This document shows positions 1-45,945 of a stretch of DNA of 45,945 nucleotides, piece by piece. The DNA lies in assembly GCA_026986005.1 (NCBI GenBank), contig JALSPK010000065.1, positions 1 through 45,945 on the forward strand, written 5' to 3'. A model generated the notes under the pieces. That model ran no database searches, was not told the origin of the DNA, and worked only from the letters and a program-made list of their open reading frames with translations. Source of the stretch: Saprospiraceae bacterium. Its GTDB lineage: Bacteria > Bacteroidota > Bacteroidia > Chitinophagales > Saprospiraceae. Made by a program: the position numbers and the translations under genes. The stretch's first letter is position 1. Each line of letters begins with the position of its first letter.

Positions 1-2641
1 TTCCACATACCAATGGATATGTTTGATCTTCGTAGAATACTTCTATTGTTCCACATGCATCATTGAATCCTGCTGGTGCTCCTGTTACTATTGGATGTGG
101 GTTACCATTTGCATCTACTACATATCCGGTATTACATTCCAACATATCATTGTGTCCCGCTACTCCGTCAAAGTTTACCGGCCACACCATATTGGATAAG
201 TCGATTCCTTTGAAGAAATAGTCTGATGTACATGTCGCTGTCATTCCAGCTCCGTCTGTTACAGTATATACTCTCTTAACTATATATGTACCACAATCAG
301 GTCCGTCGGTTACTGTTTGCACCCATGTCAAATTAGCACTACAGTTATCATCAAATGTTGGTAATGGGAATGCATAATTACCTCCTTCTTCATAACATCC
401 TGCAAATTCACATTCAGCACCGTATACTGTCTTAGCAAAGTATACTTCTTCTCCTTGAGGAGGTGTAATAGTAATTGAATGTGATCCTTCATATCCTGCA
501 TCAAAATCACTTACTACTATATAGTATGTTGTTCCAGCTACTAAATCAACCGTATTGTCAATATTACCGGCATTTGTAGGTTCTTCAAAGAATAATCCTG
601 ATGATCCCAGTACATAACCTCCCATTCCGTCAAACATGTTTGAACATGAATTAACAGCATTGAATGGAGCGTCAAATACACCAACGATCATTTTGTTACC
701 ATCTGAACCCGTAATGGCATATGTTCCGGTTCCTGATACAGTAATTGCATATAAGTCATAATAATGATCTCCTAAATCAGGAATTTGGTTTCCTGTACCA
801 AAGTCCCAACAGTCAAAATGTAGATTTGCTGTCAAATCTTGACTTGTGAATGCACCTCCTATTGATCCGGGCACAACAGCACCGGCTGGAAATTCTCCAC
901 CTTCAGGACATACACACTCAATAGTTGGTGGCATCTTATCCAATACAGTAATCTGACTCCAACAGTTATTTCCTGCTGCATCAAATATTCCTACGAAATA
1001 GTTTCCTAGTGGTACAGGATTTCCAATATTGCCAGGCACATTGAATGGTGCAGCAGGCATATAGTCATATATTTCCACTCTATAATCATCATAACATCCG
1101 TAAGGGCCACCTTCCAATATATCATCAGCTCCTACCGTAGCATTACAATCTTGATCTACTGATATCTGTACTTGATCGTTACATGTTAATGAACTTTTAG
1201 GATTTTGGTATGGCACTACTGTCAAATCAAATTCGCAACTGTCAATAACCTGTGCTGCATTTAACAAATATAGCTTTACATGACCTGTTTCTCCTTTACA
1301 AATTGCTGTTCCGATTGCAGGTCCTTCAGCTACAACAATACCGTCTGTAATAGGATCACCAACAAATGAAAAGTTATTCATCGTAGCATGTGAACTACAA
1401 TCTGCATCATCAGTTCTCACAAAGAAGGTAATTGCTTGTCCTGCACTCATGTGAACATTGAAAGTTCCATTTTGGTTAGATGCACCAAATGGACTAGCAA
1501 TATAATGTGTAGTGAATGATCCGTTAACCAAGTATCCAAATGGATCATAAACAGGCAATCCAAATGCATCATTTTGAACGTAATCCCAATCAAACTGCAA
1601 AGTTCCATCAAAATTTGCTACAAAATTTACCATTGTGTAGTTCCAAACAGCCCCCTCTCCTTTCGGATCACATTGACCAATTTCAAATCTATCTCTAGCA
1701 TACAATGTTACCTCATTAGGCAAGTTATTCATATCAATAGCACTGAATGCACCACTAACACCAAGTCCTGCTCCTATTGCAACTGATCCGGGTCCGTTTA
1801 ATGTAAAAGGACTAGCTTGTGCTGCTCCAAGAGCTGAAGCTGTTGGATCCCATTCAGAGAAAGTAGAAATATCAAAATCTCCTACAAATCCGTTCACTAC
1901 TGGAGGTGCTCCTAATATAGTGTCGTAATTAGTATTACATGTTCCTTCTGTTCTTGCTTCGTATTGTGCAGGCCAACAACATTCTCCTGCATCAAGATAT
2001 ACTACCATGTCTCCAGGACAATCCAAATGACAATCCTGAGCAGCTGGTCCTGCAATTGCAGTAGTCTCCCCCGTAAAAGTATAAACTAAGTCACTTCCAG
2101 GTACTACGTTACTCCATCCACCTCCGTTATCGAATGCAAAGTCATACCCAACGGTACTCGCTGAAGAAATTTCCCAATAAGTGTGTCCACCCGTTGAATT
2201 AACTGCTTGTACACCTACCCAATAAGTAGTAGTACTTACAGCATCTCCTGCCAATACAATAGGAGTCAAATTAATAGTAACAGTTGAAATATCAAATCCA
2301 AAATTGTTTCCCTGAACCACACTTGAAGCAGGGGTTAAGTTATTTTGAACATCAACAACAGCTCCGGGCAAATTTGATAAACCATCATTTTCATATATTG
2401 TTACATCTATATCCGTAGCAGTTGCTCCCGGTGACATGAACAAATTTATTGCAATCGTATTCAATGTCAAATCCATACCTGCCGGTACTGTCAAATCAGC
2501 AGCAGCATTAAAGTTAAATGCAGGGTTTACATTATAACCGTTTTCAAAGTTATTGCTGGCGTTTGATTCACTCCAGGGTCCCTGTGCATATGTTGTAAAG
2601 GCCGTAGCCATTACCATAAAAATTAATAATATTTTTTTCAT
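1..2641 (-). CDS. Giant secreted HYR-like surface protein, C-terminus beyond window
   Basis: An open frame runs from an ATG at 2641 off the left edge (880 codons visible, no stop). Residues 1-19 are a signal peptide (MKKILLIFMVMATAFTTYAQ). The first ~340 residues are a beta-rich region with no counterpart in the related giants. A cysteine-rich segment follows, then HYR-like Ig-fold units with the phrase DKMPPTIEC. From about residue 475 the protein aligns collinearly with the N-terminus of the giant at 35822-40450, sharing for example TVTDGPDCGTY and CTSxYFFKG. By analogy with that paralogue, the missing end should carry dockerin-like, cohesin-like and T9SS sorting modules; this is inference. 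The gene lies 34 bp downstream of the small secreted protein 2676-3080 and shares its leader box. Likely role: cell-surface or matrix adhesin. The surface assignment is fairly sure; the exact function is unknown. Confidence 0.85.
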   Translation of the reverse strand, partial: MKKILLIFMVMATAFTTYAQGPWSESNASNNFENGYNVNPAFNFNAAADLTVPAGMDLTLNTIAINLFMSPGATATDIDVTIYENDGLSNLPGAVVDVQNNLTPASSVVQGNNFGFDISTVTINLTPIVLAGDAVSTTTYWVGVQAVNSTGGHTYWEISSASTVGYDFAFDNGGGWSNVVPGSDLVYTFTGETTAIAGPAAQDCHLDCPGDMVVYLDAGECCWPAQYEARTEGTCNTNYDTILGAPPVVNGFVGDFDISTFSEWDPTASALGAAQASPFTLNGPGSVAIGAGLGVSGAFSAIDMNNLPNEVTLYARDRFEIGQCDPKGEGAVWNYTMVNFVANFDGTLQFDWDYVQNDAFGLPVYDPFGYLVNGSFTTHYIASPFGASNQNGTFNVHMSAGQAITFFVRTDDADCSSHATMNNFSFVGDPITDGIVVAEGPAIGTAICKGETGHVKLYLLNAAQVIDSCEFDLTVVPYQNPKSSLTCNDQVQISVDQDCNATVGADDILEGGPYGCYDDYRVEIYDYMPAAPFNVPGNIGNPVPLGNYFVGIFDAAGNNCWSQITVLDKMPPTIECVCPEGGEFPAGAVVPGSIGGAFTSQDLTANLHFDCWDFGTGNQIPDLGDHYYDLYAITVSGTGTYAITGSDGNKMIVGVFDAPFNAVNSCSNMFDGMGGYVLGSSGLFFEEPTNAGNIDNTVDLVAGTTYYIVVSDFDAGYEGSHSITITPPQGEEVYFAKTVYGAECEFAGCYEEGGNYAFPLPTFDDNCSANLTWVQTVTDGPDCGTYIVKRVYTVTDGAGMTATCTSDYFFKGIDLSNMVWPVNFDGVAGHNDMLECNTGYVVDANGNPHPIVTGAPAGFNDACGTIEVFYEDQTYPLVCG

Positions 2642-2647
2642 AAGATT

Positions 2648-2659
2648 GAGTTTTGGTTA
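2648..2659 (-). promoter_or_regulatory. Conserved leader box of giant surface protein 1
   Basis: On the minus strand this reads TAACCAAAACTC and ends exactly 6 nt before the ATG at 2641. The same box at the same spacing occurs before 3080, 40450 and an orphan ATG at 40822. The fixed distance to the start codon favours a role in the mRNA leader (translation or RNA binding) over a promoter element. Confidence 0.55.
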
Positions 2660-2675
2660 TTTAATTCTTTAAATT

Positions 2676-3080
2676 TTACTGCAATAAATCAACATAAACC
2701 TGCTTTGCAGGATCCAAATATTCAGCAGGAATTTTCTTGTTCAATATTTGGTATGTTTTGTCAATAGCTTCTTTATTGCCAAAGCCTTCTCTTTCAATTC
2801 CATAAATAATCAAACTTCCAAACTCTTTTTCCAAATTAACCATTAAGTCATTTGAAAGTCTTGGATTATTAACTGCGTTTCTAACTGATTTCTGTGTCGG
2901 TAAATTTACCGCACCAACGTCTGGTAAAGCGTTCACATGCAGTGTAATCTTATTAACATAAGAATTTACTGCTTGCGCACTAGTTGTATTTGTACTGAGT
3001 ACAAAAAGACCAACAAGCAAAAATAGCGGTAACACCATTTTTCCTTTTAGCCATAAAAAATTCAAATTCATTTTTTTCAT
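2676..3080 (-). CDS. Small secreted protein of unknown function
   Basis: This 134-residue protein has a hydrophobic signal segment at residues 12-32, and cleavage is likely after TTSAQA. The mature part is about 100 residues, mostly helical-looking, with no cysteines and no family I recognise. A line such as NKITLHVNALPDVGAVNLP, followed by a charged helix, suggests a small soluble or surface-associated protein. The ATG at 3080 is preceded by the same leader box, at the same 6-nt spacing, as the giant protein next door and the giant at 40450. Together with the 34-bp gap to the downstream giant, this suggests coordinated expression, perhaps as a partner or chaperone of the giant (inference). 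No terminator is visible between the two. Confidence 0.75.
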   Translation of the reverse strand: MKKMNLNFLWLKGKMVLPLFLLVGLFVLSTNTTSAQAVNSYVNKITLHVNALPDVGAVNLPTQKSVRNAVNNPRLSNDLMVNLEKEFGSLIIYGIEREGFGNKEAIDKTYQILNKKIPAEYLDPAKQVYVDLLQ

Positions 3081-3492
3081 GAGATTGAGTTTTGGTTATT
3101 AAATAAATTTTTTCGGTTAACCCATAGTACTATTCTTTATTCTATGAATAATATCGGGATTAAAAATAACAATGCAACCACGCCTTTGCGCGATTAAAAG
3201 GAAATGAAACTCTTGACAAACAAAAGTTCATTGAATAAATCCTATTTATTTATTTCGTCTTTTAAAGGATTCGTCTTACTCCTTAATATACACACCTCAG
3301 CGTATAAAAAAAAATCTTATACACTTTTAACATATATATACGGCGTCAAAGTTATTAATAAAATCTCATATATTAATAAAAAAAATGGATTTTTTATTTA
3401 AAAATTTCTCATACGAAATTCATACATATATAAGTCTCTGTAACTAAGTAAATAAAATAATACATGTAATACCAAAATCAACTATCAGCAGC
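3081..3492. other. Intergenic region, AT-rich, leader and presumed promoter of the 3080 gene
   Basis: Apart from the leader box and the AACCG block near its left end, I see nothing defined here. No perfect -7 box (CAAAnnTA on the plus strand) was found before 3080. A 65-codon plus-strand frame (3204-3401) is low-complexity and not supported as a gene. No clear terminator was seen downstream of the GH3/hydrolase gene. Confidence 0.4.
3087..3098 (-). promoter_or_regulatory. Conserved leader box of small secreted protein
   Basis: The minus strand reads TAACCAAAACTC, 6 nt before the ATG at 3080, identical to the box before 2641. A further AACCG block (3114-3119 region) lies upstream; it also recurs upstream of the orphan leader near 40855-40860. 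Confidence 0.55.
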
Positions 3493-6408
3493 TTACTTTA
3501 TATAAGATTGGTATATACAACTTTGTATTTTTGATCTAAAATTATATTTGTACATTTTTCTATTTTTCATAGTGGGAAATGTCCTATTCGAAAGAAAAAT
3601 ATATACAATATTTTCTTTTGGATCAGCCCAAACCCCTGTACCGGTAAACCCATAATGACCAAAAGTGCCGGGAGAAGTCAATTCGGATATATTGCATTCT
3701 TTATTTTTATCCAACTCTTTCATATCCCAACCTATTCCTCTTCTAGTCGAATTCTTAAATCTGGTCGTAAATGAATAAATAGTAGGATAGCTGAAAAAAT
3801 TCTTTCCGCCATAATTTCCTCTATTCAGTACCATTTGCATAAGCCTTGCTAAATCCCTACTAGTAGAAAAAAGTCCAGCGTGTCCACTTACGCCACCTAA
3901 CATCGCTGCCCACATATCGTGCACATATCCTTCAACGATTTGATGCCTCCAATAATCATCATTTTCAGAAGGAGCTATATCTGACTTTGAATATTTCTCC
4001 AAAGGGTTGTATGTAGTATGCGCTAAACCCATTGGAATATAAAAATTGTTTTGAACATATTTATCTTCAGTGATACCCGCAACTTTTTCCAGTACCTCTT
4101 TGGTCATTAGTAATCCAAGATCACTATATTTGTAATTTCTGTGATCTAGCATTGGGCTCTTTAATAACATTGACCAAAGTGTATCTTTATAGTCATTTCT
4201 TAGATACATATTATCAGCTATCTTAGTTGTAAAGCCAGTCTCTTTAGCTTTTCTATAGTATCTTTTTGAAGGGAAAATTTTACCGTTTATAGTATCCAAA
4301 GTCAATTGGTATGCCGGAATCCAAGGCTTTAACCCGGCATGATGAGCCATAGCATCCATTATCACAACATCTTTTTTATTGCTTTTGTCAATCTCTCCAT
4401 CCAGATAATCAGAAAATTTATTAAATACCGTTAGTTTTCCCTCATCTTGCAATTTCATAATTGATAAAGTGGTCGCCATGACTTTAGTTACAGATGCAAG
4501 GCCATATAAATCATTGTTTTTTACTTTTCTCTTCTTCTTATAAGTCCAATAACCAAAACATTTATCATAAATAATATTGCCATCTTTTGCAACTAGAATT
4601 TGACATCCCGGAGCGGCTGCAGAATCAAACATTTCATTTACTATCCTGTTTATTTTTATATCTAAAGAATCTGAATTTATTCCTACTTTTTCAGGAATTG
4701 AATAACCTAATACCAATGAGTTTGCCAATTCTATTCCATCTCCCAATTTAAACTCCTCAGATGCAGTAACTGGCAATTTTCCGGAAACATCAAAAACGCC
4801 TAGTATAGCCTGCGCAGCCATATCTTGTGCCATAGGATCATTTTCGTATGCCTCAACAATTGTAAAATTCTTATCGAATAATTGCAAGACATAAGGTGTA
4901 CCAAAAACGGCTAATATTAATTTGCCTTCTTCATTTAGTTTATCCAACAGCTTTAATTCGCTTTTTGTCAATCCAAAACCCGAATTAGCATTCTTTTTAA
5001 AATCATGTAATCCAACAATAACTTTATCGTACTTTTTTAATTCACTCAAATACTTACCTGCTTGCTTTTTTGTAAAGTTATGTGAAATATTAAATTGTTT
5101 ATTAACAAAATATGTATCAAATCTTTTTTGGAAATATGTTGTTTGCATTGAGCCCAAACTAACTACCGCGATTTTATTTGTATATTCTTCAGGTAATACC
5201 GGTATTTTGCTTTTTGTCTTACCCAAAACGGTAATTGCTTTTCTATATAAATCTTCCTTAAGGGCTAAGTATTTGTTTTGATTTATATCACTTACTACTT
5301 TACGCTTATCCAAATCAGGAGCGTCGTACAAACCAATATTATATTTAGCTGTTAAAATCCTGATAACTGAAGCATCCAACCTTTCCATTGATATCCTCCC
5401 ACTCAAAACAGCTGATTTGACAGCTTTAAAGGCTTTGATAAAATTTTCGGGCAATTCCAACATATCGTTTCCCGCCAAGAAAGCTTCAACTGCTGCTTCC
5501 CCTGGTGAAAAATACTTAGCTACTCCTTTCATCGCCAGAGCGTCTGTCACTATCAATCCAGTGTATTTTAATGAATCTCTCAAAATTCCGGTTACAGCTT
5601 TATTCGAAAGTGAAGTAGCCCTATTCTTTCTACTGTCTATACTCGGAATATGTAAATGTGCCGTCATAATGCTTTTAACTCCTTGTTGAACCAACATTTT
5701 GAATGGGAACAATTCAGTACTCCACAGCCTTTTTTTAGTTAAATCCAAAATTGGCAAATCTTTATGAGAATCAACATCGGCGTAACCATGCCCGGGAAAA
5801 TGTTTTGCACAAGCAATAATATTGCGGCTCTGCAATCCTTTCATATAGGCGTAACCTTTACTTGTAACATTTTTTTTATTTTCACCAAAAGACCTGTCAT
5901 TTATAACTGGATTATTGGGGTTATTATTAATATCAACTAACGGTGAATAACTAAAATTTACACCTATACGATTCAATTGTTCTCCGATATCATAACCCAT
6001 TTCATAGATTATCCTGTTATCTTTGATTGCACCAAGAGTCAATTGATGGGGATATGATATTGCATCCTTCAATCGCATACCTAGTCCCCACTCAGCATCC
6101 ATTGCAATAAACAATGGAATTTTAGATACGCTTTGAAATCTTTTTGTAAGTTCAATTTGTTTCTTTGCAGTGCCTTTAAAAAACGCCAAACCACCAACAT
6201 GGTATTTTCTGGTTAAAGTTTCCACATAGTCAAGATTCTTCTTTTCCCAGTTTGATTGCGCTCTCAACATAAATAACTGCCCCACCTTTTCTTCAACGCT
6301 CATTTGTTTCAGTTGAGTAAATACCCAGGATCTCTTCATATCATCAAAAGAACTACTTTTAGTAGCTAAATTTACCAATAATAAAATCGTAATTATTAAA
6401 TATCTCAT
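3493..6408 (-). CDS. GH3 beta-N-acetylhexosaminidase fused to class C beta-lactamase-like serine hydrolase
   Basis: The protein has 971 residues. Residues 1-20 are a signal peptide or membrane anchor. Residues ~30-360 form a NagZ-like GH3 domain with the catalytic loop KHFPGHG (202-208), DSH (213-215) and the nucleophile in VTDA (D289). Residues ~370-565 match a GH3 C-terminal alpha/beta sandwich. Residues ~575-971 form a serine hydrolase of the beta-lactamase class C/PBP4* type, with SVTK (S639, K642), YSD (761-763) and HYGFTGTG (918-925). NagZ enzymes remove N-acetylglucosamine from muropeptides, and class C-like hydrolases act on D-amino-acid peptides or esters, so a two-step peptidoglycan-processing enzyme in the periplasm is plausible (inference). 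Such fusions are known in Bacteroidota. The start lies 13 bp after the TMTC-like gene's stop, so the two form one operon. The catalytic residues look intact. Confidence 0.9.
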   Translation of the reverse strand: MRYLIITILLLVNLATKSSSFDDMKRSWVFTQLKQMSVEEKVGQLFMLRAQSNWEKKNLDYVETLTRKYHVGGLAFFKGTAKKQIELTKRFQSVSKIPLFIAMDAEWGLGMRLKDAISYPHQLTLGAIKDNRIIYEMGYDIGEQLNRIGVNFSYSPLVDINNNPNNPVINDRSFGENKKNVTSKGYAYMKGLQSRNIIACAKHFPGHGYADVDSHKDLPILDLTKKRLWSTELFPFKMLVQQGVKSIMTAHLHIPSIDSRKNRATSLSNKAVTGILRDSLKYTGLIVTDALAMKGVAKYFSPGEAAVEAFLAGNDMLELPENFIKAFKAVKSAVLSGRISMERLDASVIRILTAKYNIGLYDAPDLDKRKVVSDINQNKYLALKEDLYRKAITVLGKTKSKIPVLPEEYTNKIAVVSLGSMQTTYFQKRFDTYFVNKQFNISHNFTKKQAGKYLSELKKYDKVIVGLHDFKKNANSGFGLTKSELKLLDKLNEEGKLILAVFGTPYVLQLFDKNFTIVEAYENDPMAQDMAAQAILGVFDVSGKLPVTASEEFKLGDGIELANSLVLGYSIPEKVGINSDSLDIKINRIVNEMFDSAAAPGCQILVAKDGNIIYDKCFGYWTYKKKRKVKNNDLYGLASVTKVMATTLSIMKLQDEGKLTVFNKFSDYLDGEIDKSNKKDVVIMDAMAHHAGLKPWIPAYQLTLDTINGKIFPSKRYYRKAKETGFTTKIADNMYLRNDYKDTLWSMLLKSPMLDHRNYKYSDLGLLMTKEVLEKVAGITEDKYVQNNFYIPMGLAHTTYNPLEKYSKSDIAPSENDDYWRHQIVEGYVHDMWAAMLGGVSGHAGLFSTSRDLARLMQMVLNRGNYGGKNFFSYPTIYSFTTRFKNSTRRGIGWDMKELDKNKECNISELTSPGTFGHYGFTGTGVWADPKENIVYIFLSNRTFPTMKNRKMYKYNFRSKIQSCIYQSYIK

Positions 6409-6421
6409 ATCTATAAATATA

Positions 6422-8374
6422 TTAATTGTTATTAAAAATTTTCGGGTCTATTTTCCTAGCAATATCATGGTATTTTTTACCATTTTCTTCATCTCCTATG
6501 TTAAAATAAGCATTCCCCAGATTAAGATTTGCTCCTGCATTCCCGGGTTTTAGTTTTAAAGCTTTTTTGAATTGATTAAGAGCTTTTAGTTTGTTTCCTG
6601 CCATCGCATTGGCGACTCCGTACAACCTTATCGTCTCATAATCATTTTCATCTAATCCAAGAGCTTTTTCCAAATATTTAAGAGCCTTTTTTAAATCATG
6701 CTTTTTTTCTCCATAATACTTTCCTGCATCCCTGTAAGTAATAGCCAGATTCTTTTTTGCATCATTGTAATTTGGGGACAAATTAAGTGCTTTATTGTAA
6801 GCAGTTATCGCTCTATCATAATTTTTTAAGAAATAATTAGCATTTCCCAATATCAAATAAGCATTTTTGTACTTAGGATGAATTGTTACTGCTTTGTTTA
6901 AATATTTAATTGCTTGGTTAAGCATTTTTCTCTTTTTAACACTATTCTTTTCTTTAAAGGCAGCATCAACTAAACTGCCTCCGGCTGCATTTAATGCTTT
7001 TGCACTATTACTTGATACTTTAACATCTGTAGTAAATAATGTATAATCATTCTTCCAAACTCGATTTCTAGCTATTGTTTTAACACTATACATTATAAGA
7101 ATCAATCCCAAAACCCCAAAAGCTAGTGTTTTCCCTCTTTCAGACAAGTAATACAAACCTAATCCAATTAACAAACTAAACCCAAATGATGGCATAAACA
7201 AAAACCTCTCAGACATATTTGTCCCAACAGGAAAGACAATATTGGAAACGATTGAGAGGGTTATAATATAATAAAATATACTAAATGTAATCACTTTGCT
7301 CTTTCTATATGAGTTGAATGCAATATAAATCAAAAATAGATAAAATATCAAACTCAATATTACTTGCCAATCAGCAAAGCTCATCATTGCGATTTGTCTT
7401 GGATAATAATCATTGGTTAAAGGATGTGGGAATATTAACAATGATATGTATTTACCCAAAGTAAAGATTATTGTAGCAATTTTTTCACTCTGCGAGAATG
7501 GTATATACGATTCTCCCATTAGCTTTAAAAATGGATTGTTCATCAATTCCATCGGAGCACCCCCAAAATTAAATCCTAAAATTGATGTCCGCACGCCTAA
7601 AAACAGAACAGTTGCAGCAATAAAAGGCAACATTATCCTAATATAATCTTTTTTCTTGTCCTTAAAAAACAAAAAATATATTATCGGGACAATAGCTAAA
7701 AAAGTAATTGAATTCTCTTTTGAAAATAATGCAAAAACAAAAAACAGAAAAGTAAACCCTTGGTATTTTATAGCTTTATAATTAAACCATTTTATTGAAA
7801 ATATTGTAGCAAGAAAGCTAAAAAGCATAGCGAATAATTCATCCCTTCCTTTTATATTTGCTACCACTTCTGTATGTACAGGATGAGCTATAAAAAAGAC
7901 AATTGGTATAAAAACTAAGAAAAACTTAAATTTTGTATCTCTAACGTTATAAAAAATCAACAATAGAAATTTGTACAATACAATACCCAATAATCCATAA
8001 AGAATAATATTAACAAAATGACTAACTAAGGGACTTTGTCCAAAAAACTGGTTTTCTATAGCAAATGACACAATACTCAATGGCCTGTATCTCCCCCCTG
8101 AAACCAATTTTGCCTTTCCTTTCTTTTTGAAAAATCCATAAAATGAATCGTTTATTAAAATACCGGGTATACCGGCAAACCCTTTTTTAGTGAACATATT
8201 ATCGGTTATGACTATCGCATCATCTTGAGTATAGTCATTGAACAAAGTATTTGAATACAAAATTATTGCAAAAAAGAAAATTAAAATCACATGAAGTCTT
8301 TTGTTTTTATAAAAATTGGTATGTGATTTATCAGTAGCTATTACTGACTTTTTATTTCTCCCTTTGCGTTTCAT
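6422..8374 (-). CDS. TMTC-like polytopic membrane protein with C-terminal TPR repeats
   Basis: This 650-residue protein starts with a basic cytoplasmic tail and then has about ten or eleven hydrophobic segments (residues ~28-440). Between them is an extracytoplasmic loop (NDYTQDDAIVITDN) and the conserved HPVHTEVVANIKGRDELFAM signature. The C-terminal ~200 residues hold at least four TPR units (for example YLNKAVTIHPKYKNAY, AITAYNKALNLSPNY and ALNQFKKALKLKPGN). This matches TMTC-like proteins, whose animal members are GT-C-fold O-mannosyltransferases acting on cadherins. Bacterial homologues are mostly uncharacterised; a lipid-linked sugar transferase acting on secreted proteins is a possibility, not shown here. 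It is the first gene of an operon with the GH3/serine hydrolase. A -7 box match lies at 8409-8416. Confidence 0.85.
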   Translation of the reverse strand: MKRKGRNKKSVIATDKSHTNFYKNKRLHVILIFFFAIILYSNTLFNDYTQDDAIVITDNMFTKKGFAGIPGILINDSFYGFFKKKGKAKLVSGGRYRPLSIVSFAIENQFFGQSPLVSHFVNIILYGLLGIVLYKFLLLIFYNVRDTKFKFFLVFIPIVFFIAHPVHTEVVANIKGRDELFAMLFSFLATIFSIKWFNYKAIKYQGFTFLFFVFALFSKENSITFLAIVPIIYFLFFKDKKKDYIRIMLPFIAATVLFLGVRTSILGFNFGGAPMELMNNPFLKLMGESYIPFSQSEKIATIIFTLGKYISLLIFPHPLTNDYYPRQIAMMSFADWQVILSLIFYLFLIYIAFNSYRKSKVITFSIFYYIITLSIVSNIVFPVGTNMSERFLFMPSFGFSLLIGLGLYYLSERGKTLAFGVLGLILIMYSVKTIARNRVWKNDYTLFTTDVKVSSNSAKALNAAGGSLVDAAFKEKNSVKKRKMLNQAIKYLNKAVTIHPKYKNAYLILGNANYFLKNYDRAITAYNKALNLSPNYNDAKKNLAITYRDAGKYYGEKKHDLKKALKYLEKALGLDENDYETIRLYGVANAMAGNKLKALNQFKKALKLKPGNAGANLNLGNAYFNIGDEENGKKYHDIARKIDPKIFNNN

Positions 8375-8408
8375 TAGTTTTATTAAGGTGCATTATTACA
8401 AAAATCAT

Positions 8409-8416
8409 CAAATATA
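8409..8416 (-). promoter_or_regulatory. Bacteroidota -7 promoter box for the TMTC-like operon
   Basis: The minus strand reads TATATTTG, a perfect TAnnTTTG match, 35 bp before the ATG at 8374. A possible -33 TTTG equivalent (CAAA on plus at 8440-8443) lies 23 bp further up, slightly long for the class. The background is AT-rich, so confidence is moderate. Confidence 0.4.
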
Positions 8417-8494
8417 TAATATTTTATATATAAATAAAACAAAAAAGCACAATTTTTTTTTGTTATTATCAATGATTTTAATGAAAGAGCAAAT

Positions 8495-8560
8495 TAATGT
8501 CTGCCCATAAAATGCTTTATTTTATAAAAACAGAGATATTTAATGAGTTTGCATCTCCAA
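8495..8560 (+). repeat. Degenerate fragment of the 164-bp palindromic element
   Basis: The sequence begins TAATGTCTGCCCATAAAATG and continues with a diverged match to the left half of the complete elements at 23633 and 23799 (same order of AAAAA, ATAGAT-like and GATGAG-like blocks). Only the left half is recognisable and the right end is not visible. It lies between the K+ channel and the TMTC-like operon. Confidence 0.45.
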
Positions 8561-8659
8561 ATAGAATAGTACTTATAGCTCTACTATTTTCACGACACAC
8601 TTGATTTACAATTGAGCGTATACAAATACTTTAAATAAAAGCTCTAAAAATCCCATATT

Positions 8660-9427
8660 TTAATACTTAGTTCCACATTTTGGACACTCACAATTTTTTT
8701 CTTTTTTTTCAATTTGAATTTTTGAAATAAAAGCTGAACTTATTATTCCTGTTGGAAGAGCGACAAATCCGATTCCGATCAGAGCGATAACTGCACTAAG
8801 AAATTTACCAATTCCTGTTATTGGATAAACGTCTCCATACCCAACTGTTGTTAATGTTGCAACAGACCACCACATAGCTTGTCCAATACTTTCAAATTTT
8901 TCCGGTTGAGCATCACTTTCAATATAATACATCAGCGTCGACGAAAGAACAAGTAATACAATTGCCACAAATAGCGTTATTACCAAATCATCTCTTGTTT
9001 CTTTTAATACGCTTGCAATAGTTTTCATTGATTTTGAGAATCTACCTAATTTGAATATTCGTAATAATCTAAAAAGGCGCAGAACTCTTATCACCCTTAA
9101 ATCAAAAGGAAATATTAAAGGTAAATAAAAAGGCAGAATTGATAATAAATCAATAAGTCCAAATTTTGATGTTATAAACTTTAGTTTTTTAGTTAGGTAA
9201 TTTCCCTTTTTATAATCAAAATCCGAACTCCATAATCTTAACAAATATTCAATTGAAAAAATCACTATTGAAAACAATTCAAAATAATAAAATTCATGAT
9301 TGTAGTCATTTTTTAACTCTTTATAGGATTCCAATATTATTGATAAAACATTAAGAATTATTAGTCCATAAATAAATTTTAAAAAATATTTATTTTCATT
9401 TAAAATATCATGAATTTTGTTTTTCAT
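8660..9427 (-). CDS. Voltage-gated potassium channel (Kv/KvAP type)
   Basis: The 255-residue protein has six membrane segments. S1 is at ~16-33, S2 at ~48-66 and S3 at ~90-107. S4 carries arginines at every third position (R111, R114, R117, R120, R123). S5 is at ~148-168, the pore helix leads to the filter TVGYGD (194-199), and S6 is at ~208-233. This is the complete voltage sensor plus K+-selective pore of an inner-membrane tetrameric channel. After S6 a short charged linker ends in CECPKCGTKY (C246, C248, C251), a cysteine cluster resembling half of a zinc ribbon and unusual for this family. No RCK/TrkA domain follows. The gene appears monocistronic. Confidence 0.92.
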   Translation of the reverse strand: MKNKIHDILNENKYFLKFIYGLIILNVLSIILESYKELKNDYNHEFYYFELFSIVIFSIEYLLRLWSSDFDYKKGNYLTKKLKFITSKFGLIDLLSILPFYLPLIFPFDLRVIRVLRLFRLLRIFKLGRFSKSMKTIASVLKETRDDLVITLFVAIVLLVLSSTLMYYIESDAQPEKFESIGQAMWWSVATLTTVGYGDVYPITGIGKFLSAVIALIGIGFVALPTGIISSAFISKIQIEKKEKNCECPKCGTKY

Positions 9428-9479
9428 TTTTTATCGGTATTCATTCCATTATTAGCTGTGCAAAACTTCAGTTTGTGAA

Positions 9480-9675
9480 AGTAGAATAAAATCTTGAAAT
9501 GAAAAAATCAAATCGTTGAATTTTATCCAAAATCTGCAAATGAAGGTAAATATTGGCGCGACACTAGTTTGAAAAATTAAAATCGAACGTAGGTTTGCAA
9601 AAATCAATTTAAACCAAACCTTTATCAAGATGGTGAATTAGAAGAAAAAATTAGTTTTTATATAGAGCATTAAAA
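9480..9675 (+). pseudogene. Possible decayed coding remnant
   Basis: One plus-strand frame reads KNQIVEFYPKSANEGKYWRD, then after in-frame stops (TAA, TAG) continues FKPNLYQDGELEEKISFYIE before a final stop near 9672. The composition looks protein-like (Trp, charged residues, few low-complexity runs), unlike the surrounding AT-rich spacer. There is no start and at least two internal stops. I do not recognise the family. It may be chance. Confidence 0.2.
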
Positions 9676-9737
9676 TATCTAAATATTTAATGTCGTTTTT
9701 TCTTAATATATTACCAAACAACCAATATATTTTGTTA

Positions 9738-9762
9738 TTTTGCGTACTAGAAATACGCAAAA
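9738..9762. promoter_or_regulatory. Perfect 9-bp inverted repeat upstream of OMP-like gene
   Basis: TTTTGCGTA, a 7-nt loop, then TACGCAAAA: nine perfect pairs ending 13 bp before the proposed start at 9776. The left arm overlaps TTATTTTG (9735-9742), one mismatch from a -7 box. It could be a transcription-factor operator on the promoter or a leader hairpin. Confidence 0.5.
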
Positions 9763-9775
9763 GTATCAAAACAAT

Positions 9776-10369
9776 ATGAAGAAAGTTTTATATACGAAAT
9801 TTTTAATTTTGTTTTTTATTGCAATGCAAAACTTTGTAATGGGACAAAGCTCTTATGGAACTAGCTTTGGTATCGTGATTGGTAATAATGGCAATATATT
9901 GAGTGTTGCTAAAGATACTGTAAGAACATTTAGAAATGGATATCAAATTGGGCTAAAGGCCAACTTTGGTACTTATAGTTTTTATATTTCTCCTAGTGTC
10001 TTTTTTAAGAATATCACAATAGATAATTCCTTTAAAAAGATAAATCCATTTGAAAAATCGCCGAGTTTAAAAATTGGCAAAGCAAAAGTAGTGATAGGAT
10101 ATCAAACAAATCTATTCACAAAAAGAATCAAATTCAAACTGGGTGGAGGGCTTAATGGTAATTATATATTGGCCATAGCTGATAACCCCCAAAGCTACAA
10201 TTTTAACAATATTACTGATACTTATATCGCTTATAATATAGATGTCGGAGTAGATGTTTTCTTTCTGAATTTCAATATTTCCTACGAAAAGTCTTTGAAA
10301 GACGTTTTTATAATAGATCCTAAACATAAATTTGATTTTTTGGTTTTTTCTGCAGGTGTATTATTTTAA
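9776..10369 (+). CDS. Putative outer-membrane beta-barrel protein
   Basis: I chose the ATG at 9776 rather than the in-frame ATG at 9740. It gives a clean signal peptide (MKKVLYTKFLILFFIAMQNF, then VMGQ), and the earlier start lies inside the inverted repeat and promoter-like region. The mature protein (~173 residues) is rich in alternating aromatic and polar strands (GLKANFGTYSFYISPSVFF; AYNIDVGVDVFFLNFNISYE) and ends in ...FSAGVLF, an aromatic terminus typical of BAM-assembled porins. Length and pattern suggest an 8-stranded barrel of the general Bacteroidota outer-membrane beta-barrel class. The substrate and role are unknown. The 129-bp gap and separate -7 box before gyrB suggest it is transcribed on its own. 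Confidence 0.65.
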   Translation: MKKVLYTKFLILFFIAMQNFVMGQSSYGTSFGIVIGNNGNILSVAKDTVRTFRNGYQIGLKANFGTYSFYISPSVFFKNITIDNSFKKINPFEKSPSLKIGKAKVVIGYQTNLFTKRIKFKLGGGLNGNYILAIADNPQSYNFNNITDTYIAYNIDVGVDVFFLNFNISYEKSLKDVFIIDPKHKFDFLVFSAGVLF

Positions 10370-10468
10370 TTTAACACAAATAGTAATCATCGGATTTATT
10401 CTTGTAGACTCAAATAAAACCAGGTGTATTTTTATACATAATATAGCAAATAAACCACAGATTTTTGT

Positions 10469-10476
10469 ATCTTTGC
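10469..10476 (+). promoter_or_regulatory. -7 promoter box of gyrB
   Basis: TATCTTTG matches TAnnTTTG perfectly, 22 bp before the gyrB ATG. No convincing -33 TTTG was found at the usual distance. Confidence 0.55.
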
Positions 10477-10483
10477 GGGTTGA

Positions 10484-12448
<1,965 letters not shown>

Positions 12449-12451
12449 TTT

Positions 12452-13123
12452 ATGCCTTTGATTTTACACGATAAAAAAGACAAATTTTCATTTGCAGTAT
12501 GGCAAATAACTGAAGATTTGTCTTTTTTTACAGAAAGGATTAAATTATGTAAAAAGGAACAAAATGAAGTGAATCATTTCAATGAAAAAAGATTGCTGGA
12601 GTGGATTGTTTCTAGATTTCTTTTGTCTCTTTTGGAAAACCGCAAACATCGATCTTGTTGTCTCAAAGATAAGAATGGGAAACCTTACTTGCAAAATTCA
12701 AATAAAACTATCTCCCTAAGCCACTCACGTGATTTTGTTGCTGCATGTATATCAAATTGCAATATCGGCATAGATATTCAAATTGCATCAGACAAAATAA
12801 AAAGAATAAAATATAAGTTCTTATCAGAGTTTGAACTTGATATTTGTAAAGAAGATGATATTTGTCTCAATAGATTTTGGACAGCCAAAGAAGCCTTGTA
12901 CAAGGCTTATGGGCATAAAGGACTAAATTTTATGAATAATATATTCTTAAGCCCTTTTGTTAAAGAAGGGAAAGAACTAAAATCTTTGGGCAGAATATTA
13001 AAAAATAATTTAGAATTTAATTACGAGCTTTTTAGTATGGATATCGAAAAATCCATATTAACAATTGCTATTGAAAATAAAAAAAATGAAAAACAAAATA
13101 CTTTTATCTCTTTTAGTAGTTAG
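12452..13123 (+). CDS. 4'-phosphopantetheinyl transferase superfamily protein (Sfp-like)
   Basis: The protein has 223 residues. It carries the superfamily motifs SLSHS (88-92), GIDIQ (106-110, Mg-binding D108) and WTAKEALYKAYG (143-154, with K146, E147 and K151). The enzyme transfers 4'-phosphopantetheine from CoA to a serine of acyl- or peptidyl-carrier proteins. The length and two-half architecture are Sfp-type rather than the ~120-residue AcpS type, and in Bacteroidota such a protein often serves the fatty-acid ACP. It starts 3 nt after gyrB. Its 3' end overlaps the following lipoprotein gene by 38 nt, which suggests translational coupling. No carrier-protein or NRPS/PKS gene is in the window, so a housekeeping role is likelier than secondary metabolism. 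Confidence 0.85.
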   Translation: MPLILHDKKDKFSFAVWQITEDLSFFTERIKLCKKEQNEVNHFNEKRLLEWIVSRFLLSLLENRKHRSCCLKDKNGKPYLQNSNKTISLSHSRDFVAACISNCNIGIDIQIASDKIKRIKYKFLSEFELDICKEDDICLNRFWTAKEALYKAYGHKGLNFMNNIFLSPFVKEGKELKSLGRILKNNLEFNYELFSMDIEKSILTIAIENKKNEKQNTFISFSS

Positions 13124-13520
13124 TGCCGTTTTCTTTTTGCAATGCAAAGATGAGCACAATACAAATACGACTAATGTTGCTGAAATAAGGGAATTCCCTA
13201 AAGATTTTGTTGAATTTTTAGATACATTTAGTAAAGACAGTATTTATCAACTAAACCATATTGTATTTCCTTTGGAAGGAGAAGTAAGAGCACCAGGGGA
13301 AAATGTTGATTCCATGATTCCTTACAAGTGGAGGAAGTATAAATGGCAATTGCACCATGAATTCAATAATTACGATAGTATATTCACCAGAAAATTCATT
13401 ATTTTTAATGAGAACACTATTATTGAAAAAACCACAGCTGTTAATGGACTTTTTCAAATGGAAAGACGCTTTGCAAAAATGGGTAATGATTGGAATCTAA
13501 TCTACTATTCTGTAAATTGA
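13086..13520 (+). CDS. Small lipoprotein, possibly DUF4348-like
   Basis: I chose the ATG at 13086 over the upstream TTG at 13065. It gives a short, well-formed signal (MKNKILLSLLVVSAVFFLQC), so the protein is 144 residues with Cys20 as the likely lipidated residue. LQC is not a textbook lipobox. The mature part has a charged linker, then FVEFLDTFSKDSIYQLNHIV, FPLEGEV and a beta-rich tail ending in WNLIYYSVN. The FxxFxxxFxxDSxxQ...FPL pattern recalls DUF4348 lipoproteins of Bacteroidota; this is recognition by eye. Function is unknown. The gene overlaps the phosphopantetheinyl transferase by 38 nt, and manC starts 21 bp after it. Confidence 0.75.
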   Translation: MKNKILLSLLVVSAVFFLQCKDEHNTNTTNVAEIREFPKDFVEFLDTFSKDSIYQLNHIVFPLEGEVRAPGENVDSMIPYKWRKYKWQLHHEFNNYDSIFTRKFIIFNENTIIEKTTAVNGLFQMERRFAKMGNDWNLIYYSVN

Positions 13521-13541
13521 AAAATAAACACACTATAAACA

Positions 13542-14597
13542 ATGAAAAACAACTACGTAGCAATAATGGCAGGAGGAATCGGTTCAAGGTTTTGGCCTTC
13601 TAGCAATGAGGATAAACCAAAACAGTTCTTGGATATTTTAGGGACAGGTAAGTCTCTTTTACGTCAAACATTTGAAAGGTTTTTAACCTTTTTTCCTCAA
13701 GAAAACATCTATATTGTAACAAATAAAAGATACAATACTCTTGTAAATGAACAGATACCGGAATTGGATTCTAAGCAAATTATAAACGAACCATCTAGAA
13801 ATAATACTGCGCCTTCGGTAGCATATACGGCTTTTAAGATATACGATCTGAATCCTAATGCAAATATCGTAATGGCTCCATCGGATCATATAATCATGAA
13901 AGAATTCGAATTTAAAAATCATGTACTGGATGCATTGAATTTTGCAACAAAAAACAATTCATTATTAACCTTAGGTATACTACCAACTAGGCCTGATACA
14001 GGCTATGGATATATCGAATTGAATAATAAAATCAATGGCGCTGGGTTTGATATTTTTAAGGTGAAATCTTTTAGAGAAAAACCCGATCTACAAACAGCCA
14101 AACAATATTTGGAGAGTAAAAAATATCTATGGAATGCCGGAATATTTATTTGGAGTGCTGAAAGTATTTTAAAAGCTCTTGAGGAATTTGCTCCCGGGGT
14201 TTATAACAGATTAAATGCAGATTCAGGTATTTATAACACGCAAAAGGAAAAAGCCTTTATTGAAGAAAACTATCCTATGACCACCAAAATATCCATTGAT
14301 TTCGCTATAATGGAAAAAGCAAGTAATATATACACAATACCGGCTGATATTGCTTGGTCTGATCTCGGCACATGGAATTCCCTACATGCATTTTCACCTA
14401 AAGATGAAAACCTGAATGTTTTAATAGGGGGAAAAGGCAACTTTATAACTTCAAATAATAATATCATAAAAGTTTCTACAGGAAAAAAGGTAGTCACAAA
14501 GGATTTAAACGGATTCATAGTTATAGATGAGAATGATACTTTATTGATTTATCCAAAAGACAAAGAACAAGAAATCAAAGATATTGATAAATCGTAA
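13542..14597 (+). CDS. manC: Mannose-1-phosphate guanylyltransferase (GDP-mannose pyrophosphorylase)
   Basis: The 351-residue nucleotidyltransferase converts mannose-1-phosphate and GTP to GDP-mannose. It has the N-terminal pyrophosphorylase signature MAGGIGSRFWPSS (9-21) and KPKQFLDILG (25-34), followed by EPSRNNTAPS, MAPSDHI (111-117), FREKPD (177-182), WNAGIFIW and WSDLGTW. It is the short form without the ~120-residue phosphomannose isomerase domain found in bifunctional ManC/AlgA. It begins 21 bp after the lipoprotein, so it could be transcribed from gyrB or from its own weak promoter. The glycosyltransferases that follow suggest GDP-mannose, or a derived sugar such as GDP-fucose, feeds a surface polysaccharide (inference). 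Confidence 0.93.
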   Translation: MKNNYVAIMAGGIGSRFWPSSNEDKPKQFLDILGTGKSLLRQTFERFLTFFPQENIYIVTNKRYNTLVNEQIPELDSKQIINEPSRNNTAPSVAYTAFKIYDLNPNANIVMAPSDHIIMKEFEFKNHVLDALNFATKNNSLLTLGILPTRPDTGYGYIELNNKINGAGFDIFKVKSFREKPDLQTAKQYLESKKYLWNAGIFIWSAESILKALEEFAPGVYNRLNADSGIYNTQKEKAFIEENYPMTTKISIDFAIMEKASNIYTIPADIAWSDLGTWNSLHAFSPKDENLNVLIGGKGNFITSNNNIIKVSTGKKVVTKDLNGFIVIDENDTLLIYPKDKEQEIKDIDKS

Positions 14598-14751
14598 ACG
14601 ATATTTTCCGGTTATTTTATCAAAGCTACAGTTCAAAATTTTACTTTTTCATTATGCAACTTCCGGCTTATAAATATAGAGCAACTGATAATGCGAAAAA
14701 ATGAAGTACAGCTTTTAACACTTTCTAATTAAATAAATTCTATTTTTTTTC

Positions 14752-14759
14752 TAACTTTG
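14752..14759 (+). promoter_or_regulatory. -7 promoter box before the GT4 gene
   Basis: TAACTTTG is a perfect TAnnTTTG. Its final G is the G of a GTG that could be read as the start of the downstream frame, so transcription should begin a few bases after that GTG. This argues for a later start codon, TTG at 14801. Confidence 0.55.
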
Positions 14760-14800
14760 TGATTTTTTTGAGAATTAATCTTAACTTACTCAAAGCAATT

Positions 14801-15940
14801 TTGAAACAAAAGCAAAAATACCGTATTGCAATAGTCGCAAATGCTACATGGAATATTTACAATTTCAGGTTAAATATTTTAGACAAGTTTTTAGCTGAAG
14901 GGTTTGATGTGTGTGTTGTAGCCCCCATAGATAAATATATATTTTACAAAGAAGAATTTCCTGAGGTAAGACATTATTCAATTAAAAATTTGGATAGAGA
15001 CGGCACAAATCCGGTTAGAGAACTAATATTGATAAAAGAACTAGTTAAAATTTATAAAAAAATCAATCCGGATATTGTTATCCATTATACCGTAAAACCA
15101 AATATCTATGGTGGAATAGCTGCCGGACTCTTGGACATACCTTCGATAGGGATTGTGACCGGCTTGGGATATGCATTCTTACATAAAGGAATCATCCAAA
15201 ATGTTACCAAAATATTATATAAATTTAGCTCGCGATTTCATTCGAAGGTAATATTTGAAAATACTGAAGATAGGGAGTTTTTTATTAAACAAGATATTAT
15301 TAGCGATGAGAAAGGAATCTCAATAAAAGGATGTGGTGTCGATATCGAATATTTTTCACCGGTAAAAAAGAAAAACGATTCGAAAAATATAATTTTCACT
15401 TTTATTGGAAGGCTTTTATACGATAAAGGAGTAATGGAATTTGTGGAAGCTGCTCAGCTTATTAAAAATGAATATGATAATGTCGAATTTTGGCTTATAG
15501 GAGAGAGAGACAAAGACAATCGTGCTATGGTAAAAGAGGAAGATTTGATGTCTTGGGTGAAAAATAAAACCGTAATATACCACGGGTTTAAAGAAAATGT
15601 AAAAAAATATATTGCCAAATCCGATTGTATTGTATTACCCTCTTATCGCGAAGCCATCGCAAGAACAATTACAGAAGGTATGTCAATGGAAAAACCCGTT
15701 ATCGCATCTGATGTCGCAGGATGTAGAGAAGCCGTGGATGATGGCAAAAACGGGTATCTAGTACCAGTCAAAAAAGTAAAACCTTTGGCGAAAGCAATGG
15801 AGAAAATAATTAAAATGTCCGGCGAAGAAAGAAAACAAATGGGAGTATTGGGAAGAGAAAAAGCAATCAGAGAATTTGATGATAACTTAATAGCTGATAA
15901 TATCTATGATATTGTAATGGATTCACTTAATAAAAAGTAA
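14801..15940 (+). CDS. Glycosyltransferase family 4 (CapM/PglA-like)
   Basis: The longest frame opens at a GTG (14759) that overlaps a perfect -7 box. The likely start is therefore the TTG at 14801, 12 nt before the first strand (YRIAIVANATWNIYNFRLNI), giving about 379 residues. The GT-B fold is clear: an N-terminal domain with IVTGLGYAFLHKG, and a C-terminal domain with FIGRLLYDKGVMEF, VLPSYREAIARTITEGMSME and PVIASDVAGCREAVDDG, the E-x7-E-like nucleotide-sugar region of GT4 enzymes. The N-terminal phrases resemble enzymes that add a sugar to undecaprenyl-diphospho-sugar intermediates of capsule, O-antigen or glycoprotein glycans. It leads a three-gene unit (stop 15940, next start 15944). 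The acceptor is unknown. Confidence 0.85.
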   Translation: MKQKQKYRIAIVANATWNIYNFRLNILDKFLAEGFDVCVVAPIDKYIFYKEEFPEVRHYSIKNLDRDGTNPVRELILIKELVKIYKKINPDIVIHYTVKPNIYGGIAAGLLDIPSIGIVTGLGYAFLHKGIIQNVTKILYKFSSRFHSKVIFENTEDREFFIKQDIISDEKGISIKGCGVDIEYFSPVKKKNDSKNIIFTFIGRLLYDKGVMEFVEAAQLIKNEYDNVEFWLIGERDKDNRAMVKEEDLMSWVKNKTVIYHGFKENVKKYIAKSDCIVLPSYREAIARTITEGMSMEKPVIASDVAGCREAVDDGKNGYLVPVKKVKPLAKAMEKIIKMSGEERKQMGVLGREKAIREFDDNLIADNIYDIVMDSLNKK

Positions 15941-15943
15941 ATC

Positions 15944-17236
15944 TTGAAATCAAACAAAAACCTTTTAGTAATAGCATATTACTTTCCACCAATGGGAACA
16001 GTTGCCTTTTTACGTAACTATCACATTGCAAAATTTCTGTCCAAACACTTTACATCATCTCATTTGATAACCATAAAAAACACTACAATACCTCTTAAAG
16101 ATAAAATTCCAAATGATTTTATTGAAGAATATCGAGTGTTTAATTTTGACTATAGAAATTTAGGAAACATCCTATCATCCCCCAAAAGCAATATCAGAAA
16201 TAAAACAAATGAAAATAGCACAAGTTGGAAAGTTAAAGTCATAAGAAAACTTATTGATAGTTTTCCTACTAACATACTTTTTGGAGAGGGTGGACTATTG
16301 TATATAATCAATGGAACAATATCAGGTATAAAAATAATACACACAAATGATATTTCACATATTTATAGTTCTTTTAGACCGATTTCTGACCATGTAATTG
16401 CTTGTAATCTTAAAATATTATTTCCATCAATAAATTGGGTAGCTGATTTTAGAGACCTTCCTGTAAGCAAAAGTGCAAAGCATAGTTTGTTTTCAAAATT
16501 TCAATGGTGGTTTATAAAAAAACTTGTTTCAAGAGCAAACCTTGTGACTACAGTTTCTGACGGCGTGACAGAAGGGGTTAAATACGCTAAATCAGATGCC
16601 AAAACACTTCGTAATGGCATCTACGATTTGTTCAAGAACAAATCAATAAAAAAATATACAAAGTTTACCTTATCATATACGGGATCATTGTACCCAAGAT
16701 TGCAAAAACCAGAAATAATATTTCAATCCATAAGCGATATTTTGAAAGAACAAAAGATTTCAAAAGACAGAATCCAATTGATATATGCAGGTAAAGATGC
16801 CGGTATATGGAATGAATTGGTATCAAAATACTTTTTAGAAGATATTTCTGTTATCAAAAATGATATATCATTATCAGACTCAATTATGATACAAAAGAAA
16901 AGTCATATCAATATCATTTTTTCTTGGTCGGAGGTTAACAAAAAGGGAGTTTTAACAGGAAAACTTTATGAATATTTAACAACCGGCAACCCTATTTTTT
17001 CATTTGTAAATGGAGACAGAGACAAGGAATTTGAAAATACATTTGAAAAATTAAATGCAGGTTTCGTTTTTTACAATAATGATATTAACAAAATATCCGA
17101 TACAATATGCAAGTTATATAATCAATGGAATGACCAAGGAAAAATCAATTTTTCATATAATGATAGTGAACTTAAAAAGTATTCTTGGGATAATAGAATT
17201 AAACAATTGATGAACTTAATTAAAGATTCAAAATAG
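15944..17236 (+). CDS. Glycosyltransferase, GT4-like, TTG start
   Basis: The 430-residue protein begins at TTG 15944, 3 nt after the previous stop. This start is well supported: the next ATG would delete the first beta-strand and its loop LLVIAYYFPPMGTVAFLRN, a typical GT4/GT-B N-terminus. The N-terminal domain contains WVADFRDLPVS and a helix leading to TTVSDGVTEGV. The C-terminal domain has LSYTGSLYPRLQKPEIIF and KGVLTGKLYEYLTTGNPIFS, consistent with donor-sugar binding. It is more diverged than the upstream GT4. No transmembrane segment is apparent, so it is probably a peripheral inner-membrane enzyme. It sits between another glycosyltransferase and a deacetylase-like protein, pointing to surface-glycan assembly. 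Confidence 0.8.
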   Translation: MKSNKNLLVIAYYFPPMGTVAFLRNYHIAKFLSKHFTSSHLITIKNTTIPLKDKIPNDFIEEYRVFNFDYRNLGNILSSPKSNIRNKTNENSTSWKVKVIRKLIDSFPTNILFGEGGLLYIINGTISGIKIIHTNDISHIYSSFRPISDHVIACNLKILFPSINWVADFRDLPVSKSAKHSLFSKFQWWFIKKLVSRANLVTTVSDGVTEGVKYAKSDAKTLRNGIYDLFKNKSIKKYTKFTLSYTGSLYPRLQKPEIIFQSISDILKEQKISKDRIQLIYAGKDAGIWNELVSKYFLEDISVIKNDISLSDSIMIQKKSHINIIFSWSEVNKKGVLTGKLYEYLTTGNPIFSFVNGDRDKEFENTFEKLNAGFVFYNNDINKISDTICKLYNQWNDQGKINFSYNDSELKKYSWDNRIKQLMNLIKDSK

Positions 17237-17240
17237 ATCA

Positions 17241-18578
17241 ATGCACAAGATAATCAATATAAAATGTGATGAAGACATAATTTTTGATAGATTGGCTTAT
17301 ACTATAGAATTCATCAACAGTCATCCATTAAAGCCTCACAATGTTTTATTTAGATTGAATAATATCGCTCCTAACGCCGAGACTTTGTATTACAAATCTT
17401 CTCCGAACAACACCCCTTTTGTTCCGGCACAAAACTTATTTTTCTCTAGTGCTCTTTATCCCAATCCGGTCATAAACAACTATAATTTTGAGTGCGAGAC
17501 TGTTTATTCCGTAGAAAAAGTCAAAAAAGAATACTCCGACTTTTTTACTGGGGGTAAATATGGTTTTGATATATTTGAAACAGTGTTTTACCATATAAGC
17601 AGATATGAAGAAGTGTATTGTTCTATTGAAAAATTGGATATTCACAAAAGGATGAAGTCAAGTGAGCAACTGCTAGTTAAGAATGAACTACATTATTCTC
17701 CCGTTGTGGATTCACTCGTTTTTTGTTTTTTCAAATCTCTAGGTATCGTAGCAAAAGATAAAGAAACAACATTTTCACTTACTCACGATATTGATATAAT
17801 AAGAAAATACAGTAGTTTTTATAAGTCATTAAAATCTATAGCAAAGATTATTCAAATGAATCTTGGTTTTTCGGGTATGGCGAGAATTATAAAATCCTTA
17901 TTGAATACATTTCAGAATACTGAAAACGATCCTTATTTTACTTACAATTGGTTATTTGTAAAAGATAAAAAGTTTGTAAACAAAACGGTGTATTTTGTTG
18001 CAGGTGGCAATACTCGATATGATTTGTATGACAAATATTATCTAAAACAAATGCCTGAGATATTGAAAAAAGCTATGGATAGTAATTATAAAATCGGGTA
18101 TCATCCAAGCTATGAGGCGTATAATACGAAGAAATTATTTCAAAAAGAATACAATTTATTAGAGGGTTTTGTGAATACAAAAATTTTAAACATTCGTACT
18201 CATTATTTGAGATTGGATATTCAAAGGTCATTTGAACTGTTTGAAGAGTTTGGTCTGGAATACGATTCCACATTGGGCTATGCTGACGATATTGGTTTTA
18301 GATGTGGAACAGGCTTTGAATACAATCCATACAATTTTAAGGAGGAAAGGGCATGGAGATTTAGGGAGATTCCTTTAGTTTTTATGGATAGTTCATTAAT
18401 ATATTCTGTTTGTCGTGATAATATAGACTGTTTTAAGGCTAAGGCAAAAGCATTTTTCAAACTTAACAAACACAATACTCACATCACAATAAATTTTCAC
18501 AATTCGACTTTTGATTATAGTCTAGAGTTCAGAAACGGTCTAAAAGAGTTTTACATGGAACTGATAAGTGAGATTTGA
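17241..18578 (+). CDS. Polysaccharide deacetylase-like protein (DUF7033-type N-terminus)
   Basis: The protein has 445 residues. The N-terminal ~150 residues, without a signal peptide, resemble the domain preceding many Bacteroidota NodB-like proteins. The catalytic half starts with FSLTHDIDIIRKY (T181-H-D-I-D185), equivalent to the TFDDG-type motif with metal-binding Asp. It continues with KIGYHPSYEAYNTKKLFQKE, NIRTHYLRLD (the RxHYLR pattern of this subgroup) and ITINFHNSTF near the end. Members are predicted carbohydrate deacetylases or related hydrolases, often in capsule or O-antigen loci. The start lies 4 nt after the preceding glycosyltransferase. The stop lies 3 nt from the end of the convergent bPH2 gene, with no terminator between them. 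The activity is inferred. Confidence 0.8.
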   Translation: MHKIINIKCDEDIIFDRLAYTIEFINSHPLKPHNVLFRLNNIAPNAETLYYKSSPNNTPFVPAQNLFFSSALYPNPVINNYNFECETVYSVEKVKKEYSDFFTGGKYGFDIFETVFYHISRYEEVYCSIEKLDIHKRMKSSEQLLVKNELHYSPVVDSLVFCFFKSLGIVAKDKETTFSLTHDIDIIRKYSSFYKSLKSIAKIIQMNLGFSGMARIIKSLLNTFQNTENDPYFTYNWLFVKDKKFVNKTVYFVAGGNTRYDLYDKYYLKQMPEILKKAMDSNYKIGYHPSYEAYNTKKLFQKEYNLLEGFVNTKILNIRTHYLRLDIQRSFELFEEFGLEYDSTLGYADDIGFRCGTGFEYNPYNFKEERAWRFREIPLVFMDSSLIYSVCRDNIDCFKAKAKAFFKLNKHNTHITINFHNSTFDYSLEFRNGLKEFYMELISEI

Positions 18579-18581
18579 CTT

Positions 18582-20099
18582 TTACATCCATTCCCGTTTA
18601 TCGGTTTCTATTCTATACAATAAAAAGTCCCTTATTTTTTTTGCATCAAAAAGCTTTATGTAGTGAATTGTTTCATTCCCGGCACCACTAAAAAGGATAA
18701 GGTTTGCTAAGTTTTTCCTTACTTGAACCGGTGATTGTGTCACTTTCACCCCTTGCAATTTGTATGCCGTATACAATGAATATCTATTTCCAAAAATACC
18801 CGAATTTATTTGAATCACCTCATTATTAAATCCAAATTTCATTTTTCGATACTTAAGCAAGCTGGTAAATACAAAATAACTAAATAGCATTGTTAGTATA
18901 ATAAATACATCTTCCGATTCTTGAGATTTTAAACCGAATAAATGATTTATTAAATAAAGTCCTGCTAGGCTAAAGAAATATACAATAGATACAATTAAAA
19001 TTCTTCTAATCACATAGTACCTATCAATAGAATAAAACTTGATAGTATCTAAGGTGTCTTTAGAAAAATAGAATTCGGTTATTTTATTTATGTCTTTGCG
19101 TTTTATCCCGGGTATTAAGATTGACTTTCTTTGTTTTACAGCAACAGATGAAGCCAATTCAATGTGAAGCGTAAACAAACCAAGCAGTCTTCGAAGCAAA
19201 TTGTCAGACCATTTGACTACCTGCATTTTATTATCCATTACAGATATTTCATTTCTGTCAAACAGTCCATACTCAAGTTTGAACCCATGTGGAATTCTAT
19301 TAAGAACAAGGTTATAGTATCTCAATACATTGCGAATTACTGAGACAATTATTAATATGATAATAGCAAAAATTGATAGACTGACGAGTAAGTACAAACT
19401 TAGGTTTAAAATATTATCCTCTGTAACTTTTGTATATTTATCTATATTTATACCGATATTTTTTAATTGTTCAATTATCCAGTACAACGAAAATAAGGCG
19501 ACAAACAAAGATTTAAAATGGTTTTGAGTCAATCCTATCTTTATCAAATCATTTATTTCCAACCGTATCACATTTTGAATTTGATTCGTTTTGATTTCTT
19601 CCTTTTGATTAGCAATAGCTATATTTAATTGTACATTTTTTCTATTGGCGAAGATATAATCACGCAGATCATTAGAAACTTTTTTATTTAATGCGTGAAA
19701 ATCGAATTCTTTTTTATTTGTTCCGGCAGTATCGATCTCCAGTCCAACGACATTAAATATCTGATGTATTATATTTTGTTTGAAATTTATTGATTGTATT
19801 CTATCAAAAGGAATAACAATTCTTTTTCTGCTAAAAACACCTTTTTCTACTATCAAATCGGTATCTTCAATATAAAATCTGTATCTGAAAAAATCTACTA
19901 TTGAATATATTGCCAAGACTAAAGACAAAACGATTAAGCTATATAAAAGAATATCAGAACTGCTTTTTTTACCTACAAAAAACGGAATCAACAAATACCA
20001 AAACTGCTTAATAACTTTGGTATATACGCGATAAACTATCATTATAATAGCAACATAAGACTGCTTCCTCGGCGTGCTGAACCCATTGTTTATACTCAT
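18582..20099 (-). CDS. Bacterial PH-domain (bPH2/DUF304) membrane protein, YdbT-like
   Basis: This 505-residue protein has three membrane-hairpin plus bPH2 units. Hydrophobic pairs lie at ~30-70, ~190-255 and ~365-415, each followed by a beta-rich PH-like domain (for example YRFYIEDTDLIVEKGVFSRK with RIVIPFDRIQSINFKQNIIH, and YGLFDRNEISVMDNKMQVVK). The order matches YdbT of the YdbS-YdbT pair in Bacillus subtilis, a membrane complex linked to tolerance of certain bacteriocins and membrane stress. Its molecular function is unsettled. Its ATG overlaps the upstream YdbS-like stop by 4 nt, so the two are translationally coupled. Confidence 0.82.
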   Translation of the reverse strand: MSINNGFSTPRKQSYVAIIMIVYRVYTKVIKQFWYLLIPFFVGKKSSSDILLYSLIVLSLVLAIYSIVDFFRYRFYIEDTDLIVEKGVFSRKRIVIPFDRIQSINFKQNIIHQIFNVVGLEIDTAGTNKKEFDFHALNKKVSNDLRDYIFANRKNVQLNIAIANQKEEIKTNQIQNVIRLEINDLIKIGLTQNHFKSLFVALFSLYWIIEQLKNIGINIDKYTKVTEDNILNLSLYLLVSLSIFAIIILIIVSVIRNVLRYYNLVLNRIPHGFKLEYGLFDRNEISVMDNKMQVVKWSDNLLRRLLGLFTLHIELASSVAVKQRKSILIPGIKRKDINKITEFYFSKDTLDTIKFYSIDRYYVIRRILIVSIVYFFSLAGLYLINHLFGLKSQESEDVFIILTMLFSYFVFTSLLKYRKMKFGFNNEVIQINSGIFGNRYSLYTAYKLQGVKVTQSPVQVRKNLANLILFSGAGNETIHYIKLFDAKKIRDFLLYRIETDKREWM

Positions 20100-20617
20100 T
20101 CTTCTTCCTCCTCTTGAATTCTTTTAGTAACAAATTCCTTAAGTTGTTCAGCTTTATGCAGACTAAGCCCGGGGACATTCAGATCGCTAGAATGACCTCC
20201 GGCTGTATAAAGCTTCAACTTGGCTAGCTTGAATATCCGTTCAATCGGGTCTTGGATTACCTCACTATGTTGCACCCTAACAAAAGGGATACTGGTTTCA
20301 CTTCTCCACAATAGACCTGTTTTATAAATTATATCAAATAGTCTCAATTTATATTTCTTTCGTTTGAATCCCAGATAAGCAAAGATTATATTTCCCAATA
20401 CCAAAATCAACATTAATACAAATAATATGACAGAAATATAAAGCGGGTATTTTTCTGCCATCAATTGGTAATATAAAATAAACACTGCTATTAAAACTAC
20501 AGATAAAATCAATGATTTTAATATCAAAACCGTTCTGTAATTTTCATCCAAAGAAATAAAAGATTTAGTATCAACTCTCGGCAAACTATTAATATCTATA
20601 TCAATATTTTCAAACAT
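20096..20617 (-). CDS. bPH2 (DUF304) membrane protein, YdbS-like
   Basis: The 173-residue protein has two transmembrane helices (~32-52 and ~58-80) followed by one bPH2 domain with the family phrase TGLLWRSETSIPFVRVQHSE and the turn PGLSLHKAEQLKEFVTKRI. It ends with an acidic EEEEE tail. Size and architecture match YdbS, the usual partner of the longer three-unit protein encoded immediately downstream (4-nt overlap). The preceding gene, an amidotransferase-like protein, stops 8 bp before its start, so a three-gene operon is likely. It is presumably part of an inner-membrane complex. Confidence 0.82.
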   Translation of the reverse strand: MFENIDIDINSLPRVDTKSFISLDENYRTVLILKSLILSVVLIAVFILYYQLMAEKYPLYISVILFVLMLILVLGNIIFAYLGFKRKKYKLRLFDIIYKTGLLWRSETSIPFVRVQHSEVIQDPIERIFKLAKLKLYTAGGHSSDLNVPGLSLHKAEQLKEFVTKRIQEEEEE

Positions 20618-20625
20618 AATTACTG

Positions 20626-21726
20626 CTATTTTTTAATTGACTCAATAAAATAGCTCCAAAAATCAAGAACAAACCCATAACTTTTATGCTTCAGAAGAAC
20701 TTCATGTTCGGTTAGAATCTCTTTATCTTCAGGAGAAAACTTTCGTTTGATTGAATCCGGATCATGTTCTGTGTAAAACTCAGGGTGAAACTGAACACCT
20801 ATGACATTTTTATATTGTTTGTGAGTCAATGTTTCTATCACTTTTCCATCCATTGACGTAGCGGAGACTACCATATTCATGCCTAGATTGTGAACAGCCT
20901 GATGATGACTACTCGCTACTGTCGGAAAAAAGCCATCAGGTATTTTTAATTTTTCTATCAAATTCTTATCGATAAATTTTATCCTGTGAAAATTGTGGTT
21001 ATCAATCTCCTTTTCAGGATAAAGATGTTTGTGATAATTCCTATGCATTTGATCAGTTCCTAGAGCAATTACATCCTCTACATATTTCAAACCATAGATA
21101 TCAGAAGGGATATCCTGATACATATCTCCTCCGGTTGCTACATTCATTGTTTGCATACCAAGGCATATACCCAGAACCGAATAATCCGGTTTTTCACGAA
21201 GAAAATTTTTAAAATCAGGATTTTGACTACCACCAAGCAGATGAAATATAAAACTCAATTCAAAAAGATGTCTGTTTGGAGTTTTAATACCAACGGTTAG
21301 TTCTGTTTTCTGTCCATAATATACAGGAGGGATATCCCAACCTCCAAGAAAAATAATTGCATCGGAGTTTTTGAAAATATCATAAAATTCATCGGTACAA
21401 GTGTTTTTTTTGTAAATATTGTCTCTGTTTAAATCCCCGTAAACCTCTCTGAATTTCACGCATTTAATATCATTATTTGCCACATAGTCCCTAGCTTCAC
21501 TATATTTAACCTCGCTTTTAGAGTAAAAAACTGCTAAATATTGTATATCATCTCCTTTTATAATACCGTGTTTGGTCATATAAACAATCGATTCAAGATA
21601 AAACACACCCGGATTTATTAGTACAATGGTAGTTTTAGGTTGCGGATTGTCTTTTTGAGGAATGGGAATAGAATTAACTGTTCCTAAAATAATAAAGAAT
21701 AAAAACGATAAAATTATTTTTTTCAT
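20626..21726 (-). CDS. Exported class I glutamine amidotransferase-like protein (peptidase C26 family)
   Basis: The protein has 366 residues. Residues 1-20 form a signal peptide (MKKIILSFLFFIILGTVNSI). The rest is a class I GATase fold: GGWDIPPVYY (oxyanion region), the nucleophile elbow GICLGMQTMNVATGGDMYQD with C188, SSHHQAVH, and GVQFHPEFY with H314 and E316. The closest type by eye is gamma-glutamyl-gamma-aminobutyrate hydrolase (PuuD, peptidase C26). PuuD enzymes are cytoplasmic, so a secreted version probably cleaves another gamma-glutamyl amide, perhaps peptidoglycan-derived (inference). It heads an operon with the YdbS/YdbT-like pair, and a -7 box lies at 21762-21769. Confidence 0.82.
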   Translation of the reverse strand: MKKIILSFLFFIILGTVNSIPIPQKDNPQPKTTIVLINPGVFYLESIVYMTKHGIIKGDDIQYLAVFYSKSEVKYSEARDYVANNDIKCVKFREVYGDLNRDNIYKKNTCTDEFYDIFKNSDAIIFLGGWDIPPVYYGQKTELTVGIKTPNRHLFELSFIFHLLGGSQNPDFKNFLREKPDYSVLGICLGMQTMNVATGGDMYQDIPSDIYGLKYVEDVIALGTDQMHRNYHKHLYPEKEIDNHNFHRIKFIDKNLIEKLKIPDGFFPTVASSHHQAVHNLGMNMVVSATSMDGKVIETLTHKQYKNVIGVQFHPEFYTEHDPDSIKRKFSPEDKEILTEHEVLLKHKSYGFVLDFWSYFIESIKK

Positions 21727-21761
21727 AACGATTGTTTTAATATAAAGTAACTACACTAAAA

Positions 21762-21769
21762 CAAAAATA
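21762..21769 (-). promoter_or_regulatory. -7 promoter box of the amidotransferase-bPH2 operon
   Basis: The minus strand reads TATTTTTG, a perfect TAnnTTTG, 36 bp before the ATG at 21726. It lies in an A-rich stretch, so a chance match is possible. Confidence 0.4.
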
Positions 21770-21884
21770 AGAAAAAAGGATAAATATTTGTTATAATAAT
21801 AAATTTAATTACAAATGAATTTTATAACGGCCTGAACCAAAATCAGAAAAGATAATTGTTAAAAATCGAATAAGTGTCCAAAAT

Positions 21885-22976
21885 TTATTTCACAAAAACC
21901 CTTTGGACTCGGGGTGAGATTCTTGACAATACCTCATATGAAATAGTATTGGCAGCAGATGCACAATTTTGAATTTTTGCATTTTTACCAAAAATTTCTA
22001 CTGAGTCCCCTAGTTTTATATTTTTCAAGTCTGTTATATCAATAAAGCAAGTATCCATAGATACATTACCGACAATAGGAGCAAAACTGCCTTTTATCCA
22101 TACTTTATAATTGCCATTACCTAGCAAACGAAAAATTCCATCTGCATATCCCAAAGGAATTATTGCGATTCTTCTGGTATAGTTCTTTATATATCCGATA
22201 CCATATCCTATACCTTCATTTGGTAAGATTGTTTTAATCTGAATGATTTTTGTCTTTAGAGTATGAACAGCTTTAAGTTTATCATTAATAGTGTTGCTGA
22301 TATCATCACTATGCATTCCTATCCCAAGGCGAACCATATCAAATTGAGCTTTGGGAAAATGGATAATTCCTGCACTATTAAGTATATGTTTTAACGGTTT
22401 ATATGAGAGCTTAGATTGTATTTTGTTGTAAAGTTGTGAAAATAGTTTTATTTGATTGTTTGTGAACTCATTTTTGTGTCTGTCCTCACTTGCAGCTAAG
22501 TGTGAAAAAACGGAAGCTACTTCTATTGTTCTATTTTCAGTTATTTTACCGATAAGCTTGTCGATTTGGTTTTTTTCAAAACCAAGCCTGTGCATTCCTG
22601 AATCAAGTTTTATATGAATTTTAAAATTAGTGTTTTTATATTCCTCTAGCTTTTTAAATTGACTAAAATCATAAAATGTAGGCTGAAGATTGTATTTAAT
22701 TAGATCATCAAAACAATTGATTTCCGGATTGAATACCAATATAGATGAAGAGATACCGTGCTTTCTCAGCTTTATACCTTCGTCGGTATATGCAACAGCG
22801 AGAAAATCAACACCCCTTTCTTCATAAAACTCCGCAAGTTTTACGTCACTCGACCCATAACCCGATGCTTTTATAACTGCACACAGTTTTGTACTTGGAT
22901 TTAAAAACGATTTATACACATCTACATTATGTGCCAATGCGTTAAAATCGGTCTGTAATACAGTTCTGGAAATCAT
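21885..22976 (-). CDS. alr: Alanine racemase
   Basis: The 363-residue fold-type III PLP enzyme interconverts L- and D-alanine for peptidoglycan. The PLP lysine is K36 in CAVIKASGYGSS. This replaces the common VVKANAYGHG, with Ser at the D/N position and Ser-Ser in place of His-Gly. Other landmarks are HIKLDSGMHRLGF, SVFSHLAASED, MVRLGIGMHS, the catalytic-Tyr segment IGYGIGYIKNYTRRIAIIPL, GYADG, and IVGNVSMDTCFIDIT. It is slightly shorter than typical Alr and is not fused to MurF. The ATG overlaps the stop of the upstream FmdE-like gene (ATGA, 22973-22976), so the two are translationally coupled. Confidence 0.93.
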   Translation of the reverse strand: MISRTVLQTDFNALAHNVDVYKSFLNPSTKLCAVIKASGYGSSDVKLAEFYEERGVDFLAVAYTDEGIKLRKHGISSSILVFNPEINCFDDLIKYNLQPTFYDFSQFKKLEEYKNTNFKIHIKLDSGMHRLGFEKNQIDKLIGKITENRTIEVASVFSHLAASEDRHKNEFTNNQIKLFSQLYNKIQSKLSYKPLKHILNSAGIIHFPKAQFDMVRLGIGMHSDDISNTINDKLKAVHTLKTKIIQIKTILPNEGIGYGIGYIKNYTRRIAIIPLGYADGIFRLLGNGNYKVWIKGSFAPIVGNVSMDTCFIDITDLKNIKLGDSVEIFGKNAKIQNCASAANTISYEVLSRISPRVQRVFVK

Positions 22977-23587
22977 AAGAATTTATTACTTTTAATTAAC
23001 ATTATATTCTGATAATTGTCTTTGTTTAAAAGAATATCCTTGACTCTGTTTTGCCATAGTTTTTTAAACAACTTTTGTTCACTTTCTGAAGCTAACCCTT
23101 TAAGTTGCTTTTGTAATAATGGAAACAATTTTTCATCAGCCTTAATTGGTGATGGGTCATAAGTTAATTTAATCGATTTGTTTTCATATTCAAATTCAAG
23201 ATCACAATCTAAAATATCATTATAAACCAGCTTGTTTTTTCTATTCATTTTACCTGCTATTCCGGCAAAACCACTTTCGTCATTAACGCCACAAATATAT
23301 GCAGCTACATTGGCTGTAACTCCGTTAGTTCCCCCTTCTTTTGGTCCTTTTGCAATGATTTTTATCTCTCCCCTCTTCACCAATCTTCCTTTTTCTGAAA
23401 AATGATTTATTGCCATTAGACTCATTATATACGCTCCTGCTACTGTCGGGCAAGAATGTCCGGCAAATTTCACTACATCTATATAATCAATTTGTACTAT
23501 ACCTTCTTCAATTGCTCCTAAAAAATCACTAAGTGGATCATAAAGCTTTATCGGAGGTACATTTTCATAAAACACGGGATATTTCAT
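22973..23587 (-). CDS. FmdE-like protein (GHxCP motif) coupled to alr
   Basis: I placed the start at ATG 23587 (MKYPVFYENVPPIKLYDPLS), 204 residues. The longer reading from GTG 23623 begins inside a perfect -7 box (23623-23630) and so should not be transcribed as a leader. The domain carries VVKFAGHSCPTVAGAYIMSL, the GHxCP metal-ligand-like motif of FmdE (named after formylmethanofuran dehydrogenase operon proteins), then GPKEGGTNGVTANVAAYICG and GIAGKMNRKNKL, matching the family's tail. The C-terminal zinc ribbon of some FmdE proteins is absent. No methanofuran pathway is expected here, so the substrate is unknown. Its 4-nt overlap with alanine racemase suggests related work, perhaps in amino-acid or cofactor metabolism (inference). 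Confidence 0.7.
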   Translation of the reverse strand: MKYPVFYENVPPIKLYDPLSDFLGAIEEGIVQIDYIDVVKFAGHSCPTVAGAYIMSLMAINHFSEKGRLVKRGEIKIIAKGPKEGGTNGVTANVAAYICGVNDESGFAGIAGKMNRKNKLVYNDILDCDLEFEYENKSIKLTYDPSPIKADEKLFPLLQKQLKGLASESEQKLFKKLWQNRVKDILLNKDNYQNIMLIKSNKFL

Positions 23588-23622
23588 ATTATCAAAAAAT
23601 TTAATTTTAGTTATACAATTCA

Positions 23623-23630
23623 CAAAGGTA
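23623..23630 (-). promoter_or_regulatory. -7 promoter box of the FmdE-alr operon, beside a repeat element
   Basis: The minus strand reads TACCTTTG, a perfect TAnnTTTG, 35 bp before ATG 23587. The repeat element's end at 23633 is only 2 bp upstream, so the -33 region lies inside the element. Confidence 0.55.
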
Positions 23631-23632
23631 GT

Positions 23633-23796
23633 TAGTGTATGTCTATAAAGTGCTTGATTTTTGAAAAATATAGATTTTAGATGAGATTTTTGTCTTTCTG
23701 AGGATTAGTGATGCCTTAGCATCAGTAATTTGAATAAAGTAAAAATATCGCAAAAAGATTATTTTTAAATTTTAATGACTTTGTGGACAGACACTA
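23633..23796 (+). repeat. 164-bp palindromic element, copy A (MITE-like)
   Basis: The terminal inverted repeats are TAGTGTATGTCTATAAAGT on the left and, read inward from the right, TAGTGTCTGTCCACAAAGT (about 19 bp, three mismatches). At the centre is TGATGC-ctta-GCATCA (23709-23724), within 2 bp of the exact midpoint, so the whole element folds as one long imperfect hairpin. It has no coding capacity. A dinucleotide GT precedes it and separates it from copy B. This looks like a non-autonomous transposable element or a REP/BIME-type repeat; no transposase is in the window. Confidence 0.8.
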
Positions 23797-23798
23797 GT

Positions 23799-23962
23799 TA
23801 GTGTCTGTCTATAAAGTGCTTGATTTTTGAAAAATATAGATTTTTGATGAGAGTTTTGCCTTTCTGAGGATTAGTGATGCCTTAGCATCAGTAATTTGAA
23901 TAAAGTGAAAATATCGCAAAAAGATAATTTTTAAATTTTAATGACTTTGTGGACAGACACTA
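23799..23962 (+). repeat. 164-bp palindromic element, copy B, tandem to copy A
   Basis: It lies head-to-tail with copy A at a period of exactly 166 bp and differs from it at only a handful of positions. The left terminus TAGTGTCTGTCTATAAAGT is a better inverted-repeat partner than in copy A. The central palindrome is at 23875-23890. The sequence GTTAGTGTC after it (23963-23971) is the start of a third, truncated unit. The junction between A and B forms its own perfect palindrome, GACAGACACTA-gt-TAGTGTCTGTC. Confidence 0.8.
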
Positions 23963-24000
23963 GTTAGTGTCAACAAGAAAACAATGAAAAGTGTACATAA

Positions 24001-24036
24001 AAAAAGACTCTCCCTTCAACTTTTTGAAGAGGAGCC
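24001..24036 (-). terminator. Rho-independent terminator of giant surface protein 2
   Basis: On the minus strand CTCCTCTTCAA, a short AAG loop, then TTGAAGGGAG pair with one bulge, followed by AGTC and a run of seven T. A related hairpin with the same flanking ATCCCAAAAAC phrase follows the giant at 35822, so the 3' ends are homologous as well. Confidence 0.7.
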
Positions 24037-24072
24037 CATCCCAAAAACAGTAAACAAATCTTTGGTTAAAGA

Positions 24073-24100
24073 TTGCCGGTCTACAAATTTAGACCGGCAA
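24073..24100. terminator. Perfect 10-bp inverted repeat after giant surface protein 2
   Basis: TTGCCGGTCT, an 8-nt loop, then AGACCGGCAA: a GC-rich perfect stem 13 bp after the stop codon at 24114. There is no T run, so it may protect the mRNA 3' end or work together with the terminator 40 bp further on. Confidence 0.55.
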
Positions 24101-24113
24101 CTTCAACTATATC

Positions 24114-27100
24114 TTATTTAATTAATATCATCTTCTTTGTAGCTGTAAAGTCACCTGTTTCAAGTCTGTAATACAGTACTCCTGAAACATTCAAATCAGA
24201 TTTCTTAATTCTTACAGTATTCATTCCTTTCTCAAAATCTTGAGATATCACTTTTAATACTTTTCCTGTTAAGTCGTAGATACTCATTGTACCATTTGAC
24301 TTTTCAGGTAAGTTAAAGCTTATATCAGTATAAGTTGAGAATGGGTTTGGTGTATTTTGATACAACTCAAATGCATTCACATCAGAACCTCTGAAATTCA
24401 ATTTTACATCCATTACTTCCAAATTGCTGTTGTAAGCCTCTTTTGATGTAACGCTTGAGTTGATGCTCAATACATCTTTCAAGTTTGCGTTACTTAAAGC
24501 ATTGAACTTAAGTGTAAATAACGGTTCATTAGTATTTGATATCGTTTCGTTAGCTCTACTCCAACTCATTGTCAACTTACCATTTGTCACTCTAGCTGTA
24601 CCAACGTTAGAATTATCTACATTGATAACACCTGACTCAATTCCTTCAAAACTCATAGCATTTGCATCAAATTGAACAGTATATTGGAATCCTTCGATAT
24701 TATTGAAATCATCCGCATAGACAGGCACTTCAATTTGTCCTGGTTGAATGCTCATATCATCAACAGAAAGTACTAAATCATCAGAACTTCTAGTTTCAAG
24801 TACATCAAATGACATATTCACATCTCCCATCTTAATTCCGTAATAGTTTACGAATACATCATCGGTAGTGTTGATGGCCTCTCCGTTTGGTATTTGATCA
24901 GCCATTGGTTTTGCCGGATTTGAGAATGTATATCCTTTTGGTAAAAACATCCAAGAGTCGCCCAAATCATCAATACTTCCCAAAATCAATTTTCTTAATT
25001 TCAATATATCTGATGCAGTAACCTTATCATCATTTTTAACATTCGCTGCTAAAAATTGGTAAGGACTAGTAAACTTCTTAATTCCTAACAAATGTTTTTG
25101 AATCAATACGATATCTAAAGTAGTAACACCACCTATATCATTTCCATCTTTTTCCAATGTCAAGTTGTAGTTTTTGTCTGAATCCACATCAAATTCAAAT
25201 GCACCGTTTGAGCTTGTATTTTGAGGAGCATATTCGCTGCCTTCCAATTTTACTTTAACATCAGTAATAGGCTCATCATTTGTGGTAGTTACCATACCTG
25301 AAACACTAACCAAACCATCAGGAGCATCACAAGCTTTGTTGTTGTCTTGGAAGTCTATATTTGTCACACAATTATCCTGTGTTATCGTTCCGTCAGGCAA
25401 TATTGCAGTTACCCACATTTCGATTGGCTCAAGATGTCCAACCGCAGGATCAACTGAGTACCAAGATGTATCTGCATTATCATTTCCACAGTAATATGTC
25501 CTCTTCACATCATTAGTGTCAGCACTAAATGAATACTTCAATGGATATCCACATGGATGTGATGATTTTGCACAACACACCTCAATAAGCTGAGCACCAA
25601 CCTCTATCATAGCCCAATCTGCAATACCATCTGTACCTGCATCTAAAGGCATCATCTCTATCACTATATGATCTATACATCTAGGTGTAGGTTTCTTACA
25701 GTTTTTGATAGTAAAGAATTTATCACAAACTGCTCTATTACCACACTGATCCCATACTGTCCATACTATTCTGTGTTTTCCTATTGGATAATCTCCGCTG
25801 GCTGAAGCTGTCGCTCCTGAAATTATTGAAGAATTTCCAGGGAATAATTTTGAGTCCTTTATTAATATGTCGAAAGAGCTTGTAGCAGTATTGTATGAGT
25901 ATACTTGATATCTCCATTTTAAGTTTTCATCCAAAGTACATCCATCATGTGCTGACATTGATAACTCAATGTATCCTTTTTCACATTCCGTATCGTAAGT
26001 ACATGTTTCTTTGTCCTCACAAGTAGTAGTAAATACAGGAGCTTCTGTTTCACTTATCATTATCACTTGATCCCATCCCCATGTTAAAAATCTACCATCT
26101 TTATCTTTTTGACACCAATCCATTACCGTCCAATGTCTGATTATCTTGAAACATACTGATTCAGCATCAAAATTGTCATCATTGAAATGGAATACATCAT
26201 CTTTGTAGTTTGCTGCTACCAAATCACAGTTGTCTTCTCTTAGTACAGGCCATCCTGTTATATCAGGACCGTAAGCAGCTTCGTTAGCACAACCTGTAAC
26301 AGTAACATCTATAGGCCATGTAATATCTTTTTTATTAAAAGGATTAGGATTATAGAAGTGTATTATTTGAGTACAATGTACCGTACCGTTAGGATCAGAT
26401 ACAGTGAATGTTCTAACAATATTGCCATTATTACATTGATCTCTATTATCGGTGTAACCCTCATCCATAGTTAGATTACAATTATCTCTTGACCATCCGT
26501 CTTTGAATTTAAAATCCTTTACCGCCGTATTACAACTCCAATCTTGAAGACCGGTATCATAATAAGCAAGTGAACCATATTCTCCATTAATTGTATGTGT
26601 TTCTCTATTGTCATATCCTTGTACTACCGTACCAAAAGCTTCTGCTAGTCCTGTCTTATCAAGTACAAATGGGTACTCACAATCTACACATATATTTGGA
26701 GGACAAGTGATTTGTGGAGGCAATTTGTCTTGTACTGTTACTTGCACCATACAGTCATTGTATCTTCCTCCTTTATCCCAAACTCTCATTATCACTGTAA
26801 TAGGATTATCAGCGATATCATCACAACAGAATGTAACATAATCAAAGAAATGTTTGTTATTAAGATCAACATGTCCTTCACAATCTATTTTATTATCCAT
26901 TCTTCTTACTCCAAAATTATCAATTGAACAGTCATCATATGAACCACTATCAAATGATGGTGCAAATATTTGAGCTTCACCATCGTATGTCAATGAAACA
27001 GTTGTAAATTGTTGACAAACCGCTACAGGAGGAGTATTGTCCTCCACAGTTACAGTCCATTCACACTCTGTTTTGTTTCCGCAATTGTCATAAGCAGTAT

Positions 27101-28421
27101 AAGTTACGGTATTCACTCCCAAAGGAAGATCTCTAGTTATAGCATGCTTTGTTTCATTAGTATCTGCAAACATTACAGGATGTCCCAAATCATTCATGAC
27201 AGCAATAGTATAAACTGTATATGAGTGACACTCATCAGTTATCGTTGGCACAGGGAATGTATACCTAGCTCCACAATCAAGTGCTCCTGCACTTGTTGGA
27301 TCAAAGTTTGCAATCGTATTTGTAGTTATTGTTTCATTATCCGGACAAACTATTACAGGTGGTATTGTATCTACGACCTCTATTGTTTGGAAATTGGGGA
27401 AAGTAAGTAACCATGGATAATTACATGTTTGTTCCGTTACAGACCAAGTCCTCAATACTTTTTCGATACAAGTAGGGCATGTATTAATAGTAATGTCTAC
27501 ATATGTAGCAGCTACTTTACATGCAAAATTGCAATTGTTGTCTAAAACAACAGTATCTAGGAAATCAGCATGAGCTGTTTCAAAAGCAGTAGGATAATTA
27601 TCAGGATATACCAAAGAAGGCCATCCGGTTTTGTTTGGATCGAAATCTCCATTTGAATCTTTATAATTATCTGCATCTTTACAAGATATTGCATTACCAT
27701 GTGCCTGTACTAAATCATCCGGCCATCTTACCATAGTACTAAGTTCAAACTGATTTAGACCACTAACTCTAATAACAACACTACAGGTATCAGACTGATT
27801 GCCCGATTGATCAATAGCAATAAAACTTCTGTCTATTATTCTGTTTACAAGAGGATCTATTGTTGGATCAGAACAATCATTGTCCCATATCTTGTCATCT
27901 ATCTTAACTATATTAAGAAGGTTTGCCGGTGTACAGTTATCAGATGCAACCGGTACGAATGCTTCTTGATCATAACACTTTATATCTATAGTATCCGTTG
28001 GACAATCAAATACCGGAGCCATCTTGTCTGAAACATCAAATTGTACCATTGCACTATTCAATAAGTTGTGAGCAGGGTCATGAGCTTCTATAAATACCCA
28101 ATATGGACCACCAATATATGTGTAATCTAATACCACACTCTGACTCATCGGTATCAATACTGTAGTCATATCTGCCGCTCTTACTTCAAATTCATAATGA
28201 TCAGCAACAGTACACTTTGCACCGTCATCTGTTAAGAACATTTGCTGCATAAGCATTGCTTCACAATTGTCATTACTGAGAATAACGTGAACGAAATCCT
28301 CTGCATTAAGTTGACAACCTTGTGCACTTAACTGTGCAACATTAAAAAATGTGAACAAAAAGGCTACTGTTATAAGCCAGTTCTTCACTAATCTGGGTTT
28401 TGTAAAATTCGTTTTCTTCAT
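24114..28421 (-). CDS. Giant T9SS-secreted surface protein 2 with dockerin-like and cohesin-like modules
   Basis: I prefer ATG 28421 (MKKTNFTKPRLVKNW...) to the in-frame ATG at 28430; either gives ~1435 residues. A signal peptide ends near LSAQG. Residues ~40-1020 are cysteine-rich HYR-like Ig-fold units with recurring phrases (DKMAPVFDCP, DTIPPVIVCP, DNTPPVAVC, DKLPPQITCP). In numbering from 28430, a carboxypeptidase-regulatory-like fold (~1040-1100) follows, then a dockerin-like segment (TLDIVLIQKHLLG and KVTASDILKLRKLILG, ~1100-1155) and a cohesin-like domain (~1217-1347, IQPGQIEVPVYADDFNN). Last comes a T9SS type A sorting domain (YQNTPNPFSTYTDI...TKKMILIK). The last steps mirror the giant at 35822. 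It is expected outside the outer membrane as an adhesin or matrix scaffold. Confidence 0.88.
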   Translation of the reverse strand: MKKTNFTKPRLVKNWLITVAFLFTFFNVAQLSAQGCQLNAEDFVHVILSNDNCEAMLMQQMFLTDDGAKCTVADHYEFEVRAADMTTVLIPMSQSVVLDYTYIGGPYWVFIEAHDPAHNLLNSAMVQFDVSDKMAPVFDCPTDTIDIKCYDQEAFVPVASDNCTPANLLNIVKIDDKIWDNDCSDPTIDPLVNRIIDRSFIAIDQSGNQSDTCSVVIRVSGLNQFELSTMVRWPDDLVQAHGNAISCKDADNYKDSNGDFDPNKTGWPSLVYPDNYPTAFETAHADFLDTVVLDNNCNFACKVAATYVDITINTCPTCIEKVLRTWSVTEQTCNYPWLLTFPNFQTIEVVDTIPPVIVCPDNETITTNTIANFDPTSAGALDCGARYTFPVPTITDECHSYTVYTIAVMNDLGHPVMFADTNETKHAITRDLPLGVNTVTYTAYDNCGNKTECEWTVTVEDNTPPVAVCQQFTTVSLTYDGEAQIFAPSFDSGSYDDCSIDNFGVRRMDNKIDCEGHVDLNNKHFFDYVTFCCDDIADNPITVIMRVWDKGGRYNDCMVQVTVQDKLPPQITCPPNICVDCEYPFVLDKTGLAEAFGTVVQGYDNRETHTINGEYGSLAYYDTGLQDWSCNTAVKDFKFKDGWSRDNCNLTMDEGYTDNRDQCNNGNIVRTFTVSDPNGTVHCTQIIHFYNPNPFNKKDITWPIDVTVTGCANEAAYGPDITGWPVLREDNCDLVAANYKDDVFHFNDDNFDAESVCFKIIRHWTVMDWCQKDKDGRFLTWGWDQVIMISETEAPVFTTTCEDKETCTYDTECEKGYIELSMSAHDGCTLDENLKWRYQVYSYNTATSSFDILIKDSKLFPGNSSIISGATASASGDYPIGKHRIVWTVWDQCGNRAVCDKFFTIKNCKKPTPRCIDHIVIEMMPLDAGTDGIADWAMIEVGAQLIEVCCAKSSHPCGYPLKYSFSADTNDVKRTYYCGNDNADTSWYSVDPAVGHLEPIEMWVTAILPDGTITQDNCVTNIDFQDNNKACDAPDGLVSVSGMVTTTNDEPITDVKVKLEGSEYAPQNTSSNGAFEFDVDSDKNYNLTLEKDGNDIGGVTTLDIVLIQKHLLGIKKFTSPYQFLAANVKNDDKVTASDILKLRKLILGSIDDLGDSWMFLPKGYTFSNPAKPMADQIPNGEAINTTDDVFVNYYGIKMGDVNMSFDVLETRSSDDLVLSVDDMSIQPGQIEVPVYADDFNNIEGFQYTVQFDANAMSFEGIESGVINVDNSNVGTARVTNGKLTMSWSRANETISNTNEPLFTLKFNALSNANLKDVLSINSSVTSKEAYNSNLEVMDVKLNFRGSDVNAFELYQNTPNPFSTYTDISFNLPEKSNGTMSIYDLTGKVLKVISQDFEKGMNTVRIKKSDLNVSGVLYYRLETGDFTATKKMILIK

Positions 28422-29240
28422 GAGAACCATTGTTTTAAGTTAAAAAATACTGTTATGAGGGATGCAAATTCACCAATAACCATTGGCATACAAATCCCAA
28501 ATAATTCATTTCAAATTTTTTGAGTTAAATAATTAAAATCCAAGCAATGGCAAAACCATTACCTTACTATCATCATACTACATTCCAAATTAATGAAACC
28601 ATTTTGGTTGGCTGAACTGATTCTATGTCATGTAAAAATACATCAAGCCCCCCGCTGTACATCAGGGAAACACATTCTAAATTATATACTCATTCAGACC
28701 GTCATCTGTCAAAGTATAAACCTAGAACAATACTCAATAAAATATCTCCACATAACACTCACCTCAATTCAAAATATGTAGTTTTCTTAGTTTGCAATTC
28801 TATACGTTGATAAATCAATGGATACAATTATATATCTACATTGACATCAACTTATATCAAACTAGTCGTTAATAATTTTTTTAGCAGAATATGTATATAA
28901 GTACCCATTTCAAAGACTACTCAATTTCTTACTAAAAAACTATTTTATAATATCACTAATTTGATATAACAATACTCTAATATCATTAAATCACACAGGT
29001 TGGAAACATTGGCTTAAAATATAAATAGAATCAATCTTCTCAGTTATCAATTCAAATATTTATTCCAATAATGTATAGTTTTCTTATTATCACAATGCAA
29101 ATATATAACTAATATTTATATGTGAAGTTAAATCAATCTAGGTATATTTTAGTTTAGTAGATTTTGCAATTTATATTCGCGTGTATTTCTTTGTGTTACG
29201 AAATATAAATTTTTATAATTTATTGAGATTTTATTTAAAT
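28422..29240. other. Long AT-rich leader region of giant surface protein 2
   Basis: This 819-bp stretch holds no convincing gene; two ~60-codon plus-strand frames (28593-28810) have no recognisable features. CCAT/ATGG-centred inverted repeats cluster near the gene start, for example CCAAT-aacc-ATTGG at 28473-28486 and AACCA-ttt-TGGTT near 28596. A -7-like box (TATATTTG on minus) lies at 29098-29105; if used it would give a leader of about 670 nt. No terminator was seen after the UspA gene. Confidence 0.35.
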
Positions 29241-30041
29241 TTATTTTTTATGATAAACCAAAAGAGGAATTGAAGCGCTAATAGCTAATTTTTTTGTGAA
29301 GCTTTTGTGAAATAATTTGTCCCAAAACTTTCTGTGTTTTGTTGCCATAATCAATAAGTCTATATTCTTATCTTTTATACATTTATTTATATCTTTAGTA
29401 AACGAACCTGTTCTTATACTGCTAGTAGTATAACTTACTTTTTTAATATCAGGCAATTTAGAAAAATAATCATTTTTGTTAGTCGCATTAGATATATGAA
29501 CAAAATGCAATGTAGAATTATTTCTCAATGCAAAGTCCACAACACTTTTTAAGACTTCTTCTTCTAATTTTTTTATATTAAAAGCATACAGAACGTTTTG
29601 CAGAGGTTTAAAGTTAATATTTCCGGGTATTAATAAAACGGGACATTTTGATTTTGATGCAACACCGGTAGATATTCCTCCGAAAAAATTATTGATTATA
29701 TTATTGGAGCCGGTCGAACCCATGACTATTATGTCAAAATCGTTTGACATTTTTACGATTGTTTCAATAGTGAATCCGATTTCAAGTGAAGAATCAAGCT
29801 CAATATTACATTCCTCCGAGAGAGATAATATTGATAATAGCAATTGATTCATATTATCTTTTTTTACAGCATGTAATCCTAAAGAAGTATCTACTATCTC
29901 GTGTTGAATCGTATCAATCGACGGCTGATATACATGAATTATAGTAAAAGAACTTTGTGTGTTTTTATAAAGATTTAGAGCATAAACTATTGCGTTTTTT
30001 GATACTTTTGAAAAATCCGTAGGTATTAGTACTCTTCTCAT
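29241..30041 (-). CDS. Universal stress protein, tandem UspA domains
   Basis: The 266-residue cytoplasmic protein consists of two UspA-type alpha/beta domains (residues ~1-140 and ~148-266). The first begins RRVLIPTDFSKVSKNAIVYA and has IIVMGSTGSNNIINNFFGGI followed by STGVASKSKCPVLLIPG, which fits the ATP-binding G-x2-G-x9-G-S/T loop. The second has DLLIMATKHRKFWDKLFHKS and LAISASIPLLVYHKK, lacks the glycine-rich loop, and is probably a non-binding partner domain. Tandem Usp proteins are common in Bacteroidota and respond to growth arrest or redox stress. The gene seems monocistronic, with a -7 box at 30091-30098. Confidence 0.88.
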   Translation of the reverse strand: MRRVLIPTDFSKVSKNAIVYALNLYKNTQSSFTIIHVYQPSIDTIQHEIVDTSLGLHAVKKDNMNQLLLSILSLSEECNIELDSSLEIGFTIETIVKMSNDFDIIVMGSTGSNNIINNFFGGISTGVASKSKCPVLLIPGNINFKPLQNVLYAFNIKKLEEEVLKSVVDFALRNNSTLHFVHISNATNKNDYFSKLPDIKKVSYTTSSIRTGSFTKDINKCIKDKNIDLLIMATKHRKFWDKLFHKSFTKKLAISASIPLLVYHKK

Positions 30042-30090
30042 AGTTTATTGTTTTTCTTTTTACAATTGATACATTTAAAAAAACCAAATC

Positions 30091-30098
30091 CAAATCTA
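30091..30098 (-). promoter_or_regulatory. -7 promoter box of the UspA gene
   Basis: The minus strand reads TAGATTTG, a perfect TAnnTTTG, 50 bp before ATG 30041. No -33 partner is evident. Confidence 0.45.
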
Positions 30099-30169
30099 TA
30101 AAAAAAATAAGATTTTAGGTATTATTTCGAAATAAATTGAAAAATAATAATCAAGTAGGCACATTATTA

Positions 30170-30206
30170 TAGTGTCTGCCCATAAAATCATTAAAATTTA
30201 AAAATA
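30170..30206 (-). repeat. Truncated palindromic element, right-end fragment in inverse orientation
   Basis: TAGTGTCTGCCCATAAAATC followed by ATTAAAATTTAAAAATA matches the reverse complement of the right ends of copies A and B with about five differences over 37 bp. The rest of the element is not recognisable. It lies in the upstream region of the secreted metalloprotease. Confidence 0.6.
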
Positions 30207-30345
30207 AAATAGTTTTACGTATACATATTTAAAAAAATATCGTTATTCTTTAATAATGACTACTAAATTATTTTAAGTGGTCTGTAAATAATTTGTATAA
30301 TATGGATTTAACTATTTAATAAATCCTAATAAATGTATTTGTATT

Positions 30346-33300
30346 ATGAAAAAAATCTTACTTGTATTTTTTGCTATTGTTGCTATTAATTTATCTGCTC
30401 AAGACTTTTGGCGAACCGTTGATGAAAGCTCGATTATTTTGGATAGAGATGCAGACCGAGGAGTAATCCCAATAGATTATGTTGCGTCACATTTAAACAT
30501 TAATAAATTGGTTAATTATTTAAAAGATGCACCGATTCAATTTAATAAAGAAAGTAAATCTATTCCTTTATATATACCAATGCCAGATGGTAGCAATATG
30601 TTATTTGATGTGGTTAAGTCCCCGGTTATGATGAAAAAGTTAGCTGAAAAATACCCAAACATAACTTCATACAAGGGCATTGCACACAATAATAAAAAGG
30701 TAAATATAAGATTTAATATAGGTGCAAATGGATTTTATGCCTCGATATATGACAAAAGAGGAAACATTTATATAGATCCCTATGCTGAAGGTATCAAAGA
30801 TTATTATATAAGTTATTATACGAGTAATTATAAAGTTGATATAAGTGATATTAATTTGACCTGTGGTCTTGAAGAAGATGATATTGTCTTTAGAGATAGC
30901 ACCAATTTAAGCGACATCAATTTTCCGGATGAACTTCTTGAATTTCGAGAAGCATCGCAATGTGATTCAGTAAAACAATACAATTACAGGCTGGCATTAT
31001 CATGTACAGGGGAATGGGGACAAAGGCATGGAGGTACTAAGGAAAAAGCTCTTTCAGATATGGTCACTTCAGTAAATAGAATAAACCAAATATACGAAAA
31101 TGAATTTGCTATTCATCTCAATTTAATAAATAATAACGATACTTTGATTTGGTTGGATCCTGATACTGATCCTTTTGACAACCCTAAAACAGGAGGTGCT
31201 CTTTTGGGTGAAAATTTTGATGCGGTAAACAATAGAATAGCGATGAATTCTTATGACATAGGGCATATATTCACAAATAGTTGTAATGATGTCGGTGGAA
31301 TAGCTCGACTGGGAGCTGTATGTCAGTCTTTTAAAGCTATGGGCGTAACTTGTCATTATTCCAATAATCTAGATTATATAGTTACTAATGTCACATGCCA
31401 CGAAATGGGTCACCAATTTAGTGCGGTTCATACATTTAATAACTGTAATGGAAATGAATCAGGTTCCGGTTTTGAACCCGGGGGAGGTACAACAATAATG
31501 GCATACTGTGGATTGTGTGGACCAAATAATGTTGATTACAAATGTTTAGAGACGTTTCACTCTTTTAGTGTACAGCAAATAAAATATTATTCAAGAGAGG
31601 GAGGAGGTAAAAAATGTGCAGAAAAAATAGCTTCAGATAATACCGCACCCGAAGTTAGTATCAATTATTCTAATGGATTTTATATACCTATTCAAACCCC
31701 TTTTGTATTAGAAGGGAGTGCCGATGATTGTGAAGGAGACGAATTATCATACTCATGGGAGCAAATGGATGTAGGGCCTCAATCTCCTATAGGAAATCCA
31801 ATTGATAATGCTCCAATATTTACAGCGAGAGAAGTTTCTTCTAATCCTGTCAGGTATTTTCCAAATTTATATGACTTACTATACAATCAAAGTAATAATT
31901 CAGAACTGTTGCCATCATATGATAGAGATTTAACTTTTAGATTTATTGCCAGAGACAACCATAAAGATGCCGGAGGTACAGATTGGGCAGATGTCAGTTT
32001 TAAAGCAGATGAAACCTCAGGCCCATTCTTAGTAAAATACCCTAATAATTTTTTGACGTTCAGAGTAGGGGAACCGGTAGAAGTCAAATGGGATGTTGCA
32101 AACACAGATAATGACCTTGTAAATTGTCAAAAAGTAGATGTGTTTTTATCTTTGGACCAGGGATATACTTATCCATACACTCTCAAATACCAAACACCAA
32201 ACGATGGCTCGGAAATAGTTTATATCCCTGACTCAATAACTTCAAAGGCAAGGATTATGGTGAAGGCTTCTAATAATATTTTTCTTGATGTATGTAACTA
32301 CAATCTGAAAATTAGAGAAAGGGAAGATACAAGTTTTCTCTTTGACCTTGATGAAATATCAGGCAGAATCTGCTTACCATATTCTCCGGAGGTAAAAATA
32401 ACTACACGAGGTTTTAATGGTTTTGAAGACTCAATAAGATTTGAAATAATTGGATTGCCCGAAAACACAACATATCAAATAAATCCTAATATTGTTAAGC
32501 CTGGAGAATCGACAAATATCACTTTTGATTTTAGTGATGTGGCAGAAGATGGGTATTATGAAGCATTTGTATTAGGAATTTCGACAAAAGGAGACACAGT
32601 AAAGAGACCTATTGATTGGGATTTTTATTCCAATACTTACAAAAATGTTGAAATAGTCAGCCCTGAAGTAGGAAGCACAGGTCAATTTCAAAATCCTGTT
32701 TTCAGATGGAGAAAAGGTAATGCTTACGATTATGTAAACTTTTATTTATCGTCTAACCCATCGTTTCCCGAAGGAGAAACTTTAGTACGAACTTACTTAA
32801 CCGATACATTTTACCAACCAACAGAATTATTAGAGTACTCAACATTATACTACTGGAAATTGGAGTATGGTAATATTTGCGGTATAATAAATCCTGATAC
32901 CATTTATACTTTTTCTACTTTTGCGACAGATTGCAAGAAGTACAATTCGGAAGAAATTCCTAGAATAATAAATTCAAAAGAGGTTACTCATTCTTCTATT
33001 TTCATTGATGAGGATATAGAGATAACTGATGTAACCCCTAAAATGACTGGAAATCACAAATGGTTTAAAGAGATTTCTGCTTCCTTGGTTGCTCCTAGTA
33101 ACGACACTATATTACTTTTTAGAAACAGGTCTTTTAATTATCAAGGAGCTTTTGACATGAGTTTTGATGATCAAGCTTATTATAAAGTTAAATCCCCACC
33201 AAAAGGAGTATTTAAACCTGATTCACCTCTTTCTAAACTCAATGGGAAAAATGGAAAAGGTGAATGGAAATTATTGGTTAAAGATAATAAATCTCAGCAA

Positions 33301-33948
33301 AGTGGTACTTTAAAGCAATTTTCACTTATTGTTTGTTCAAAAGTAGAATTGATAAACCCGGTATTAATAAACAATAACCTACTGAAAGTCCCTTATAACA
33401 GACATTGGGCGATAAGTTCCGGCGATTTGAAGGTAACCGATGGTAATAATACGGCAAGTGAATTAACGTATACAGTAGTGAAGGAACCTTTTTATTGCTC
33501 ATTATTTAAAGACAATCAACAATTATTTATAGGAGATCAATTCACACAATCTGATATTGATAACGGCAAGATTAACCTCCTTTATCCGGGTAATGAAAAG
33601 GTTTTTGACAAATTTTATTTTACAGTTATTGATGGCGAAGGTGGTGCTATTGGTATAACTTCATTCAATATAGAAAGTGATAGTAATGTCAAAGTTGATG
33701 AAGTATTTGAAAAAACGGTACGACTATTTCCAAACCCAACGAGTAATGTAATAAGCATAAGTATAGACCAAGTCGGGAAATTTAATCTTGAGGTATATGA
33801 CTTAAGAGGAAGAAAGATTGTTTCAAAAATCATAAAAGAAGGGATGAATAAATTGGATTTGAGCGGGTTGAATAATGGTGTTTATGCAGTAAAAATATAC
33901 AATGATTATTACAATTATGTAGGTAAAGTTATCAAAGAAGATTACTAA
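30346..33948 (+). CDS. Secreted reprolysin-type zinc metalloprotease with P domain and T9SS sorting domain
   Basis: The 1200-residue protein has a signal peptide (MKKILLVFFAIVAINLSAQ) and a propeptide (~20-200). Its reprolysin-like catalytic domain (~205-430) has HEMGHQFSAVH (H352, E353, H356, H362), the extended metzincin zinc motif. A downstream Met in TTIMAYCG is the probable Met-turn. Ig/FN3-like domains follow (~430-860). Next is a proprotein-convertase P-like domain (~861-1000, with KWFKEISASLVAPSNDTILL and GKGEWKLLVKDN). A cadherin/CSPG-like repeat (~1000-1110) and a T9SS type A sorting domain (~1123-1200, VRLFPNPTSN...) complete it. This is a cell-surface or released endopeptidase, perhaps for protein foraging or surface processing (inference). 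The active site looks intact. Confidence 0.9.
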   Translation: MKKILLVFFAIVAINLSAQDFWRTVDESSIILDRDADRGVIPIDYVASHLNINKLVNYLKDAPIQFNKESKSIPLYIPMPDGSNMLFDVVKSPVMMKKLAEKYPNITSYKGIAHNNKKVNIRFNIGANGFYASIYDKRGNIYIDPYAEGIKDYYISYYTSNYKVDISDINLTCGLEEDDIVFRDSTNLSDINFPDELLEFREASQCDSVKQYNYRLALSCTGEWGQRHGGTKEKALSDMVTSVNRINQIYENEFAIHLNLINNNDTLIWLDPDTDPFDNPKTGGALLGENFDAVNNRIAMNSYDIGHIFTNSCNDVGGIARLGAVCQSFKAMGVTCHYSNNLDYIVTNVTCHEMGHQFSAVHTFNNCNGNESGSGFEPGGGTTIMAYCGLCGPNNVDYKCLETFHSFSVQQIKYYSREGGGKKCAEKIASDNTAPEVSINYSNGFYIPIQTPFVLEGSADDCEGDELSYSWEQMDVGPQSPIGNPIDNAPIFTAREVSSNPVRYFPNLYDLLYNQSNNSELLPSYDRDLTFRFIARDNHKDAGGTDWADVSFKADETSGPFLVKYPNNFLTFRVGEPVEVKWDVANTDNDLVNCQKVDVFLSLDQGYTYPYTLKYQTPNDGSEIVYIPDSITSKARIMVKASNNIFLDVCNYNLKIREREDTSFLFDLDEISGRICLPYSPEVKITTRGFNGFEDSIRFEIIGLPENTTYQINPNIVKPGESTNITFDFSDVAEDGYYEAFVLGISTKGDTVKRPIDWDFYSNTYKNVEIVSPEVGSTGQFQNPVFRWRKGNAYDYVNFYLSSNPSFPEGETLVRTYLTDTFYQPTELLEYSTLYYWKLEYGNICGIINPDTIYTFSTFATDCKKYNSEEIPRIINSKEVTHSSIFIDEDIEITDVTPKMTGNHKWFKEISASLVAPSNDTILLFRNRSFNYQGAFDMSFDDQAYYKVKSPPKGVFKPDSPLSKLNGKNGKGEWKLLVKDNKSQQSGTLKQFSLIVCSKVELINPVLINNNLLKVPYNRHWAISSGDLKVTDGNNTASELTYTVVKEPFYCSLFKDNQQLFIGDQFTQSDIDNGKINLLYPGNEKVFDKFYFTVIDGEGGAIGITSFNIESDSNVKVDEVFEKTVRLFPNPTSNVISISIDQVGKFNLEVYDLRGRKIVSKIIKEGMNKLDLSGLNNGVYAVKIYNDYYNYVGKVIKEDY

Positions 33949-33953
33949 TTATA

Positions 33954-34020
33954 AGAAAGATAAAAATCTCATCGAAAATCATTATTTTTCAGAAATCAAG
34001 CACTTTATAGACAGACACTA
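33954..34020 (-). repeat. Truncated palindromic element, left-half fragment in inverse orientation
   Basis: Starting 6 bp after the protease stop, this 67-bp segment matches the reverse complement of the left part of copy A (AGAAAGAtAAAAATCTCATC through GCACTTTATAGACAGACACT) at roughly 90 per cent by eye. It ends with an intact terminus, CACTA. It is followed by AA and then TAGTGACTGTCAAC, a second terminus remnant like the one after copy B. Confidence 0.7.
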
Positions 34021-34038
34021 AATAGTGACTGTCAACGA

Positions 34039-34064
34039 AAAAGGCAGTATCACTACTGCCTTTT
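34039..34064. terminator. Bidirectional Rho-independent terminator
   Basis: AAAAGGCAGTA, loop TCAC, TACTGCCTTTT: an 11-bp perfect stem with A and T runs on both sides. It lies between the convergent metalloprotease and GT2 genes and ends 2 bp before the GT2 stop codon. Confidence 0.85.
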
Positions 34065-34066
34065 AT

Positions 34067-35203
34067 TTATTTTACTATTCTTGATTTCCATTGGTATTTG
34101 TTTTTGAATAGGCTCAGCACGCCTATAAATACAATGTATATAGGATATTTCAATAATGCAATAAACATTTCTATAGCGCTAATCTTTTCTTCAAAAAAGG
34201 AAGCTATCGATTTTATAAAAATAGAATCGACAATCAATTTAAATAACACCAACGATATTGCGAAATATAATTGATCGGTTTTCAAAAAGAGAATTGCAAT
34301 TATATTAGAGAGGATTAACAAGTTTGTAACAAATATCAATATCACAATATATTTCATATTTGGGCTTTCGTATGCTTTTGTTTTGGTAGCCCACCTCAAT
34401 CTCTGATTTATAAATTCTTTAATTGTACTTTCCGGATAAGTATAAACGATAGCGTCTTTATTTTTTAAAAAGCCAATAGAATTAGGATGATCCTTTGCTA
34501 TTTTTTGTACTAAAAACATATCGTCACCGGAAGCATAATTTGAATTAGATTTTGTGCTTATGCCTTTTCTATAACTCATATTTGCTCCGTTAGCCATATA
34601 GTGCAGCCCTGAATTGATACCGGCACAAGTAACTCCCATTGTGGCTAAAAAATCATATTTTTGAAACTCTTCTAAACTGCTATTACCTGATTTGAATAAT
34701 ACAGGACCTGTGATGAAATTAATTTTATCGCTTGAGTATTTATTAGCGTGAGATAAAATCCATTTTTCCCCGACTATTGTATCTGCATCTGTTTGCAATA
34801 TAATGTCACCGATAGCTTTTGAAACAGCAAATTCAATAGCGGTTTTTTTATAGTTAATAATCTTATTATCTCCGATAAAATCCTTGAGTTTAAAAAAGTT
34901 GAAGTTTTCAAAATTTATAGCCTTTAGTATTTCTATTGAATTGTCTGTAGAGAAGTCATCGATGTATAGTACTTCAAATTGTGATTTTGGATAATCATTT
35001 GAAATAATGCTATCGACACAACTCATCAGATTTTTGGCTTCATTTCTTCCGACAATGACTACAGATATGGAGGGAGCGTTTTTTATAGGGACTACCCCCC
35101 TATCCTGTTTTGTTTTTGTCCAATGAAACCAATAAAAAACCATCAATGAAATATATAGGAATAGGATAGCGAGCGATGCAAAGTGAAGTATCTGCACAAT
35201 CAT
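34067..35203 (-). CDS. Membrane glycosyltransferase family 2
   Basis: The protein has 378 residues. An N-terminal membrane helix (~8-27) is followed by a GT-A domain: SISVVIVGRNEAKNLMSCVD, VLYIDDFSTDNS, GDIILQTDADTIV (the DxD-containing motif) and the acceptor-side segment GDDMFL with QRLRWATK, the Q/RxxRW motif of processive or lipid-linked GT2 enzymes. The C-terminal ~90 residues form three or four membrane helices. It is similar in layout to exopolysaccharide or lipid glycosyltransferases of Bacteroidota. It follows the small membrane protein by 11 bp and ends at a strong terminator, so the two are co-transcribed. The product is unknown. Confidence 0.85.
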   Translation of the reverse strand: MIVQILHFASLAILFLYISLMVFYWFHWTKTKQDRGVVPIKNAPSISVVIVGRNEAKNLMSCVDSIISNDYPKSQFEVLYIDDFSTDNSIEILKAINFENFNFFKLKDFIGDNKIINYKKTAIEFAVSKAIGDIILQTDADTIVGEKWILSHANKYSSDKINFITGPVLFKSGNSSLEEFQKYDFLATMGVTCAGINSGLHYMANGANMSYRKGISTKSNSNYASGDDMFLVQKIAKDHPNSIGFLKNKDAIVYTYPESTIKEFINQRLRWATKTKAYESPNMKYIVILIFVTNLLILSNIIAILFLKTDQLYFAISLVLFKLIVDSIFIKSIASFFEEKISAIEMFIALLKYPIYIVFIGVLSLFKNKYQWKSRIVK

Positions 35204-35214
35204 GATATCAAAAA

Positions 35215-35652
35215 TTACTCAAATAGATCTTCATAATCGTTGACTTTAACTTTTTTCTTAAATTCGTCAAGATTTAATATTTCCGCATCAGAATCATCTA
35301 CCTCTTCATATTCAATATATTTTTTCTTGCTTTTTCTTTTAGTTTTAAAATTCATAAAAGCATTAAAAAAAAGAGCAGCCGATACAAAAGGAAATCCAAT
35401 CACAGTAAATATAACCGCAAGAATTCCCAACACGGTTCTGTATCGAAGCAATTCATAAATAACTATCCCGAATTTCATCAAAACTCTGTAATCTAAGATT
35501 GCAGCAAGAAGAAGGAATACCGGCGCTAGTATTAAGAATAATTTATAAATGCTTTGAATGATGATATATATAAGAAAAACCACTACAAAAACCAGAATAA
35601 GTCCCAGCCAGCTATTCGATTTATTATATGATTTGAATTGAAAATTATTCAT
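35215..35652 (-). CDS. Small membrane protein of unknown function
   Basis: This 145-residue protein has a short polar N-terminus and then three hydrophobic segments (~16-34, ~37-52, ~72-98). A basic stretch (KTKRKSKKKYIEY) and an acidic cytoplasmic tail (EEVDDSDAEILNLDEF ... YEDLFE) follow. I do not recognise the family. Its position 11 bp before a GT2 glycosyltransferase and a -7 box 19 bp before its start suggest a dedicated accessory protein, perhaps a membrane partner of the enzyme (inference). Confidence 0.7.
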   Translation of the reverse strand: MNNFQFKSYNKSNSWLGLILVFVVVFLIYIIIQSIYKLFLILAPVFLLLAAILDYRVLMKFGIVIYELLRYRTVLGILAVIFTVIGFPFVSAALFFNAFMNFKTKRKSKKKYIEYEEVDDSDAEILNLDEFKKKVKVNDYEDLFE

Positions 35653-35671
35653 ATAGTTAAGATATTTGAAA

Positions 35672-35679
35672 CAAATTTA
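35672..35679 (-). promoter_or_regulatory. -7 promoter box of the small membrane protein-GT2 operon
   Basis: The minus strand reads TAAATTTG, a perfect TAnnTTTG, 19 bp before ATG 35652, implying a short leader. Confidence 0.45.
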
Positions 35680-35752
35680 TAAATTAAACTGCAAATAATC
35701 AATTTTAAATATACAAAAACTTAAAAACTTTCGATAAAAGTGCAATTTAGAG

Positions 35753-35784
35753 AAAAAGCCCCTCTTCTTTGCAGAAGAGAGGCT
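35753..35784 (-). terminator. Rho-independent terminator of giant surface protein 3
   Basis: On the minus strand AGCCTCTCTTC, a short loop, GAAGAGGGGCT, then TTTTT. The flanking ATCCCAAAAAC phrase is shared with the terminator of the giant at 24114. Confidence 0.8.
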
Positions 35785-35821
35785 ATCCCAAAAACCGATT
35801 TTATTCGGCTACAATGGAAGA

Positions 35822-38800
35822 TTATTTAATCATAATCATCTTCCTGGTAGCAGTGTAATCTCCGGATTCTAATCTGTAATACAGTACACCTACCGTATTA
35901 AGCTCCTTGTTGGATATTTTAAGGTTGTTATATCCAGCATTCCCGTATTCTTTGTAAGTTTTTACAACTTTTCCCGTAACATCGTAAATAGTCATTGTAT
36001 AGTCTGATTCTTTTGGTAAATCAAAACCAATTACTGTTTCATTTGTAAATGGATTTGGCTCATTCTGATACAATGTGTAAACATTATTTTCATTTCTAAA
36101 TTCAAGTGATATCGAATTGACATCAAGCGCTGAACTTGTATAAGCTTCTGACCTTGCTACGTCATCATTAATATTAATGATTCCTTTAAGGCTATTTTGA
36201 GAATGTGATTTGATAGTTAAAGTAAATAAGACTTCTCCATCTTTAACACTAACCCCTTGTGCATTGTCCCAACTTAACACCATATTGTTGTTTACCAAAT
36301 TAACATTATCTCTATCTACATTAATCGCACCAGGATTAATCTCTTCAATATCTGAGTTGGAAATGTTCATAGTAAATTGTAAGCCGTATACTTCATTAAA
36401 GTCTTTTGCATAAAACGGCACTTCTACTGTTTCATTTTCGGATGCTTTAATATTGTCAACAACTAGCTTCACACTATTTGCACTTCTGGTTTCCAATTTA
36501 TTTGCACTTCCATTAATATCTCCAATCTTAATAGCTATAAAGTCCAAATTATTGATACTAGCATTATTTACTGAAATCTGTTTTTTACCTGCTTTATCTA
36601 ATTCAAGATAAGACTTACTAGGATTATTGAATTGATAATCAGACGAAATAGCAACCCAAGAGTTATTTTGGAAGTCATTATTAGTTCCAAGTATCAATTT
36701 TCTCAACTGCAATATATCCGAAGCGGATATCGAACCACTCTTATTAACATCTGCAGCCATCAAGTAATAAGGGTTAGTAATATATTTAATTCCTAACAGA
36801 TGCTTTTGGATCAATACGATGTCTAGGGTAGTAACGCCATTCAAGTACTCAACATCTCTAGACCCACTAACTGTATAATTATCATCTTCCAAACTAAATG
36901 TGAACACACCATTCTCATTAGTCATCACATTTTTTTCATTTTCAATATTGGAAGCCGTCATTTTCATTCCTTCAAAAAACTCCGAATCACCTTTCATTTT
37001 AACTGTACCTGACACAAGTGGATGTGGATCAGTTGCACAGTGATTGAAATTAATTTCTACACTTGCAAAATCATAATTTCCATCATCACAAGAGTTGTTG
37101 TTAGCAAACACATCCCAAACATATACTTGAATAGTTTTTGTGTAATTCGCATTTTGAACATAATCACATAGATATCTTCTTTGTGAAGTGTGACTTGCCG
37201 CAATCCAAGCATCGGCATCACCGTCTGCATATTTAGCAAATGTACTTATCAAACCTGTTGCAGGGTCAAAGAAATTCATTCCATATTGACTTAATTGATG
37301 TTCCCATTTCAATGGCTCTACATCAAGTTTAGGCAAGAAAGGAGAGAATGTGAAGTACAATCCGGTCTTAGGCGTACAGTTATCATATGATGATAAACAT
37401 CCGTTTTCACAACCACCTTTATCAAATGACCTCGCTGTTAACTCTACCATACCATTTGCCATTAATGCTGTCGCCAAATCTACTAATAGAGGCGTAGGTG
37501 GTTTCTTATCTGCAACTGTAAAGAATTGATTTTTACTTGTCGCATTACCACAACCATCTCCTACAGTCCAAGTAACTCTATAATTTCCAACAGGTAAACC
37601 TTCCAATAATACCAAGTAAGCATCTACAGCTCCGTCAAGATTATCTTTGTATTTATTACCTTTAACACCCTGTGCAGGCTTAGGAGTATAATTGTATGAA
37701 TATTGGATTGTTTCCCATGTATCCATATTTGTAACAATATATTTCCAGTTAAATTTCTGTGACACATTACATGAATCTGATGCATGTGCAAATATCTTCA
37801 AGTCGTAAGCATAACAATCAGTAGATGCAAAACACTGATCTGTAACATCAATAACAGGTGTTTCTGAATCTGTTACCATAAGGATTTGAGTATATCTATA
37901 GTATCCATCTTCTACCAAATTCTTGCAAGCTAATTTTCTTCCGTATATTTCATCTACATTGAATTCCGCTCCAGTATTTGCTTCATATACACACCAGTCT
38001 ACAACAGCCCATTCTCTTACTATTTTGTAACATGCGCCATCTACAAATCTAAATGTATCTTCTTTAACAATTTCTGCTGTTACAACATTACAAGGATTTT
38101 CGTTCCATGTAGGCTCTCCACCATCATTCAATTCATTAGAACAATCTGCTCGAACATCTTTAGGGAATACTATTGAACAAGGATCAAAAGGCTCCGTTGA
38201 CTCAACTGTAATCTTTTGTCTACATGTTGTACTTTTACTGCATCCGGTAGCAGTCCATGTTCTTGTTATCTTTGCTCCACATACTCCTAAATTTCTTTTG
38301 TCAGTATATGTTAAATCATAACCGCATACACTGATTACATTTGGTAATAATTTAGTATTGACATCAGGATCCAAACTCTCCTCGCATGATACAGTAACAG
38401 GAGGACAGTCCAATACCGGAGGAATTTTACACTCAAGGTTAACTACACTCCAACAATCATTGTAGTGCCCTACTAAATCTCCATTTCCAGTCATTCTATT
38501 AGGATTGACCGGTCCATTACCGGGATCTTGGTCAAATACTCTTAATGATACCATTATTCCGCTGTTTACATCATCACAACAGAAGAAAACTTCATCATCA
38601 TACCATACATCTATAGCTTGGGTATTGGGCTTGTCGTCTCCATTGAGATCAGAACAACCTCCATCATATTCCAAATCATCATTTACTCTTAACACCTTAA
38701 AGTATACTGGATTACAGTTATCAAATGATCCTGAATCAAAACTATGTGCAAATACTTTTGCATTTCCCATTGCTGTAATACTAACTTGCTTGTGTTGCTC

Positions 38801-40450
38801 ACAAACAGGAATCGGAGGAACTCCGTCAAATACGGTCACGTTTACGCAATAAACATCTTCATTTCCACAATCATCTTTTACATGATAACAAACTTTATAA
38901 TCTCCTAATGGTAAATTATTGACAAACCAATTTTCACCGGCATCAACAACGCCATTATTATTTGTATCTCCTACTACTATTCCTTCTGTTGATGTAACCC
39001 ACCATTGAGGATTTGCATCACAGTTATCATTTAGGTGATGTAACGGAGGTATTGGTACATTTGCATTACATTCGTATGCTTTGGTTTTAGCTGTTATATC
39101 GCTTGGATCCAAAAATGTAGGTGCTGTAGTATCAGTAATTCTTATTATTTGTGTTTTTTCATATACTATACCTGTACAATCATCAACTAAAGTCCAATAT
39201 CTTAATATTTTTGTGCCACAAGGTACTCCATCAGCCTTTGTATATACTCTATCTGTATAGAATACTTCAATGGTTCCACATGCATTGTTATATCCACTAG
39301 GGTAACCTGTGTAACTTGGGTGTGGATTTCCTGCTACGTCAGTTGCATAGTCGCTACTACATTCAATCATATCATGATTTCCAGGCAGACCATCCCAATT
39401 TTTTGGCCATTCCAAATTGTTAATATCTACTCCTTTGAAAAAATACTCTGAGGTACATGATGCCGTCATACCTCCATTATCTGTAGCCGTATATTCTCTT
39501 TTAACTAAGTATGTACCACAATCAGGTCCATCAGTTACTGTTTCTGTCCATTTCAATGTAGCCTGACAGTTATCATTAGCAGTTGCTAAAGGGAAGTTGT
39601 AATTTACACCCTCTTCAAAACAACCGTCATAAACACATTTGGAGTTGTAAAAAGCTTCAGCCATTGTGACTTCTGCTCCTGCAGGTGCAGCGATACTGAA
39701 ATTGTAATTACCAACATAATCAGCATCCAAATCAGATAACACAACATAATATGTAGTAGCTGTTTGTAATGTTGCTGTACCATCAAATGCAACTTGATTT
39801 GCTTCATCAAATTGACCAACCAAATGAGAAGTAACATCTGCACATGAACTTGAAGGATCAAGTTCAGCATCTAAAATTCCAATCAACAACTTATTGTTAT
39901 CATCTGTACCCGTGAAAGTATAAGTTCCGGGTGATGAAACATTAATTGCATAAACATCATAGTAATGGTTACCGTCCTCCATTCCTAGTGCTGCAGCTAT
40001 CAAATCACAATCTGCAGGTAATTCCGCGGATTCATCTGTCAATGAAAATGATTCTGCAAAAGGGCTGGCAAAGATAGTGCCTTGTGGTAATGCGCCACCT
40101 TCCGGGCACTCACATTCTATCGTAGGAGGCATTTTGTCCCTCACGACAATATTACCCCAGCAATTATTGCCATTTGTTTTATCAAACACTCCAACGATAT
40201 AGTCACCGGGGCTTACCGGATTAGCTACCGTTCCCGGAGAATTAATCGGATTTGGCATAACATTGTAAATTCTAACTTCGTAGTCACTGTAATCTGCGTA
40301 GGTTCCCTCTAGAACCATATCAGGATCTATCAATGCATCACATTGATCATCAACTGAAACTTGTATATTCTTATTACAAGCCAATGGACCTTGCCCGATG
40401 GCAAAGTTTACGGTCATTGCAAAAGAAAATAATAATAATAATTTTTTCAT
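35822..40450 (-). CDS. Giant T9SS-secreted surface protein 3 with dockerin-like and cohesin-like modules
   Basis: The protein has 1542 residues, with a signal peptide MKKLLLLFSFAMTVNFAIGQ. Residues ~25-1140 are cysteine-rich HYR-like Ig units (DKMPPTIECEC, DGVPPIPVCEQ and CKIPPVLDCP) with one pre-peptidase-like beta domain (~130-270). Then come a carboxypeptidase-regulatory-like fold (~1143-1205) and a dockerin-like segment (TLDIVLIQKHLLG at ~1206, SGSISASDILQLRKLILG at ~1250, FIAIKIGDINGSA at ~1302). A cohesin-like domain (~1327-1457) and a T9SS type A sorting domain (~1457-1542, YQNEPNPFTNET...TRKMIMIK) follow. It aligns collinearly with the truncated giant at 1-2641 in its N-terminal half and with the giant at 24114 in its C-terminal half. 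It uses the conserved leader box at 40457-40470. It is probably an abundant surface adhesin. Confidence 0.9.
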   Translation of the reverse strand: MKKLLLLFSFAMTVNFAIGQGPLACNKNIQVSVDDQCDALIDPDMVLEGTYADYSDYEVRIYNVMPNPINSPGTVANPVSPGDYIVGVFDKTNGNNCWGNIVVRDKMPPTIECECPEGGALPQGTIFASPFAESFSLTDESAELPADCDLIAAALGMEDGNHYYDVYAINVSSPGTYTFTGTDDNNKLLIGILDAELDPSSSCADVTSHLVGQFDEANQVAFDGTATLQTATTYYVVLSDLDADYVGNYNFSIAAPAGAEVTMAEAFYNSKCVYDGCFEEGVNYNFPLATANDNCQATLKWTETVTDGPDCGTYLVKREYTATDNGGMTASCTSEYFFKGVDINNLEWPKNWDGLPGNHDMIECSSDYATDVAGNPHPSYTGYPSGYNNACGTIEVFYTDRVYTKADGVPCGTKILRYWTLVDDCTGIVYEKTQIIRITDTTAPTFLDPSDITAKTKAYECNANVPIPPLHHLNDNCDANPQWWVTSTEGIVVGDTNNNGVVDAGENWFVNNLPLGDYKVCYHVKDDCGNEDVYCVNVTVFDGVPPIPVCEQHKQVSITAMGNAKVFAHSFDSGSFDNCNPVYFKVLRVNDDLEYDGGCSDLNGDDKPNTQAIDVWYDDEVFFCCDDVNSGIMVSLRVFDQDPGNGPVNPNRMTGNGDLVGHYNDCWSVVNLECKIPPVLDCPPVTVSCEESLDPDVNTKLLPNVISVCGYDLTYTDKRNLGVCGAKITRTWTATGCSKSTTCRQKITVESTEPFDPCSIVFPKDVRADCSNELNDGGEPTWNENPCNVVTAEIVKEDTFRFVDGACYKIVREWAVVDWCVYEANTGAEFNVDEIYGRKLACKNLVEDGYYRYTQILMVTDSETPVIDVTDQCFASTDCYAYDLKIFAHASDSCNVSQKFNWKYIVTNMDTWETIQYSYNYTPKPAQGVKGNKYKDNLDGAVDAYLVLLEGLPVGNYRVTWTVGDGCGNATSKNQFFTVADKKPPTPLLVDLATALMANGMVELTARSFDKGGCENGCLSSYDNCTPKTGLYFTFSPFLPKLDVEPLKWEHQLSQYGMNFFDPATGLISTFAKYADGDADAWIAASHTSQRRYLCDYVQNANYTKTIQVYVWDVFANNNSCDDGNYDFASVEINFNHCATDPHPLVSGTVKMKGDSEFFEGMKMTASNIENEKNVMTNENGVFTFSLEDDNYTVSGSRDVEYLNGVTTLDIVLIQKHLLGIKYITNPYYLMAADVNKSGSISASDILQLRKLILGTNNDFQNNSWVAISSDYQFNNPSKSYLELDKAGKKQISVNNASINNLDFIAIKIGDINGSANKLETRSANSVKLVVDNIKASENETVEVPFYAKDFNEVYGLQFTMNISNSDIEEINPGAINVDRDNVNLVNNNMVLSWDNAQGVSVKDGEVLFTLTIKSHSQNSLKGIININDDVARSEAYTSSALDVNSISLEFRNENNVYTLYQNEPNPFTNETVIGFDLPKESDYTMTIYDVTGKVVKTYKEYGNAGYNNLKISNKELNTVGVLYYRLESGDYTATRKMIMIK

Positions 40451-40456
40451 AAAACT

Positions 40457-40470
40457 GAGTTTTTGGGTTA
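40457..40470 (-). promoter_or_regulatory. Conserved leader box of giant surface protein 3
   Basis: The minus strand reads TAACCCAAAAACTC, ending 6 nt before ATG 40450. It is the same as the boxes at 2648 and 3087 apart from one extra C and one extra A. Confidence 0.5.
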
Positions 40471-40789
40471 AAAAATTTTTTAATTTTAATTTATTCGTTT
40501 TTTTAATTCACTGACAAAAGGATAAATACATTCCCTTTTTAGTAAAATATATAAGTTCTGCGTTTTGAAAAAGTCCTTTGACTCTATCAATCAATAGCTA
40601 AGTATCAAAAAATATAAAACCATCCATCAACACTAATGCTTAAAAGCAATATTTAGTGCTATATAATATCTAAATGTAGTATTTGCGTTCTCAATCACAT
40701 AAGTAATAAACACAAACTCGGATTTGCTTATTTGTCGCATCAAAAAAAAGACACAGACAACCCGATTAAAAACTAATAGGTCTTAATTT

Positions 40790-40822
40790 TTATTCGGTAA
40801 ATTTCATCTTTAATATTTTCAT
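40790..40822 (-). pseudogene. Orphan 10-codon ORF behind a conserved leader box
   Basis: ATG AAA ATA TTA AAG ATG AAA TTT ACC GAA TAA encodes MKILKMKFTE and then stops. Upstream, 40829-40841 on the minus strand reads TAACCAAAAACTC with the same 6-nt spacing to ATG, and TAACCG lies at 40855-40860 as before the 3080 gene. It is either the remnant of a deleted gene of the giant/small secreted family or a short upstream ORF in the leader of the 40450 gene. Confidence 0.45.
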
Positions 40823-40828
40823 ATATTC

Positions 40829-40841
40829 GAGTTTTTGGTTA
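40829..40841 (-). promoter_or_regulatory. Orphan copy of the conserved leader box
   Basis: The minus strand reads TAACCAAAAACTC, 6 nt before ATG 40822, which opens only a 10-codon frame. It lies ~370 bp upstream of giant surface protein 3. Confidence 0.5.
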
Positions 40842-41103
40842 ATAAATATGTTATCGGTTATAATTCATCAGAGCACTATTAACACGATAGTATAAAAATT
40901 GAGTAATTATAAAATCGAAGTATTTTCGTGCTTCTGTTTTACAAATGTATACAAAGCTTTATTACTAACAAAATCAAAAATTCGGTATTTATTAGTTATA
41001 AAAAAAAATGTATATCTACAACTTTTTCTTGTCAAGTTCTTATATAATGAAATTTTTCGTATGAATTATTTAAAAATGCATGTTTTAACCCTATGAACGT
41101 ATA

Positions 41104-41415
41104 TTATGTTGTTTTTAAGTATTTTAAAGCAGAAGAGAGTAAATACTCATTTGCTTTTAGGTCGACAGTTGTAAATGACCATTTCCGAGGATTTGCGGCA
41201 TCATAAGTTAGACTGAAGTCCAAAAGATTTATGTCAGAATTCGTATTATTAAAAATCTCAATCAAATCATAAGTTTTGCCTTTTATCTTTTTGAATGAAT
41301 TGTTTGCAGCAGCAAATTCATTGATTATTTGTGTATTTGACTCAGATCCAAAAACCGCAAATAACTTAAAATATTTTCTGCTTGTTTTATCTTGAATATC
41401 GCTATGATTTTCAAA
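41104..41415 (-). pseudogene. Truncated lamin-tail-domain-like protein fragment
   Basis: An open frame of about 103 codons ends at TAA 41104-41106 and is closed upstream by TGA at 41416-41418. It has no ATG and only late TTG codons, so it cannot be a whole gene. The sequence reads KYFKLFAVFGSESNTQIINE, then KTYDLIEIFNNTNSDINLLD, SLTYDAANPRKWSFTTVD and LKANEYLLSSALKYLKTT. The IEIxNxxxxxxxLxxxSL...W.F...L.ANEYLL layout resembles a lamin-tail (LTD) domain, common in secreted Bacteroidota proteins. It is probably the surviving 3' end of a deleted secreted-protein gene. Confidence 0.5.
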
Positions 41416-41530
41416 TCACTTTCACAACTGTAATACGAAAATAAGAAAAATATAATTATAATAATGTCTTAGGATAAAAACATATTTATTTATTAAATAT
41501 ATAATTCTATAATATCTAATCAAAAATTAT

Positions 41531-41538
41531 TACTTTTG
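41531..41538 (+). promoter_or_regulatory. -7 promoter box of the Wza-like export gene
   Basis: TACTTTTG is a perfect TAnnTTTG, 57 bp before ATG 41596. The inferred leader includes a small GAGG-tttatg-CCTC hairpin around 41551. Confidence 0.5.
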
Positions 41539-41595
41539 CATTAATTTGGTGAGGTTTATGCCTCTTCATAGATAAAAAATGCAAAAGATATAAGG

Positions 41596-44304
41596 ATGAA
41601 AAAGTATATTTTATTTCTATTAATTACTATAATCACGTTTTACACAGGGAGTTCTGTTTATGGTCAAAATATACCTACAACTGAAGAAGAAGTACAGAAA
41701 GAATTAGAGAAAAGAGGGTTGACGGAAGAGGAAGTTAGTAAGGCCTTGTTAGAAAACGGAATAGATCCTGACCAGTTAGAAAATGCGACTCCGGAGCAAT
41801 TGATTGAGATTCAAAAGATATTAAAGAAACTTGAGGAGGATAAAAAAGCTAATATTCAGTCAGCAGAAGAAAATGAAAATAAAGATATAGTATTGCCAAA
41901 GGATACTTTAAAGATTGAGAAAAAAAAGACAGAAGATTTTAAAAAAGATAATACAATTGTTTTAAATGATCCTAAAATTTACGGTCATGATATTTTGAGC
42001 AAATTTATCGATAGCAATGAAAATTTAAATAGGGTCAATGAAAACTATATTTTAGGTCATGGAGATAGAGTATCGATTTCTATTTGGTCCAACTCTCAAT
42101 TTGATAAAACATTTGAGATAGATCGTGATGGATATATTAAGATAGAAACACAAGGGATCAAGAAAAGAATCTATTTACGGGGGTTAACATTGGATAAAGC
42201 TAGAAAAAAGATAATAAAAACATTATCAAATTATTTAGTTTTTAGAACAGGGGATTACAATATATCTTTGGAATCATCAAGAAATATCAATATCTCTATA
42301 TACGGTGAAGTAAACAAGCCGGGATCATTCAGCACAAAAGCGACCAAAACAGTATTTGAAGGTATAACTTATGCACAAGGAGTTACTGATATTGCATCAG
42401 TAAGGTATATTAAAATAATTAAACCAACAGGAGACAACAGTGTGTTTGATTTGTACAAATACTTAGAAAACCCTGAATACAAAAGTGGATTCTTTTTAGG
42501 AGACAATGATATTATACATGTACCGGTAGCAAATAAATTGGTTTCGATTTCCGGTGCTATAAAGCGTAATTTTACTTTTGAGTTAAAAGAAAATGAAGGA
42601 TTAAAGGAATTGGTATCATATGCCGGTGGATTTGAAAAAGATGCTATTAAGAGCAAGATTCAATTGGTAAGGTATATAGATAATAAAAAAATATTTATTG
42701 AAATAGATTTATTTAATAAAAATGGAAAATTAAAGGATTTTAGTTTAAAAGATGGAGACAGTTTATTTGTCAATAAGATCACTACTGAATTTGACAACTT
42801 TGTAAAAGTGGTGGGGAGTGTTTACAATCCGGGGAAATTTGAAATCACCGATAATATGAAAATATCGGATATTTTGCTAAAAGCAGGTTTAAAACCTGAT
42901 GCCAAGACAGACTTTGCAATGGTCACAAGAAGAAATGATGATGGCACGAAAATGTATATCAGCGTAAATATTGATAAAGTATTAAAAAATATTGGTAATA
43001 AAGGAATAGATTTTAGGCTAAAAAATACAGATTTATTAACGGTATACTCAAAAAACAGATATTCTGATGATATATATATTACCATTGAAGGAGCAGTTCG
43101 TGTTCCTAAAAAGTATACTTATGGTTCAGTCGAATCACTTACTGTTTCGGAAGCGATAAAATTGGCAGGTGGATTGGCAAGGGATGCTTCACAGATTGCT
43201 GTATTGCACAGGCAAGATCCACTTAAGCCATTTGAAAAGCAATATATAAAGATTGATCTTCAAAAGTTGATGAAAAATGTTAATACAAAGGACAATATAA
43301 AATTAAAACCATTTGATAAGCTCGAGGTACTCACAGAAAATTCATTCAATGAAAAGACATTTGTCATCATTAATGGTGCTGTTAACAGACCTGACACTTT
43401 TCAATATGGCAAAGGAATGACCTTAAATGACCTGCTAGTTTTGGCGGGAGGTTTTAAATTGGAAGCAGCAACTAACAACATCGAAGTTTCAAGAGTATTG
43501 ATTAAAAACAATAAGCCGACAGAGGTTACTGTTGCAAAAATAAATATGGATAAATTTATTTTAAAATCTAATAATGATAAATCTTCATTTGTATTAGAGC
43601 CATTTGATATTGTAATGGTGAGAACAGTACCTGAATTTGAAATGCAAAAGATGATTACAATTAAGGGAGAGGTTAGATATCCCGGGGAGTATACATTAAT
43701 CTCAAATAACGAAAAAATATCGGATGTAATCAGTAGAGCAGGGGGATTGAGCGAAGAGGCTTTTGCTGAAGGATCCACGATTTACAGAAATGAAGATAAT
43801 ATAGGTTTTATTGTTTTAAACCTAAAAGAAGCATTAAAAAACAAATCCTCAAAGTTTAACTATATTCTCAAAAGCGGAGATATTATTGAAGTACCAAAGC
43901 AAAGAGATTTTGTAACCATCCAAGGAGCTATAAGAGCAGATGAAAAATATAAGGACAAAATAGCTTATAATAAAACTGGAATTAACGTTCCTTATCACAA
44001 AGGGAAAAGAGCTATGTACTATATAGATAATTATGCCGGAGGCGTAGATAAAAATGCTAGTAAGGGGAATATAATAGTCGAACATCCCAATGGCGAAATT
44101 GCTAAAACACTCAATTATGGATTATTTAGGATATATCCCAAAGTAAGAAAAGGGTCTGTCATAAAAGTAAATTATAAAAAGAAAAAGAAGAAAGGAGAGA
44201 AAGGTGAAAAAGACATCGATTGGAATAAGATTATTTCTGATTCAGTTGCGCAGATATCAACGATTATGACTTTGGTTATATTGTTTAAGTCAATTAGTCA
44301 ATAG
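41596..44304 (+). CDS. Wza-like polysaccharide export protein with seven SLBB repeats
   Basis: The 902-residue protein has a signal peptide (to about VYGQ, residue 24). A helical, charged region (~28-90) contains two or three EEV-x-KxLEKRGL-like repeats. A Poly_export domain follows (~150-230, YILGHGDRVSISIWSN). Seven SLBB units begin NISIYGEVNKPGSF, VSISGAIKRNFTF, VKVVGSVYNPGKF, ITIEGAVRVPKKY, VIINGAVNRPDTF, ITIKGEVRYPGEY and VTIQGAIRADEKY. A lysine-rich stretch and a C-terminal hydrophobic helix (ISTIMTLVILFKSIS) end the protein. Wza-type proteins form the outer-membrane channel for capsule or exopolysaccharide. No lipobox cysteine is present, unlike E. coli Wza. No Wzc-type kinase or flippase is adjacent. 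Confidence 0.9.
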   Translation: MKKYILFLLITIITFYTGSSVYGQNIPTTEEEVQKELEKRGLTEEEVSKALLENGIDPDQLENATPEQLIEIQKILKKLEEDKKANIQSAEENENKDIVLPKDTLKIEKKKTEDFKKDNTIVLNDPKIYGHDILSKFIDSNENLNRVNENYILGHGDRVSISIWSNSQFDKTFEIDRDGYIKIETQGIKKRIYLRGLTLDKARKKIIKTLSNYLVFRTGDYNISLESSRNINISIYGEVNKPGSFSTKATKTVFEGITYAQGVTDIASVRYIKIIKPTGDNSVFDLYKYLENPEYKSGFFLGDNDIIHVPVANKLVSISGAIKRNFTFELKENEGLKELVSYAGGFEKDAIKSKIQLVRYIDNKKIFIEIDLFNKNGKLKDFSLKDGDSLFVNKITTEFDNFVKVVGSVYNPGKFEITDNMKISDILLKAGLKPDAKTDFAMVTRRNDDGTKMYISVNIDKVLKNIGNKGIDFRLKNTDLLTVYSKNRYSDDIYITIEGAVRVPKKYTYGSVESLTVSEAIKLAGGLARDASQIAVLHRQDPLKPFEKQYIKIDLQKLMKNVNTKDNIKLKPFDKLEVLTENSFNEKTFVIINGAVNRPDTFQYGKGMTLNDLLVLAGGFKLEAATNNIEVSRVLIKNNKPTEVTVAKINMDKFILKSNNDKSSFVLEPFDIVMVRTVPEFEMQKMITIKGEVRYPGEYTLISNNEKISDVISRAGGLSEEAFAEGSTIYRNEDNIGFIVLNLKEALKNKSSKFNYILKSGDIIEVPKQRDFVTIQGAIRADEKYKDKIAYNKTGINVPYHKGKRAMYYIDNYAGGVDKNASKGNIIVEHPNGEIAKTLNYGLFRIYPKVRKGSVIKVNYKKKKKKGEKGEKDIDWNKIISDSVAQISTIMTLVILFKSISQ

Positions 44305-44489
44305 GAGTAATTAAGTAAGGCTAATTTTAATTTTAAAAAAATGCTAAATAAATTATAATTTTTTTTCATTATACTTTTAAGAAATTTCATTATAACATCA
44401 GCTAAAGTCAGTGTCTTCAAAAAAATGTTGAAAATTTATAACACTTTTTGATGTTATATTGGTATTATTGTCAATTACAATTTAATAAA
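44305..44489. other. Intergenic spacer between the export gene and the ABM gene
   Basis: This AT-rich 185-bp spacer shows no clear terminator and no perfect -7 box, so the promoter of the ABM-PBP1A unit is unresolved. Confidence 0.35.
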
Positions 44490-44783
44490 ATGATAACAAG
44501 GATAGTTAAAATGACGTTTTTGCCGGAGAAGGTAGAAGAGTTTATGGATATTTTCAATCAAATAAAAAACGCTATTGCAGAATTTGAAGGATGTGAATAC
44601 ATTGAATTAGTCAGGGATAAAGACAATAAAAATATATTTTTCACCATTAGTAGATGGAAGGAACAATCATATTTAGAAAAATATAGAAATTCTGAATTAT
44701 TCAAACATACGTGGGCAAAGACTAAAATTCTATTTATCGAAAAACCCGAAGCTTGGAGCACGGTATCTTTATTTAAATCCTGA
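44490..44783 (+). CDS. Antibiotic biosynthesis monooxygenase (ABM) domain protein
   Basis: I chose ATG 44490 over an upstream in-frame ATG at 44448, whose 14 extra residues do not fit the fold. This gives 97 residues: MITRIVKMTFLPEKVEEFMD, GCEYIELVRDKDNKNIFFTI, SRWKEQSYLEKYRNSELF. The pattern is the dimeric ferredoxin-like ABM barrel, with strand one, helix, CEYIEL strand, SRWK and a final helix. Members range from quinone monooxygenases to heme-degrading enzymes and signalling proteins. No catalytic set can be assigned from sequence alone. It ends 10 bp before the PBP1A gene, suggesting co-transcription. Confidence 0.8.
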   Translation: MITRIVKMTFLPEKVEEFMDIFNQIKNAIAEFEGCEYIELVRDKDNKNIFFTISRWKEQSYLEKYRNSELFKHTWAKTKILFIEKPEAWSTVSLFKS

Positions 44784-44793
44784 TCAATAATTT

Positions 44794-45945
44794 ATGGCTA
44801 CTAAAAGAAAATCCAAAAAAACCAACCCAAATAAAAAGTATATATTTTGGATGTGGGCGATAGCTATTTCCGGACTGCTAGTGGTAGCGGCTATATTTAT
44901 AATTGTAAAGTTTTCAAGACTTCCTGATATTTCAGAATTGGAAAATCCTAAATATGAGTATTCTACAATTATTTATGATAGCAACAAAAAAGAAATAGGA
45001 AAATATTATAGGTATAATCGGGATTGGAAGACATTTGATGAATTGAACCCGGCACTAGTAAATGCATTGATATCAACCGAAGATGCAAGATTTTTCAGCC
45101 ATAGTGGAATTGATGCAAGAGGAACGATGAGGGCATTTTTTTATCTGGGCAAGAAGGGAGGAGCAAGTACAATTACACAGCAATTGGCAAAGTTGTTTTT
45201 TACAGATAGAGCTAGCAACATAATTACAAGGTTGTGGCAAAAGTTACAGGAATGGCTAATCGCAATTGAGCTTGAAAAAAGGTATACTAAGGAAGAAATA
45301 TTAGCAATGTACCTTAACAAAGTAGACTTTTTATATAATTCTTATGGTATAGAATCCGCTGCGAAAACATATTTTGACAAACCACAAAAAGATTTGACTA
45401 TCGAAGAAGCAGCTACTTTGATTGCTATGTTGAAATGGCCTAGCAGGTACAATCCAAAAAGACATCCGGACTTGTCTAAAAAAAGAAGAAATGTTGTACT
45501 GAATCAAATGAAAAAATATGGGTTTCTTACAGGGGAGCAATGCAATAAACTAAAACAAAAAGAATTGGATTCTTCCAACTTTAAAGAAGCTGCGTATTAT
45601 AAAGGTTATGCGCCATACTTCAAAGCAGAACTTGCTAAATGGGTAAAGAGTATATTGAATAAGGAAGAAAACAGAAAACCGGACGGAACGAAATACAATA
45701 TTTATTTGGATGGGTTAAAGATATATACGACTATTGACTTAGACTATCAAAAACTCGCAGAAAAAGCGGTATTTAAAAGAATGAAATCTTTGCAAAAAGA
45801 CTATGACAATGTATGGAAAGGCAAAGACCCATGGACATACGGAGCTAATAAAAAACAGCTAAAAACAAGAAAAAAAGCTCTAAACAGATATATAAAAGAG
45901 TCGGAAAGATTTACCGGTTTGAGAAAGAAAATACTAATTCCAATC
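44794..45945 (+). CDS. Penicillin-binding protein 1A (class A PBP), 3' end beyond window
   Basis: The first 384 codons are visible and the frame is open at the right edge. The order is a basic cytoplasmic tail, one membrane anchor (~17-38), then a GT51 transglycosylase domain. That domain has EDARFFSHSGID (catalytic E96), GGASTITQQLAKLFF, and EEILAMYLNKVDFLYNSYGI with ESAAKTYF. After it, AATLIAMLKWPSRYNP and the linker YNIYLDGLKIYTTIDLDYQK lead toward the transpeptidase domain, which lies outside the window. The enzyme polymerises lipid II and cross-links peptidoglycan at the inner membrane. Together with alr and the GH3/serine hydrolase it adds to the envelope theme. The start is ATG 44794, 10 bp after the ABM stop. 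Confidence 0.93.
   Translation, partial: MATKRKSKKTNPNKKYIFWMWAIAISGLLVVAAIFIIVKFSRLPDISELENPKYEYSTIIYDSNKKEIGKYYRYNRDWKTFDELNPALVNALISTEDARFFSHSGIDARGTMRAFFYLGKKGGASTITQQLAKLFFTDRASNIITRLWQKLQEWLIAIELEKRYTKEEILAMYLNKVDFLYNSYGIESAAKTYFDKPQKDLTIEEAATLIAMLKWPSRYNPKRHPDLSKKRRNVVLNQMKKYGFLTGEQCNKLKQKELDSSNFKEAAYYKGYAPYFKAELAKWVKSILNKEENRKPDGTKYNIYLDGLKIYTTIDLDYQKLAEKAVFKRMKSLQKDYDNVWKGKDPWTYGANKKQLKTRKKALNRYIKESERFTGLRKKILIPI

Follow-up and report, generated by a model that had tools for sequence, protein, structure and literature searches.

Dockerin and cohesin modules of giant T9SS-secreted proteins in Saprospiraceae may dock within one chain

Two paralogous genes in the 45,945-nucleotide stretch of Saprospiraceae DNA that we analysed (the window) encode giant proteins, giant 2 and giant 3, both of which we confirmed to end in a CarboxypepD_reg-like domain, a dockerin, a cohesin and a T9SS sorting domain, an arrangement far beyond chance. 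The reading we favour, at slightly better than even chances, is that the roughly 300 residues preceding the sorting domain are folded into a single self-docked unit, with the dockerin on its own cohesin. Specifically, a type-I-like dockerin, inserted between strands of a transthyretin (TTR)/CarboxypepD_reg-like sandwich, would use the final part of loop 1 together with helix 1 (Thr66), and perhaps also helix 3 (Arg108), to contact the 8-3-6-5 face of the same-chain cohesin about 15 residues downstream. The docked unit would be a stiff, probably Ca-dependent clasp beside the sorting domain, and may serve to display the N-terminal domains of the giant on the cell surface. We computed the modules, the nesting (in a predicted model), the conserved face and a chain-specific coupling between dockerin and face, each of which is described below.

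The reading frame of giant 2 (24114..28430, minus strand, as are all features given here; 1438 aa; ORF list, Pfam and TIGR04183) carries part 1 of a CarboxypepD_reg/TTR-like sandwich (25149..25313, tail residues 2–56; Pfam and model, with boundaries placed by strands and by the giant 3 model), where the Pfam CarboxypepD_reg match at residues 1042–1098 scores 24.3 bits, under the cut-off of 32.3. Downstream lie the dockerin insert (24957..25148, tail residues 57–120; Pfam, model and loop alignment), matching Dockerin_1 at residues 1095–1150 with 22.3 bits, slightly under the Pfam cut-off of 22.9, and with 28.4 bits in the genome search; within it a non-canonical Ca loop 2 (25008..25043, tail residues 92–103; loop alignment); sandwich part 2, with its SW.F and KMGDVN segments (24816..24956, tail residues 121–167; model, couplings to the dockerin and analogy to giant 3); the cohesin (24384..24782, tail residues 179–311; Pfam, model and conservation; residues 1221–1335, 42.3 bits against a cut-off of 24.1), whose face residues are Q211, N237, S251, E293 and Y295; and the T9SS type A sorting domain (24117..24383; Por_Secre_tail at residues 1361–1435, 29.1 bits, cut-off 27; TIGR04183, 41.6 bits, cut-off 23). 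Giant 3 (35822..40450; 1542 aa; same sources) has the same cassette: sandwich part 1 (36857..37018; Pfam, model and structural alignment; CarboxypepD_reg 19.9 bits, below cut-off), the dockerin insert (36665..36856; Pfam and model; 28.2 bits against 22.9) with a canonical Ca loop 2 (36716..36751; loop alignment), sandwich part 2 (36524..36664; model and structural alignment), the cohesin (36089..36475) and the sorting domain (35825..36088; Por_Secre_tail 26.5 bits, cut-off 27; TIGR04183, 32.2 bits, cut-off 23). The giant 3 cohesin comes from alignment and a six-frame profile search (21 bits, E 7.4e-4, under the cut-off of 24.1); the Pfam scan of the protein gave no cohesin match at E<=1. Both giants thus bear the C-terminal sorting domain of T9SS type A cargo. 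Pfam found no catalytic domain in either giant (some of the genome's further dockerin proteins were scanned as well), and we therefore do not class the system as a cellulosome.

The cassette is widespread. Profile searches matched it in 134 of 150 family genomes and 15 times in this one, and 12 chosen tails from the same genome align end to end across the cassette order. The first-pass annotation had treated the pairing as a trait of two paralogues; it holds in both and is not special to them. The linker is near-constant (33–34 residues in 137 of 198 cassettes); as a sign of docking in cis its length does not discriminate, since the spacing from the cohesin to the C-terminal domain is near-constant too. 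In the literature searched (titles and abstract openings among the matches listed, with subscription papers mostly outside coverage) we found no description of the cassette or of the cohesin arrays discussed below; a 2009 survey reportedly covered non-cellulosomal cohesins and dockerins.

In the predicted model of giant 3, the dockerin is nested inside the CarboxypepD_reg-like sandwich: the strands before it and those after it are both matched by TTR-like domains (Z up to 7.9). For instance, all 81 of 81 residues of 5aq0_A align to giant 3 model residues 2..167 (rmsd 1.9, Z 7.7), and in that model the dockerin has only some 55 residues ahead of it. The Pfam CarboxypepD_reg match breaks off near the start of the dockerin, at position 60 of the 82-position profile in giant 2 and at position 54 in giant 3. 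Strong couplings join the dockerin to the second sandwich part (I72–V166 and L89–L125) and the two sandwich parts to each other (L54–Y158). The nesting rests on the model and these few strong pairs, since pairs between the sandwich parts are not enriched in the mean-field analysis (5 of the top 100 against 6.6 expected, and 5 of the top 50 against 3.3). Removing the insert and joining the halves raised the CarboxypepD_reg score no higher in five sequences (joined against original bits 29.7/29.4, 23.4/24.7, 16.6/16.2, 32.7/33.5 and 26.9/26.8). Neither list of Z-scored structural matches holds a dockerin, and the one for giant 2, filled by cohesin and sorting-domain matches, also holds no CarboxypepD_reg domain; we do not read these absences as evidence against either module. 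The order first proposed, of regulatory-like fold, dockerin, cohesin and sorting domain, stands in both giants, with a sub-threshold cohesin match in giant 3, except that the dockerin lies within the regulatory-like fold and not after it.

The AlphaFold2 model of the last 400 residues of giant 2 has a pLDDT of 88.5 and a full-tail pTM of 0.72, which seems above what would be expected of freely hinged domains; the dockerin part of giant 3 is modelled like that of giant 2 (pLDDT 93.0). Helices at 66–77, 85–91 and 101–112 appear in the models of both giants and the repeats align to 4uyp_B, as expected for the three-helix fold with two F-hand repeats of a type I dockerin (PF00404), whose profile giant 3 matches over the cut-off and giant 2 slightly below it in the Pfam scan. 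Both repeats are matched in one stretch of 4uyp_B (profile positions 66–121, 27.6 bits), which ties with 4dh2_B as best-scoring solved dockerin (28.5 bits over the whole sequence). The Ca-binding loops, whose lack the first-pass annotation would have counted against its proposal, are there in part: of 211 related dockerins, 203 have a canonical loop 2 and 10 a canonical loop 1, which is degenerate in the other 201. In giant 2, loop 1 is without its position-5 ligand and loop 2 is itself imperfect, with Lys at position 3. Because the two canonical loops of a type I dockerin are not present, loop 1 being canonical so rarely, we class the module as dockerin-like with one canonical loop and not as a full type I dockerin.

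The cohesin of giant 2 is modelled as the nine-stranded jelly roll of PF00963 (tail residues 180–312), matching CipA cohesin-2 (1anu; Z 11.8, rmsd 2.5 over 121 residues) and 1ohz_A (Z 11.6). In solved complexes described in a passage of PMC8063739, dockerins bind the 8-3-6-5 sheet of the cohesin. With strands assigned from their order in the model, without superposed coordinates, that sheet holds eight (G209, Q211, T213, N237, S251, W252, E293 and Y295) of the 13 positions in the cohesin whose conservation reaches at least 75%; strand beta5, which holds N237, was assigned by us where DSSP gives no strand in the model. The domain calls, originally made by eye, and the jelly-roll binding face on which the proposal depended are thus borne out by Pfam, the giant 2 jelly roll and the dockerin helices of both models.

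The sequence statistics are as expected for dockerin–cohesin recognition through the classical surfaces. We fixed the dockerin recognition positions, which we take to be 10, 11, 14, 15, 18, 19 and 22 from the first Ca ligand, before the block test, having already seen columns 66–68 and 75 lead the pair list. For helix 1 recognition positions against the face, the top-5 score was 1.105 compared with 0.627 ± 0.091 after shuffling (z 5.2; opposite sheet z 2.1), and by this score only the recognition-by-face block stood out. The means of all six blocks exceeded the shuffle (z 3.8 to 14.2), which indicates that ancestry inflates them all. Helix 3 paired with the face no better than with the back (top-5 z 2.6 and 2.5). 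Among all mean-field pairs, single dockerin–cohesin couplings were unexceptional (best 1.10; null mean 1.09, maximum 1.39) and such pairs took 6 of the top 100 places, below the 18.2 expected from pair numbers, with the fifth (0.98 against 0.79) and tenth (0.80 against 0.70) somewhat above the shuffle.

Losses of Thr66 tell a similar story, with the proviso that Thr66 was chosen from the same data and that I72 scores higher among all positions, with a non-face z of 1.8. S251 is lost in 13 of 17 Thr66-loss chains and 14 of 183 others; stratified by divergence, the association is z 5.2 for S251, 4.4 for E293, 3.3 for Y295 and 3.0 for N237, weak for the face residues Q211 (1.8) and T213 (1.0), and below 1 for W252, F267 and G193. 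The loss chains are few (17, with 11 parsimony changes), and many sit on long branches. Against their nearest Thr66-keeping tree neighbours, Thr66-loss members had more often lost the four face residues (sign tests, p 0.002–0.012), a comparison that carries little weight because the same few neighbours serve for at least eight of the members. Among ORFs whose 3′ end is complete, four are nearly cohesin-less (at most two aligned cohesin columns), too few to weigh: three of them (L240, L044 and L116) have lost Thr66, and the fourth, L127:3-1652, retains it in an ORF that has no cohesin.

The tests that bear on which cohesin is met are those among genome-mates. When dockerins and cohesins were re-paired among sampled genome-mates, in the 10 genomes with both intact and altered dockerins, an altered face accompanied Thr66 loss in its own chain 25 times against 12.1 ± 3.7 expected (p 5e-5; non-face control p 0.44). 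In sampled same-genome chains, and with no choice of columns, dockerin divergence tracked cohesin-face divergence (partial r 0.42, p 0.0005) and not the back sheet (0.04) or the sandwich face (0.12). Docking within one chain is favoured on this ground; we infer from the coupling that the docking is physical and in cis, and its Ca dependence and stiffness would follow as further conjectures.

The first-pass annotation had instead envisaged binding between chains, the dockerin of one giant on the cohesin of the same or a paralogous giant, so that the chains would join into head-to-tail polymers or a cross-linked lattice, and had required that the dockerin not pack only within its own chain. We consider such docking in trans rather unlikely. 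Paralogues differ little in the recognition segment and in the cohesin face residues, so that the chemistry would allow it; the sample from this genome comprised 13 distinct full cassettes; a cis interface can also domain-swap; and if a chain dropped out of a trans network, its two halves could be lost together. However, chain-specific coupling within a genome is unexpected if every dockerin meets every cohesin: near-identical interfaces in a promiscuous paralogue lattice do not predict co-loss of Thr66 and face in the same chain, whereas folding back does. Mutual recognition as first proposed thus fits the statistics, its partner appears to be the own cohesin, and packing within the chain, which the first-pass annotation had named among refuting outcomes, is now the favoured reading; a lattice of giants is possible and less likely.

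A less probable candidate partner lies outside the window: SprB-like proteins that bear arrays of cohesins and would be anchored by PorP/SprF barrels, and on which the giants' dockerins would dock to give a cellulosome-like T9SS-secreted scaffold. A tandem-cohesin profile matches 132 of 150 family genomes (121 strongly); array proteins carry 2–10 cohesins, and SprB repeats with CHU_C occur in 5 of 5 scanned of the 48 array ORFs found. Cassette and array agree in presence or absence in 146 of 150 genomes (Fisher p 8e-17, ignoring kinship), PorP/SprF lies next to the array in 27 of 28 loci and a cassette giant adjoins 12 of 32, the modules keep Q211 (0.73 of 221) and E293 (0.88 of the 98 aligned there), and 4uyp_B is the dockerin of an adaptor scaffoldin, its structure solved together with a ScaC cohesin. 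Yet one genome with 14 cassettes (G142) and two with one each (G007 and G132) have no array match, and ten further cassette genomes match the array profile weakly. Moreover, S251 and Y295, which track the dockerin, are best kept where the chain also has one: S251 is kept in 0.86 of cassettes, 0.44 of the 221 array modules and 0.22 of 32 single-cohesin proteins, and Y295 is kept in 0.90 of cassettes and replaced in arrays, not being among the commonest residues in the 89 array modules and 17 single-cohesin proteins aligned there. Since these two residues are mostly not kept in arrays, we downgrade array cohesins as the main partner. Least probable is that both modules are fixed structural spacers that have lost docking and co-diverge as parts of fast-evolving cassettes, for although the degenerate loop 1, the imperfect loop 2 of giant 2 and the inflation of all coupling blocks would suit it, the polar face is conserved and the coupling is specific to that face and absent for the back sheet.

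Docking within one chain would set the giants apart from known relatives. In Acetivibrio cellulolyticus, the type I dockerin of ScaB (4uyp_B, together with cohesin 3 of ScaC) has the same three-helix order, whereas the giants' dockerin has a degenerate loop 1, sits in a sandwich and has its likely partner in the same chain. In X-dockerin dyads the dockerin comes after the X module. The dyads of C. thermocellum CipB and CipA (5m0y_B and 5g5d_B; Foldseek ranks 2 and 14 for the giant 3 part, weak matches at E 1.6e-3 and 9.7e-3, rmsd 12) likewise pack a beta-sandwich with a dockerin, but in the giants sandwich strands flank the dockerin on both sides and the dyad order of sandwich then dockerin is not seen. 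A passage of PMC5141474 mentions the neighbouring X module of such dyads, and describes CipA as combining nine type I cohesins with a type II dockerin whose partners are other proteins. CipA/ScaA scaffoldins, like the giants, have cohesin and dockerin on one chain; the giants' cassette, by comparison, has one of each, apparently matched to each other. Non-cellulosomal cohesins of A. fulgidus (2xdh) and C. perfringens (2jh2 and GH84C 2w1n) share the fold (Z 10.3–11.0) and differ in host and architecture. Flavobacterium SprB/SprF is described in PMC9143113 as a type B CTD protein with a PorP-like anchor. The array proteins resemble this pair in their SprB repeats, CHU_C and adjacent PorP/SprF gene, differing in their 2–10 cohesins, and gliding is not implied.

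With their PorP/SprF neighbours, the arrays recall an anchoring scaffoldin secreted by the T9SS. It is conceivable, though improbable, that Saprospiraceae build a cellulosome-like, non-cellulolytic surface assembly through the T9SS from PorP/SprF-anchored SprB-type arrays of 2–10 cohesins, in which families of adhesin-like giants with an inserted dockerin would switch between a closed, self-plugged state and an open one, docked on an array or another giant. Cohesin arrays and T9SS anchors share a conserved gene neighbourhood, through which it can be tested directly whether the Bacteroidota evolved their own scaffold. Cohesin–dockerin pairs are familiar chiefly from cellulosomes, where they join one protein to another; if docking within one chain is correct, this family would use the same interface throughout as an internal clasp, its dockerin nested in a sandwich.

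The two giant open reading frames (ORFs) picked out by the first-pass annotation, giant 2 (24114-28430, minus strand; 1438 aa) and giant 3 (35822-40450, minus strand; 1542 aa), are present in the window, and Pfam and NCBIfam bear out the domains proposed for giant 2, namely a CarboxypepD_reg-like domain (below the cut-off), a dockerin, a cohesin and a T9SS type A sorting domain. Giant 3 was said to have the same order, and its cohesin does align with those of relatives, although it falls below the Pfam cut-off (21 bits, E 7.4e-4). Between the giants Pfam finds an M12B reprolysin-like metalloprotease with a P-domain, a cadherin-like domain and a T9SS signal (30346-33948, plus strand) and, elsewhere in the window, a GH3 N-terminal domain fused to a beta-lactamase-family domain (3493-6408, minus strand); a 902-aa polysaccharide-export-like protein (41596-44304, plus strand) matches its best NCBIfam model at six stretches, below that model's cut-off.

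The cassette is real and family-wide, its parts ordinary and their arrangement unusual. A search of the window's own genome (E <= 0.1) gave 14 cohesin and 19 dockerin matches, some weak or spurious, and there are 15 matches to a sandwich-dockerin profile, the query of which contains no cohesin. This profile matches 134 of 150 Saprospiraceae genomes and 23 of the 149 genomes in an order draw, 18 of the 23 being Saprospiraceae; the 24 named loci found belong to Saprospiraceae and other Bacteroidetes MAGs. Two cassettes occur in a 2048-aa protein of the own genome (L037:3548-9691, G000:C27), together with additional cohesins, and at L055:14412-17237, and outside the family a sandwich-dockerin is flanked by cohesins on both sides in one chain (L188:4532-6709 and G257:C58). 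Of 211 distinct dockerins, 203 have a canonical calcium loop 2 and 10 a canonical loop 1; Leu predominates at position 5 of loop 1, and 210 have Asp at its position 12. Loop 2 is good in giant 3 and has Lys at position 3 in giant 2. The own genome also encodes a second dockerin type (L043:4419-6929, G000:C202) with two canonical-looking, widely spaced calcium loops, followed by a stretch that is cohesin-like by eye; Pfam finds the dockerin and no cohesin there.

A model of the last 400 residues of giant 2, built on a 31-row alignment (pLDDT 88.5, pTM 0.72), has a cohesin fold at residues 180-312 (Z 11.8 against 1anu, rmsd 2.5 over 121). The part of giant 3 before the cohesin, modelled alone (pLDDT 93.0, pTM 0.85), runs from five strands through three helices to three further strands and a helix, and both strand sets are matched in structural alignment by transthyretin-like domains of carboxypeptidases: 5aq0_A aligns over 81/81 residues with model residues 2..167 (rmsd 1.9, Z 7.7) and 3mn8_A gives Z 7.9, values that the alignment tool's own note ranks as middling (Z under 8). 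Because only about 55 residues stand before the dockerin, the remainder of the 5aq0_A match must fall after it; the model thus has sandwich strands on both sides, which makes the dockerin a predicted insertion within a CarboxypepD_reg/TTR-like sandwich. The Pfam CarboxypepD_reg match ends near the dockerin start (profile position 60 or 54 of 82), and nesting agrees with a small number of strong couplings that link the first sandwich part to the second or the dockerin to the second part. Sandwich-sandwich couplings as a class showed no enrichment, and nesting gained no support when the joined sandwich halves were compared with Pfam.

Thirteen cohesin positions reach at least 75% conservation in 200 distinct cassettes. 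Eight lie on strands assigned to the 8-3-6-5 sheet (in modelled-tail numbering, Gly209, Gln211 and Thr213 on beta3, Asn237 on beta5 by our own assignment, Ser251 and Trp252 on beta6, and Glu293 and Tyr295 on beta8) and five elsewhere. In the solved complexes described in PMC8063739, dockerin helices 1 and 3 bind this sheet, and in a type II complex cohesin Gln37 is bonded to the dockerin; the beta3 GxQ segment aligns by HMMER with the same motif of the type II cohesin pair 3l8q. For the classical helix 1 recognition positions paired with the face, the top-5 coupling score was above shuffles (z 5.2, against 2.1 for the opposite sheet), with helix 3 at 2.6 for the face and 2.5 for the back sheet and other dockerin positions at 1.1 and 0.2, and block means were raised in every block, not only recognition by face. 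The recognition-face signal comes from co-loss: Ser251 is missing in 13 of the 17 chains without Thr66 and in 14 of the 183 others. Stratified by general divergence, association with Thr66 loss holds for Ser251 (z 5.2), Glu293 (4.4), Tyr295 (3.3) and Asn237 (3.0), is weaker for Gly209 (2.1), Gln211 (1.8) and Thr213 (1.0), and is below 1 for Trp252, Phe267 and Gly193.

Docking of a dockerin on its own chain's cohesin predicts chain-specific coupling, whereas a promiscuous lattice does not. When cohesins were permuted among genome-mates in ten sampled genomes with both Thr66-keeping and Thr66-loss chains, 25 face losses were observed with Thr66 loss against 12.1 +- 3.7 permuted (p 5e-5); the non-face and sandwich controls were null (p 0.44 and 0.75). 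Since Thr66 and the face residues had been picked from the same data, we repeated the test without column choice. Across 170 chains from 52 genomes, dockerin divergence showed a partial correlation of 0.42 with face divergence (p 0.0005) and 0.04 with back-sheet divergence, the corresponding values for sandwich divergence being 0.12 and 0.16. Taken singly, 7 of 18 conserved dockerin positions (I72, T66, A91, Y86, R108, N62 and L77) reach z >= 3.0 with the face; of these seven, T66 and R108 are the least associated with non-face positions (0.5 and 0.1). The surface lattice between chains proposed by the first-pass annotation may still form, but the chain-specific coupling within genomes favours a self-docked tail. 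Departure of a chain from a trans network, with loss of both its halves, could produce a similar pattern, and long branches carry many of the Thr66-loss chains, the 17 losses amounting to 11 parsimony changes; for these reasons we give the self-docked tail, the better reading, barely more than an even chance.

Cassettes co-occur with cohesin arrays, which were tracked with a tandem-cohesin profile. The 150 family genomes comprise 131 with both, 3 with the cassette only (G007, G132, G142), 1 with the array profile only (G090) and 15 with neither; with arrays counted only below 1e-35, the numbers are 121, 13, 0 and 16. Both distributions depart strongly from chance (7.9e-17 and 5.0e-14, uncorrected for ancestry). 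One exception, G142, has 14 sandwich-dockerin matches without a tandem-cohesin match. The order draw holds 22 genomes with both profiles, 1 with the cassette only and 2 with the array profile only, and beyond the family most matches to the array profile are single cohesins.

A tandem-cohesin search without dockerins, using our own profile, yielded 48 ORFs of 641-2904 aa with 2-10 cohesins, some cut by contig ends. All five array proteins scanned with Pfam have SprB repeats together with a CHU_C (type B) signal. An array ORF lies in 38 of 40 stretches chosen for containing a genome's best array match among the matches listed. PorP/SprF directly follows the array ORF in 27 of the 28 loci with a downstream neighbour, an ORF of about 265 aa with a single cohesin precedes the array in 21/33 (type A signal in both scanned), and a cassette giant adjoins it in 12/32. 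The trio of single-cohesin protein, array and PorP/SprF recurs in many genera of the family (L203-L242). In the own genome, a cassette giant, a 1034-aa SprB-like protein and PorP/SprF are consecutive (L034:1952-10672, G000:C174), the 1034-aa protein having SprB repeats, CHU_C and three cohesins by our profile, one of them strong in Pfam. Since PMC9143113 describes PorP-like barrels as possible anchors of type B proteins, the arrays are probably exposed at the cell surface. Array cohesins keep Gln211 and Glu293 but often lack Ser251 or Tyr295, and cassette dockerins therefore have no obvious partner in them. The second array module has two invariant cysteines in a nine-row alignment, possibly a disulfide; the window cohesins have no cysteine. 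The cohesin-array cluster is a bolder lead than the self-docked tail.
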